The translations under genes were made by a program, and so were the position numbers. A DNA stretch of 64,000 nucleotides, taken from positions 26,152,485-26,216,484 of the forward strand of contig NC_134027.1 in NCBI RefSeq assembly GCF_964204645.1, written 5' to 3'. The stretch is from Tubulanus polymorphus. Its lineage: Eukaryota > Nemertea > Palaeonemertea > Tubulaniformes > Tubulanidae. The first letter of the stretch is position 1; each line of letters starts with the position of its first letter. The notes under the pieces are model-generated. The model was not told the DNA's origin and made no database searches. It worked only from the letters and a program-made list of their open reading frames with translations. Below, one piece after another: positions 1-64,000 of the stretch.

Positions 1-351
1 GCGGATTGTCTCACCAGAAATCCGAATTGCAAATCTCTAATATCGATACCAGAAGTACTGGTACATGTGGTACAATTACAAGCAGTGCACGATGAAGACG
101 AGACCGCAGTCGAAGAGGTTGCTGGCAGTGGTGGCGACCCTTTCTCCAACCTCACCCGTTTCAAACTCTCTGCAGTGGTGGTCGGTATTTGTAGCTTTTC
201 CTGGTGGGTATTCGTCTGTTGCGAGGTTTCTCTATTATTTTCATGGTCGGAGTATCCGTCATCTATGGTAGAGTCTGAATCTATAGGATCCAAAAGCGAC
301 GAAGCGCTTAGAAATGACGAAAACATTTTAACTGGTGTGGTAGTAGGCTGA
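1..351 (+). CDS. C-terminal exon of an unidentified membrane protein (5' partial)
   Basis: Frame 1 is open from the window edge to a TGA at 349-351, so this is probably the last coding exon of a gene that starts outside the window. The translation has an acidic stretch (around VHDEDETAVEEV), then a strongly hydrophobic segment of about 27 residues rich in V, F, W and C at roughly 205-285, then a hydrophilic Ser/Glu-rich tail. This is the pattern of a final transmembrane helix followed by a short cytosolic tail. I considered a TMEM179-type four-pass protein from the helix-plus-short-tail layout, but similarity is too weak to name it. The true exon start is unclear because several AG acceptors lie in the first 95 bases. 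Confidence 0.4.
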   Translation, partial: ADCLTRNPNCKSLISIPEVLVHVVQLQAVHDEDETAVEEVAGSGGDPFSNLTRFKLSAVVVGICSFSWWVFVCCEVSLLFSWSEYPSSMVESESIGSKSDEALRNDENILTGVVVG

Positions 352-1601
352 GACCTAAGTGTACATTCAACTCAGTGTTTGTTGTATCTAAAGGTATCTT
401 ATTAGTTTTATTGATCTGATCACCACCTGCGCACGTCTTGCAGAAAAAAACATGCACCCGACTGAATTTGAATCTTTTCACTTTTAAACTCTGGAAATCA
501 TTAACCCAGACTGTATCGCCATGATAGTTGCAGGAATTTATACTATTTGTGAGAAATTAGGTCTGGCCGTGCCAAAATCTTTTTAATTGCGGCCGCACAC
601 GTGGGTTAGTCAAGCCGGTGCCCATGAAATGGATGCGCGCCCATAGGAATGATTTGGTTCCCTTTGAAGTGATGAAAAGTTTCTGATGTACTGTTATCTA
701 TAATTTTATGAGACTGAAATCCATTTTTCGTTATTTGAACAACGTTTTAATTATCTAGACGTTTCGGTCGCGTAGAATAAGAATCTTCATTTTGGTTTAT
801 TACCGCGGCACATCAACAAAATATTCATTGCTTTTATTACAGCGTCGTTAGCAAATTAACGATATTATCTTTTGATACAGCGTTGAATCAACAAATTAAC
901 GATATCGTATTCTGCTGTGCTGTTTTGGACGATTTTGGATCAGTTTCGGTGGTTTTAATATGTTCACATGCTTCAGTGTTTGTCTAAACTTATGTAAAAG
1001 AGGTCAAAGATAAACAGCTAAATGATATGATATGAGAGAATCAGTTTTTTACTCTCTGATTTTCATGGTAAGTGGTGTGTTTGCTTAAAACCTGTTTGAA
1101 ATTGAATGAAATTCCTTCCTTTTTATCAATTTCTGTATTTTGTATCACAGGGGCTCATATATTTGAAGTATTGGGGGTGAATAGTAGCTTAGATCATCCA
1201 ATATCCCCCTGCTCACGTACTTAACCTGTCCTTGGATATTTGGGATATTTGATTATTGTATTCACCCTACTATAACTTTGAATTCGAGCCCCTGCGATCT
1301 GTATGAATAATTTAGAGACGATCGTTCTATGCTTCAGTTGTATTGTATTTGTTGTGATCTTCACCGCGCTGTTTCGTTACAACAATGCGCCAGAGATAAC
1401 TCTCGTTTAGTTCGAGACTTCGTACAAAATGTAAGTTTGGGCCCGTATTTCATTCGAACCTGTGGGCTAGGGATTGTGGGCTCGTAGGGGAGGTAAAAAT
1501 CAGCCAGGCCTGATTTTATTGACTTGTCACGAAAGATTTGTGGTTAATTGGACTTAATTAGTTAATAGATGTTTTCAATATTTCAAACTTAATCATGTTA
1601 G
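352..1601. other. Intergenic stretch with a candidate signal-peptide exon
   Basis: No clear gene is seen. An ATG at 1303 opens a 35-codon frame (stop at 1408) beginning MNNLETIVLCFSC, a good hydrophobic signal or anchor sequence. It could be the missing first exon of the zinc-finger membrane protein that begins at 2412, joined in phase 0. The possible donors inside it are weak (GTATTT after codon 14 or GTTTAG before the stop), and a good GTAAGT at about 1431 lies past the stop. It may therefore be 5' UTR instead. Confidence 0.25.
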
Positions 1602-2107
1602 TACTAATGTCTATTTCAATTAGACTTGAGAACATTCCTGGTGGCCTAGCTAGCTCATTTTTGGTAGTACATACCTGATAAAGGTCTAAGTATGACCAGA
1701 AAAGACAGGCAGTCGACCTTAAACATCGTTTTTTAATGTATTTGAAACTGTATTGAAGGATATCCAGAAAGTCTTTATTGTAAGGGGTCCATGAGAGAAA
1801 ATAGACTCCATGATTTGAAAGTTTAACAATATGTCTCCATGCCTACCAACTGAAGTTTGGTATGTAGGCATGGAAACATATTGTTAAACTTTCAAATCAT
1901 GGAGTCACTTCTCTTCATTTAACCCCTTTCAGTGAAGTCTTTTTGGATATCCTTCAAACGGTTTCAAATGGATTAAAAAATGATGATTTAGGTCGACTGC
2001 CTGTCCTGTCTGGTCCTACAAAGACCTTAATCAGGTATGTACTACCAAAAATGAGCGAGCTAGGCCACCCGGAATGCTCTCAAAACAGGTTGAAATAGAC
2101 ATTAGTA
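1602..2107. repeat. Long foldback (hairpin) element, family with AATGTCTATTT ends
   Basis: The left arm begins ACTAATGTCTATTTCAA and the right arm ends TTGAAATAGACATTAGT. Landmarks repeat in reverse order inwards, including GGTGGCCTAGCTAGC / GCTAGGCCACC, the GGTACATACCT-like block, GGATATCC, and a central TGCCTACC...GGTAGGCA-type loop near 1845-1870. Nearly the whole 500 bp can fold on itself. Two relatives with the same outermost bases lie at 24872-25305 and 29304-29852. No coding capacity is visible, so this is a non-autonomous element. Confidence 0.8.
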
Positions 2108-2204
2108 GAATAGCCTGTACACTCAGGGTCAGGGATGGAGCATCGAATATAAGAATGTAAAACACTACAAATTTAAAAGATTAACCAAAGGAAAATGAAT
2201 TGCG

Positions 2205-2362
2205 TTAAGGTTAAGTTGAGAGATCTCTTTAAAACTAAGAGGTTAATTAAGGTTAAGTTGAGAGATCTCTTTAAAACTAAGAGGTTAATTAAGGTTAAGT
2301 TGAGAGATCTCTTTAAAACTAAGAGGTTAATTAAGGTTAAGTTGAGAGATCTCTTTAAAACT
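2205..2362. repeat. 42-bp tandem repeat, about 3.7 copies
   Basis: The unit starts GGTTAAGTTGAGAGATCTCT and continues through TTTAAAACTAAGAGGTTAATTAA. Copies are almost identical. Because 42 is divisible by 3, both strands are open across it, which is a by-product of the period. It lies about 50 bp upstream of the acceptor of the first recognised exon of the zinc-finger gene, so it is intronic or 5' UTR. Confidence 0.9.
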
Positions 2363-2411
2363 GGGCCCCGACGCTTAACGATTTTTGATTTCATTGATAT
2401 TTGCGTTTTAG

Positions 2412-5400
2412 GAGTTGTCGTCGTTGTACGCTGATTATGGGGTGAGTATACCGTACTCGTGTCAGCTGTCCAGTGAACGAGACATGTACAACGATCAGGA
2501 GAATCATTTAAACGAGGAATCACCTTCACGCTGGACGTGTGAATACTGCGGAAAATCATTCTATGCACTTCATTATCTAGATTTACATTTCGACAACAGA
2601 CACGCTGATAAAATCAGACAGGTTAGTGCAGCGCCCTTTAGAAATATTCACCATCAAGTGAAGTGTGAACGATCAGTTTTTGAAAGTGTGCTGATAAAAT
2701 GTCTGGTGTTTGTAGTTCATTTTCAATTGATAATGTCTCGGGTGAAATTCTGAACATTTTTTGATTAATTTTTTGATTAAATTTTGATTAATTTACAATT
2801 GCAAATTGTATTCGATGTCTGTCTGAGATGGGTGCTGAGTCTAGATTGAGGAGGTGCAAGGCACAGGCTCAAGGGGACTAGGGGTACATGGTTCTGGCTG
2901 AGAGGGTGAAGAGTCCAGGCTGCACCCTGCTGTAACTGGTAGATGATTGATTGTTTCAGACATCCGATGTCACATGTTTAGCCGATTATTGTGATATTCT
3001 ACGTTGCGATGTCCTCGGTGCGACGAAGCAACCCGAATATTGGACGATGGCTTTGTGTAAAGAGTCTAGATTAGTAAAACTAAAACATAAATGTCAGGTA
3101 TATATCAAATACAATGTGTTACCGTTTTACCTAAGCCGGGTTTTGAATCGGATTATCGATCACCTTTATTCTATATGCATTTTATATTTAGGATTATCTA
3201 AAGTCATGTATTCCGGATAGTCTGAAAGGCACTGAAGAGTTGGATAAATTCAAGGGTATGTAATAAAACGTTTGCCAGTTTACGAGACAGATATTTCCGA
3301 TCTAATCTGAAATAGTACCGGTAATCGAATGAATGTAGTTCGTCGTTATCTATGTTCTAGATGCATTGCACGCGAAGACTTGTGAATTTCTAACTTGTGA
3401 ACGTTATTGGGAAATTGTACGTTCATCTGTAAGTATGAACTAGGAACGGGTAGAATAATTATTGAAATCTGGGTATGTACCGCTCAGTATAATAGAGTAG
3501 ACTCTGCTTGCCTCAGATCTCGCTGAACCAATAGATTCTGTCCAAGGTACGCGAATTCAAGGGCAGTCGAAGCAGGAATGGGTCGGGATAATCGGACGCA
3601 TTCGAATCTAGGGTAAATAGAGTTCTGCTACCATCAGGATTATGACCTATGAACTGATGAGACATCAGACTCAGCCATTGCACCTGCCTTGATTCCCCAG
3701 CCTCATGGAGCTTGTGATATGTAGCTGGGCGTCCTCAATTAAAGATTCGCTACAGCATCCCCAGGTACCACACATAAACGGTACCATTCTTTATAAGTGT
3801 GACATAGAGTATACTGTAACAAATCTTTGATTTTGTCACAAGTATATATATATATATAAATATAATTTATTTTTCATCATTATGTCATGCAAGATACAAT
3901 ATAGGAGTTAAACATAGTTTTTACAGACATAAGATGAGGGACACAGTGCGAGTCTAGGGCTGTACTTATAATTACTAAGGCACTGTGCCCACGTGCATTA
4001 TGTGCAAGGTGCGATACAAATAGATATATATGTTACTTTATAATATATGAATATCGTCCCTGTTGTCCGATTTTTTTTTTCGATTTACGAAACGACTGTT
4101 TGAATATTTTTCAGGATACTCATAATGCTAAGATACCGTATATCATAGCCGGTATTTTCATGGTGTTCGCGACGATTCTCTACTACGTGGCTGCATATAC
4201 ACATTTCTAGTAAGTCGATTCGAATTCGGACTATATTTTCTAAGTAATGGTAACGCGTATGGTTGTTCAACTGTACCGGTATTATGTGTTACAGTACTGA
4301 TGAACCAGTATTGGAAACGCTCGGTATTTCTGACGGTAGACGTCGCGTCCGCAGTCGCGCGGATTCAGGTAATGGAATCCTATACGCTCCGTGCGTACAG
4401 CGCCAACGAACATCGTTTGATTACGATGATTATTCGTCGTATGATTATGATGATGAGGGTGATTACGATGGACAATACGATTGAAGGTGAAATAATGCAT
4501 GTTGTATTAAGGCTAAAAAAAATTGATACCTTGTTTCTCCGCTCTGCTGAGCTTAAATGTTGACCCGGCCGGCCGCCTATCTACCCTATACATTACTTTT
4601 TTTAAAATCGTGATCAAATTTACCATAACAGACCCGGCCACTATAGAAATGAACTGTTTATAAATTCTATCATATTTTACAAAAATGACCCGGCCGCTGC
4701 GGAGAAACAAGGTATCATTTTTGTTTAGCCTAAACATTCTTCAGTTGAAACCTGGGCTACTGGTATAACGCACCATCATGTTCATCTCAAATGGCCAAAA
4801 TTCTTAATTATTTTAATTACTTAATCGTTGATGGTAAGCTTTTATGATCGGATAGGCTCATCATACCAACGTGGTTTGTGAAAATATCCGATCGTGAAAC
4901 TAAACCACAGACACGTTACTGGCTAATTTTCAATCAACAATTTGAGCTTGATTCTGTCATTGCTCCTGAATACAAAAATCCCCTACAGCCATATACAGGA
5001 GATATAAGATTGACCTTTGATGTTTGGTATAGTTTTCATTGATAATCGGTGGTGAATTTCGGACGTAAGTTGGTTCGATTCAGATCAGAATGTCGATCGG
5101 AATTTTGAAGTACCGATTATCGAGTCACCACTAACGCAGCTGATGGATCCTCCATTGCCACAGTAACATTGCCAGTACCCGGTAACATGAGGGATCTTTG
5201 GCTGAAATGACAAGCAAATGATTCGATTTGACTTGTACTTGTAACAAGATTTCACTGTCGAATAATATACTCGTTTCATGTCGTATTCAATGTTTGTATT
5301 TAGTGAATAAATGTTGTGTCGACCCTCATTTATCACTGCATGATTAAATGACATCAATTAAATGAAAGGGTAACCCAGTTTAGTTAGTTACCGAATCGTT

Positions 5401-5815
5401 AGTGGTAAGCTTTTATAATCGGATGTGGTTTGTGAAAATATCCGATCCTGAAACTAAACCACAGACAGGTCAGTGACTAAACCCAGTTCAGATTTGACTC
5501 TGTGTTTTCTCATTAAAAATGAACTGATTTTAACTCCAAGTTCCAACGCACAATTCTGGAACTGTGAATAAACGTCTTATATCCTTGAAAAACTCATCTC
5601 CATCTATCTATTTCAGCAACTTTACTGTCATCTAGATCACGTTATCTATTACTATTTGATGGATGAATATAATTCTGATTTCGATGTTTAATTGTTTATT
5701 TTGTAGCATTGAAACGCTATTTGATTCGACGTATAATGGTAGTGCAGACACGAGGTTTAGTCGAGTTGATCATAGCGCGAGCAACACGAGGCAAATACGT
5801 AGACGCAAGATGTAA
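2412..5815 (+). CDS. Single C2H2 zinc-finger, single-pass membrane protein with alternative last exons (N-terminus not located)
   Basis: Exons: 2412-2621, 2960-3097, 3192-3255, 3361-3428, 4115-4209, then either 4295-4484 or 5707-5815. All internal borders are GT/AG with matching phases. The first exon encodes one C2H2 finger (CEYCGKSFYALHYLDLH followed by a second His), and the next exons form a Cys-rich block with regularly spaced Cys (CLADYCDILRC, CKESR, KHKC, KSC, KTCEFLTCERYW). Exon 4115-4209 encodes one membrane helix (IPYIIAGIFMVFATILYYVA). Both candidate last exons join in phase 2 and encode short basic, Ser-rich tails. The first ends in an acidic, Tyr-rich stretch; the second ends RQIRRRKM. 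With an N-terminal signal peptide this would be a type I protein with a lumenal or extracellular finger. I do not recognise a named family. The start codon is uncertain (see 1303). A polyadenylation AATAAA lies near 5960. Confidence 0.7.
4511..4730. mobile_element. 220-bp Harbinger-like MITE, copy 1
   Basis: Ends GGCTAAAAAAAATTGATACC and its inverted counterpart ...GGTATCATTTTTGTTTAGCC, flanked by TAA at 4508-4510 and 4731-4733. Inside are repeated GACCCGGCCGG and CGGAGAAACAAGG blocks. A 3-bp TWA duplication with GG-starting ends is the pattern of PIF/Harbinger (Tourist-like) elements. It lies 26 bp after the stop of the first alternative last exon of the zinc-finger gene. Other copies: 23656-23875, 49747-49960, 51910-52110. 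Confidence 0.85.
4812..4926. mobile_element. Mutator-like MITE, degraded copy
   Basis: Contains the family core: a TTAATCGTTGATGGTAAGCTT-like left end, GTGGTTTGTGAAAATATCCG, and ...ACTAAACCACAGACACGTTACTGGCTA at the right end. No flanking 9-bp duplication could be read, so this is an old or damaged copy. Confidence 0.6.
5381..5479. mobile_element. Mutator-like MITE with 9-bp target duplication
   Basis: Begins TAGTTAGTTACCGAATCGTT and ends GGTCAGTGACTA. It is flanked on both sides by AACCCAGTT (5372-5380 and 5480-5488). It is intronic to the zinc-finger gene, between its two alternative last exons. A 9-bp duplication is typical of the Mutator superfamily. The 99-bp copy carries only ends plus the hairpin GTGGTTT...AAACCAC. 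Confidence 0.85.
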
Positions 5816-6044
5816 AAGTCATGGAACAATAGTCATGTATTTTCTGAAGGAATCGTTTTAGAATCCATTCAATTTACAATATGTAAATATGTACAGATTT
5901 ATTTCGATGTTTGATTGTAGGATAAATGCGTACATTGTTTTGTTTTTGTGTATTTTTGTAATAAACTTATTGACAAATAATCAAACTCTGAATCTATGAA
6001 TCTATGAAGTTGGACTTTTTGAGGAGGGATGAGAATTGAATTTA

Positions 6045-6396
6045 TCTCTGAGAAACCACGCACACGAGTTGGGCTGTCTGAGGATGGCACATGGGTTAGG
6101 CTGTCTGAGGACCGCACACGGGTTGAGCTGTCTGAGGATCGCACACGGGTTGGGCTGTCTGAGGATCGCACACGAGTTGGGCTATCTGAGGGTCGCACAC
6201 GGGTTGGGCTGGCTAAGGATCGCACACGAGTTGGGCTGTCTGAGGATCGCACACGAGTTGAGCTGTCTGAGGATCGCACACGAGTTGGGCTGTCTGAGGA
6301 TCGCACACGAGTTGAGCTGTCTAAGGATCGCACACGAGTTGGGCTGTCTGAGGATCGCACACGAGTTGGGCTGTCTAAGGATCGCACACGAGTTGG
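6045..6396. repeat. 27-bp minisatellite, about 13 copies
   Basis: The unit is GTCTGAGGATCGCACACGAG plus TTGGGCT, with variants (ACACGGGTT, CTAAGGATC, GAGCTG). A period of 27 keeps four frames on the two strands open, giving 9-residue repeats such as RTRVGLSED on the plus strand. It lies 230 bp after the zinc-finger gene stop and just after its polyadenylation signal, with no plausible start or splice context, so it is read here as non-coding. Confidence 0.9.
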
Positions 6397-6904
6397 TCTG
6401 TTTGAGCTTGGAGCTCCAAGAGGAGATACGGTGCTGATGATAAAATTGAAGATATGAGTATAAATAACTGTGGATTATCCAATTATCTGTGATATTCCAA
6501 GTCAAATTCCGTCCTCCCCCTTCGCATCTTTAAGATTCTTTCGCACACGCGTGCGCGTATATAACCTGCAGGGCCGATCTAGAACGAGTTTTAAGTCCGG
6601 ATCCCTGCATATTTGTGTCACTCATCCTCTCATCTTATCGGTTCTTTCAAAGATCCCCTACCGAGAGGTGTAACCACGCTTGCGGACTCGGCGTGGCGCT
6701 GCCTTATCCGAGGAACACCCTTCCTCTACTTTTGTACACTTCCATCTTTACCGGATGATTTCAATAACAATGCTCATGACGTGAATGATAGCCAGTTGAA
6801 ATGATTCAATATATATGGTGATCAGTGCGCGCAGGTGAAAGTATAATTCATATCCATATCAGGACTCGTCAGTTGATCTTCTATAGCCTCTCTCAGCCAG
6901 TACG

Positions 6905-9900
6905 ATGAACTTCAAAAAGTTACTCATTTCTATTTTAGGTAAGTAGATGTGCTATGAATATTTATCGTGGCGTTATAACGTTATTACCATAAGAACATTT
7001 CTTTTTCAACAAAATGCACTATGTAGAATAATTTTTCGCGCATTCATATAAAAAGGCATAGTCGAGTGTATACAGAAAAAGCAATATATAGCCTAACAGG
7101 GGCGGATGGGACTCAAGAGTCCAGATTCCTTCACATTTAGGTTGTTCTTTTTTTTGTCAAGACAAAAGATCGTTAAAAACCTACAAATTTGGCGCTCATC
7201 CTTTTAGAAATTGCACATTTTGGACGTGATTCTGCAAAAATATCTAACAACGAGGGTGGAACCCCTTGAATAGCCTGGCCTGAAATGACGAACTAGACGC
7301 CCTGCTTTATTAGAAAAATTCCTTAGTAATTTCGTCTTTTTGATCTTGATTATTTTACATTATCAACTAAGTAAGCCTATCAAACTAGTATTTCTGGTCG
7401 AGAATCCTAAACAAAAAAGATCACATTTTTCCCGATATTTTTGAAGAAAGAAAACTGTTGTTAAGATAAGTTTTCGCGTTTTGTAACACGCATGAATTCC
7501 ACGCGTGACAGTCAAACTCGGTTTTAAAGTTACAATCTGATTAAGTCGTCACGCATCACTGAAATCGTCTTGGATAAATACGTCTTCAGTAAAATGTCAT
7601 CCCAACTGTGTACGTCGACTAATGCGGGTTTCGCTGTAACATTTAGATATTTCTTGTTTTTGGATGTAAAAGGGTTTGACGGTAGTAAACCATGATGCCG
7701 AATTGAACAAATGTACAATGAATGTGAGGGTATTTTCGGGGTTTTGTTTTACCGCTAACAGAATTGATCACTGAGAATGAATTTCAAAATGGCGGTCAGT
7801 GACACTTCCGCCGGAAATAGATGATCCGTTGTTAATTGCTCACGTGTTTACTTATCGATCGATATGGAAACGGTCGACCCATTAGTGTTTCTGATCTTGT
7901 TTAGAAGTTGTGAAAGGATAATAAACGTGCAGTCGATTAAAGGAATACAAGGTGATAAACGATCTATTTCATTCTAAGATCTATATTTAATGCTGTCGCC
8001 TGGCAAAAGCGGATGTCAATTTCGCTTCTATCTGCCGGAAATGCGACTCCTAGTTTGCAGTCCATACATTCAATTCACGTTAAGCTTTGTTATGCCAAGT
8101 TTTCAAATATTTTTAAATTCAGGGTCGTGCCTCTTAATTTTTCCTTTTTTTTTTCAGAGAAACCCGAAAAAGGGCAGGGGCCGGTTGCTCAAAGGTTGTT
8201 TAAGTCTTAAACAGTCGTTAAATTGCTAAACGAGTCGTTAAAAATTAAACAGTCGTTATTTCCGGTTGCTCAAAGATTTAACGGTCGGTTAAATCACTTA
8301 AACGACGGTTATAGTTAAACGGTCCAAGGTAGGTTGTTTACCTCACCTAACGACTCGTTAGGGATTTTAACCTGTCGTTAGTCTTAACGACTGGTTAAAA
8401 TTAAACAACCTTTGAGCAACCGGCCCCAGTTCTATAACAATGATATTTGCAAAAAGGGTACTTTATTTCTGGGGGAGGCAACTGCCCCCTTCTGAATGCG
8501 GCCCTGACTATAATTTGAAACTTTGTTTAAATGCTTTTGCTAGTGACTGCTAAACGTATTGTATTTTCAGTTACTTGTTTTACCACAGACTCCGGTTGTG
8601 CTGTCGATGAAAATGATATCCTGGCGTGTTGGCCAATGTCATCTACTCTTCGATTTCAAGACATATCTTTCAGTAAATGTGATGGATATATGGCCATCGG
8701 TACTAAACCTTCTTTCACCACCGGTCCATCTGGTCAACCCTACACCGCATATACATATAAGACACAACAGATAGTCTTTCCGACAGGACTTCATCCAAAT
8801 ATGGATCTGACTGATCTACCTTACACAATTATGTTGAACTTACGAATGGATTCATATGTAGCCCGAACCCTCTTCACCTGGAAACTCTCAAGTCAATCAG
8901 GTTTGTCGCTGAATATAGTTGGCGATAGACTCATTTTGTCTTATACCGCGGATAGCGACGGACGGCTACATACGGTGTATTCGCAATCGATTCTGAGTCC
9001 TGAGGTTTGGTATACGGTAACAATCATGAACAAAAATACTGTTTCCAAAGTGTATTTAATCATCACTGGTCCAACTCTGTCGTACTCGAGCAGTGCTGGC
9101 CTTCAGTCATCGATGAGAATACGTGGGGACATCACTTTCCTACCAGGCCAGTCATCGTCACCGTTCATACAGATCAGTTGTATTACGATTATGAAAATAG
9201 CAGATATTTCATTAATTACATCGAACAAAGTTTGTCATCAGTCGTTATTTCGTAAGTATCCGTCGACCTATTCATTTCTATCCGAATACTAAATAATATT
9301 CGAGCCCGATTATCAAATATATATGTGGTCGCCGTGACCCAGTAGGGGGTCTATGAAAAGTCGATGCCTAAATGACATTTGAAATGGTAATTTTCAAAAA
9401 ATTAATCCTGGTAAAATATTCCTTTCATTTCCTAATGGTTGCCGATTTTATTATGTTTGCTCAACACTCACATGCGTCCATATCAGACCTTGGAGTGGAC
9501 TCAGTTAAGAGTACAACAGCGCACGGGCGCTCTCGTCGCAGTTTTCCCGTGCCCCAACGAAACAACGACGAAATATCTATATTTTCTTGGAAATCGTTCT
9601 TTTAGATGCCCAGAAGGCCCTACTACACTGAATTTCTAAGTTTTCCACACCCCGCATTGCCTTCGCACCCATGGCCCTCGTTCTACGCGCGGATATGTGT
9701 CCATTCTATGCCCTTTTAATTTCTTTGCGCTCCTGCCCCTGGATTAGCCCCTGTTAACCTGACTATCGCTATTTTTCGTTTAACCTTTAGTCAAATAGAT
9801 TGAGACTGGGCCATTTCAATATATAATGTAGCATCTACGTATAAAGAGTCATTCCATCTACATATAAAACCTGGAATATATATACAGACCATTGGTAATG

Positions 9901-10387
9901 TTATTCGTATATTTATTCAGCAAAGACCACTGCCAGCAGTAGCATCCCCAGCAGTACTAGCAGCAGCAGCAGCAGCCCCAGCAGTACTAGCAGCAGCACC
10001 TCCAACAGCCCCAGCAAAGCCTCCAGCAGCCCCAGCAGTACTAGCAGCAGCAGCAGCGGTACTAGCAGTAGCAGCACCAGTACCAGCAGCGGGCCAAGCA
10101 GCACCATCAGTATTGGGCACATCACCATCATCCCGCCACCAAAATTGATACATCAAGGCATCAAATACATCAAATACAAAAAAGGATGTGTGGTTAAATC
10201 GAATATTATCGAAACCAAACAGGGACTCAGTCGAATAGCGTGTGGTTCCACTTGTGCTCGAAGCGCCACCTGTCGATCATTTAGTTATTCATCAACCGCT
10301 TCAATTTGTCATCTATCCGATGTTAAAGATCTTTCTTACTCAATTGATGCTGCTCGTAATGTTTATAGTACATACATAGAACAATAG
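6905..10387 (+). CDS. Secreted laminin-G-like / Ser-rich linker / PAN-apple domain protein
   Basis: Exons 6905-6938, 8571-9251 and 9921-10387 join in phase 1 throughout to give about 393 residues. Exon 1 encodes the start of a signal peptide (MNFKKLLISIL). Residues about 12-238 resemble a laminin-G / concanavalin-like jelly-roll: ACWPM near the start, FTWKLSSQSGLSLNIVGDRL and EVWYTVTIMN in the middle, and ISCITIMKIADI at the end. Residues about 239-312 are a Ser/Thr/Pro run encoded mostly by AGC codons, likely O-glycosylated. Residues about 327-391 are a PAN/apple-type domain with Cys spacing GC...ACGSTCARSATCRSFSY...ICHLSD. The role is probably carbohydrate or matrix binding outside the cell; no named orthologue is recognised. 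AATAAA lies at 10807. The intron holds the 8177-8427 palindromic repeat. Confidence 0.8.
8177..8427. mobile_element. Palindromic MITE, GGGGCCGGTTGCTCAAAGG ends
   Basis: Opens GGGGCCGGTTGCTCAAAGGT and closes with its inverted copy ACCTTTGAGCAACCGGCCCC. The interior is made of TTAAACAGTCGTTAA-type blocks in both orientations, so most of the 251 bp can self-pair. It lies in an intron of the laminin-G/PAN gene. It belongs to a group of elements in this window whose ends read GGGNCCNGTTNCA. Confidence 0.8.
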
Positions 10388-10849
10388 AATATAATCATAC
10401 TGTGTGCCGTGTTGAAGAAATTGCACCTCCGTTTATGTATTTTGAAAAGATTGCATCTCTTGCGTGCACCAATGAGGCTGAGCAGCTATCAGTTATAATC
10501 TAAAATGAATTGATCGTTTTTTTATTTCGATGAATCTAAAAATGTCAAACTCTAGATACGAATCAGGCTCCGACGATTAAAGAATGTAAAACATATACGA
10601 TTCTTGATTTAGCCCGCATAAATTCACGATCCAGTGTTACAGTTCCGAGAACTCAGTGAAAATAGATTGAAACTGATTGAATTGAACTAATCTTAACTGA
10701 GATTTACTACCAACTCACAACTGTGGAACTCAGACTTACAAAACTGTTGAACTGAATCCTGGGTTCGAATGGGTATTTATCGATTTCTGATAATTTTGTA
10801 AAATGAAATAAATTCTTATCTATGAAATACGTAACTGTTGTTTTCTCTA

Positions 10850-11048
10850 GAGAGAATCCCACAATTATAACGAAAAAGTCCGAAAATGTAACTTCGAGAT
10901 AGTAGTTTATTTCAACGTTTCGACGATATCCTAATAGTCATCTTCAGGAATAATGAGATACTACAAAGATTAATTAATTATTTCACGTTGTCTCTGGATT
11001 GTATATATATATATATATATATCTCATAATTTTTGTAGTATCTCATAG
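10850..11048 (-). repeat. Dispersed repeat with hammerhead-like core, copy 1
   Basis: Read on the minus strand it contains CTGAAGATGACTATTAGGAT then ATCGTCGAAACGTTGAAATAAACT. The distal part, GTCTCTGGATTGTATATAT followed by CTCATAATTTTTGTAGTATCTCAT, recurs at 20595-20640 next to another copy of the core. A (TA)n run is embedded. Related copies: 20595-20747, 34826-34902 with 35292-35520, and 39600-39816. Confidence 0.75.
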
Positions 11049-11731
11049 TATCAATCCCAGTTGACTTTCACACACGGACACGAACATGTACTGTATTATT
11101 TCTGAATATTTCAGTTATAACAATATTGTATGCCTTCCTACGGAATGAATTTGAAGGTTGAAATTTGATATTTAATGAATACATCCCCGATGTGTTGTCG
11201 AGTGTGCAGACCAACAGCTGCAATGTCGCAGCACGTGTACGTCCCGCGCGGATATCCATGCAACTAAATAATAGAACCAATTCACGAATAGTACCACTGG
11301 TGAACAGCTTAACGAGCATGAAACGTTTAGAATGAATGCAACAAAAAGTCATTCAGTCGCCGTTCAGGCGGCAATGGATTGGTCAAGCGTTCGGACGTAT
11401 TAGTAAGTGACAAGTAAGTGTCCAGTTCCACAGTTGTGAGTAAAAGTTTGAGTCGAAGTCAACCGGGATTGATAATAAACTAACTGAGAATTTCAACTCT
11501 TAACTCACGACTGTGGAACCGGAATCCAGAACTAAATGATAGCATTGCCATAAACTACAATATAAAAAATTCTGAAACATGTTCATGCATTACATATACA
11601 ATCATTGATATTCCTGTGTTGGGGATTTTTCCAAATGTTTTAAACCTCTTTTTAGACATGAAATTCTCGCATGAACGAAAAATAATCACGGTATTCATTT
11701 ATGTAGGTATCAAAGAAAGTCGTTGATAAAA

Positions 11732-14700
11732 ATGTTCGCGAGCCAAACTTCGCTTCTGACTCCCGGTGATTCGGCCAATTATGATTCTACTAATATTGCA
11801 GACTCAGCCCCACTATCGGTAAGAATTCATCCGACCCGTAAACCACAAGGGGCATTCTATTCACTAAGTCAGGATCCAGTCGCACGGGCTGAGTTCAAGT
11901 TAGCTCACTCGTTCAAATTTCAACTACTGAGTCTAAAAACATAGACTCTAAAACCGTTTCAGAGTCCACGGGTAAATCTGTGCAACTGGTATCCTACCAT
12001 AATCATCTTACGATTTTTCAAATCGGGTAACTCAAAGTATGCACCCGATATTTTAGCAAAGCGAATAGATGAGAGATAGTCCGTCGTTCGATTCTATTTT
12101 ACAGAATGAAAATGAATTACAAGAAGATAAAGATGGTAAAGTTGAACCTGTTTCGTTAATGAGAATATTCGGTCCAACATTTAATCTATCACACGCGATA
12201 TTAGGCGCTGGAATATTAGGTTAGTCAGCGCGAAAAAACAAGAAAGGTTTCAACGAATTTAATTCAATTGCAACACGATAATGCATTGAATATACGTTTC
12301 ATTTGTAGGAGTGCCATATGCGGTTAAACTATGCGGATTAGGATTAGGCGTGTCAATGGTAATCATAATCTCCCTGATAACAGGTAATATAATACCCGAT
12401 GCGAAACGATAACTAATAATCATTAATCTATCAGACATATAAATAAAAGAAGTCGATTAATTCTCAAATGATTTAAAAAACTATACCATTTCACAGCTGT
12501 TATTTATTACGTGTATTTCATATCATTTTTTACAGACTACTCACTCCATATTCTCGTGAAATCGGGGATTACCTGTGGTAAATATACATATCAGGTAAGA
12601 AACGCAAAATATAATCAACGAAAAGACAGTTTACAGGAGTAGGAGTTTTAGGGGGTCCCGAGACCCCTGCCCTATCATTGAAGTGACCCTTTTCGTCAGG
12701 AAAGAGATCGTAAAAAATCTGCAAATTTGGCACTATAATGTAACGGCTGTATTTCTTTAAGGCTTGGATAGTATGACCCGCTTGCGGCCTGGGGTGGCTG
12801 CTTTTTACCAAATGAATTCTCTCTCCATCTGGACTCCGGCCTCACAATTTTCCCAGATGCGCCCTTGGTTTATAGCGACTATTCCTTCTCAGCGATATGA
12901 TGACTTTGATGCGAAATATCTCGTAGGATGTGATGAATGAAGCGTTCGGCAAACCGGGCTACGTTTTGGCGAATATTCTACTGTTTTTGCTACCGTTTAT
13001 AATGATGATCAGTTATAACATATTCGTCGGCGACGGTTTCACTAAAGTGGCCTTTATGTTAGGCGGAGGTATGTAACGCGTAAAAAATTCAAACTGTTTT
13101 ATCTTTTGAACTGTGCACTGGCCTCCATTGTCAAACTCGAACTTTTATGTTAATCTAATGTAATGGAGTAAAATGAATACATTAAAATGCATATGAAATT
13201 TACCTTCAAATTATATCTATTTGCACTCCATTGAACTGGTTGGGGATTTCGTACCTACTTTGTGAAGAACTATTAGGATTTTACCTATCATGGATTTTAC
13301 TTAGGGACATTTTACCGAGGGGATTATTACGTTGGGGAATTCTATCGACGTAGGGGATTTTTTACTGCTAACCGAGGTCATCACGCCTATATTAGAACAC
13401 ATCAGTAGCTTTTATTTGGGTTAATGAATTATGAATGATTAGGGGAAATGATGATTATTTAGTATCTGATGGATAGATATTTTCTGTGTAATTATGTATT
13501 GTTTCAGACAAAATTAGACATTCAATATGGGGTCGTAGAGAGTTGTATATCGTATTGGCTAATATTGCTGTAATGATACCCATATCACTCTACAAGAACG
13601 TCATCAAACTAGAAAAGGTATGAGTGTAGCGCATATGTCCTCGTACTCGTTTTTCAAAGATGGCTCGAATTTTTTCTGTTAATCCATTAGATTCTTCCAC
13701 ACAGCCGTTATCAAGTGATAAAAAAGATGCATACTAAATCTCAGGGCTTGTGGTATTTTAGAACGGCACTATGACCTAAAAAGGGGGAGCGTTCTCACCC
13801 CTCGACCCCCTTTGGGGGCGCTTATGATGTGTTTCGATTTGCGTAATCTTTGTATGTGTCTATTTGAAGAAGGCTATATGATATTTTGTTGTCTATGATG
13901 TAGTATGCTGCCGTTGCTATTGTCATCGTGTTGATGTTGTGCGCTTTGATCATTTATGGCGCTGTCCAATTCGGAGATGCAGTGTACGTATAAGGCGTCT
14001 TAAAATTTGAAGAAAGAATATTTCTATTTATTTCTCGCGTAGGAATTGATGAATATCCTATTATCTATTGCAGGAAATATCACGGTAAATCTATCGATTC
14101 TTTGGACATATCAGCACTAAGCGGTGTGGCTATGATTAGTTTATGTAAGTTGAATGACATTTCAAATTTTTAATCTTTATGATGATATATATTCTAGGAA
14201 AGCGTTGGAATCATGCTAATTGTGCCATCGGTTTTGGGCACATGTATACGATATATTTAATGGAATGCTTTTAAGCGTCAGCTGTCGAGTGTTTGTGATG
14301 TATAAGATATATATAGGTACAATGGCAGTTGCATTTTTAAATATCCCAGTACGGAAGCATCTGTATTCATTGCCAGTCAACAGAAAATCGAAGCCTATAC
14401 GTATAACAACTTCTAATCCGAATGACAATATCTTTTTTATCTATTCCAATGATGGTTCAGCTCGTACACGAGTTCGGTCTTTATTTCAGCTTTGGAATGC
14501 CACCATAATGCATTTTTCATATGGAATTCTATTTCGGAAGAGCCTAAAACCAGAGAACGACTGTGGCCGATTGTTCGTCATATCGGGTTCTTTCTGGCGT
14601 TTTCCACGATTCTTATTGTCGGGACAGCAGGATCTGTCACATTCAGACAGTTAGTGCAGGGTATGTATGTATCCCCATTCCTCAGTTTCGCGTGAAAGAC

Positions 14701-16968
14701 CAACGCTTCCAGTTACCCTGGTCCCGAACCCGGTATCCAGTGATTGCTATTTTTGAAAAAAAGAAAACGTTAAAATAACGTTGTTATACATTGATAACTA
14801 CTCCGAATTATTTGGGTACTGTGCGAGTCGATGTGCACTACGTCATCAATATTGGCGTCTCTGATCATTATAACAATTACAATTATGAATTTTGGCGTTT
14901 ATTTTTCATAATTGAATAAATTTCATGACAATTATTTTCTATGAACTTTCGTGCCTTTTTAATGAAGAATTTGTGAGTGGTTATGCGCTATGCGTCATCA
15001 AAATTTGGGCTAGACTGGTTGCCGGTTAATTGTATACAATTCTCAATCCCGTAACCGTTGACAGTTTGTATTCATTGGCATTGTCAACCACATATTCAAT
15101 CAATATGCATAAAATCATATACCTATTTTTTCCAAGGCGTCAATGAACTTTCAAGTATTTTCCAGTTTTTGATCGTTATATGCAAATGGTAGTTTAACTT
15201 GAGATTCCAAACAGTTGGGATAATATTCATTTTACCCCACTAGGCTCAATTATTAATGGTTTACCCTAAAACTCTATTATTTCACGCATTTCTCGTTTTA
15301 ACAGGAAATTTATTCATGAATTTCTGTGCAGATGATATTTTCGCGAACGTCGTATCGACCCTGTATCTGATAAATATCATGTTCATCTATCCGTTCGAGT
15401 TATTCGTAGTTCGACAGGTATGTTTCCACATTTTCTACTCCATGATGTATATATACTCCATCAGGTCCATACTCCAGGTGGGAATCCAAGAGTATCAACC
15501 GTATTGTCCGATAGGTCTAGAGCCCTTCGAAATAAAGTTGACTCTGAATAGACTCCAGGAACCGGTTCCACCGTTGTTAGTTTAACTCTGAATTCAGGAC
15601 CCAGTTCCGCAGTTGTGAGTTAGGGTTAACTCTGAGTTCAAGTTAGTTCATTTTCAACGAGTTAACTCTGAGTCAAATCTTGACTCAAAACTGAGGAACT
15701 GGGTCCCGTAGCTCTCTTAATTAGTCCCGATTAATTCAAATGTTAGACGCCTTTTACTGGGCTTCAAGTTCGCTAGGATACACAGAATGTTTTTTAAGCG
15801 CTCTCAGTACTGACCATTGATCCGCCCATTCTCGTCATGAATTCTGAGAGAGATTTCCTGCCACACGTCATCTCATCACATATTCATGTCGTAAAATTCT
15901 GGCAGTATTTACGCTCCGAGTCCGTCGGAGAATAATACCTATTAAAAGTGAATACCGGCGACGTGTGAAGGAAACACTGTTAGCCTATCCATGATTAGTG
16001 ACTTGTAGTAAGGCAGCCAGTTGGTAAGTCGAACTACTGTCACCACAAACAGCGGTTAGCTGCGCCCGGTGACCCAGCAGTTTTGGACCAAGACGGAAAG
16101 AAATTGAAAATATTAAGATAGTTTTATCATTTACGGAAGGATTCGGTTAATTCGGATTTTTCGATCCAGATTTTCAATTAAATTCGTATGGAATATTTGG
16201 TCTGTTTTACCTAAACAGTACCATTTTACCATCTAAACTATTATTCATAATTCGGATTTGACTTAATTCGAAGTAATCCGAGCGAGTTCTGCTGTACATG
16301 TATTGATTCAGAGTTTGATTATTTTTCTGCAGGTGGTCGACATGTTGTTGTTCGGTAATAGCGGAAAACTCACTTTATTACGACACGTTCTAGAAACGAT
16401 AGCAATAAGCTTGTTGTGTTTGGTATTTTCGTTAACCACCGAGTGTATATCAGTTATATTAGAATTCAACGTAAGTTAAAAATGCTTTTCCACTCAAAGA
16501 TGCTATCTAATTTAGCAGGGGGAAGCGTCCGGGGCAAACTTTGACCGAAGCGCTAAGAAATGAAAAGGTCATACTGAAAAAGAGCGAGTTAAAATGATTT
16601 CAATGTTTCAACTTCATTTTGTAGGTTTTCTTTATAAATCCATGAAAATCGAGATGTTCTGAATATCACTAATTCGATGATTTTGTTGTTAATTTTTGCA
16701 GGGTGTATTTGTGACAACGCCCATCGCTTTCATAATGCCGACGCTGTGCTATCTCGTTCTGCATAAACCGATTCTACAGACATCCAACGTTCTTTGTATA
16801 CTGCTGCTGGTGTTCGGCGTTATTACGTTCCTTCTCGGAATTGTACAACTTATTTTCCGACTCATAAAGTCGCCTCATACCATCCTACATTGTATCAAAG
16901 CCAATGATATGCCGTATTGTAGTCATCTATGGATGAATAATACTTACAGATCTCAGATGCTCAGATGA
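11732..16968 (+). CDS. SLC38A11: Putative sodium-coupled neutral amino acid transporter, SLC38A11-like
   Basis: Twelve coding exons: 11732-11818, 12105-12219, 12309-12383, 12536-12594, 12927-13068, 13508-13617, 13904-13983, 14074-14144, 14490-14660, 15305-15417, 16333-16470 and 16702-16968. Phases agree at every join and give about 475 residues, close to the family size. TM1 carries the family signature (FNLSHAILGAGILGVPYAVK). Later markers are KPGYVLANILLFLLPFIMMI, SYNIFVGDGF, ISLYKNVIKLEK, CHHNAFF (the conserved region before the middle helices), YPFELFVVRQ, and NGVF-TTPIAFIMPTLCYL near the end. The family moves small neutral amino acids with Na+ across the plasma or lysosomal membrane; SLC38A11 itself is an orphan member. 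The 52-residue tail after the last helix is not recognised. AATAAA lies at 17209. Introns hold several palindromic repeats. Confidence 0.92.
15598..15706. mobile_element. Palindromic MITE, GGACCCAGTTCC ends
   Basis: Begins GGACCCAGTTCCGCAGTTGT and ends ACTGAGGAACTGGGTCC. The middle repeats GAGTTAACTCTGAGT in both orientations. Near-identical relatives are at 48211-48321, and degraded ones at about 11421-11526, 10626-10760, 51611-51660 and 55435-55518. Confidence 0.8.
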
Positions 16969-18080
16969 ATTAAGTATTTTAGTCGAGCCGTACCTGGTTG
17001 TGATATGTGTTCCCTAATGTATTTATTTTGTTGATCACTTCTTGCCAGTGTAGATACTAAATTTGGATAAATCTAGCTCATCATGTTATAAGTCTATGTT
17101 ACAACAGATACTAGCCATCATCTCATCGAGATCTCATCTGAGATGATTGCTCGTATAGGTTTAAGCAAATAGCCAATAATTATTAAATATTGTATAAATA
17201 ATTTTTGAAATAAAAGCATTTATCATTCCTTACGTACGTTGTTCGATGGTATTTTTTTTGCTTTAGATGCAGAAGCCAAATTCATCTTCTTGAGACAAAG
17301 GAGAGTACTGCGGCGTTCACCCGAGGGCGGTATTAAATACGGTACTAAGAGTTCATCGTACGGTTAGGTTATTCGAAGCCTATTTGCGGCTTATTCAGTA
17401 CCGTACTGAAATACGCTGCTTATTAAGCGCGAAAAGTGATTCCGCGCCGAAGACCCGATTTCAGTACGGTACTGAGCTGGCCGCGTACTTTCTGAGGAAT
17501 ATATTCGCGACGGTTTTAGTTTAAAATACAATCCTTGTGATAAGACCCACGTAGAATATAATTTTAATGATCTAACGGGATTAATTAGTCATTTTAAAGT
17601 AGTTTCCTGAAAGTTTGCGCAATAAAATTGAATTTGAATTTGCATTTGTATCTTACCGATTAGCTTTCCGTTTTTCTACAAATTTTGCTCTCCCAAACTC
17701 AGAATACGTTCATTTGATGAATAAATTCTGGTTATGAACAAAATATAAGATGTTGTGCTTCGATTGATGTATCGTTTGTTGGATTTAGACGCTGAAATCA
17801 CCACGAGCTCTTCACTTGAAGTTGAAAGGTAGAGGATTTTTGCTGCCATAGCAATTGCCGTACATGTTATTTTGGGGGTCTCCGGCGCATTATATCGCGA
17901 TCTTGATCGGTGAAACGTTATCAAATGGCCTTCAAGTAGACATATTTAGAAAATATAGGATGTTTTGAACAATTTAAAACAGATTTAATCGAAATCCTTT
18001 GGATATTTTAGGAGTTACAGCAGTTTTAAATCGAAGTGTCTGTGTGTAGGAGTTTCCACGCTTTTCTATTTATAGTACCA
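16969..18080. other. Gene-free stretch with palindromic GTACGGTAC motifs
   Basis: After the transporter 3' UTR no gene is evident. Between about 17330 and 17475 the near-palindrome TTCAGTACCGTACTGAA occurs three times in varied form (ATACGGTACTAAG, CAGTACCGTACTGA, CAGTACGGTACTGA), suggesting a degraded inverted-repeat element. The minus-strand open frame at 17676-17924 has no recognisable domain and was not accepted as a gene. Confidence 0.5.
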
Positions 18081-18090
18081 GGGATACTGG

Positions 18091-18938
18091 TAGTTAGTTA
18101 CCTAATCGTTGGTGGTAAGCTTTTTCTAATCGGATGGGCTTATACCAACGTTAGGGATGACAAGGACCAAAACACGGTTGAAAAAAGTAACACTTCAAAA
18201 ATATACTTTCTATTCACTTCAGTCCACAATTAATGGCTTAATTCACAAACTAACACAGGGACCTTTCGAAATAATCCAATTTTATGTACGTTTCGAGTGA
18301 TTAATCAGCATTATTTTGAGAAATTAATTAATTTCTCCACAAATTTCGCCATTGGCCGCCATTTCTCTGTATTGCACATGTGGCATGATAAGACAAGGGG
18401 ACCTACAAGGATTTATATAAAACTTTCAAGACGAAACGACAATTTTTATTTTTGATGGTTTTCCAACTTTTATTTCAAGTCTTCGTGTTTTCCATAATAA
18501 ATAATGAAATAATAAATTTCTGGTAAAAGAAAAATGTGAATAAGTGTTGATTTTTTAATTTTTTTAAATTTCGTCGTTTCGCTTTGTTAGTTTGTGCTGT
18601 TGTCCTGGCCTCAGTCCACAGGTGCCAGCACCTCCAGTAATTTTCAAAATGGCAGCTGTTGACTGGACGGAAATTTACTCTCACTTTACGGCCGATTTGC
18701 ACATGGATTAAGATCGTCAGGTGAGGTGTTATAGGTATCAGACAAACTACGAATCTGTTGTGCGTCGATTACAACAAAAATGAGACAGATATCTTAAGAG
18801 ACAATGAAATGCCAGGCAAATTACTCGTCAGTCAAATTGGCTGACGAAGATTTCATATAAAAATGACCTTCCCATTCCTGACTGTGGTTTGTGAAAATAT
18901 CCGATCGTGAAACTAAACCACAGTCAGGTTACTGACTA
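18091..18938. mobile_element. 848-bp Mutator-like non-autonomous element
   Basis: Starts TAGTTAGTTACCTAATCGTT and ends CAGGTTACTGACTA, with a perfect 9-bp duplication GGATACTGG at 18082-18090 and 18939-18947. Its first 65 and last 55 bases equal the short 90-130-bp copies elsewhere, but about 725 bp of unique sequence lies between. That interior holds a 20-codon frame, 18649-18711 (MAAVDWTEIYSHFTADLHMD), followed nearby by a possible donor. This may be a captured gene fragment or the longer parent of the short copies; there is no transposase frame. Confidence 0.8.
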
Positions 18939-19761
18939 GGATACTGGATGATCTAAGCTACAGTTCACCCCCAAACTTCAAATACGAGGCCCCCTGTGGA
19001 TCACACCTTGTCATTCCACAGTTATTACAAGAGGTACTTAATTCTATCATCTTGTATTTCCCGCAACAATTGTTGGGTGGAGATTGCACCGGATAGTCTT
19101 CAGAAAAAAAGATCCAAACAAATGAAATCCAGGAGCCAGTTTTATATAGATTGGTATTTAACCAGGGGTATCTCGATTGAAAATGGATTCAGTTAGCGAA
19201 TTTAAGGTGATACCAGTTTATACAACCGAGCGCTGGATGGATAACTTCCGGAATGAATAGCTTCTGATTTAACGTGCTTAAAACATGTCTAGACTGCGAG
19301 GAGCATCGGAAAATAAACACGTATCGGGAGGGAACACCGAGGAAGTAAACACACAAATATAGGTTGAGTTGATTCAGATAGTGAAATATTTCATCCATTT
19401 TCATCAACGTTCATGATGATTACAGAAGTGTGGTTCAGATAGTGATGGTAGTAAACAATAGACCTACACATCCCAAATGTAAACGATAGCTCGTAAAAAA
19501 CTATGGTGATAAATCGTCTAGTCTGGTGTTCCTGGTACTGATTCAGTTAGCTGTATACTACTGATCAGTGGTATGCGGTACTGGTGCGTGAGTAGGGGTT
19601 TAAAATGGTATAGACCGATCTGAAGCCGATCTTATAGTTGTACAATACGTCTAGACACGAAAAGAAAGTGAGTGTTTTAGATTTTCATTTATTGAATATC
19701 ATTTTCAACGACAAAATTATCAGTCGCTTGCTTGTCATTCTTATCTGGGCTTGTTTTGGGC

Positions 19762-19885
19762 TAGTCAGTGACCTGACTGTGGTTTAGTTTCACGATCGGA
19801 TATTTTCACAAACCACATATATGCACATTGGTATAAGCCCATCCGATTATAAAAAGCTTACCACCAACGATTAGGTAACTAACTA
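19762..19885. mobile_element. Mutator-like MITE, full-length short copy
   Basis: TAGTCAGTGACCTGACTGTG at one end and GGTAACTAACTA at the other, in reverse orientation to the 18091 copy. This 124-bp copy shows the complete short form, including the TCCGATTATAAAAAGCTTAC block. No matching 9-bp flanks were found. Confidence 0.75.
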
Positions 19886-20010
19886 GAGTAGAACGATAAC
19901 CACACTCAAACGTGGTGAACGGATAATAAGATAAAATCCCACTATTTACAGATTAAAAGTATTTAAAAACAAGAATTTATTTATTAAATCTAAAATATTT
20001 AAAAGACACG

Positions 20011-20043
20011 ACGTTTCGATCTCACCCTAGAGATCATCGTCAG
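20011..20043 (-). repeat. Hammerhead-like core, covarying family 2
   Basis: On the minus strand the bases read CTGACGATGATCTCTAGGGT then GAGATCGAAACGTCG. GATCTC pairs exactly with GAGATC, between CTGACGA and GAAAC. The surrounding sequence (TTTAAATATTTTAG...) differs from the copy-1 family, yet the core and fold are the same. Confidence 0.6.
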
Positions 20044-20594
20044 GTGGGCCGACGTATCATACATGCTATCTCAGTATATAAATCGCGGTCGAATAAATCT
20101 ATCCACTCGTGTAGAAATGTTTTGCAAAGATCACGTTTTGTATAGGAATAATTTCCCCGTGAGTACAAATATACGCAGTGATGAAACAAACACCTTGAGA
20201 CTCTGATCAGAACCCACGCACGCATTCAGAATCATTCACGTCTCCACTGTCATGACTATCTAACTTCCTAGTATCTCCCGCACATACGTTGCTTGTGGGG
20301 GACCGGATTGGGACCGGAAAAACCGATCCGAGATAATGTTTTCTAGGATCAAGGTACATACGTAAATCAGAAATGATTTCCTTTTTTTGCCCGCGGGTTA
20401 GCGAAAAGTTTGCCGCCCCGAATCAGCAAGGTTTACAGCTTAAGCTCTTTAAGTTTCATTTATAATTATACTCACTATTGTTGTTTATAATCACCCCTTA
20501 GTTTGCTTCCCTTTAATCTATTTTAGCGTGTAACTGTTTCTACGTTAATTTTCCTTTAGTTTGTATCATCTCTGATTACTTGAATTAGTCTCTT

Positions 20595-20747
20595 TGTCTC
20601 TGGATTGTATATATATATCTCATAATTTCTGTAGTATCTGATTATTCCCGAAGATGACTATTAGGATATAGTCGAAACGTTGAAATAAACTCGAAGTTTC
20701 ATTTTCGGACTTTTTATTATCATTGTGGGATTCTCTCCTCATCCTTA
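20595..20747 (+). repeat. Dispersed repeat with hammerhead-like core, copy 2
   Basis: GTCTCTGGATTGTATATATA, then CTCATAATTTCTGTAGTATCT, then GAAGATGACTATTAGGATAT with AGTCGAAACG, ending at the shared tail ATTGTGGGATTCTCTCCTC. GACTAT pairs with ATAGTC. The element ends about 19 bases before the acceptor of the four-pass protein gene. Confidence 0.75.
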
Positions 20748-20796
20748 TATATGATATTCTTGCAGGTTTTATTCGTGGACACACCCTTCCGGCAGT

Positions 20797-21504
20797 ATGA
20801 CGCAGCTACTGATCAAACGTCGCCGGATCGCTTGTCATATTTGTCATGTTCTCAGCGTTATCACGGCTACCGGGCTAACGATATCCGACATATCTCTGTT
20901 TCCAGACGTTGTCAAACGCGTGATCCGTATATCAGGAATCGTCATCGGTATATTCAGTATTCTCATAAGCCTCGTCGATTTAATCGTTCAGTGCGCGCAG
21001 TTGTTTGCGGAAAAAATTCAAACTATTCGCATTTTTTATTTCGGTATCGAGTCTATCGCGGAAACAGTTATATTCCTATACGTTGCTATAAACTTATCGA
21101 TGGACACTTATAGTAAAGTAAAATGGCCACTTTACAGCCATCGGACTAGAATTGTAATGATCAATTTGTGGTGCCCGACAATTTTGTTAGTTCTATCAAT
21201 ACTGAAACTGTATTGCGCGTTCTCGACGCGTCGGATCGAGAGGAATATGGTGTATGAAGTCTCGCGCAATAGAAACACCAGGTCCAGGCCTACATCACGA
21301 GTCGGGCATGAAATACAATCCGCGTCTGATGCGACCGGGATGGAAGTTTTGAACCACCGGGAAAACCCGACATCTACATCACCTGAGACAACGTCATCTC
21401 CGACTGTCCAACCACCCCCGTTAGGTCAACCGTATCAGACCGGTCAACAACCTCCAACAGGTCAACCACCCCCGTCTTATAACGAAGTTATGGGTGTGAC
21501 ATAG
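20797..21504 (+). CDS. Four-pass membrane protein with Pro-rich PPxY tail
   Basis: One open frame of 235 residues. An acceptor (TGCAG, ending at 20765) precedes it by 31 bases, so the exon probably carries a little 5' UTR and the gene has an upstream non-coding exon not located here. Four hydrophobic segments lie at about residues 9-30, 44-66, 78-99 and 118-140, with short loops and an Arg-rich cytosolic turn (FSTRRIERN). From about residue 190 the tail is Ser/Thr/Pro/Gln-rich and ends with PPPSYNEV, a PPxY motif that WW domains of NEDD4-type ubiquitin ligases commonly bind. The layout recalls MARVEL-like or CD20-like small tetraspanning proteins, but I cannot name the family. All of the coding sequence found is in this single exon. 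Confidence 0.65.
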   Translation: MTQLLIKRRRIACHICHVLSVITATGLTISDISLFPDVVKRVIRISGIVIGIFSILISLVDLIVQCAQLFAEKIQTIRIFYFGIESIAETVIFLYVAINLSMDTYSKVKWPLYSHRTRIVMINLWCPTILLVLSILKLYCAFSTRRIERNMVYEVSRNRNTRSRPTSRVGHEIQSASDATGMEVLNHRENPTSTSPETTSSPTVQPPPLGQPYQTGQQPPTGQPPPSYNEVMGVT

Positions 21505-21526
21505 CGTGGAGTAGTTATGCGCAGGG

Positions 21527-21690
21527 GAGGGGCGGACCCCTGCCTTCCAATTGCGGTTGTCCTTTTTAAAATCAAACATCGTCAAAACCTGTATAAATTT
21601 CACACTCATCATTTTTGAAATTGCATATTTTCGGATGGATATCTTCAAAAATATCTAATAACGCGGGCGGGGCCTGATCGTTCTGAGCCT
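21527..21690. repeat. Dispersed repeat, AGGGGCGGACCCC type
   Basis: Begins GGGGAGGGGCGGACCCCTGC and contains AAATTTCACACTCATCATTTTTG-like and AAAAATATCTAATAACG blocks. The same order of blocks occurs at about 7098-7300, with a shorter form at 12640-12760 (GGGGGTCCCGAGACCCCTGC...). These are three copies of one uncharacterised interspersed repeat. Confidence 0.6.
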
Positions 21691-21699
21691 ATTGAAATA

Positions 21700-22035
21700 G
21701 GGCTGCTTAATCTGAAAATCCTTTCTTCTGGACCCCAGCTAATCAAATTTGCCTAGATCCACCCCTGTGTTGTGGCACCACTGGTTGAATGAGCACGGTG
21801 GTGGTGGTGGGTGTAATTAAGAGATTAATAAACCATTTTACAGTTGCTAGCCGCCATTTTGTTAGGGTACTTTTGTCCCGTATTGTTGGGTCATTTTTAG
21901 GACTGCTTAATCTTTTTTCTGGACCCCAGCGAATCAAATTTGCCCAGATCCACCCCTGTGTTGTGGTACCACTGGTTGAGTGTGCACGGTGGTGGTGGTG
22001 GGGGTAGTAATTAAGAGATTAATTAACAATAGGCT
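21700..22035. repeat. Tandem duplication, about 190-bp period
   Basis: CTGGACCCCAGCTAATCAAA through GATCCACCCCTGTGTTGTGG, ACCACTGGTTGA, CACGGTGGTGGTGGTGGG and AATTAAGAGATTAAT occurs twice, at 21728-21840 and 21918-22030, with a few differences. No gene is apparent; open frames here are short and shift between copies. Confidence 0.8.
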
Positions 22036-22159
22036 AATTAAGCTGGTGGTAAAGCCACGACAATGGTTACTGGACCGTTGGAATCAGATCAATTACACCA
22101 CGCTTTTTATTGTCCTAATCTTGATTAATCCCCTTCGAGGTATCATCCCTATCATTTAC

Positions 22160-22481
22160 ACCGATTGCTGTGTTCACTGAACCGTTAGGGGTTTAGGGGT
22201 GACATCGTGATCACTCAACCATGGGGGTACCGCACCACATCTACTAAGCATCGACATTTGTCGACCACTAAAAATCAGATCAATATACCGGATTCGAACC
22301 TATTCATATCCGTTTTCTCGGCATCACCGACCACCCAACGGTATTACTTATAAAACCTATTTTATTGGTATATGATCTAATGTATTATGTCTATGTCTAT
22401 GTTATAAAAACCGTGTCATGTAAATAAACAATCTTTATTAACTAAATAATCTGATGCATCTTTCGTCATCCTCGAGCTTGG
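22160..22481 (+). mobile_element. Possible solo LTR fragment with adjacent primer-binding-like site
   Basis: The stretch has a TATA-like TATAAAACC at about 22350, AATAAA near 22420-22430, and ends just before TGGTGGCAGC at 22481-22490. That motif matches the first ten bases of a primer-binding site for a tRNA-Leu ending GCTGCCA-CCA. Retrotransposon coding sequence was not found next to it. The same TGGCAGC sequence also forms an inverted repeat (see 22482-22867), so the LTR reading is tentative. Confidence 0.35.
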
Positions 22482-22867
22482 TGGCAGCACCGTACGGTCA
22501 CCTAAGGGAATTTCTGTGAACTAATGTATTGCGCTAACGATTGTCTTTTCAAACTAAATCTATTTTCAAAAATAGAATACATTCATTTACACTTTTAGGA
22601 AATCTATATTGCCGGTTTTCAAAGCAGGGCATCGAAGAATCATAGACTCCGCAGTCGGATTGGCGGTCAACTCGAGGATTTGAAATATTTTTGTGACACT
22701 AAAGAAATACATAACATCCAACTGGGATATTCAAGTCCAGTCGGACACATTGTTACGGTCCCAAAAGATCCGACCGCAGCGAAGTCTACTATAATATTGA
22801 TATATAGCCCGCCGTATAACATTAGTTCGTAAAAATTCCGCTAGACGACCGTACGGTGCTGCCACCT
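22482..22867. mobile_element. Element bounded by 20-bp inverted repeat GGTGGCAGCACCGTACGGTC
   Basis: GGTGGCAGCACCGTACGGTC at 22482-22501 is matched by GACCGTACGGTGCTGCCACC ending near 22867. The 345 bp between have no gene. It could be a small DNA transposon or an internal fragment of an LTR element with an inverted duplication of its leader. Confidence 0.5.
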
Positions 22868-23413
22868 AGTCTGCCTCGCTTCAAATTAGACTGGTTGCCT
22901 GTCATGAGATAGAGACCGGTAACTTTCAATATTGGCCGATTTAGCTACTCGTCATGCCCCGCATGATTTAAATAGTTGTGTTCTGCTAAGTAGAATAGCT
23001 TCTCTCTGGATAACGCCGTGATTCTGAGTGAAGGACTCATTTAAAAAAACTGAAACTTGACAAAAACTACAGCAGTAAAATATCATTATTTATTAGGCCC
23101 CTATTCATTGATGAATTCATTATATATATACATGTACATTGTAATTGCACCATACAGACACTAACAATAATACTCAGTAAAATTCAAGAATTCATTACAT
23201 ATTTTAAATTCATGCATATTAATTTTCAACATTCATATCTGTGATCATTCATGTTTTCATGGGGGACTCATGAGACTTAAGTCCATTAAAATTCTTTGAG
23301 TGCCATTTTTCATTAAGTCATTGCCTTTTTAGACATCTAGGTGCCCTTTTTAGGATCTGACAAGTCCTTCAAAATTGGCCTCTGGATCAGCCCCCGTTTT
23401 AAAATGTTCAGTT

Positions 23414-26400
23414 TCATTCCGACGATAAAGGTAGAGATTGTTTTACTGTTTTATCAGTGGGTTTATCAGCATGTTTATCTACTTTATCAGCAGGCGTACC
23501 AGAAGGTTTATCAGGCGATGACAACGCGTTCAGAATTCTACGAACGTTTCTTAAACCTTCATGAGGAGGAGTCTGTAAAACAGAACGAAAATAATTCAAT
23601 CAAAGAGAAGAGAGAATCGCGCGTGCGCAACCAAAACCACAACGAACAGAACTTAGGCTAAACAAAAATGATACCTTTTTTCTCCGCAGAGGCCGGGTCA
23701 TTTTTGTAAAATATGATAAAATTTATAAACAGTTCATTTCTATAGCGGCCGGGTCTGTTATGGTTAAATTGATCACGATTAAAAAAAAAGTAATGTATAG
23801 GGTAGATAGGCGGCCGGCCGGGTCAACATTTCAGCTCAGCAGAGCGGAGAAACAAGGTATCAATTTTTTTTAGCCTTACCATTTTATCATCTCCTAAGAT
23901 CCGTTGACTAGGTCGTTGATATCCAGGTCGAGTACTCGGAGCGAGTAAATGTAATAGTTTATTCCACGCAGGAATATTGTGTTTGGCAGGAGATGATGAT
24001 AACGATGATGACGAATCCTCTGTTGTACAATCTACAGCGGAGTTTCTAGGTATATACGTCGACCAGGAACACCACGGTTTATGCTGAGACAGAGGTTGAA
24101 ATGCGTTTTGCGGTCGTTCGGAATTGGACTGAAATTATTTTAAAAAAATTTCTAGAATATTATGCCAGCGGTTTTCTAGTAGTAAGGCTGAGGCTTTAGT
24201 AAGCGTCTTAAGAACTTTTTTATAGCAAAAGTAAACACTTTAATAAAGCAAGCACTTTTGGGACTCGCTACGAACCCTCTATGGGTTTTTAGCCACAAAT
24301 GCAAAACAGTCAAACTCATTTAATTTGTTGTAGTTGGGGTCATTATTTTACCTCTATTTTACGTTTCTTTGAACTTGGTTCTGATTGGCCCTCCTGCTCT
24401 TGCTCCTGCTCCTGCTCCTCAGTCAATGAATGATCAAGAGTTGATTCTTTTAATAATGTTAAATTCCATGTTCCAATCTTTCTCCGGCAAAATGAACAAA
24501 CCAGCGTCGTATCGGAACTGAAAACATTTCATAACTGTGTTAATTTAGCATCGCATACATTACAGTGCTGAATACAGTAATCCTTGTGTTCAGTCGGATT
24601 TTTTGGGACCAATAAAAATCCTCCGACTTTGAATAAGTCAGATTTCTGGCCTTTTTCCGAAAATTATGACTTAAGAAGTAATCTTATCAAAGTTAAACCT
24701 CCCTGTATAGCCAGGGACAAGACACCTTCAGACATTTACCATAGCATTGCTGATTACATGTCTAATGTCTGGTATTCATAGTTCATTTCTAATTAGAAAA
24801 TGTCTCAGGTAAAGTCCTGAACACAAGTGTGGACGAACAAAAACGTATTAGATGTCTTGAGAGGTACAGGATCTAATGTCTATTTCAACTCGACTTGAGA
24901 GCATATCAGGTGGCCTAGCTCAATCAGTTCTGTCGGTACATACCTGATCAGGATCCGATCTTGGCTATAAAAAACCACTTGGCCGGGGGACAAGCATATC
25001 TGAAATTTTGCTTGCCCCCTCCAAAAGTTACTAGCCCTACACAGGCACTATCATCCATTGTATCGAGTGGGAAAATGATTTATGACATGAAATTGCACTA
25101 GGGGACAAGTGATAATGATAACCTACTTGCCCTGATGAGAATATACTTGTCCCGCGCAATCGGATAAGTGCTTAGATCGGACCCTGCTGATTAAAGTCTC
25201 ATTAGGACCAGAAAGCACTGGCGGTTGATAGAAAGCATGTACCAACAAAAATGAGCTAGCTAGGCCACCTCATGTGCTCTAAAATCAAGTTGAAATAGAC
25301 ATTCAGCTGCAGATTGATGCATGTACCTGCATTAGGTTACGTGAGAGTTGAATCGAGTTTACCTGGGATTCCAGCCGCATAATGCAATTTTACAAGCTGT
25401 ATTAATGATCGCTGATCTGACGTGTAAATCATCGGGTAATTCTACTACCGACTGCTTCGGAACGCAATCCGCTAGTTTTTCCAAGTCACACGGAGACAAC
25501 TAAAGCGGCATGAAATAGAACGACATAATTCACAGGTTTTAATAACGGAATGAACGAATAATTTGATGATACTTACTGATTTGAACAGGTCGGCTAGCGG
25601 TAATTTCAATCCTAATTTGATTAAGTTGTTGAGGCGTTCGTGATATTCATTTATACACACATTTTTATCGGTAAAATCGATTTCTAAATATGACTCTGAA
25701 AATGGGAGAATTAAAAAACCAATTCTAAACATATTCAGATTGCATTAAATGAGGTAGATGTATGTCGTCTATCTTGGTTAAACTTGACTCTCAGGTTGAA
25801 TTACTGGTAGTTGATTTCTAATGTCTTGGAGGTAATTTGAAATTTTTCGAAAAATTACACCCCAACGCATTACAAGACATGAAAATACCATGGTGCGGTG
25901 TACTAGCAATGTCAATCACTGATTTATACACCGCACTGCGGTGTAGACACACTGAAAGGGTTAACCATCAACTGTTCAAATTTTGTGGAACTCGGTCAAG
26001 ACAGGGAGTTACTAGACAATTTGTACCCTTCACAAGACAAGTTCTAGATGCTAAATACATTTAGAGTAACTCAGAGAAACATGTGGATGTTCAGCCTCAG
26101 AAGATTCTTAAAACCTAACAGAGATATTTGTTTTTGGTACTCACCGGGACAAGGGTTAAAACGCCATGAACAATGTTCGTGATGACGATTTATAATCAAA
26201 TCTTCGAGATTCTTAACTGCTTTCTTATCTGAAAAATAATCGACAGAAATTGAAAAAAAAGAAAACAAGCAGCAGAAGATACGAATCACGATGTTGTAAC
26301 TTACGATGAGTGATGTCCGTGATGTGAGGTAATTGTCCGGAGAGGAATACTTTACAACTAACGCATTTCAATAAATCGCGGTCTACATTTTGCCAGCCGT

Positions 26401-27092
26401 ACCGAGCGCAGGTTAACGGTGCTAGATGAAGAGGTTTCGCGAACCACGTCACATTCTAATGAAACAAACAAAATCGATAAATATGCAGGATTACAATCTA
26501 TCTTCAGGAAGTTACAGCAGTAGAGCAATTTTTGTAATCTTGAAATTAAATCGGGATGCCTTTCAATCTATTCATTTGATATTGTCGTTATTTGATGTGT
26601 CCCCTTATAAATCCACCCCACCTGCTGGGAACCAAAGGAACAGGGTAGCTAAAGTTTAGTGCACTTTTCTAGATTTCTAGTGTCAACAGGGAACAAGGAA
26701 ACCTGTGATAATTCACTAGGGTCGGGAAGCCCTACCGTAAATGTAGAAACTCTGTCAAAAAACTGCTCTTTGCTTCTCGGTCCTGTGGTTATACTATTGC
26801 ACTGGGTCGAATTTGAATCTTTAGTTGAAGTTTTCACATTGTCGCTGACCCTGAAAATAATCAATTTGCACGAATAAATGAATTTGAATTTGACTAGATT
26901 GAGCGTTTCGCCAGTATTCAAACGCTCATATCCCAGTTATTTGTGGAAATAAACGGATAAAACTCAGCCAAATTACAGGCAATTACATCAAATAAATACT
27001 GACTCTTTGATTTGATCATTCGTCTCATCGGGCTTGAAGATCGTCGATAAAACAAGTTTCGCTCGTTCAAAAATTGATGACTTGGTCGCCAT
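23414..27092 (-). CDS. ZC3HC1: ZC3HC1 / NIPA, zinc-finger C3HC protein
   Basis: Eight coding exons on the minus strand: 27000-27092, 26305-26455, 26145-26228, 25578-25695, 25363-25499, 24352-24517, 23880-24128 and 23414-23572, about 385 residues. The N-terminal C3HC zinc-binding region is clear (NVTWFAKPLHLAPLTCARYG, WQNVDRDLLKCVSCKVFL, then HHEHCSWRFNPCP). The second, Rsm1-like region follows: ALCGWNP, LVCSFCRRKIGTWNL, then FQPLSQHKPWCSW. A Glu/Gln run and SKKRK, a likely nuclear localisation signal, lie between its halves. Family knowledge: ZC3HC1 binds TPR at the nuclear basket and was first described as an F-box-like partner that targets cyclin B1. It is shorter than the human protein (about 500 residues), mainly in the variable acidic linker. 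Its divergent neighbour is KLHDC10. Confidence 0.93.
23656..23875. mobile_element. Harbinger-like MITE, copy 2, inside a ZC3HC1 splice donor
   Basis: It is 220 bp, starts GGCTAAACAAAAATGATACC, ends with the inverted form ...TTTTTTTAGCC, and is flanked by TTA at 23653-23655 and 23876-23878. It fills most of the 307-bp last intron of ZC3HC1. Its edge lies 4 bases inside the intron, so the donor GTAAGG is half target duplication and half element end. Confidence 0.9.
24872..25305. repeat. Foldback element, second member, interrupted by another repeat
   Basis: Left end CTAATGTCTATTTCAACTCG with GGTGGCCTAGCTCA and CGGTACATACCTGATC. Right end GAGCTAGCTAGGCCACC then AAGTTGAAATAGACATT. The middle, about 24955-25192, is a different repeat that also occurs alone at 62690-62925, so one element has inserted into the other. 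It lies in intron 5 of ZC3HC1. Confidence 0.75.
25835..25960. mobile_element. Truncated piggyBac-like MITE
   Basis: Only the right end is intact: ACACCGCACTGCGGTGTAGA then CACACTGAAAGGG followed by TTAA at 25961-25964. The left side keeps a block resembling the interior of the full copies (GAAAAATTACACCCCAACGC). Full copies: 31565-31736, 40777-41064, 58197-58476. Confidence 0.7.
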
Positions 27093-29090
27093 GTTTGTTT
27101 ATAAATAGGAAGTAACTATTCGTACGGACCAATGCGGATAACTCCGAAGACTATTCGTACGGACCCTTAAGGATAACTCCGAAGGCTTAATTACGGCACG
27201 GCGTACCATTGCGCGGTACCGGGCGGACCCCCGTAACATAAAACTCATATAAAAGTTATATACCTATTATTAAAAGTTATATACCTATAAGTTATATACC
27301 TATTTTCAGAGGTGGAAACTTGAAGTTAACATTAAAAAAAGTAAGGTCATAGTATTTAGTCGTAAGGGTAACATTCGCAGTGTCCCTAGACTTTAAGTAC
27401 GGCAATCTAGCATTAGACATAGTGAAAGAATACAAGTACCTCGGTATAATTTTTTCATCAGACGGTGTTTTTAACAAAGCAAAGGTCCACCTGGTAAATA
27501 ATGCTAGAAGAGCCATGTTCTCAATCCAAAAACTTATTGGTGCGGGTAACTGCACCCCAGAAGTATGTATAAAACTTTTCGATAATTTGGTGGCACCAAT
27601 TTTATTGTACAGCTGTGAAATTTGGGTCCCCTCAAAACAACTCCTAAGGAAAATCTCAAAAACTGATGTCTTTAACATTGAATTAGCATTTGAAAAAGAT
27701 GACCACCTACAGAAACTATTTATCTCGTTTTGTAAATATGTACTTAATGTAACACGTCGAGCAACAAACGTGGCTGTGGTGAACTCGGTAGATACCCACT
27801 CTATATAGCTGCTTGTATGAGACTCCTGAAATTCTGGCATGCTGTGCACCAGAATCAGGACAGATTGGTGTACCACGCCATGCAAGAGTCAATCTTGTTG
27901 AACTCTACTTGGTATAACTTCCTCGCAAAACTTGCTGGCATCCTTAACCATTCAGAACTGATAGAGAATCCATCTAATTCTAAATCTTTTACCCGAGCTA
28001 AACATACACTACAAGAGAGATATAAAATTTTTTGGCACAAATGGATATCAAATTCCCCAAAACTAGACTGCTACAAAAATCTAAATCCTGAATTTACCAT
28101 GACGCCATTCTTAATGGATCCTATACTACCAAAACTGTTTAGAACCAACATTTGTAAATTTAGGATAAGTAATCATCGTCTTCTGATAGAGCGAGGAAGA
28201 TATACCAATTTACCAAGAGAGAATAGACTGTGCCAACACTGTAATGCCATTGAAGATGAGTTTCATTTTATAATAGAATGCTCTCGACTAAATGAAATAA
28301 GATATAACATAAACAGAGCAGTGAGCTGTATATACCCAGATGCCCCAAATTGGGAGGACCAGACCAAATTCAAAAAACTTCTCACAGATAAGAAACTAAG
28401 ATGGTCCTATTGGGGAATACATCTCTAAAGGCTTTGAAATCCTAGACTCTGATAATAATTAACACGAAACTGCTTTTATTCTTGTTATATTAATGTAAAA
28501 TGTTTATGTTTTGTAAATACTATTTGTAAATATCACTCTGTGCATCTCGACCCGAAAGGGTTTAAGCAGTACAATATTTATTGAATTGTTTGTTGAATTG
28601 AATTATAAAACTAATCGCCCGGGGTCTCAGAGGTTCGTTCCGAATTTCTGGCGTAATGCGATATTTTTGTTATATACTTTTAAAAAGTGTTCTGAGGGTG
28701 CGACTCCGAGGTAATTCTGAACTACACAAACGGAAATTTCTTTGAGAAATAAAATTATTTTTTAAATGTTTTTAGACTCTGTATTTGCCTATTTTAGAAT
28801 CAATTTTGACCTTGCTTTATAACAAACAACAATTGTGTTTAAATACAGGTCTAATTTCTAAATGACGGACAGGCGGGAATGTCCGTCAGTTGGCCCTAGA
28901 GATGGTAGAGTGTGTTCTTCACCGAGCGCGCCGCACAAGAATACCGGCAACCCGTCTAAACGGAGCGCTTTACAACAACACCGGTAACCCGTCTACTTCA
29001 ATCCTCAATTCCTGTATGTCCCTGATTGTCATTAGTAAATATTGGAGTTTGAATTTGATGTGATGTTTTCTGGTGAAATACTACCTAAAT
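27093..29090. promoter_or_regulatory. Divergent intergenic region ZC3HC1 / KLHDC10
   Basis: The two start codons face away from each other across 2.0 kb. Near the ZC3HC1 start is a direct repeat ACTATTCGTACGGACC...GGATAACTCCGAAG at 27116-27153 and 27153-27191, then GC-rich sequence. Near the KLHDC10 start is another GC-rich patch, 28865-29000, with a twice-used ACCCGTCTA. Between them sits the LINE remnant 27303-28605. No TATA box is obvious at either end. Confidence 0.55.
27303..28605 (+). pseudogene. 5'-truncated, frameshifted non-LTR retrotransposon (LINE) 3' end
   Basis: The remains of a reverse transcriptase C-terminus run across three frames: about 27310-27390 (RWKLEVNIKKSKVIVFSRK), 27380-27808 (EYKYLGIIFSSDG, a hallmark of LINE reverse transcriptases), then 27800-28428 (GRYPLYIAACMRLLKFWHAV through CQHCNAIEDEFHFIIECSRL, a Cys/His motif typical of the end of jockey/CR1-like proteins). 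Frame changes near 27390 and 27795 show it is dead. The 3' UTR has ACCCGAAAGGGTTTAAGCAG and ends in TTGAATTG-rich sequence around 28600. It probably arrived as a truncated copy. Confidence 0.88.
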
Positions 29091-32000
29091 ATGGAAGATG
29101 AAGTGAAATATTTCACATTTGAGTTGGTCACAGCTAAAGCAGATGAACAAAATGATCCAGGTAGGTAGAGAGGCTACGTCTGGTGTAGTTAGTTACCTAA
29201 TCGTTGGTGGTAAGCTTTTTCGATAAATATCCGATCGTGAAACTAAACCACGGCACAGACAGGTTACTGACTACGTCTGGTGCTGTCAGTCCAGCTACTT
29301 TTTACTAATGTCTATTTATTAATTGATGAGACCTGTTTTTCTTGGATATTTTGCTTACTTTTTGGGGTACATACCTCATTTATGTCTTAACAGAATGCCA
29401 AAAATCGCGGACAACAACTGAATATCCGATATATTTCCAGTTCTGTACCAATTAGATGGATTGGCAAAAATACTCCTTAAGTCCAGTTGAATGAGAGAGA
29501 AAATCCTCCATTTTGTGAAATTTCTTGAATTTTTACATTGTCACCATGCCTACGAAATGAAGTTATTTTTCTTGTGGGGTCTCCACAACTAAATCAGGGT
29601 GGCGTAGGCATGGTAACAATGTTCAAATTCAAGAAATTTGACAAAATGGAGGATTTTCTCTCTCATTCAACTGGACTTAAGGAGTCTTTTTGCCAATCCA
29701 TCTAATTGGTACAGAACTGGAAATATATCGGATATTCAGTTGTTGTCCGCGACTTTTGGCATTCTGTTAAGACATAAATGAGGTATGTACCCCAAAAAGT
29801 AAGCAAAATATCCAAGAAAAACAGGTCTCATCAATTGATAAATAGACATTAACCCTCTCAACCCTCTGCTGGGTAGTCTAAATTTAGTAGTCTGGGAAGT
29901 CTAGTTTTTAGTTTACCTAGCCGTTGTTTGTTGGGTGGTTCGTTGTAGGGGAACCCTACAACGACTGGTATTCAGACTACCCTCTGGTTCCTCAAGATCC
30001 TACTAACCCTAAACCCGATGATATGATTTTTACCTCCTGACTGCAATTACTTAGAGTGTAACCCTAGTGGGTCTTAAGAGACGGCCAGGGCCTTTTTATA
30101 GGTTGTTATGGCTCACAACCTGACTAAGTTAGCAGAGCTTAGTCCATGTATGTGTCTCGACAGCCAACGCCAGAGGTGGTTTCCAACTAGGGACCTCTCG
30201 GTTCCCAGTCCTCCACTCAACCAACTGAGCTAACTGCACAGGACAAATTAAAAGAATTTTAAAATCGAAAATTTATTTATTCAAAAAATCTAAACTATAA
30301 AATACATACGCGTAGGCCTATACTATATTATATAGGGTACGGTCAAGTAGTGCAAAAGTAAATACTTTGCTCTATAGCTTACTACGGCTAAATATCCCAA
30401 AATCAACTTTTTACGCTTTTTTGGCTAGCCTTTCTGTTCGATTCATTTGTCTCCCAGCTCCAGACGATCGTTCATTTCTGATTTGTGTAAATATTTTCAG
30501 AGTTTCTGCAGCACCCCGACGACAGAAGCGGTCACAGAATAATCGTCACGAATAATAATCTTTATTCGATCGGAGGTTATAATCCTCATTATTGGGGTCG
30601 AGAAAACGATGAGTTTACTATATACCCTATATTCAGAGAAGTACGTCTAATGTTTAAAATCAATAGTTTTCTCATCCTCGCTTGCCAGGGTTTGATTGAC
30701 TCCCGCTGAAGCTCAGGCCAACACAAACCTTGGCCGCAAACCCTTTATTGGTCTTTTGCACCACTCAAGATTTCTTTGGCGCAATAGACCAATAAAGGAA
30801 CTCGGTTTGTTGAATGAGCTTGCGCAGAAGAAATTCAAACCCTGGGAAGTGAGGATGGTCTATCTGAAGCGATGTCTCTATCTTAACTATCCGCTGATTA
30901 ACTTTAACCATTTTATGTGCAACTGACCCCCATTGTAATAAGTGATATGATATTGGTTTGGTTTTTCGTAGTTATGGAAGTTCAATTTAACGACTAGAAT
31001 ATGGATGAAACTGAAAACATCAGGAGAGATGCCCGTCGAATTAGCCTCACATGCAGGTAATTACATTCGAGTTTTCATAAATAATTGGTAATACATTCTA
31101 GGTTTGATTCTAGTCTGAATACCGGACAGGTGATGTACTAGGTTACCCGACAACTTGGAAAAAACAGTTTTAGTTCTAGATACCGGTAGGCCTATTGTGA
31201 CCTGAATTTCTGCACCCAATTCGACAGTTATGAATTAGATTGACTGTAGCTCTTGATATTCATGTACAGGGGCTGGTTGCATAGTCATGGCTTAGACTTA
31301 AGACCAGTCCAAGACCAACTTTGTTCTATAGCCAATCTAACAATCTAAGACCAGTCTCAACATTTAAGACCACTTTTGGACTTAAGTCACAACTGTGCAA
31401 CTGGACCCTGGGGCCGATTCCAAAGTTGAGACTTAAGTAAAAAAGTGGTCTTAAAACTTAAATCTGGTCTTAAACTGTTAGATTAGGTAGAACTAAGATG
31501 GTCTTAGATTTGTCTGAAGTCTAAGCCATGACTATGGAACCGGCCCCAGGTGCTTATTTCTTAACCCTTTCAGTGCAGCTACAACACTGCAGTGCGATGT
31601 ATAGATCGGTGATGGACTAGTACACCGCATCGCTGTGTATTGATATTAGTAAAAAGTTTTTATTTCCATTGAAAGATGACAGCTCCTGGAATTTTTTAAG
31701 CGCGCTTCCGGGTATCATTAGTCGGCACTAAAAGGATTAATATGACCCCACGAAAAACAACTGAAGTTTTTGTTTCGGCCCAAGTGATGGATTGGCCCTA
31801 AAAATTGCGCAGTTCATCTGTCGCCATTAATCAATTGACTGTACTAACCAGATATTGATGTATTATAGCGGTGCTTGTTTCTTATTCAGCATTGTTACTG
31901 GGTAACAATTTACTGGTTCACGGCGGAACAGGAACTCCGTTCGGATATTCGAGCAGTAATCAACTTTACGCCTGTAATTTACGTACTTTACAATGGGTGA

Positions 32001-34712
32001 ACATACAATGCAACGGAACTCTACCTGGAGAGGTTTACGGACATGTAAGTTTGTTTTAGCTTTACGTCGTTCGGATCTAGGTTTGCCGACACTACCGGTA
32101 ATCCTATTCGATTGTTCATTTAACATCAAGACAGGACCACAATTTTTGAAGCATTAGTTATTGTTTAGGCCTAACTAAAATCTTTGCTTCGGGCGAAAAA
32201 ACAAACGTTTACTTATCTATATGGTTGGTTTTCTGAAAAAGAGTGAGTGACCGTTTATAATTTAATTGAAGGAGAAACCCACAATTGTGAAGAAGAAAAA
32301 CTAATAAGACTCACTCCTATGAGCCATTTTCAAAACTAAGAGAGCAGCAATGTTCAGGTTCAATTCTACGAGCTATTTTCGAAAAGAGTTTTGAAAATGT
32401 CTCATAGAATTGAGTTGAAATGTCACTTCTCTCTTAGCAGTGAAAAAGGCTCATAGAATTGATTTCAAGGCTGAGGGCCTTACTTCAATTGTGTTTGATT
32501 ATTTTCTGATGTTGTCGTTACAGAGTCTCACGGTGGTTGGTAAATATATCTATATGTTCGGTGGCACGACTGGATTTGAATACAGCGACGACGTACATAA
32601 ACTTGACCTGGAAACGTTCATCTGGGAAAGAATTCCGATAGACGATCGTAAACCACCCGATAATAGAAGACGACCAAAAGGAAGGTAAGAATCATTCTGT
32701 CAACTGTGAAACAGGTTACCACATTGCTAGAGAGTGGCCTGCTTTGTTGCTGAATCATTCCAATGTTTCAATTGAAGTTTCGCAATTTGTAATTAGCTAT
32801 GGAGACAGAACAACTACTGTATTCAGTGCTTATTAATTTCCGGTTGTTCAGATATATTGAGACTAGGACCAAATATGGTCTTCATATTACGGCTCAAACC
32901 TTATTGGCCAAGCTTAAGCGGAAGATATGCTTCGATCCTTTACCAAGTGTTTTGGCGATCTTGATTATTCAATACTTTGTTTGTGGATGGACAGAATGTA
33001 AATTGGAAATTTTATGAACTATTCTTGAATCGTCCTACAAAAAGTCCTACAAAGTCCTTGAATGAAATTGGATATGGGCGCTATTGATCCTGGGAGGCAG
33101 ATATTGCAATTGAATTAAATTTCAAAATATTCTCTTCTAAACTAGGTATCGGCATGAAGCTGTCACAGATGGTGAAAAGGTTTTTATTTTTGGCGGTGGA
33201 AGAGCTTACGCTACTTACGGATTTGAAGAGGTAGCAATGATGAACGTCGAGACTGAAAGCGATGAAAACTCAAACACTACTGATATTTATAATTAATGTA
33301 TACTTGTAGCTTGATGTTTTTAATATAAAAGAGAATGTTTGGGAGAAGCACACGTGTCAGCCGGCTGGATCAATCGGATTCCCTAAACCTAGACGATGTC
33401 ACAGTTGCGTCAGATATAAAAACAGTAAGCATTAATCGCGAGTCACTGACAAATTCTCACCGTCCGAAAAAAATATTGGAAATCAGCCGTGTTCACACTA
33501 TCCACTCACAGTTTGTTCAAATTAGACTATACACATTGTCACTGGTCAAGTTAGACACAACACTGTGATTGTGGTTGACAAGCAATAAGAACTATGTTTC
33601 TGTTCATACACAGAAAAATGGTCGATTATATTATCTAGAAAGAACCTGAATCAGTGTTTTTGTCCATTCTAGAATGGAATGGACTTTTATTTGCTAGGAT
33701 GAAAACTTGTTCTGTTCTAAATTGGAACAAATTGAGACCGTTCTGAATTACGAATGCGGCTAATGGGGAGGGAGGGGACGACGTTTTGTATCGGTGTCTG
33801 TTTATTATAGATGTGTTTATCTGTGGTGGATATAACGGTGCTGAACCATTCAATGATCTATGGAAGATGAATCTGACGACATATCAGTGGTCGAAATTCT
33901 CTCAATTACCGAACCCAGTTTATTTCCATTCGGCCGATGTTACAGTTGTAAGTATCCAATAATCGTTTCTCGTAAAGTGACTGTCGAAATCAATCGAAGA
34001 AGAAATCATGTAATTATGCTGTTTGTTCATTTTTCAAGATTTTAGTCAAGAGATTTCCCCATATCTTGACCAAATTTTTCTGATTACGGGAAATTATATG
34101 ATATCCTCAGTGAGATTTCCCGATATTTTCCCTGACCCTTGACCAACATTGTCCTGATTACATGAAATTATAAGATATCCTGACCCGGGTTGGGCTGTTT
34201 CCTATCAAGAGGTTCCTTGTGTCTCGAACAAAAACGACGAGACACCAAAAAGTCTAATTCCCCAATTTTTACCTGACCCTTGACCAAAATATCCCCGATT
34301 GAATTATATGATATCTTCAGTGGGTATATGAAGATATTCCTTGTGCCACTTGTCACCAGCAAGAACAACAAGACACCAAAATGCAAATTGCCTGACTTAA
34401 AAGAAAGGAGTCAGTCAGAATTTCATGATTTGTAAGAACCCCGATATGTTTATTACCGGTAGTGAAGATCATCTGAAATTTGTATTTGATGAATGTATGT
34501 TTCAGGATGGTTGCATGTATATATTCGGAGGTGTTAATGTGATAGACACCGAAAGAAATGCGGATATTTATCGGATTTGGCTGCATCCGCCGACCTTGAA
34601 AGAACAATGTTGGATACGATTTACGTCGTTAGTGGAAGACTTTGCGTTGCTGGGACGAGACGTTCTACTCGAAATCGGAATTCCCGAGGATTTAGTGTCA
34701 AGAGTGTGCTAG
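29091..34712 (+). CDS. KLHDC10: KLHDC10, kelch-domain E3 ligase receptor
   Basis: Nine coding exons: 29091-29160, 30501-30640, 30972-31056, 31869-32044, 32524-32684, 33146-33230, 33310-33424, 33811-33947 and 34506-34712, phases consistent, about 391 residues. Kelch repeats are visible as paired Gly motifs with downstream Trp: RSGHRIIVTNNNLYSIGGYN, LLGNNLLVHGGTGTPFG, YIYMFGGTTGFEYSDDVHKL, RYRHEAVTDGEKVFIFGGG, RRCHSCVRY...VFICGGYNG and CMYIFGGVNV. The C-terminal helix region (WIRFTSLVEDFALLGRDVLL) is where the human protein contacts elongin B/C. Family knowledge: KLHDC10 is a CUL2 substrate receptor that recognises Ala-tailed chains from ribosome quality control, and it has been linked to ASK1 signalling through PP5. 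AATAAA lies at 35651. Introns hold MITEs, foldbacks and a SINE. Confidence 0.94.
29186..29273. mobile_element. Mutator-like MITE, 88 bp, with 9-bp duplication
   Basis: TAGTTAGTTACCTAATCGTT ... ACAGGTTACTGACTA, flanked by CGTCTGGTG at 29177-29185 and 29274-29282. It starts 26 bases inside the first intron of KLHDC10 and lacks the middle block of the longer copies. Confidence 0.88.
29304..29852. repeat. Foldback element, third member, nearly perfect 240-bp arms
   Basis: Left arm ACTAATGTCTATTTATTAAT, right arm ATTGATAAATAGACATTAA. The arms match almost base for base inwards (GAGACCTGTTTTTCTTGG, GGTACATACCTCATTTATG, GGAAATATATCGGATATTCA, and so on) to a loop around 29560-29590. The very low arm divergence suggests recent origin or ongoing correction. 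Intronic to KLHDC10; transcription would give a long double-stranded RNA hairpin. Confidence 0.88.
29995..30243 (-). mobile_element. tRNA-derived SINE
   Basis: On the minus strand it starts GTGCAGTTAGCTCAGTTGGT (A-box-like TAGCTCAGTTGG), then GAGAGGTCCCTAGTTGGAAACC (degenerate B box), followed by a 170-bp non-tRNA body ending near the CTAAACCC of 30005. The B box has lost the TTCGA core, so it is an old copy. Confidence 0.65.
31267..31548. mobile_element. Two adjacent palindromic elements with GGCTTAGACTTAAGACC cores
   Basis: The first unit, about 31267-31407, starts GGGGCTGGTTGCATAGTCAT and ends TGTGCAACTGGACCC. The second, about 31408-31548, starts GGGCCGATTCCAAAGTTGAG and ends CATGACTATGGAACCGGCCCC. 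Both contain GTCTTAGATT-type blocks in mirrored order. Single relatives are at about 40049-40153 and 57684-57832. Intronic to KLHDC10. Confidence 0.7.
31565..31736. mobile_element. piggyBac-like MITE, short copy
   Basis: TTAA (31561-31564) then CCCTTTCAGTGCAGCTACAA; right end CGGCACTAAAAGGA then TTAA (31737-31740). It carries one diverged ACACTGCAGTGCGATGTATA block. TTAA flanks with CCCTTT ends are the piggyBac signature. Confidence 0.78.
34040..34442. repeat. TTACAGATCAGGGA-type inverted repeat element
   Basis: CCTGACCCTTGACCAAAATA, ATATGATATCTTCAGTGGG and CAAGACACCAAAATGC blocks, ending in ATGATTTGTAAGAACCCC. The same blocks recur at 54707-55073, 53300-53520 and 43010-43100. The left end of this copy is lost. 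Lies in the last intron of KLHDC10. Confidence 0.65.
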
Positions 34713-34906
34713 CTGTATAAATATTGACGATTCTCTAGAATTTCACAGTTATTCAAGAGAATATCATCAACCAATACTCGGAGTCCTCTGTGTTGTAACG
34801 ATAATTTAAAATCCCACACTAAGCATGTCGAGTCCGAAATGTTTCCTTGAGCTAGTGTAGTTTATTTCAACATTTCAACTATATCCTAATAGTCATCTCA
34901 TAATAA

Positions 34907-35222
34907 TAATTGTCATTTATATAGCGCAGGTAACTAAACTAGAGTCTGTTCAAATGCGCTCCAATTTTGGTATTATTATCCCCAGCCTATAACTCTATTC
35001 ATGAACCAGTTATCTCTCCCTGGAGAGAAGTAACATCGGAGCAGCTACTAGGTGCTCAGAAGTCGTCTATACCCATTTACCTGTACTCCTGGGTAGAGAG
35101 ACTAGAGGCAATGAGGATAAGTGTCTTGCCGGAGGACACTATGGTAATGTACAGGTGTTCGAACTCACGACCTGGCTTCTTAGAGTCGAACACTCTAACC
35201 ACTTGCCCACACCGCTCCTTCG
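34907..35222 (-). mobile_element. tRNA-derived SINE with GCGCTATATAAATG tail
   Basis: On the minus strand: GGAGCGGTGTGGGCAAGTGG (A box), then AGGTCGTGAGTTCGAACACC (good B box GTTCGAAC), then CCGGCAAGACACTTATCCTC and a tail TGCGCTATATAAATGACAAT followed by (TTA)n. This head-body-tail layout is typical of tRNA SINEs that borrow a LINE 3' end. It has inserted into a hammerhead-like repeat whose halves lie at 34826-34902 and 35292 onward. Confidence 0.82.
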
Positions 35223-35320
35223 GTATCTCCAGGAATTCCTAACTTAAAACCTAAGTCACTTATGGACTGAAAATATTTTGTTAAAGCCTAAGTATTCCTG
35301 AAGATGACTATTAGGATATA

Positions 35321-35488
35321 CAGTTGAAGTCAGTTATAACGCTACCATCCTTTTTAATGCCACCTCACTTAACGCAGACATTTTTCAGAGAACAAACTTT
35401 CTCGATCTAACTCTAATTCAGTGAAAATACGCCATATTTTTCATTGTCCTAACAGTGGCGTTATTATAGGACTAAAGCTCTTTTACTG
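35321..35488. mobile_element. pogo/Tc1-like 168-bp MITE
   Basis: Starts CAGTTGAAGTCAGTTATAAC and ends GCTCTTTTACTG, with TA on both sides (35319-35320, 35489-35490). GTTATAACGC near the left end mirrors GCGTTATTATA near the right. Removing it rejoins GGATATA with GTCGAAA, so it landed inside the stem of the hammerhead-like repeat. Confidence 0.8.
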
Positions 35489-35520
35489 TAGTCGAAATTT
35501 TGAAATGAACTGCTATCTCT

Positions 35521-37507
35521 AATAGTGGTATTCGAGAGATTATTGTACTAAAATAAATAGCGATGGCACTAATATGTTTTACTTTGTGCAATGTGTTTCT
35601 ATGTGATGATATTAAATGCAGCTTGTTCATCGATCTTTGTACATAGTGTCAATAAAATTTTATAAACTATTCGTCATATAATTCAATTAATAGTTAGTTA
35701 GTTCTTTAGGCTGATAGCTTCATTTCGCTTGTCGAGTCAAGACTTTCAGACTGGTTTGATATTCCACTCGAGGAGCAGTTGAGTTCACTGAAGTGATCGA
35801 TGGAAAGAAGTGAATAAGATTTTCTCATGTTTATTATCGAAAATATTCTAGAATAGGTGATACAATGAAAATGACACCGGCCATGTAGAAATAATATCAT
35901 AAATATCGAGAAGGGATGAAATATCAAATTGTGTCACTAACTAATAAGTTTACAGTGAAGATATACTTGGTTAAGAATTAGTGGCAATTCAAAGGGGTCT
36001 TCGCAAAATACAAACCCCTACAAATGTAAGTGATTTAAAGTGTTGTGCCCCATTCTAGATGGCATGAAAAGGGATTTCAGGGAAAAAATGGCAAAATCTT
36101 GTACAAAAGTAGATGCAGCCAGAGGCATGTCAGGGTCCATTGCGGTTTTTCAATTTCCCTTGAGCCCACTCAAAATAATATAAGCCTGATGAGAAAATGA
36201 TCAGTCGTGAGAAGGCACTTTCAGATTTTTCAGGCAAAGGGCAACTTGATAATTTAAGGAGGGCAAGGACCCTCTAATAAGTGAAAACCCACAGTTAGTT
36301 ACAACTAAACCCCATGACTAGAGAAACCAAGTTCTCTGATATAAGGGTTTAGTAGTTAACTCAAAACTGCCAGCGAATAAACTTTTAAATATCTACTGTG
36401 GGTTTTCACTTATCAACTCTAAACTGAGAATATATCAAGTCAGTGCACCAGTCATGTTAACAACCCTCTCTAAATCCATGCCGATCCCTGTGTGCGTAAA
36501 GCATTGTAACCCCATATAGATGCATATTAATACCCAATGAATGCCTCTTTAAAACATTAACCCTCATCAATCTTCAAGTTACATCATAACGATAACAACG
36601 TCATCATAAAATCTCAATCATTACGGAATCTATGAAATTCTTCTCACCGTATTTTAACACATAAAATATCCACATTCAATCCAGTTGAATGAATTTAATA
36701 CATTTCTCAGATTTCGTAGAATTGGTTTTATATCACAGCTTAAACGCGGTATTTTTGTATAAATAAAAACAAATAAACAACGCAATTATTTACAAGCAAT
36801 TATTAAAAACAGACTTTGTTTAGTTTTTTGCTGTCATCTCATCTTGAAGCAAAACTTGCGTTAGTTAAAAAACAGAAACCAGTTCCACTAAACTGTACTA
36901 ACATTCTACAAGTCAAATCATTTAATTTTCAATTGGTTAATCATAGAGTATAACCATGGAATTCTGTGCAAACCTCCCTCCCTCGGCAGGAACTTGAAAC
37001 TGATGTTATGGTGAGACTCTGCCATGGCATGAAACTCTGCCTAATCAGAAGTCAGATTTTATTCTAGCCCGGGTTATTCCTATCTGCAACTTAGCCTCGG
37101 TGATTATAAATAACAGGCAATCTGATTGGTGTTGCTAGTTTTCATGCGACTTAGCTGCACATGCAACTGTGAACTTGTACTAATCAGGGCCTGGTTTTAT
37201 AGACTGGTATCATCTTTAACCTGGGGGTTAACTCAATTGAAAATGAATTAAGTTAGCCTCCAGGTTAAAGTTAATACCAGTCTATAAAACCGGCCCCAGG
37301 GGTTTTGTGCCGCTACAGAATCCCTGCCGAGGGAGGAAGGGTGCAAACAGAATCTTATCTGCGTATTTTAAGTACCCTTTCATAAAATTAATGCCCATCA
37401 GACGAGAAGAAACTGCTTTGAAGTCAGTTGTGGAGCATAGAGAGATGCTTTGAGAATCCTCGCGCATGAAGCAGACCGCCGCTGCTGCTGCTGCTGCTGC
37501 TGCTGTC
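35521..37507. other. Gene-free stretch between KLHDC10 and TMEM116
   Basis: The two genes converge here. It contains the KLHDC10 polyadenylation signal (35651), an inverted-repeat element 36280-36415 (AGTGAAAACCCACAG ... CTGTGGGTTTTCACT) and a palindrome 37187-37297 (GGGCCTGGTTTTATAGACTG ... CAGTCTATAAAACCGGCCCC). The rest is AT-rich with no supported gene. Confidence 0.6.
37481..37505. repeat. (GCT)n / (CAG)n microsatellite in the TMEM116 3' UTR
   Basis: Eight GCT units. On the gene strand this reads (CAG)n starting 3 bases after the TMEM116 TAA. It is outside the coding frame. Confidence 0.9.
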
Positions 37508-40500
37508 TTATAAACCGAATGTTCCACTTTGACTTCCGTTCATCAAATGAGTCCTTTCATTCGCATCATCAGCTCTTAAAGCATTAGTAAAACTCTGTCG
37601 ATACCAACCATAGATAATACAGTTTACAAATCCTTGTAATGGAGCTGTCAATGCCTGTAATTTAACGATTAATAAAATTAAAATTACCATACAGACACAA
37701 ACCAACTCTTAGTATCTCTCTCATTTCTGTAGTGAACTGATATAAATCTCAGTATAGTAAACGAATAAAAACCCGTAGATTTGTAGAAACAGTTTATTTC
37801 CTTACAGTTTCGAGGTTAAAACTAAACCTCATCTTCAGAGGAACAAAAATACTGTACCTCATCTTCAGAGGAACAAAAACTACTGTTTCTACTAATCTAC
37901 TGTTGGTTTTTATTCATCTCTCTCATTATCGAACAGAACAGAAATAAACCGAATTCTCACCTGAATGATAAAAAGAGGGTAGTAATATCTCATGTTGAAA
38001 GATTTGCTTAGCGAGAAAAATCCCAAGAGAAGCGCTGAAAAGAAATCACATACGTACATAGATAGAGTACCTAGCAGCATTGAAATAGGGATCTAGTTCA
38101 CTAAAAGGAAAGTATCGAGATTGACGCTGTTTTTTCTTTTTTAAATACTTACATGGAAACCAACAAACGAAGAATACAACTTGAAATTGTATGGCTTTAT
38201 TGCGCAATCTTTCTCCTTCAATTGAATGTGTATATCCTAGCACACCTGCATAGAAATTATTACACTGTTAATGTAATTTTCTCAACGTGAATATCTTTTT
38301 TATATCAATAATGAAACTATCAGTGTTATTTCAAATGTGTTAAGTACATACGATGCCTGAACAGAGCCATATAGGCTGTATATATAATATCCACAAAAGG
38401 ATGTTCGCAGTTCATAACAGAGCTTTCTCCTGAAATGCGAATGAAATGAAAATCCAAGAAAATGGCGAACAAACCTCTGCTATCCTGTAACTGCGCGTGT
38501 TTCTTGTATGTACATAAATATAGCACCTAAACGAAGAAAGCAGTAATAGTTATAGCGTAGTTGTCATTAGAAAATTACTTTCGTAAAAATTTAGTTTGAT
38601 ACCAAAGAATTAATTACTAAATGATAATTTGTGTATTGTTTGTGTTCAAGGCTGTTATGGCTGAGAGGTTGTGGGTTCAAGCAGGAGCAGAACCAGGTTC
38701 AAGATGGTTGTCCACTTTTTGAAATCTAAGGCCTTTTTCTAAGCTTCGTCACAATTTTCTTGTTCACATATAGAATGATTTTTTTAGACTTTCTAGAATC
38801 AGTAAAACAGTTAATTATTGCCACAACAAAATTTTGGTAGTTCTTCAGTTTTTCAACCTTAATTCATATCTTTCCTCAGAATATAATCGGTCCGGAATAT
38901 TAGAGGATGGAATTCTAAACGACCTCAACATTTTAGGGGGGTGTCCGGACCCCCACGGACATCCCCTGGATCCACTGTCAGATCCCAGTGAACCCATGCT
39001 TTATATACAGTCAGGAATTATGTCAGTATTCGTCAACAAATTGATCTAACAATGAAAGTTGTAGCTCCAATAAATTCCAGCGAATGCGAAAGTGCTGTGG
39101 CACTTATCTGAATTAATGAATATTGCTTGTCTAAATAAAGATCAGACCGAGTCGTGTTTGATCAGGAAGTAAAATGAATTGTTTGATTAAAAATAGCAAT
39201 TTATGATAGTATGATTTACCGGTATTACATACAATATACTTACAGCGTTTGTGACCATGATAAGAATGAGGGGTATTAGGAAGAGATATTTAGCTACGAC
39301 GTGCAATGTAGGCAGTTCACCCCACGAGTGCTGAAATAGAAAACAATTCAGATTTTCATGAAAATGAATAAGGCTCTTCATACATTTTTTCAGTAAATTC
39401 AGAAATATATGAATAATTCTAATAAACGGAGTCGTACTTACCAAACAGATGTCCTCGTTGTAGTGGAAAACTGGTAAACACCTGCTCAAAATAGGCATAG
39501 TTTCGTTAATATCTATATTAGTCATATTTGTTGATTTGTGGATTGAGCTGTAAATGCTAGTGGATCACGATTGGTAGAACACTATATCCGTGTTGATGCG
39601 ACGAGGAGAGAATCCCACAATGATAATAAAAAGTCCGAAAATGAAACTTCGAGATAGTAGTTTATTTCAACGTTTCGACTATATCCTAATAGTCATCTTC
39701 TTTTATTCCTGAAGATGACTATTAGGACATAGTCGAAACGTTGAAATAAACTACTATCTCGAAGTTTCATTTTCGGACTTTTTATTATCATTGTGGGATT
39801 CTCTCCTCCTCAAATGCTAGTGGAGTTTGAAGTTCAAAACCTAGATCCAAATTTTGAGTTAAGATTTGATTCTAAAGTCAAAATATTTGGAAACGAACTA
39901 ACTATAACTCAAAAAGTCAAACTCAGCTCTAGGAAGCTGGGTCTTCATACGTATTTCGGGAACTGAAAATCTTGGCCATATTGAGTGAGGCCCTGGCACC
40001 GAGATGGTCTGGATTTGATAATGAAATTCTTGAAAAACTTGCCGCACTGGTTTCATAGCTTAGACCTAAGATCAGTCTAAGACATTCTCAGCTCTATAGC
40101 CAAGACCGGTCTTAAGATTTAAGACTACTTATGGACTGGTGGTCTTGACTATGGAATCTGGATGCTGATTTATAAATTCAGTCTTGAGTAATACATGCAT
40201 TCTCGATGTATTATTTAGTATATCTACCTGAGTCCCTTGTCGTAAATACTCCTAGCGATGAACGATGAAATTTCAACAAGTTTTCGTATGATTGTAACGC
40301 AAAGAGTGAGAAAATTGAGGAACCGATGATTTGATTCGATGATTTGAGAATAAACACTTACGATGAACAGTCGTGTCCGGGCGGTATTATACGACGCATT
40401 CTAGGCTCTTGCTCTTCTTTCTTCGTTTCCAAATAAAATAATACGCTCATCATAACGGACAGAGCGATAGGAATAAACCTGCAATTAGAGAATAAATTAA

Positions 40501-43500
40501 TAAATTATTTCGAAATATCAACTGCACCTATTTGATTATCGATCCGATGCCACAGTCGTTGAGAAGAGTTGAGTAAAATGAGTTGACTTTCAATTCTTAA
40601 ATGCAAATTTCAACTCCCAACTCTCAGGGGCCGAGAATCCAAGGCCGACTTCAAACCATGAGACTGTAACATCAGAAAATGACGATTTCCCAGCAAAAAA
40701 AAACAGTGCTGAAATTTTTTTAAAGAAAATTCTCTGACTTTTGACTGATTTGCAGGGAAATATTCACCGTGATTAACCCTTTCAGTGCGTCTAAACCGCA
40801 GTGCGGTGTATAAATTAATGATGGATTTTGCTAGTACACCGCACTGCAGTGTATTGATTTGATTAGTAATTTGTAATTATCTCTATTGAAAAATGGCAGA
40901 AAGTTTCAAACATAGTGAAATACTAGTAACTAACGATACACCGCACTGCGGTGTAGACGCACTATAGTGGTATTCCCATTGTTCAACACACTAGGGTGGA
41001 ATTTTTTAGAATTTTCAAATTTTCTCCAGCATTATAGGGTATTAATTAGTCAGCACTGAAAGGGTTAAGTAAACTCTACTCACCAAGACAAGATGTACAA
41101 TAAATATCTGAATACGGGCAAACATTTCGATGGTCGATATCTGTAACCGCGAGTACGCGTGTGCATTCGTAGGTAAACTTCTATCGCATACGTTAATGTC
41201 AAACTAAATGTAATCACGTAACACGCCTGAAAAATCATAACCACCACATCTTCATGATTTACTTCAATTATCTAACAGTAAGGCAGTAGTTGTTTAACAA
41301 ATCATCAGACATTCCCACAACAGATTCAAAGGAGCCTCATTTATCAATTAGGGCTGATCAACTGAATAAATTTCTCTTTTCTTATCCATGCCATGAATTC
41401 TTCATCAAATGACAAATGTAATGACAAATGGTTTAATGCATAGCCAGGCAGGCAATATGGACGATCATAAATCAGACTGCAGAAATTTGTTAGTAGAATT
41501 TCCGTTGATGAGATCCAGTCCAAAAACTACAAATACTTTTCAGCACTTTTACCCAAAGGATTTTTCAGGATTTTACCCAAAAAGGAAACGCTTATCATTG
41601 GGGGAGGGGGGCCTATTCTAGTTTTCCAAAAAAGTATGGTTCGTATTTTTTAGAGTTTTTTGGTATTAATCAATCTCATTTCAGCTATCAATTAACTCGA
41701 TTTTATTTTCATATAATCACTCATTATAGTTTGTGCCTGCGGGTCAACCTGGCACATTAAACATGAAACATACGCATAGTTTTCACAATGTCAGGTCGTA
41801 AATTGTCGTTCTGTGATGAAAATGATTAATTACACGTAGTCATTAATAACGTACCATAGTGAATGCGGAAACAATGTTACATATTTGCCAAACTCCTGGC
41901 TTCAAACTGAATTGAAACAGTATGCAGTCTATGAACAATGAGAGCGAAGCGAGAAGATCGGCGAGCGACAGGTGGAATATTGGAATCACCTACAATAAAC
42001 AAAACAAAAACAATGAATTATGAGAGGATTAGAGAAAGGTCTACACTTTTCAGGACATTTTCCTAAATGCAAACACGAGTCCCTGACATTTTTCAATGTC
42101 TCAATAATAATCCCAGCAGAATTTGCACATAGACAGTAATGAAATTTGTTTTTAGAAATTTCCTGCAATGACATATTAGTCTAAAAAGTAAGTACTTTCC
42201 AGCACTATAGGATTTTTACTTGAAAAGTGTAAAGCACTAATCAGGGCCTTTCCTAGATTTTTTTCAAAAGTAAGCACATTTTAGTCAGACTTTTTCAGAC
42301 TTGCTGCAAACCCTATTTCATCGATGGTATGTTGATAGGGTTAATCACTTACATCTGGTTTGCATACTTTTTTCCGAGCGATGACACTAACAATAATGGA
42401 TGCAGCACCGATAACACTAAAATATATAAACAGAACGCTCTACATGAGAATCCGGAAAATAAACCGAGGATGACAATAGTCAAATCAACATCAGATTCGA
42501 TATAGATATAATGCAGATAAGATGCTTGTACCTGAGTAAACTTGAACCAATGTCTATATAACTTATGAGGCTCAGCTACAAAATCAAACACAATCATTAA
42601 ACATTGTCACAATCATTAAACATTGTCACAATCATGAAGCATACAATTCTGCATGAGAAACATTAATGATATTGACCACGAACTTCACATGAACCCAGAC
42701 ATTGATTTTTATTACGAAAATCTTAGGCCACTTGAAATAGTGTCTATTCTTAAAGTTGAACATAATGCAGACTTTTGATGAACCTGAACTGTCTAGCAAC
42801 ACCACGCGCAGACAGATAATAACTGTCGAACATGTTTTACAAGTGATAAGTATGAATTAAATTTCTCCATTTCACTAAGTCAGGGCAAGATATAAGTTTA
42901 TGAGAGATATAAGTTTCTCACACAGTTCTCAGTGGAGACCAGTGATAAGGTCCGATGTTCATACAATCTAAGGAAAGCAATACGACATCTGACTTCGTTA
43001 AACACCGGTACCCGGGGTTCTTACAGATCAGGGACTCTAAAATTCCCTGATTTTCCCGCACCGTTGACCTGAAATTCCCCGATTGAATTGTAAGATATAC
43101 CGTCTATGAAAATAAGATACATATTTTCGATACAACGATGTATTTACATATATCGTACTATAATAAAATATAGTGTACTATGTACAGTGAACATTGTGAG
43201 GTACATATGTTTTATTGGTGCATCCTCCAGACTATCTCAGCATATATACAAGGCTTATTTCAACCAATATTCACACTGTTTAAACGCAGATAAAACACTA
43301 AATCCACTTGAGTATATGTTCTTTATCTTATCAATCGTATATTTATAACATAAACAAATATTGCAATTCCTAGAAATGATCTGGGGAATCCGTTCCTCAA
43401 ATACACAGGGTTTCCCTATAGATTGATAATGAATTCTTATTATCGCTTGGTGAAATAAATCCGGTAATTAAAATTTCATTGTTACCAGAGTGTGGTGTTT

Positions 43501-44211
43501 GTCCACCAGTTGAAGCTAACCTCGGAGTAAACATGGAATGATAACTCATTCAATGATTACCGGTACTCCAAGAGCTATTCCATACTTAGCAGGCATCTCT
43601 TGCCTCTGGGTCCAAAATCAGATATCAAACCGGTGAGGTGGTACCCTGGTATTTGTGATGCATCACAAATAAGAAAGTTAGAAACTTTTGAGTGATATGC
43701 TCATCGGATTATCTAGTGAGTTGTGGCTCCCTGGTTTTGGGGGTCAAAAACTGTGTCAGGCCCACCCCAGGGACCAGCCACTCGCCAGTAGTAATCAGTA
43801 CCGCTACCGGTAACAGTATCTGTGGACCATTTAGTTTCACAATCGGATATTTTCACAAACCACATAAGCAATAGAACAAGAATTGTAAGTACATCATAAG
43901 TCTATCCTAGTCAGTAGTAACCTGACTGTGGTTTAGTTTCACGATCCGATATTTTCACAAACCACATATATACACATTGGTATAAGCCCATCCGATTATA
44001 AAAAGCTTTCCACCAACGATTACTATAGGTAACTAACTACCATTATATAAGAGATTAAGTAACTGTAAGGATTTGCTGTGTGAGAATTCAATTCATGATT
44101 TCTAGCCTTTAATCTTCAACTTACCTCCTGGTCATTTAAAACCCAGCTTACATTTGATACATTGACGAAACTGACATTGGTGGTTATCAAAGGTAAGAAT
44201 TTTTTGCTCAT
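37508..44211 (-). CDS. TMEM116: TMEM116, seven-pass GPCR-like protein
   Basis: Thirteen coding exons on the minus strand: 44125-44211, 42532-42575, 42353-42416, 41855-41989, 41084-41226, 40362-40478, 39442-39481, 39244-39330, 38475-38526, 38352-38429, 38153-38245, 37961-38034 and 37508-37654; phases agree and give about 386 residues. The N-terminus has three Asn glycosylation sites (NVSFVNVSNVS). TM1 is ISYIDIGSSLLSVIGAASII; TM2 has the GPCR-like FHLSLADLLAS; TM6 has VVFFVCWFP; TM7 is IIQALTAPLQGFVNCIIYGW, which closely matches the QALTATSQG-NC-YGW end of human TMEM116. There is no DRY motif after TM3 (ELRM-like EVYLRMHTR instead) and no NPxxY. The function is unknown; it is treated as an orphan rhodopsin-like protein. 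A minus-strand segment bounded by splice-like signals at 44531-44596 may be a 5' UTR exon. A piggyBac-like MITE ends 20 bases from the splice donor of exon 41084-41226. Confidence 0.88.
37785..37915 (-). repeat. Repeat with hammerhead-like core, covarying family 3
   Basis: On the minus strand: CTGAAGATGAGGTTTAGTTT then TAACCTCGAAACTGTAAGG and AAATAAACTG. GAGGTT pairs with AACCTC. CTCATCTTCAGAGGAACAAA is duplicated just beside it. Sequence outside the core differs from the copy-1 family. Confidence 0.65.
39600..39816. repeat. Head-to-head pair of hammerhead-like repeats (217-bp palindrome)
   Basis: GAGAGAATCCCACAATGATA through AGTCATCTTC is followed by TTTATTC and then the mirror copy GAAGATGACTATTAGGACAT through TATCATTGTGGGATTCTCTC. 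The two arms differ at only a few positions. Lies in an intron of TMEM116. Confidence 0.85.
40777..41064. mobile_element. piggyBac-like MITE, full-length 288 bp
   Basis: TTAA|CCCTTTCAGTGCGTCT ... GTCAGCACTGAAAGGG|TTAA. Inside, the palindrome ACACCGCACTGCGGTGTA occurs three times in varied form. It sits in the TMEM116 intron, its flank ending about 15 bases from the donor at 41083. The 58197-58476 copy is the same element in the opposite orientation. Confidence 0.9.
43908..44039. mobile_element. Mutator-like MITE, 132-bp copy
   Basis: TAGTCAGTAGTAACCTGACT ... GGTAACTAACTA, with the family hairpin and TAAGCCCATCCGATTATAAA block. A fragment of another copy (TTTCACAATCGGATATTTTC) is at 43833-43866. 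Lies in the first intron of TMEM116. Confidence 0.78.
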
Positions 44212-44676
44212 ACTGACTGAATCTAGAAGTAGAAGAAGAGAGGATGTATTCTCTCTCTATCAGTCTATGCGAGTCTAGTCACTACCAGCTGAACATGTTT
44301 AATCATGTGATCACAAGCGATCTGTCATTACTGTGTCCGCCCACACATGTTTTACAGCCAGGTAGATTCGTCATGGCTGCGCGATATTTAATCAATAGTG
44401 TGTACTCTATTCATTCGTGGTCAATAAGATTGAAAGTTTAACTTTATAAAATGACCTGTAAAAAATTCCTGGATCGCCATACCAGTGATTTAATCATGAT
44501 ATATTAACAGTCAAATCTTTAAATATTACCTGGCTGAAGAAAATAGCTAGCGGTACTATCAAGGTCGTGTGGAGTAAGTTACTTCCTTGTTCCGGTTCTG
44601 AAATATGAAATAAATCTGAATCTATCTCATCCTAAATTACCCCTTCCCTCGCTCGTCGACAACACTCTTACTAATA
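44212..44676. promoter_or_regulatory. Head-to-head promoter region TMEM116 / OPLAH
   Basis: The two start codons are 465 bases apart and diverge. No TATA box is obvious. A possible minus-strand 5' exon for TMEM116 (44531-44596) leaves only about 80 bases before the OPLAH ATG. Confidence 0.5.
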
Positions 44677-47600
44677 ATGAATAAGTTTCGTTTTGCAATT
44701 GATCGCGGGGGAACGTTCACAGATATTTGGGCAAAATGTCCCGACGGAAAAGTAAGAGTAATGAAACTGTTGTCAGAAGATCCAGCAAATTATCCCGACG
44801 CGCCGCGTGAAGGAATCCGACGAATTATTGAGCAGGCAGGTTTGGTTTGTTAGAATAAGGGCAGCGTGCTAAAGGTAGTGTCTGTAGTGAGAAGTGACAG
44901 AGGGTGTATTGAGCCTTCTGTCGGTAATCGCTTGATTGGGGCTCGGGGGCGGTACTTGACATTTGATTAACATTTAACAACAAAGTTGAAATGACATAGG
45001 AAATTTTTTTTTGTCTGTCAAAAGTAATTTATTTTGATTCTCTAGACCTTCCTGATTAGTAATATGCAAAAATAAAATTTTTGGGAGGGGGGTACGAAAG
45101 TGCATGAATAGCGCCTGATCCCCTTGATGTGTGGGATGTTAAGATTGATGTCCCCACAAGTAGTTAGATTGCATAGGCCTATGTTAAAGTGGTAAAATTT
45201 CAAGATTTAGAGTAGAGACTTTGAAGAGAGGAAGGCTAGGTCAGTTGTGATGCTGGAGAGGGTTTTGGACTTGAACTGGGTGTTTTTTGTATATATTGTC
45301 TGTCAGTTAGTTCAATCTTGCGGTAGAATAATGTGTTCTCATTTTCAGGAAACTGGTAAAACTATCGAACCGTCAGAACCGATCGATACATCATTAATAG
45401 AATGGATTCGTATGGGAACTACTGTCGCGACTAACGCGTTGTTGGAAAGAAAAGGACAGCGAATGGCTTTACTTATAACCAGCGGTTTTAAAGATCTTCT
45501 TCATATTGGAAATCAGGCCAGACCGAAAATATTTGACCTGGTTGGTAAAACTTGAATTCGAATAAATTTCATTTTATAATGTAATTTCGAAATGCAAAAT
45601 AGATTCATTCATTCATTTCTCGATAAGTATTCAAATGATAAATAATAATTAATGATAAATAATTTCAATAAGGAATGTTCAGAATATCCCCAAATTTTCT
45701 TATTTCATAACTGCATCATTACTAATAAACTATTGAAACGTAGGAAATAGTAACACCTGATGTGCTGTTTGAAGAAATCATTGAAGTTGAAGAGAGAATC
45801 GTATTGAATCAGGATTCATGTCAGTTGAATAAATCATGTGAAATAAAAACTGGATCCACAGGAGAAAAGGTAAAAAAAAAGGTCGAAAAGTTGTAGAGCA
45901 TGATGTAAAAAACGACAGTACTATGAAGGTTAACTGATTTTATTAGAAATCTCCTAATTTACGTGGAAGTTATTATGCACTAGTAGTGAAAGAAAGCTTG
46001 TAATTTCTAATGAAATCAGTTAACCTTTACAGTACTACCTACTTTTATATTTCATTGGTTATACATATGAAGCTGCTATGCAATATTGTGTCACTAAGTT
46101 TGTTTTTACTGTAGGTCGATATTTGGCAAGTTTTTAACGAGGATAAATTGAGAAAAGATTTACAGAAGATTTTAGATAAAGGAATTCAAAGCCTGGCGGT
46201 CGTGCTGATGCATTCATATCTGTAAGTGTCTGAGTAGATCTGTAATCTTTAAGTGCGATCGACTGAAATAATGCGATTTGAAGAAGAATCATTTTTAACA
46301 CAGTGAATCTCGTTATTATCACAGATTTAGTGATCACGAACAAGAAGTTGGTATTTTAGCGAAACAGATGGGGTTTAGTCATGTATCTCTGTCATCTGAT
46401 GTGATGCCGATGGTTAGAATTGTTCCGCGTGGATATACCGGTAAAATCCATTAAAATCCTCTATTGCTTTTACGTCGTAATTGTCTGTCTTTTCTTAAAC
46501 TGAATTACATGATCAACTTCATTCAGTATTTCAATCAATTTTCAGCCTGTGCCGATGCGTATCTTACGCCTTGTATCAAGTCTTATGTCGGAGGCTTTTC
46601 TTCCGGATTCAAAAACGATTTAAAGGTACTTCATGGACCCTATAAATGATATCCCGTTGCCCGGCATTTCTACGTTCATGTCATAATCGTAGCTTTCTTT
46701 TATGTAAAGGATGTAAAAGTACTGTTTATGCAGTCGGACGGAGGCTTGACTCCTGTTCAGAAGTAAGTTATCAGTTGTTTCATATTTCAACGTATATTTA
46801 GTAGATACTGATTGTATATTTGTGTATTGTAGGTTTACTGGTTCGAGGGCCATCCTATCAGGACCTGCCGGAGGTGTTATTGGTTACGCCCTCACAACGT
46901 ACAGCCAACAAACCAACCTGCCTGTTATTGGTTTTGATATGGGAGGTACATTATTCAAACTCTTCGTATTTCATCCCTCGACCCACCGAGCTCCAATCAT
47001 GGTATTATTAGCGGGTTTTTCCGATGCCCAATTAGGTGGTAACCAAATTAGTAACCAAGTTTCGGTAGAGTTAAAGATAAGAATTTGCCACAAATTACTG
47101 GATTACTGAGATTAACAGTGCCGATTTAGAAGGAATCTAAAGTGATCGGGATATGAAGATGATGCAGACACTTCCTCGGAATTTCGAAATTTTCTCCTTT
47201 AAAACTCTTATGAAAACTCCTTGCATCCAAGAATGACTGATCAGGGAACTGCTAAAAAGTGCTGAAAAATTGATTGCTACGCCTCTCAAATTCAAACATT
47301 CCTTTACTCATAATACGTCTGATATAACCTATAGATGAGGGGATGTATTGTTTATACAGGTACGTCGACAGATGTAAGTCGATACGCCGGTCATTATGAA
47401 CACGTATTTGAAACGATGACGGCAGGCGTCGCTATACAAGCTCCGCAGTTAGATATAAACACGGTCGCTGCTGGAGGCGGTTCTCAACTGTTCTTTAGGT
47501 CTGGTCTGTTCGTAGTAGGACCTGAATCAGCCGGTGCTCATCCCGGTCCCGTCTGTTACAAGAAAGGTACTGCTCTTCTACATGACGCAAGATATCACAG

Positions 47601-50600
47601 TTTTTTCCGAAATTACTTTTGTTGAAATAACGTGAAATGATATTTGTAGGAGGTCCTCTCGCTGTCACTGATGCAAATCTCTGTCTCGGACGTTTGTTAC
47701 CTGAATATTTTCCGAAGATTTTTGGACCTGATGAAAATGAACCTCTCGACAAACAGTCGACGATGGTTGCGTTCCAGAAACTCACTGATCAGGTCAGTCA
47801 GTCCGTCCATCTATTAGTCAGACATGTAGTCAGTCAGTCCCTCTATTAGTCAGTCCAACAGTCAGTCAATTAGTCATTTAGTCAATCATACATTCATTCG
47901 GTCAGTCACTAACTGATGTTTCATTTCTAAAATAATATATAATTTGTTTGTTATGTTGAATGTTTGTTCAGGTGAATGAATTTCTTCTCGGTGAAACTGA
48001 TGAAAACGAGTCGAAAGATTTGATGACTGTTGAACAGGTAGCGATGGGATTTCTGCGAGTAGCTAATGAGGCGATGAGTCGACCAATCAGAGCTCTTACA
48101 CAGGTTAATGATTTGCATAAAATCTATAGAAAATTCCAGAAAAAAACAATGTTTCCTAGAGATATTTTATTCAACTTTTCAACTTTATCCTGATTAATTG
48201 TAATACTCAGGACCCAGTTCCACAGTTGTGAGTTAGAGTTAACTCTGAGTTAAAGTTAGTTCATTTTCAATGTTTTAACCCAGGGTCAAATCTTAACTCA
48301 GAACTGTGGAACTGGACCCAGGAATGGTAATCTATTCCTGAAGATGATTTAACTACAACTCTAGGAAGCATTGCAGACTATTCATTCATTCTTGGTATGG
48401 GATTTAATGATAGACTTGTATTATCTCATGTAGGCAAAAGGATATGACACATCTAATCATATACTGGCATGTTTTGGTGGAGCAGGAGCCCAGCACGCGT
48501 GCGCTATAGCTCGAAATCTCGGTATGTCTACAGTATTCGTACATCGACATGCCGGTATTCTATCTGCGTTTGGTTTAGCACTCGCTGATGTTGTACACGA
48601 GACTCAGGAACCAGCGGCTTGTCACTACAGCCCCGGTACGTACTGAGTGTAGCAGTGTTCATTCATTACATAAGGTTCATACTACCACTCCTTGATTCCT
48701 TGAAAATGCCTCTAAATTGAAGAATTATTTTCAATGACCTGGAATCGACTCTACATTTAGAAATTACTCTAAAAACTCATTGAATTTTTGTAAAAAGATA
48801 ATGTATTTCTGTTTGCAACAATCGTTTCTGGCTATCAGCAAAAAACCCACTGTATGCTCCAACTTAAAATCCTCAGAATGCTTGATATCACGATTGTAAA
48901 CATCGTCAAATTTTGAAAAATTTTCCTCTTTAATACCTCTCAAAAAGTCTTCAAATTCTAGAATGACCAAATAGTATGAGCCCTGTTATTTACACGTACC
49001 ATACTCTTGTTTCTGTTGATGAAAATATTGATGAAATTTAACGCTTCATTCACAGAAAGTCTAGAATACATCGATAAACGTATTGCTGAATTGAGCAATC
49101 GATGCAAGAAAGAACTTCTAAAACAAGGCTTTCATAGGTTCGTATATCATTCATTTGCGTATTACTCCGATCAGTATAGAACTCTTTCAAGACAGTTTCG
49201 AAAATGGCCCATCGAATTCAGTCGTGGGATTGACTTCAAAAAATAATGCACCCGGGCCCAGTTTCACGTAAAAGTTTTAGCCTAAAACGGTTAAGTTTTA
49301 ATTGTTGTCCTCATCGAAGAAATGAAGTAACCAATAGCAATTAGAAAAAAAATTTGAGTTAATTGTTTTGTGAAACTGAGCCCAGTTCATCAGTTAGCGG
49401 TTTGTATTTTTGTATTTTAGCGATCAAATTATCACTGAACCATTCCTTCATTTACGCTACAAAAAAACTGATTGTTCACTGATGTGTTCAACGGTTCAAC
49501 AATCAGACAGCAGCAGCAGCAGCAGCAGCAGCAGCGGTACCTCGCGTTACGGTGATTTCCGGAAAGCGTTTACCGATCATTATCAGCGTGAGTTCGGATT
49601 TACGATGTCCGATCGACCGATCGTAGTCGACGATATCAGAATACGAGCGGTCGCTAAATCACGTATCTCTACGGATCATAAAGTTCCCACAGCAACTCAA
49701 CCTCCGAAAGTTGAACAGGTAAAAAATGAGTGATTGCTTAGTTTAAGGCTAAAAATGATAACTTGTTTCTCCTAATCGACTGGGTCATTTTGTTAACTGC
49801 AATTAGATTTGCAATTAGTTCATTTCTAAAGCTGCCGGGTCTGTTATTGTTAGCTTGGTCATGATTTCTCAAAATAACTGAACAGGGTAGATAAGCGGTC
49901 GGTCGGGTCAACTTATCAGCTCAGCAGAGCGGAGAAACAAGATATCAATGTTTTTAGCTTAGATTGTAAATTTATGGCTAGATTTTGGAACAGTTACTGT
50001 CATACAGACTCGTTTATCAATACTTACAGGTAACGAAGACGTATTTTGAAGAAGGTTATCTCGATACCAAAGTTTACCATCTCGATAATCTTCTAGCCGG
50101 TCACGAGATCCCGGGTCCAGCCTTAATTATAACTTCTAATAGGTTCGTTTAGGCCCGTTTTTCATCAAACATATATCTAAAGTCAATCTTGCATACCTAG
50201 GATATTATTATGATTTCAGCACTATATTGATAGTACCGAACTGTGTGGCTACAATCACTGAACAAGGGGATGTGAAAATTCAGGTAGATAAAGAAAATAT
50301 TCTATAATCACTTAGGAACAATCTGATGAATATTTTGCATTTATTTACATGAAAAGTTAATTGATTTATTGTTTGGAACAGGTTGGCAGCAGATCTCTGA
50401 AAGTTGTCGGCACGGAATTAGACGCAATTCAACTGTCAATATTCTCTCACCGGTTTATGAGTATAGCTGAGCAGATGGGAAGGTTAATATGATGATGCGT
50501 TACACTTTAGATTCTAATGATAATTCCTTAATCTAACATAACATTCATGAAATTCACATGATTTGATTATATATCGTCTTCTATTTCATAGAGTTCTTCA

Positions 50601-53600
50601 AAGAACCGCAATTTCTACAAATATCAAGGTTAGTTTCAGGGACACTATGACTATGACAAAACCACTGAATTAATGGTTTACCGAGATAAACAGTACCGAT
50701 TTAGGAGACAGTAATTGGGACATGAAAGTGATGCAGACATTTCCTCGAAAATTTGAAATTTTCTCCTTGAAAACATCTTATATCCTGGAATGACTGATCC
50801 GTGGGGATCCTGAGTTCTGACGTTGCATGTTTTGAAAACTTTGCATTTAGTTTGATGAAGAATTCTTTTTGTTGTTTCGTTTTAGGAACGTTTAGATTTT
50901 TCGTGCGCTATGTTCGGTCCTGATGGTGGGCTAGTTGCTAATGCTCCTCACATTCCTGTACATCTCGGTGCTATGCAAGAAACGGTTCAATATCAGGTAG
51001 TTTACCTATAGAGCATCAAAAACCAGTATTTTGAGTGAAATTTTGATGTAGATTAAAGGAAGTCCCGCAATAGAATTTTATACGATGATCAAAATTTAGG
51101 CTGTTGACTAAAATCCCATTATCAGGTGAAATGATTCAGCTGAGGAGCCAACCGCCACAACGTTGTGGTTCATTTGAATAAATCTTTAAAATCTGAGCTC
51201 ATGGAATTCTGCTGGACTCTTTCATTCATCTTCAGTTCAAACGGAGCTGATTTATTGATATGATATTTGTTTGATTTCTAGATGCGCGCTCTCGGTGATC
51301 AGATCAAAGAAGGTGATGTTATATTGAGTAATCACCCGTGCGCTGGTGGAAGTCATCTACCAGATCTCACTGTTATTACACCCGTAAGTCAAACCCCACA
51401 GAACAGTCAAATAATCTAGAACAAAGATCGTGTTATGATAGAACCTGCAATTAGTTCCTGAATCAGGCAGGGATTGCAGTTGCTTAAAAGTTGGTTCAAG
51501 ATAAATGGTAGATAAATACCATAGTAACAATGAAGCTTTAATAGTCACTATGTCAACTATCCACTGGTAAAACTGTAAACAACTTTTGAGCAACTGACCC
51601 CTGGTGTTCGGGATCCAGTTCTACAGCTGTGAGTTAGAGTTAACTCTGAGTTGAATTAGTATAACACTGCTAATATTTGTATTTATCTCAGGTTTTCCAT
51701 GAAGGAATTAGCCGTCCAGTGTTTTATGTGGCCAGTAGGGGGCACCACGCTGATATTGGTGGCGCCACCCCTGGGTCGATGCCTCCTCATTCGAAATCTA
51801 TATTTGAAGAAGGTGCCGTGTTCAAGTCTTTTAAACTCGTGAAAAATGGCGTCTTCCAAGAACAACGTAAATAGAAACATTTCACCTAGTCGTTTCAAAA
51901 CAAGATTATGGCTAAAAAATGATACTTTGTTTCTCCTAATTGGGTCAGATCATTTTTTAAACTGTAACGAAATTTGTGATCCTTTAGCTGCTGGGTCTGT
52001 TATGACTAGCTTGATCATGATTTTGAAAAAAAATAGTACAGGTACAGCCAGCTGGGTCAACTTAAAAGCTCAGCAGAAATTAGAAACAAGGTATCAATTT
52101 TTTGTCAGCCTATTTTATAATGTACCGGTATATGTGCTATATCTGCTGAATGTTGTGAATATTCTGTAGTTTTGACTGAAGCTCTGATGGAACCGCGTAA
52201 ATACCCCGGCTGCAGTGGAACTCGCAATCTTCACGATAACCTCAGCGATCTCAAAGCTCAGATTGCGGCCAATCAAAAGGTAAGCATTACATATATCTAT
52301 GATGATATTGTTTTGAGATGTTTGATTCACAGTTTCATTGATATTGAATGGATCGTATTTCAGGGAATTCATCTTGTGACGGATCTTATTAAAGAATACA
52401 GTCTCCCAGTAGTACAAGCCTATATGGCGCATATACAGGTATGTATCAAATACCACATTGTTGACTTCACCAAGAACCTTAGTGTCTGATGTACTTCACT
52501 AGGATCGTAGAGCGACGAAGATCCCTGTGGATCACTGCCAGGACTGGGTGAAATTGATGACCTAGAAATCTATTCATAATATCCAGTACAAAAATAATGA
52601 AATTCTCTGTGGCAAAATTCTGAATGTGTTATAAAAACCACTATTTACGGTACTTCAGGCTTCTTATTGTTCTCCCTTTCATTTCGTTATTCCAATAATG
52701 AAAGATGGATAATGATTTTGTAGCATAACGCGGAAGTTTCGGTGAGAGATATGCTTCGTGAAATTGGACGCGCGTCGCGCGAGTTGACCGGTCTCTCCGA
52801 ATTACAAGCAGAAGACTTCATGGATGACGGAACAAAGATTGCATTGAAAATAAATATCGATGAAGAAAAGGTCAGTTTTGAAAATGTTGAAGAAATTTGG
52901 TAAATTCGGTGAATTTTTTTATGAAGCTGTTGTACGTGATAAATTGATGAGGGCTATTAGTATATGTAGCTGAAATGTTGCTCTTGTAATGTATACATTC
53001 ATTTACTAGAAGAGCTTTTTGGTTTTTTCTGAACTGATTGTGGAATTTCTTACATATTCTTCATGCTCCGAAATTGTATATCTTCTTGATCTATGTTGAA
53101 GTTTTTGTATTAATGTCGCGTTACAGGGATCGGCTGTATTCGATTTTTCGGGAACTGGTTATGAGGTACACGGTAACTGCAATGCTCCTCAGGCTATTAC
53201 GCTGTCAGCTCTGATATACTGTTTGAGGTGTATGGTTGGTCATGATGTCCCCCTCAACCAGGTAAAAACCCTTGAAAATCTCTAATGAAGTATGGATCTA
53301 GGGTTCTTACAGGTCAGGGAAATGAGGGAGTTCCAGATATATTCTTGCCTAACGGTGAAATCAGGGAATTCTGACTCTTGTCTTGAAAATCAAGGAGAAG
53401 TCAGGGAATTTGAATTTTGGTGTCTTGTTGTTCTTGCTGGTGATGAGTGGCACGAGGAAATTCCCCATGAGCATATCTTATAATTAAATCAGGGAACTTT
53501 TCTTGAAGGGTCAGATGCTGTATGTACTCATTCATCTGGGATGACAGTCGGCAACTTCTCCCTATTGAAAATCAGCTCAAATTAGTGTAGATTTCCTATA

Positions 53601-55295
53601 TATAGGTATGCATGATATAATTGCAGGGTTGTTTGAAACCGGTTGAGATAAAGATCCCGTCTGGTAGTATTCTGCGTCCGTCCGAACACGCCGCTGTTGT
53701 TGGTGGTAACGTATTAACGTCTCAACGCGTCGTTGATGTGATATTTAAAGCGTTTAAACGTTGCGCCGCGTCTCAGGGATGTATGAATAATATCACGTTC
53801 GGCGATGATTCGGTCGGTTATTACGAAACAGTAGCAGGCGGAGCAGGAGCTGTAAGTATCTTTTCTATTATTAATTATACGGTTTAAATGAGAAAAAACT
53901 CGTATTTTCATCAGTTTTAGATTGATTTCTGATCATTCGAATCGACTTCATTTCAGGGTCCGAGTTGGCACGGAAAAAGTGGCATTCATACTCACATGAC
54001 TAATACTCGAATAACTGATCCAGAAATCATCGAAAGAAGGTAAATTACTGAGAAATTACGGATATACCATTCAACGGTCATAGTTGTCTACTGTACCATA
54101 CAATATACTCAAAATAAAATGATTATTTTCTATTGATAGGTATCCAGTGGTGCTACAGAAGTTCAGTTTAAATCCCGGTTCTGGTGGTAAGGGCAGATTT
54201 AACGGTGGTGATGGAGTCATACGAGAATTATTATTCCGTCGACCGCTGCATTTATCTATACTGACCGAGCGTAGAGTTTTTCAACCATACGGACTCAATG
54301 GTAATTTCCAAATTCAGATTCTATTACTCTTTAACCTATTAGAAGTAAAATCCTATTCAAATGAATATTCTGAAGATTGGCAACATTTGAAAACTTTTAT
54401 ACTTACTCTACTAGGGAAAGTCTAGTTAATTATGTAATCATTGATAAGCTTTTGTACTAATTGTGACACTAAACCAATGACAGGTTACTGATTAAGTCTA
54501 TGATATGTTTTTGGTGTATCTTTCAAACTGGAAATAGTTCGAAAATTACGAAATTCTTTTCAAATTCTATTTGAAGGCGGTGAACCAGGAAACCGTGGTA
54601 GCAATGTTTTGTGCTATGCCGATGGTAGGAAAGTAAATCTTGGTGGAAAATCTGCTATTAATGTTAAACAAGGGGTAAGTAGTACTAAATGTATGATTAT
54701 CAACCAGGATTCTTACAGATCAGGGAAACCATAATTTCCCTGACCCTTGACCAAAAATTGAATTATGAGATATGCTCAGTGGGGGCTGTTTCTTTTCAAG
54801 AGGATCCTAGTAGCATCAGCGAGAACAAGACACCAGGGCGCGGTTTCATAGACCGAGTATCAAAGTTATCCCTAGGGGTAAATCCTCGATCTGAGTGACA
54901 ACCACCATAGTTACAATGAGAAACCATGGTTATAACAGACAAATTTCAAAAGGTTCCCAGGGACTATTTTTCTTCCACATCTATGAAACCCACCCCAGCA
55001 GTTTAAATTCCCCAACTTTTCAAGAAAAGAGTCAGACTTTCATAATCTGGAATTCCTTGATCTGTAAAGACCCTGAGAAATGTAATCAGATTTAAGAATA
55101 ACTGGTATTACACTTAGACTATGTAATTTGTAGGATGTATTTCGACTGACGACTCCTGGCGGGGGTGCGTTCGGTTGTCCAACACTTATGAATGATAATA
55201 GCGATACGTCACGTAATCACACATCTGCTGCTAGTAATAAATACGTGGAAAAGGGAAGTTTATACAGTTATAAATTAGCTCAGGAATCTGCTTAG
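44677..55295 (+). CDS. OPLAH: 5-oxoprolinase, ATP-hydrolysing
   Basis: Thirty coding exons with consistent phases give about 1,302 residues, near the 1,288 of human. Exons: 44677-44835, 45349-45540, 45744-45869, 46115-46221, 46325-46440, 46546-46625, 46710-46762, 46833-46945, 47360-47566, 47650-47792, 47972-48103, 48434-48635, 49056-49137, 49421-49718, 50030-50142, 50220-50283, 50382-50482, 50592-50628, 50886-50996, 51282-51383, 51692-51866, 52170-52279, 52364-52438, 52724-52870, 53127-53261, 53627-53851, 53957-54039, 54140-54300, 54577-54674 and 55134-55295. The HyuA-like half shows [51 protein letters not shown] and [15 protein letters not shown]. The HyuB-like half shows [64 protein letters not shown] and [12 protein letters not shown]. 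The enzyme opens 5-oxoproline to glutamate using ATP in the cytosolic gamma-glutamyl cycle. Intron 1 uses a GC donor. A poly-Ser run lies in exon 14. Confidence 0.97.
48211..48321. mobile_element. Palindromic MITE, GGACCCAGTTCCACAG ends
   Basis: GGACCCAGTTCCACAGTTGT ... CAGAACTGTGGAACTGGACCC, with mirrored GAGTTAACTCTGAGTTAAAG inside. Intronic to OPLAH. Nearly identical to 15598-15706. Confidence 0.82.
49253..49383. mobile_element. Inverted-repeat element, GGGCCCAGTTTCAC ends
   Basis: GGGCCCAGTTTCACGTAAAA ... TTGTTTTGTGAAACTGAGCCC. Same end pattern as the other GGGNCC palindromes. Lies just before OPLAH exon 14. Confidence 0.7.
49503..49533. repeat. (AGC)10 microsatellite coding for poly-Ser in OPLAH
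   Basis: Ten AGC codons in exon 14 insert a Ser run after VQQSD, at a place where human OPLAH has a short variable loop (between the CALM-like and GDF motifs). Length variation here would be in frame. Confidence 0.9.
49747..49960. mobile_element. Harbinger-like MITE, copy 3
   Basis: GGCTAAAAATGATAACTTGT ... AGCGGAGAAACAAGATATCA then TTTTTAGCT. Left flank TAA; the right end is mutated. It makes up most of the 311-bp OPLAH intron 14. Confidence 0.82.
51476..51602. mobile_element. Degraded inverted-repeat element, GTTGCTTAAAAGTTG ends
   Basis: CAGTTGCTTAAAAGTTG ... CAACTTTTGAGCAACTGACCCC in OPLAH intron 20. It resembles the ends of the 8177-8427 palindrome. Confidence 0.55.
51910..52110. mobile_element. 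Harbinger-like MITE, copy 4
   Basis: GGCTAAAAAATGATACTTTG ... GGTATCAATTTTTTGTCAGCC, flanked by TAT on both sides (51907-51909, 52111-52113). About two thirds of the 303-bp OPLAH intron 21. Confidence 0.85.
54707..55073. repeat. TTACAGATCAGGGA inverted-repeat element with a nested insertion
   Basis: Left end AGGATTCTTACAGATCAGGG, right end AATTCCTTGATCTGTAAAGA. Within it, about 54837-55006 is a GGGCGCGGTTTCATAGACCG ... TCTATGAAACCCACCCC element of the GGGNCC type. Lies in the last OPLAH intron. Confidence 0.7.
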
Positions 55296-57078
55296 CTGAA
55301 AATGATATCTCAACTTTCCTCAAAACTGACCACGAGATAGTGAATTAATCAGGGCCATTTTCTTCACATAAACTAACGCTTTTTTAGTTAGTAAACCTAG
55401 GCTACTTCTTAATTTATATTTATGGTGAACGGAGCCCAGTTCCACAGAGTTTAAATAGTTAGCTCATTTTCAATAAATCATCTCTTTTTGAGCCAAAAAC
55501 TGTGGGTGAATTGGGTCTTGGTATATAATAGATATCTAAAATACTGCGTATGTTCGTCGTTGATTTTATGATAATGAATAATGTTTATTTTCTATATATT
55601 GGTATTTGGTGCTCAAATTGTTTATTGTAGTGACATACTCAGTAAACTACATTTCTGATTGATTTTACTAAGGTTTTCATAAACTCATTATATAATACAT
55701 CTGAAATTCATTCCAATGAATGATGTTTTGATTATCACATTCCTTTATAAATACATGGAAAAATAATGTACTGCAGTGTTAAATTTCTCCTTGTTGCTTC
55801 TGAACTCAGAGGAACCTCGTTAAAACAATCTCTGATATGATTGATTGGTTATTAGAGACCTAGAATTTCATCCCAAACGACGTACTGCATATAACCATTG
55901 GTTGTAATAATTTCTGGTTCCCTGAAGTTTGTTGTAATGTTTAAATGTACAGTAGACTTCGCCCAAGTAGGATCTTTAAGATCCTAAAATGTTTCCGACT
56001 TGAGTGTTATCCGAGTTGGATGTTACGTCTTAGCTTTCATTGTCACAAAAAATATTTCCACAAACATCAGAGTTGAACAGTTATCAGAGTTGATCGGATC
56101 CGACTTGGTCAGAGTCTACTGTATAAGAAATGCCATTTGCACAGAATTTCCATATGAAGATTGCTGTTCGAGGACTTCACTGATGTAAGGATTAGAGTTA
56201 GATACCGTGATAAAACACCATCAATTACGCAGTAAAATCCATTTCGTTGATCAATAAATATGCTTTTATTCCTTACATACGTACAATAAAAAAACAATTG
56301 CAACAAACAGGAGTTTAAAATCGTTCTACACATTGAACATAAACAATATTAATGTGATATTTGAATAACACGTTTTTAGTAATTCCTGATGTCGGATAAA
56401 GTGACGAGAAACATTCATTCTTCAACCGTTTAGAGTAGTTTTCATTTGAACAATCTCTGTACAATCACAATTATTAAATTCTCGATATATATAATATTTT
56501 TTTACATAGAAAAGCTCAAAAATGGTGCTAACATCGCGAGTTAAAAAGATTGACATTTGACGTAACTAATTTGAATAGAGAACACATGGTTTAATACATA
56601 AGATGCCTATTCTTTTGGGCTCTCCAATCTCTGAAATCCCTGCTACTGATCACATGACCAGTCGAATCGGCTACTTTGAGAACTTTCACCGACAGGCGAC
56701 TAAAAGCAACCAACTCGATTCTCTAAATCGTATTCGACTCGGGATAGGTCTCGACACTATCCACAAGCAGAGATTTCAGAGCCTGAAAGAACAGGCCCTA
56801 AATATTTGTTTAGGCAGGCTTCTCTGCATAGAGTCCGATTAAAACCCACCACGTAGAAATTTAAAAGATTAAATTTTTTAATAATAAAATGTAGCTTTTA
56901 ATCTTTTAAATTTGTATAGAGTGGGTTTTGATCTTATTTATTCTCCACGTCGAGAGCGTACGGGCTATTCTACTGTTAGACTCTATCCCTGAATCACTGC
57001 ACGTAATGAGGACACTACACCACACCTTGTGAGGAGATATCATTGTCAGTCTCATCACAATATTCACGAACACACTAT
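55296..57078. other. Gene-free stretch between OPLAH and EMC4
   Basis: The two genes converge. It contains the OPLAH 3' UTR, a palindrome remnant 55435-55518, and an inverted repeat 56836-56935 (AAAACCCACCACGTAGAAAT, TTTAAAAGATTAAA ... TTTAATCTTTTAAA, GTGGGTTTT). No supported gene. Confidence 0.55.
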
Positions 57079-59043
57079 CTATAGCATCATACCGCCACCA
57101 GACCATTCCATTCTCTGTGAAAAAAATAAAACATCAATACTTCGTTATTTCATTCAATCATCGCAATGAAAGACTCTTTATGTTTGACTGTAGGAAGCGA
57201 GGATCCACCAGGTGTCACTAGTATCCATTCGGAAAACGATGCCAATTTTTCCGCTGATTGAATTAAATTAAAATCAATCCATCATTTCTCAAATTCTATG
57301 AATTAATGAAAAATTAAAACCTTAAACATCGATCCGAGTTTACCGAGACTAAAGATCTAGATGAAAGTTCATTGAAAATTTGACTTATTTGTATAATTGA
57401 ACCGCATGCCATTTGGTGGATAGCTGGTGCAGCACGCAGGGACGGAGTATACTCACTTTCTGTGGTTGAACGAATGCAAGCCAGTCGGATGGATGCGTCG
57501 GCAGGAGTCCCATAGTCTGACATTTATATATAGCTAAAACTAGTGCAGCGATATTACCAACAAAATACATGAATTTCTGCGCGATTGCTTGATTTCCTTC
57601 AATTAGTTTAAAAGCTGAAAATATTGAGAGAGGAAATAAATAAATTGCTATTAATCTAATGATTTTGTGCTATCAATATTTCAGGTATCAGTTGCACAGG
57701 CTTGGCTTTAGATTTAAGAATAATCTCAGTTGATCTTGGTTCTATAGCCAATCAAACAATTAGAGACCACACTCTAAAATTTTGATTTGAGACAATTTTG
57801 AGCCTAGGCTCAGGTCTTGACCGCGCAATTTGGACCGGTTATTTTTCTAAGTACTACTTACTAGTTTGTACAGCTATAAGAGCTTGTATCGGTCGAATAA
57901 ACATCATTCCGACCATCATTATCGGAAATATAGATATCGTATTTCCAGCCATCCACATTATAAATAAATTCATCGGTATCTGTTTAATAGGACCGAGCGC
58001 TATATCCCAAGATTTCTGCAACGAAACAAATTCAAGACATTTTTACAGTCGAAATGTTGAAATTCAAAGAAAACATTTGGTCATAAATGGATGAAACAGT
58101 CAAATGTGAAAGGAAATTCTTTGACAACGTTACTAAATGTCAGATTGCGGAAGGAAATTCTTTGACATCTCAAATTTTATAATTTCGCTTATTAACCCTT
58201 TCAGTGCTGACTTATTAATACCCTATAGTGCTGGAGATAATTTGAAAATTTTGAAAAATTCCACCCTAGTGTGTTGAATAACGGGAATACCACTATAGTG
58301 CATCTACACCGCGGCGCGGTGTATCGTTAGTTACTAGTATTTCACTATGTTGGACAGGTGCTGCCATTTTTCAATAGAGATAATTACTAATTACATCAAT
58401 ACACCGCAGTGCAGTGTACTTGCAAAATCCATCACCGATTCATACAACGCACTGCGGTGTAGACGCACTGAAGGGGTTAATCAGTGCTGTTATTCCAGAA
58501 AACTAGTCGGGCCTTTATTTGAATACGAACCTTTACAACTAAATTCGGGTCCACATCTTTATGACTGTTATCCGCTATAGTACGATCTGTATAACCCATA
58601 GGAGCAGCTAGATTATCCGGTGAACTTATCGGTACAATTTGACGGTCGCTCTTCAACCTGGCGTCAGTAAAAATAACACTATCAATTATAACTATCAATG
58701 ACTGCAGTTTAATTCTGATTTATTCGTGTTGTTTTAATAGAATTTGATATCCCTAGATATTCTAGGTTCGCAATAACCATTTAATTAGTAAATGTAACAT
58801 TTTATCAGGAAATAAGGACCGTCAAGTGGCGCCACCATCGACACGTCATGTACTAGACGACGATTATCGTGTTATTTTACTCTAATCTCTCAACCTCGAT
58901 TTATTCTGCTTTCATATGTATTTGTTCTATCGGTAATATTTTATCGGCTGCCAAAAAATATCGCTAGAAAACACAAGATTCACTCACTTATTCGCGAAAT
59001 CCATCGCCCATTTGTTACGATATTTTCCACCTCTCGACGCCAT
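57079..59043 (-). CDS. EMC4: ER membrane protein complex subunit 4
   Basis: Five coding exons on the minus strand: 58988-59043, 58531-58657, 57862-58015, 57457-57614 and 57079-57114, giving 176 residues against 183 in human. The conserved core is unmistakable: KWAMDF near the start, then [20 protein letters not shown] and [18 protein letters not shown] (first helix), [31 protein letters not shown] (second helix), [14 protein letters not shown], and the terminal [14 protein letters not shown]4 is part of the ER membrane complex that inserts tail-anchored and multi-pass proteins; it contributes to the cytosolic vestibule and membrane cavity. Intron 2 holds a full-length piggyBac-like MITE. Confidence 0.96.
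58197..58476. mobile_element. piggyBac-like MITE, full-length, reverse orientation
   Basis: TTAA|CCCTTTCAGTGCTGAC ... GTAGACGCACTGAAGGGG|TTAA. Contains CTACACCGCGGCGCGGTGTA and two ACACCGCAGTGCAGTGTA-type palindromes. Intronic to EMC4. Confidence 0.9.
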
Positions 59044-59808
59044 CTTGGATTCCAGCTGCGGCAATCGAGGTTGAAAATATTATTTAGCGCCATACACAGT
59101 TCAATTTCAATTTGAATTCAATTCTTTAGTGATACTTCTAACAATGCAAGATTCCGGCCTATGGATTTTACAGTGTTTCACGATATGTACAGTAAGATGG
59201 ATACGTAAATGGGTGGAATTTCAAATCAGTTAGGGTCGGGCTATATGGGTCACGTGTTTGGTAGGTGGGGTCGGGCTGGGGTGATACGGCAGGGTGGCGG
59301 GCTATGTACAGGGGTGTCCCGGGTTCGAACCCAGTAATTACTGGCACTCATGAAATAGACGTGATGCCACACTACACCGTCTGGTGCTGCCGCTATGCTC
59401 AACATAAGCGGATTTTTCATACACTAACGTGAACTGTCTCTGGCAACCAGGGAGAGTCTACTGCCAGAGTCAGTTCGTGTTAGTTTATGCAAAGGCTCAG
59501 AGTGGTCCTGACGCTAAATACAAGATACAGGGTTCCCGGGTTCGAACCCAGTGGGATGATTTACTCATGGGCATGCCCGGGCTTTCTTGGGGTTCCTGGC
59601 AGGGATCGGGGCTGAGGTGCGCAGAATTGGACAGGCAACCAGTCTAGCGGCGGCGCGGCAATCCCAATGCAATATAATATCAAAATGGCGTGCTTTACCA
59701 TAACACGAGAAGCGAAAACCTCACCTAATTCCAAACATTGCCACCCTCCTTTCCGACCCCTGAAATCAGTATTTTAATATTTGGTAAGTATTCGTAACAT
59801 TGGTTTAA
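59044..59808. other. Upstream region of EMC4, no supported gene
   Basis: GGGTTCGAACCCAG occurs twice, at about 59313 and 59539, each in a CCCGGGTTCGAACCCAGT context. The motif resembles a tRNA B box, but no matching A box was found. The rest is moderately GC-rich. Confidence 0.4.
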
Positions 59809-59970
59809 ATGGCGAAAAATATTCCATCTCAGATATTGTGGGAAATCATTATTTTAGAGGCACATCCTACAACGCAACGAACGGTGCACATGGTGGCGCT
59901 CAGTCAAGCATATCGTCATTCCATCCTGATATTTCTAGACCACGATGGGCTTCACCCGGCTGTGTTGTAA
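59809..59970 (+). CDS. Small open frame, 53 residues, doubtful
   Basis: ATG GCG start context and a compact sequence MAKNIPSQILWEIIILEAHP followed by a basic/His-rich end. IPSQILWEII faintly resembles the start of an F-box. It is divergent from EMC4 and could be a first exon, but no donor or partner exon was identified. Confidence 0.25.
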   Translation: MAKNIPSQILWEIIILEAHPTTQRTVHMVALSQAYRHSILIFLDHDGLHPAVL

Positions 59971-60344
59971 TGAATTTGTTCTTAAATGATTCCATCGACT
60001 GATTATGTCGAACAGTTAAAATGGTGTAAGTTTATTTCATCTTTTAAATGTGTTCTTCATCGGTTTCTGAAAGAAGATAATATTTAAACTGTTCATGTTT
60101 TTTCATTACTTTCTCGTTTATATTTTCATGTTCAACTCTAGATGCAAAACTTTAAGCGTGGATAGAAAAACCCCGTGAATAAATGAACTGCAGATTGGAG
60201 CGAACAATTTGATTTGTAAGTTTGAATTCTATACTTGATGTTTCTGCAGTTATTTCCAAGGAAAGAAAACAATCTTAGATTTGTCTATTATAGGAGCACT
60301 TCAACATGTTCGATGGGAATTTTGATGCAGCGCAGGAAAACAAG

Positions 60345-60510
60345 GAATCACCCTCGGATTCTGCACAGGACATCAAGGAATCAAGCAACTTCACAATCAG
60401 ACTTTTTTGTATTCAGCACAGGACATCAGGAATCACTATGGATTCAGCACAGGACATCAAGGAATCACTATGGATTCAGCACAGGACATCAAGGAATCAC
60501 TATAGGTGGA
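60345..60510. repeat. 32-bp minisatellite, about 4 to 5 copies
   Basis: Unit GATTCAGCACAGGACATCAA plus GGAATCACTATG, with a diverged first copy and one interrupted copy. Open frames across it are by-products. Confidence 0.85.
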
Positions 60511-61053
60511 AATTCAGGATAAGTTACATTTATCTTTATTTCTCAGTTGTTGACTTGATTTTAAGGGACCAGTTTCATAGTGTTTGATGTAAACAATGTT
60601 TTGAAATGAAATCACAGAAACCTGTTGCATTTATTCAATCATTTCAAATTTCTTAATATTGGTGAATATTTGGCTAAGATTAGTTCATGGTTGGGATTGT
60701 TATTATTTAAGTTTTAGTGGGTTTAAAGGTTTTCTAAATTGTGATCAACTCAAATGTTACTTCTAATCAATATGAAACTGGTTCCTGATGTCAATTTAAC
60801 AACTGTTATCAATCATGTTCCTTCGTGACAATCTGATCATGTATATCTTTAGAGTTAGAATTTCTGTGGATTAAACTGCTGTACTTATTTCATACTGATT
60901 GAACAGTTACAGATACATTTAACATTGTGTACAGATACAGAGTACAGTTCACTGCATTACTTCATCCTGTGATTGAACAGTGATTTAATGTTCTCTCATC
61001 TTCACTAGATTCCCATCCGTCTAACTAAAACATCATTACATTTCAACTCATCT

Positions 61054-61245
61054 AACCGCGGGGTTTGGGGAGGGTGGGTAGGGTTGGGGGAGGGAAGGGG
61101 TAGAGGGAGGGCGGGAGGGATGGGTTGAGGGAGGGTGGGAGGGAAGGGGTGAGGGAGGGCGGGAGGGAAGGGGTGAGGGAGGGCGGGAGGGAAGGGGTGA
61201 GGGAGGGCGGGAGGGGAGGGCGGGAGGGATGGGGCGAGGGAGCAG
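61054..61245. repeat. G-rich minisatellite (GGGAGGGCGGGAGGGAAGGGGTGA)n
   Basis: About 190 bases in which almost every third to fifth base begins a run of three or more G, in a roughly 24-bp period. A second shorter G-rich patch lies at 61398-61465. It is a strong candidate for G-quadruplex formation on the plus strand; the Pro-rich minus frame is not considered a gene. Confidence 0.88.
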
Positions 61246-61758
61246 TGTTTTCAATAAGAAATTAGCAAGCCAGGTCCCTTTGAAAACAGGAGGGTCCCCC
61301 TATGTCACAGTCCCTGAAACAAAAGCTGGTTTGAAAAAACAGGCGAGTCCTTTACAAACAACAGACGGGTCTGGGACCTGGCTCTTATTGAAAACACTGC
61401 GGGAGGGTGGGAGGGATGGGGTTTGAGAGGGATGGGTTCTCGGAGTGAGGGTGGGATGTGGGGGGTTGTTTAATGTCGGGTATAGATGGTTTAGGCGATA
61501 GGCCTAGTCTTGGAAGTTCAGGATATTTCAGAAAATGTGTCCCATCTTTTTATTATTCTAAGAAAGGATTAATCATTATGAAACACATCATGCGGCCACA
61601 TGCGTGACTGAAACATGTCATGTTTCAAGCTGTATAACCACTGGTCAATTGGACCAGTTCTATTTTACTGGTTGTTATTTCTATCAGACCCGGGTTTGAT
61701 CCCCGATGAGTGCGCGCGTAATTTCAACGTCACTTCTCTCAGTCGTTATGAGATAATT

Positions 61759-61998
61759 GCCCCCAGATTTTTGAACGGGGACAAGTTACAATTTTTGGGC
61801 CATCAAAGGTGGTCACGAATGAGTGTTATTTTTTGAATGGTCACAAACTGCTCCTTGGCTCCGACCAAAATACGGCTTGCCCCCAGATTTTTGAACGGGG
61901 ACAAGTTTCAATTTTTGGGCCATCAAAGGTGGTCACGAATGAGTGTTATTTTTTGAATGGTCACAAACTGCTCCTTGGCTCCGACCAAAATACGGCTT
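61759..61998. repeat. 120-bp tandem duplication
   Basis: GCCCCCAGATTTTTGAACGG through CGACCAAAATACGGCTT occurs twice back to back with one or two differences, implying recent duplication. Confidence 0.92.
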
Positions 61999-62689
61999 AA
62001 TGAACAATGAAACAACAATCATACGTAATAATTACCGTTGATATCCGGCGGTTACTGCTTCTTTTTGGATACATTTCCAGCTGAAAGATGTATTTTATTT
62101 TCATCTGTGCAATTTAAGAAACTGCTGTAAATACTGGTTCTGTAGCCTGACGACTTACAAAATTGTTGACGAGAGTCGAGATGCAGTCACATTCATTGCT
62201 GCTTCCTCTTTTTCTGCAGATTCTTAGACGGAGACCTATACTCTTCATTTTTTGAAGAAGAGTATAGAACTCATTAGAAAAGTGATATGTTTTGTAATCA
62301 CTTTTATGGATTTTCAGATAGTGTATCACCATTCATAGATAGATATCCTTAATAGTTAGTTGAATCCTTTTCGAAAAGAGATAGGACACATTTTCTGAAA
62401 TAAACTTTACAATTTATAGGTGTGGGACAAAGATTGACACGGAGAGACTATTGTTCTATTATTATATTCAGGATATTCTATTGATGACAGTATATTTCTA
62501 CCTGTGACTTATAATTCTATTCTAGACAGAATTTCAGGGGCTGCGAACTAATTATACTTATATCGGGAAATATTTTACCGATTTTGAAATTCGTAAAAAG
62601 TTTAAAACATGATATTCAACCAGATATAGTTATAGTTTTGGCAGGCTACCGCGACCTTCCTACTACATTGAGACTACATGAATGCCACT

Positions 62690-62925
62690 TGCCGAGGGGT
62701 GCAAGCATATTTGAAATTCTGCTTGCCCCCTCCAAAAGCTACTGGCCCTTCACAGGTAGTCCGATTGCTGGCATTATCATCCGTTGTATTGAGTGAGAAA
62801 AAAGCTTTGTGACATAAAATTGCACTAGCCCGGGGGACAAGTGATAATGATAACCGACTTGCCCTGATGAGAATATACTTGTCCCGGGCAATCGGACAAG
62901 TGCTTAGATCGCACCCTGCTTTATA
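62690..62925. repeat. Free copy of the repeat nested in the 24872 foldback
   Basis: GCAAGCATATTTGAAATTCT, GCTTGCCCCCTCCAAAAGCT, ACAAGTGATAATGATAACCG, TTGCCCTGATGAGAATATAC and GACAAGTGCTTAGATCGCAC occur in the same order at 24955-25192. CTTGTCCC / GGGACAAG pairs near the ends suggest an inverted-repeat element. Confidence 0.8.
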
Positions 62926-63059
62926 CAAGATTAGGCCAATTCCTCTATTAATGGTTTGCATGTGAACGCGCTCTCTAATAAGCCACGGGCCCAAGCCTGA
63001 TCGGTGCCAATTTGGCCCGGGCCAAATCTTCTCCGTGTGATCGCGGCTATAGTTACTGA

Positions 63060-63260
63060 ACTATGGTCATGAACTAAACTTTGCTTATCAAACCAGGGCC
63101 ATAAAACTGACCCACCTTTAATGAGGGCCATGAGCCAAATTCATACTCATGTTATCAAACCAAAGCCATGAGCTTTATTTACCGTGCGTGGTCACCCAAT
63201 CAGAACCATAGACCGAACTTTAACTCTTTGCTCACCAAAACAGGGCCATGAATGAAAAGT
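63060..63260. repeat. Degenerate tandem repeat around AACCAGGGCCATGA
   Basis: Four to six loose copies of a unit containing TTATCAAACCAGGGCCATAA, GAGGGCCATGAGCCAAATT, ATCAAACCAAAGCCATGAGC and CACCAAAACAGGGCCATGAA, spaced about 50-60 bp. No gene. Confidence 0.6.
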
Positions 63261-63527
63261 TGTACAAGTTATTTCTGTTGTCTTCACAACTCTGTATTTG
63301 AGAATGAAATGATTTATGTTGAACTAATGACGTAGTTAATGAAAGATTCATCTGTATCAGTGTTGCTGCTGGTGCTGCTGCAACTAACACAACTTTTTGC
63401 TGTTGGTCTCTTAAAGATTAAACTTGATCCCAGTCGGAACTGATGAGAGTTCTAGTGAGACGACAAATAAGGAAAAGCCATATGAAAAGAAAAAGTATCA
63501 AGCAAACTGATATAAATGCTGATACAA

Positions 63528-63716
63528 AGAGTGGGGTCCGAGAGCAATTCGAAGGTTTAGTGTCCTGCACGCTTAGCGAGCGGGCAGGGGTCTATTCCTA
63601 CCTCGACTCAAAAAAGAAAATGAAATATAAAGAGTGGGGTCCGAGAGCAATTCGAAGGTTTAGTGTCCTGCACGCTTAGAGGGCGGGCAGGGGTCTAATA
63701 CCTACCTCGACTCAAA
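63528..63716. repeat. 103-bp tandem duplication
   Basis: AGAGTGGGGTCCGAGAGCAA through TTCGAAGGTTTAGTGTCCTG, CACGCTTAG, CGGGCAGGGGTCTA and CTACCTCGACTCAAA is present twice with a few changes. Confidence 0.88.
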
Positions 63717-64000
63717 TGCTAAAAGTGAGAGAAAAGAGTAAAAACGAAAAATGGCAAATGAAGGAAAATGGCTGTTTGAGTTTGATTTGTTCCACTGGGT
63801 TCAAGTGTTAACTTGAAAAGACAATCAAATTACAGTCAAACGGATTATTCATGACGTATATATTTTGTAAACATCAGCAGTTCATAATCAATGATCCATA
63901 AATCTTATGAAAAGGTTCCATAAGACAACTTGCTTATATAAAACCTCTAGTATAGAGTATAGAAATATCTGATCTAACTATCAACTGTCATTGGTCCACA

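Follow-up and report, generated by a model that had tools for sequence, protein, structure and literature searches.

The window analyzed in this study is a 64,000-nt stretch of the 267.8-Mb Tubulanus polymorphus genome (NC_134027.1, positions 26152485-26216484) that contains five clear copies of a hammerhead-like motif, one of them with a mutated core, in addition to decayed ones. Exact matches to CTGA(A/C)GA-T-stem-loop-stem-GAAAC, which the original prediction had reported as common to several dispersed repeats, are located at 10917-10947 (−), 20013-20043 (−), 37807-37838 (−), and 39709-39739 (+); with only 0.18 matches to CTGAMGAT-N6-36-GAAAC expected by chance from shuffles of the window, the sharing of this sequence is real. 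A search of the window with R2, a covariance model built from family representatives including the window's own F3 sequence and close relatives of its F1 and F2 sequences, returned five strong matches of 47.7 to 54.9 bits, which are not independent evidence given the sequences from which the model was built.

The best-preserved window copy, belonging to family F1, lies at 39700..39750 (+; 54.9 bits with R2) and comprises a stem I of TTATTC/GAAATAA with one bulged A, the core CUGAAGA followed by an extra U, a stem II of GACTAT/ATAGTC, GAAAC, and the triplet GUU. Its inverted head-to-head partner at 39661..39705 (−), recognized by the inverted repeat and by R2, is truncated at the 5′ end inside the core and has lost CUGA. 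The two copies sit in a pair of F1 pseudo-LTR (pLTR)/tail fragments at 39563..39811, the halves of which (39563-39700 on the minus strand and 39703-39811 on the plus strand) match a full-length Penelope-like element (PLE) elsewhere in the genome, L061, at approximately 95-96% identity, with the hammerhead ends facing inward and the tails outward. Another F1 hammerhead, found by pattern and R2 at 10906..10956 (−), has one mismatch in stem II and is held in a PLE fragment matching L061 at 10850-10972 (−). The F1 copy at 20639..20689 (+), identified from its sequence and R2, retains the paired stem that had been claimed for it, but its core reads CCGAAGA, with U4 mutated; it stands in a solo F1 pLTR plus tail at 20447..20743 (+; 95% identity to L061) in which a TATA-like box and an initiator region precede the hammerhead. 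The F2 hammerhead (20002..20052, −; pattern and R2) has a stem I of CAC/GTG, CUGACGA, the extra U, a stem II of GATCTC/GAGATC, and the triplet GUC, and the F3 hammerhead (37796..37847, −; pattern and R2) has a stem I of TTCCT/AGGAA, CUGAAGA, the extra U, a stem II of GAGGTT/AACCTC, and then GAAACU and the triplet GUA, with one U between GAAAC and the triplet. Decayed F1 material was detected by R2 and by matching to L061 at 34810..34898 (−), where a remnant hammerhead occupies 34869-34898, and at 35289..35339 (+), and a weak, decayed hammerhead-like match is present at 52937..52987 (+; R2, E 0.004). The window copies are insertion fragments, short and for the most part degenerate.

Throughout the families, the order of strands is stem I, CUGANGA, one extra base, the stem II hairpin, GAAA, an NUH triplet, and the 3′ strand of stem I. 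CUGANGA and GAAA are invariant in 11 family representatives, in which only N7 varies (A, C, or U), and together with stem I, stem II, and the triplet they uphold the earlier reading of these strands as a hammerhead core. That reading had been qualified by the lack of a clear cleavage triplet, which is incorrect: GUU, GUC, or GUA follows GAAAC in the window copies, and an NUH triplet is present in every family, being AUU in F6 and one of the same three in the others. Within one molecule, stem III is absent, as GAAACGUH leaves no loop (A15.1-C-G-U16.1); since ACGU is self-complementary, a stem III could form only between two copies, and F6 keeps this two-molecule option using AUAU/AUAU in place of ACGU/ACGU. 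For several families, the best predicted fold of the monomer has the core strand and the cleavage strand paired to each other.

An extra base after A9 is not part of the textbook hammerhead core. Every family found here has exactly one between A9 and stem II, a U in most and an A in F6, F7, and F9; the extra T noted previously beside stem II is thus present and, being constant, is not damage. In work dated to 2001, De la Pena and Flores reportedly described a viroid hammerhead whose conserved core holds an additional nucleotide, likewise placed between A9 and stem II, although that ribozyme is three-stemmed and unrelated to PLEs. We considered whether the extra U serves to make an AUG with A9 and dropped the idea, as F6, F7, and F9 carry A instead; in F1 and F5, the AUG so formed meets a stop within six codons.

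The families had been selected on the core, in some cases also with a loose stem II filter, and stem I, formed by the bases before CTGA and those after the triplet, was never a criterion. The sequence of stem I nevertheless differs from family to family (F1, TTATTC/GAATAA; F2, ACAC/GTGT; F3, TTCCT/AGGAA; F4, CCAC/GTGG; F5, CGC/GCG; F6, AGA/TCT; F7, AGTTA/TAACT; F9, four pairs) and stays paired, falling to only 2 bp in F8. In the alignment of 11 representatives, 87.6% of the cells of stems I and II were paired and both-side changes were seen in 10 of 11 pairs, a conservative count because the stem I of F3 is one base out of register. For stem II alone these values were 92.4% and 5 of 6 pairs, and for stem I alone 81.8% and 5 of 5. 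The covariation score was 0.92, compared with 0.10-0.15 when partners were slid by one to three columns. Among the 8 non-redundant families, stem I strands paired over a mean of 4.25 bp with their own partners and 0.63 bp with those of other families, the corresponding values for stem II being 6.0 and 2.2; random matchings reached the observed total in approximately 5 in 100,000 draws, as often as a random draw happens to reproduce the true matching. Across about eight element families, covariation in stem I is thus as strong as in stem II, bearing out both the claim that the stems differ between families while remaining paired and the claim of compensatory change.

The original prediction had named a lack of covariation, or a lack of detectable cleavage together with no match to any hammerhead model, as grounds against it. 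Covariation was found; the Rfam hammerhead models gave no match to either the window or the short test loci, from the gathering score through E values up to 10, and RF00163 gave none genome-wide, where the control was likewise silent. The matches that Rfam did return were palindrome look-alikes of miRNA families. We do not regard this null as decisive, as the models describe three-helix molecules and the copies here have no stem III; it probably reflects that limit of the models, in a set of searches that had no published PLE hammerhead as positive control. The Rfam hammerhead models accordingly overlook the abundant class of PLE hammerheads found in this genome.

The link to Penelope-like elements that had been suggested from the window was confirmed in the rest of the genome. 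A search for GIY-YIG domains scored 150 genome candidates, all above the family cut-off. At L061, an 833-aa open frame is flanked on either side by the F1 hammerhead, within 2856-bp units arranged in tandem; F5 hammerheads likewise flank 817-aa frames in tandem units (L062), and the F7 hammerhead accompanies an 820-aa frame (L063). All three proteins combine RVT_1 and a C-terminal GIY-YIG in one frame, both above Pfam cut-offs; the F1 protein is 67% identical to that of F5 and approximately 28% identical to that of F7 over the reverse transcriptase part, and a sequence comparison of the PLE protein with solved structures gave no match. In F1 and F5, the ORF starts further on than stem II. The window has no such PLE open frame, containing only short pLTR/tail fragments; its F1 pieces share 79-96% identity with the L061 element, of which only the pLTR and tail are represented. 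PLEs are known to carry minimal hammerheads that lack helix III and are proposed to act as dimers (PMC6155905; PMC7761336). Based on the core, stems I and II, the triplet, and the flanking of PLE frames, we therefore identify the copies, with high confidence, as minimal type I hammerhead ribozymes of this known kind, situated in the pLTRs of endonuclease-containing PLEs.

Two other accounts of the motif have little in their favor. Chance similarity among unrelated repeats could be entertained because the motif is short and repeats multiply any accident, yet both stems persist in about eight families despite differing sequences, and CTGAMGATN{10,30}GAAACGT has 3179 matches in the genome (1618 + 1561) against 12 (6 + 6) for a reversed control, making this explanation negligible; the form of the pattern with U at position 7 adds 868 matches against 2 for the control. 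The copies might instead be retrozymes, non-autonomous, non-coding elements of small tandem repeats that move via circular RNA and have canonical type I hammerheads with helix III and loop contacts; in favor of this, the short hammerhead-bearing repeats number in the thousands and type I hammerheads do occur in metazoan retrozymes. The copies here are, however, not small tandem units, and we rejected this very improbable identity on the grounds that stem III is missing, that the copies match PLE DNA, and that they stop at the PLE tail.

The ends of inserted copies were mapped for 77 F1 copies selected by their exact tail sequence. The 5′ ends of 34 of these fall at −9 to −5 relative to core C3 (P of about 4e-33 relative to a uniform distribution from −60 to +56). 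Only 1 of the 77 starts at the cleavage site, give or take one base, and the genome therefore gives no indication that cleavage precedes reverse transcription. About half of the F1 right ends lie at +96 to +109, the remainder extending beyond the stretch examined. Ends at −9 to −5 were also frequent in F5 (9/17), F8 (7/9), and F4 (10/17). Long copies of F1, F4, F5, F6, and F8 have a TATA-like box whose first T is followed, at a distance of 29-31 nt, by an initiator-like TCA(G/T)T with its A at −7 or −8; F7 is an exception, with the initiator A at −5 and a TATA spacing of 42 nt. We claim no significance for these TATA patterns, which were written after looking at the sequences. The arrangement suggests a start of transcription at the base of stem I, 5-8 nt ahead of the core, a placement to which we give an even chance. 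The simplest reading of the end pattern is that cDNAs usually reach the 5′ end of the RNA.

We tentatively propose, at slightly less than even odds, that the hammerhead is built onto the PLE core promoter, with position +1 at the 5′ strand of stem I. Transcription starting 5-8 nt before the core would yield a transcript that begins with the ribozyme, and this lone 5′-terminal ribozyme would remain largely uncut: we infer it to be inactive because its stem III has no partner and because the monomer fold in several families pairs the core with the cleavage strand. The active form may arise when a second ribozyme in a tandem read-through RNA dimerizes with the first by pairing ACGU with ACGU, or when the PLE protein assists, and the read-through RNA would then be cut apart into units. 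Reverse transcription would begin in the tail approximately 100 nt downstream and usually run to the RNA 5′ end, the insertion ends thereby recording mostly uncut templates. That the Tubulanus polymorphus elements cleave at all we consider somewhat more probable than the opposite.

The pile-up of 5′ ends could alternatively stem from palindrome or microhomology effects at head-to-head junctions, with no relation to a transcription start. This is a less probable but live rival, because an inverted partner lies directly upstream in 27 of the 34 peak copies, and for Penelope, self-priming and the formation of palindromes at inverted junctions have been proposed (PMC3846280). It accounts poorly for the 7 peak copies that have no inverted partner, for a position held in common by F1, F4, F5, and F8 despite their differing sequences there, and for the coincidence of that position with a TATA-initiator arrangement of canonical spacing. 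A separate question is whether the fold, of hammerhead descent, has ceased to cleave and now provides the PLE protein with a structured signal for binding or priming. The absence of an insertion-end peak at the cleavage site fits such a role, as do findings on the PLE of Anolis, in which hammerhead mutants leave in vitro insertion unaffected and the motif for binding has been assigned to the ORF's first 172 nt, close to the hammerhead (PMC11167929). We nonetheless judge it unlikely, as the Anolis hammerhead does cut with the protein present (PMC11167929), and as the catalytic-core bases and the NUH triplet have been kept here where the stems have all changed, neither of which a mere hairpin needs.

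The hammerheads of this genome can be compared to several known systems. Minimal PLE hammerheads (Lunse, Weinberg and Breaker 2017, as covered by PMC6155905, PMC7761336, and PMC7229834) share with the present copies the type I strand order, the lack of helix III, and occurrence in tandem in pLTRs and in thousands of dispersed copies, and may differ in the extra base between A9 and stem II that every family here has. The Anolis Poseidon element PAc likewise carries a minimal hammerhead at the pLTR-ORF junction and starts reverse transcription approximately 110 nt further on (at 111-118 bp of an ORF starting from stem II), using uncut RNA as its main template (PMC11167929). Our insertion ends point to uncut RNA as the template normally used in Tubulanus polymorphus as well, in agreement with that study. 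The PAc hammerhead cuts only when the PLE protein is present (PMC11167929), and its cleavage has been measured, whereas that of the Tubulanus hammerheads is a prediction; further, the PAc ORF begins at stem II, whereas in F1 and F5 an AUG there soon meets a stop and the ORF lies further on.

The identity of the copies is thus of a known kind, and the new part, as we see it, is the probable junction of promoter and ribozyme along with the insertion-end pattern. A tight link of TATA box, initiator, and hammerhead was not found in the PLE literature covered, which excludes the promoter work of Schostak 2008. Why PLEs keep a weak hammerhead has been called a mystery (PMC7761336). A cleanly covarying set of about eight families within a single genome, all with the extra base, offers a concrete and testable arrangement, as does a ribozyme at the probable transcription start, and the insertion-end map provides a genome-based way of asking whether cleavage precedes reverse transcription, the answer here being that it mostly does not. 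The Penelope elements of the rotifer Adineta vaga, in the portions of their description that we consulted (PMC3846280), resemble those of Tubulanus polymorphus in having an ORF of approximately 830-842 aa with reverse transcriptase and endonuclease and a TATA box and Inr-like TCACT in the pLTR; those portions give a TATA-Inr gap of 20 bp, unlike the spacing here, and contain no mention of a hammerhead. They also describe pLTRs in direct and in head-to-head inverted order (PMC3846280), and in our survey of 100 places in the Tubulanus polymorphus genome, head-to-head neighbors numbered 26 and tail-to-tail neighbors 0.

Among the Penelope-like element (PLE) copies that carry hammerheads in the T. 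polymorphus genome, the majority of the insertions of family F1 are head-to-head pairs (window 39600-39811 and genomic loci L089-L148), in which one arm is full to the probable RNA 5' end, the partner arm is truncated anywhere, and the spacing between the arms is 0-43 nt. At three loci outside the window (L079, L166, and L170), several partial hammerheads are clustered within ~100 nt in direct and inverted order, as if the 5' end had been copied repeatedly by template switching. In the tails, 3' of the hammerhead, the sequence (T)GTGGGATT is common to F1 and F2 copies and apparently to those of F5, while the remaining tail sequence differs; it lies ~+90 after core position C3 in F1 (e.g., window 39785-39800), at window 19930-19945 on the minus strand in F2, and also at locus L087, and is perhaps a start signal for reverse transcription.

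In the predicted lowest-energy monomer folds of the F2, F4, F5, F7, and F9 representatives, the core GANG pairs with the cleavage strand CGUH, and this modeled pairing is an inactive alternative to the hammerhead fold.

The window also contains a long inverted repeat (29306-29554 and 29603-29851) with 249-nt arms that are 97% complementary and a 48-nt spacer, which resembles a foldback element and accounts for the sub-threshold match to the miRNA family MIR2670 there. Open frames at 27292-28428, judged by eye only, look like the C-terminal part of a decayed non-LTR reverse transcriptase. Several frames are open on both strands of a tandem array of 27-bp repeat units at 6005-6463.
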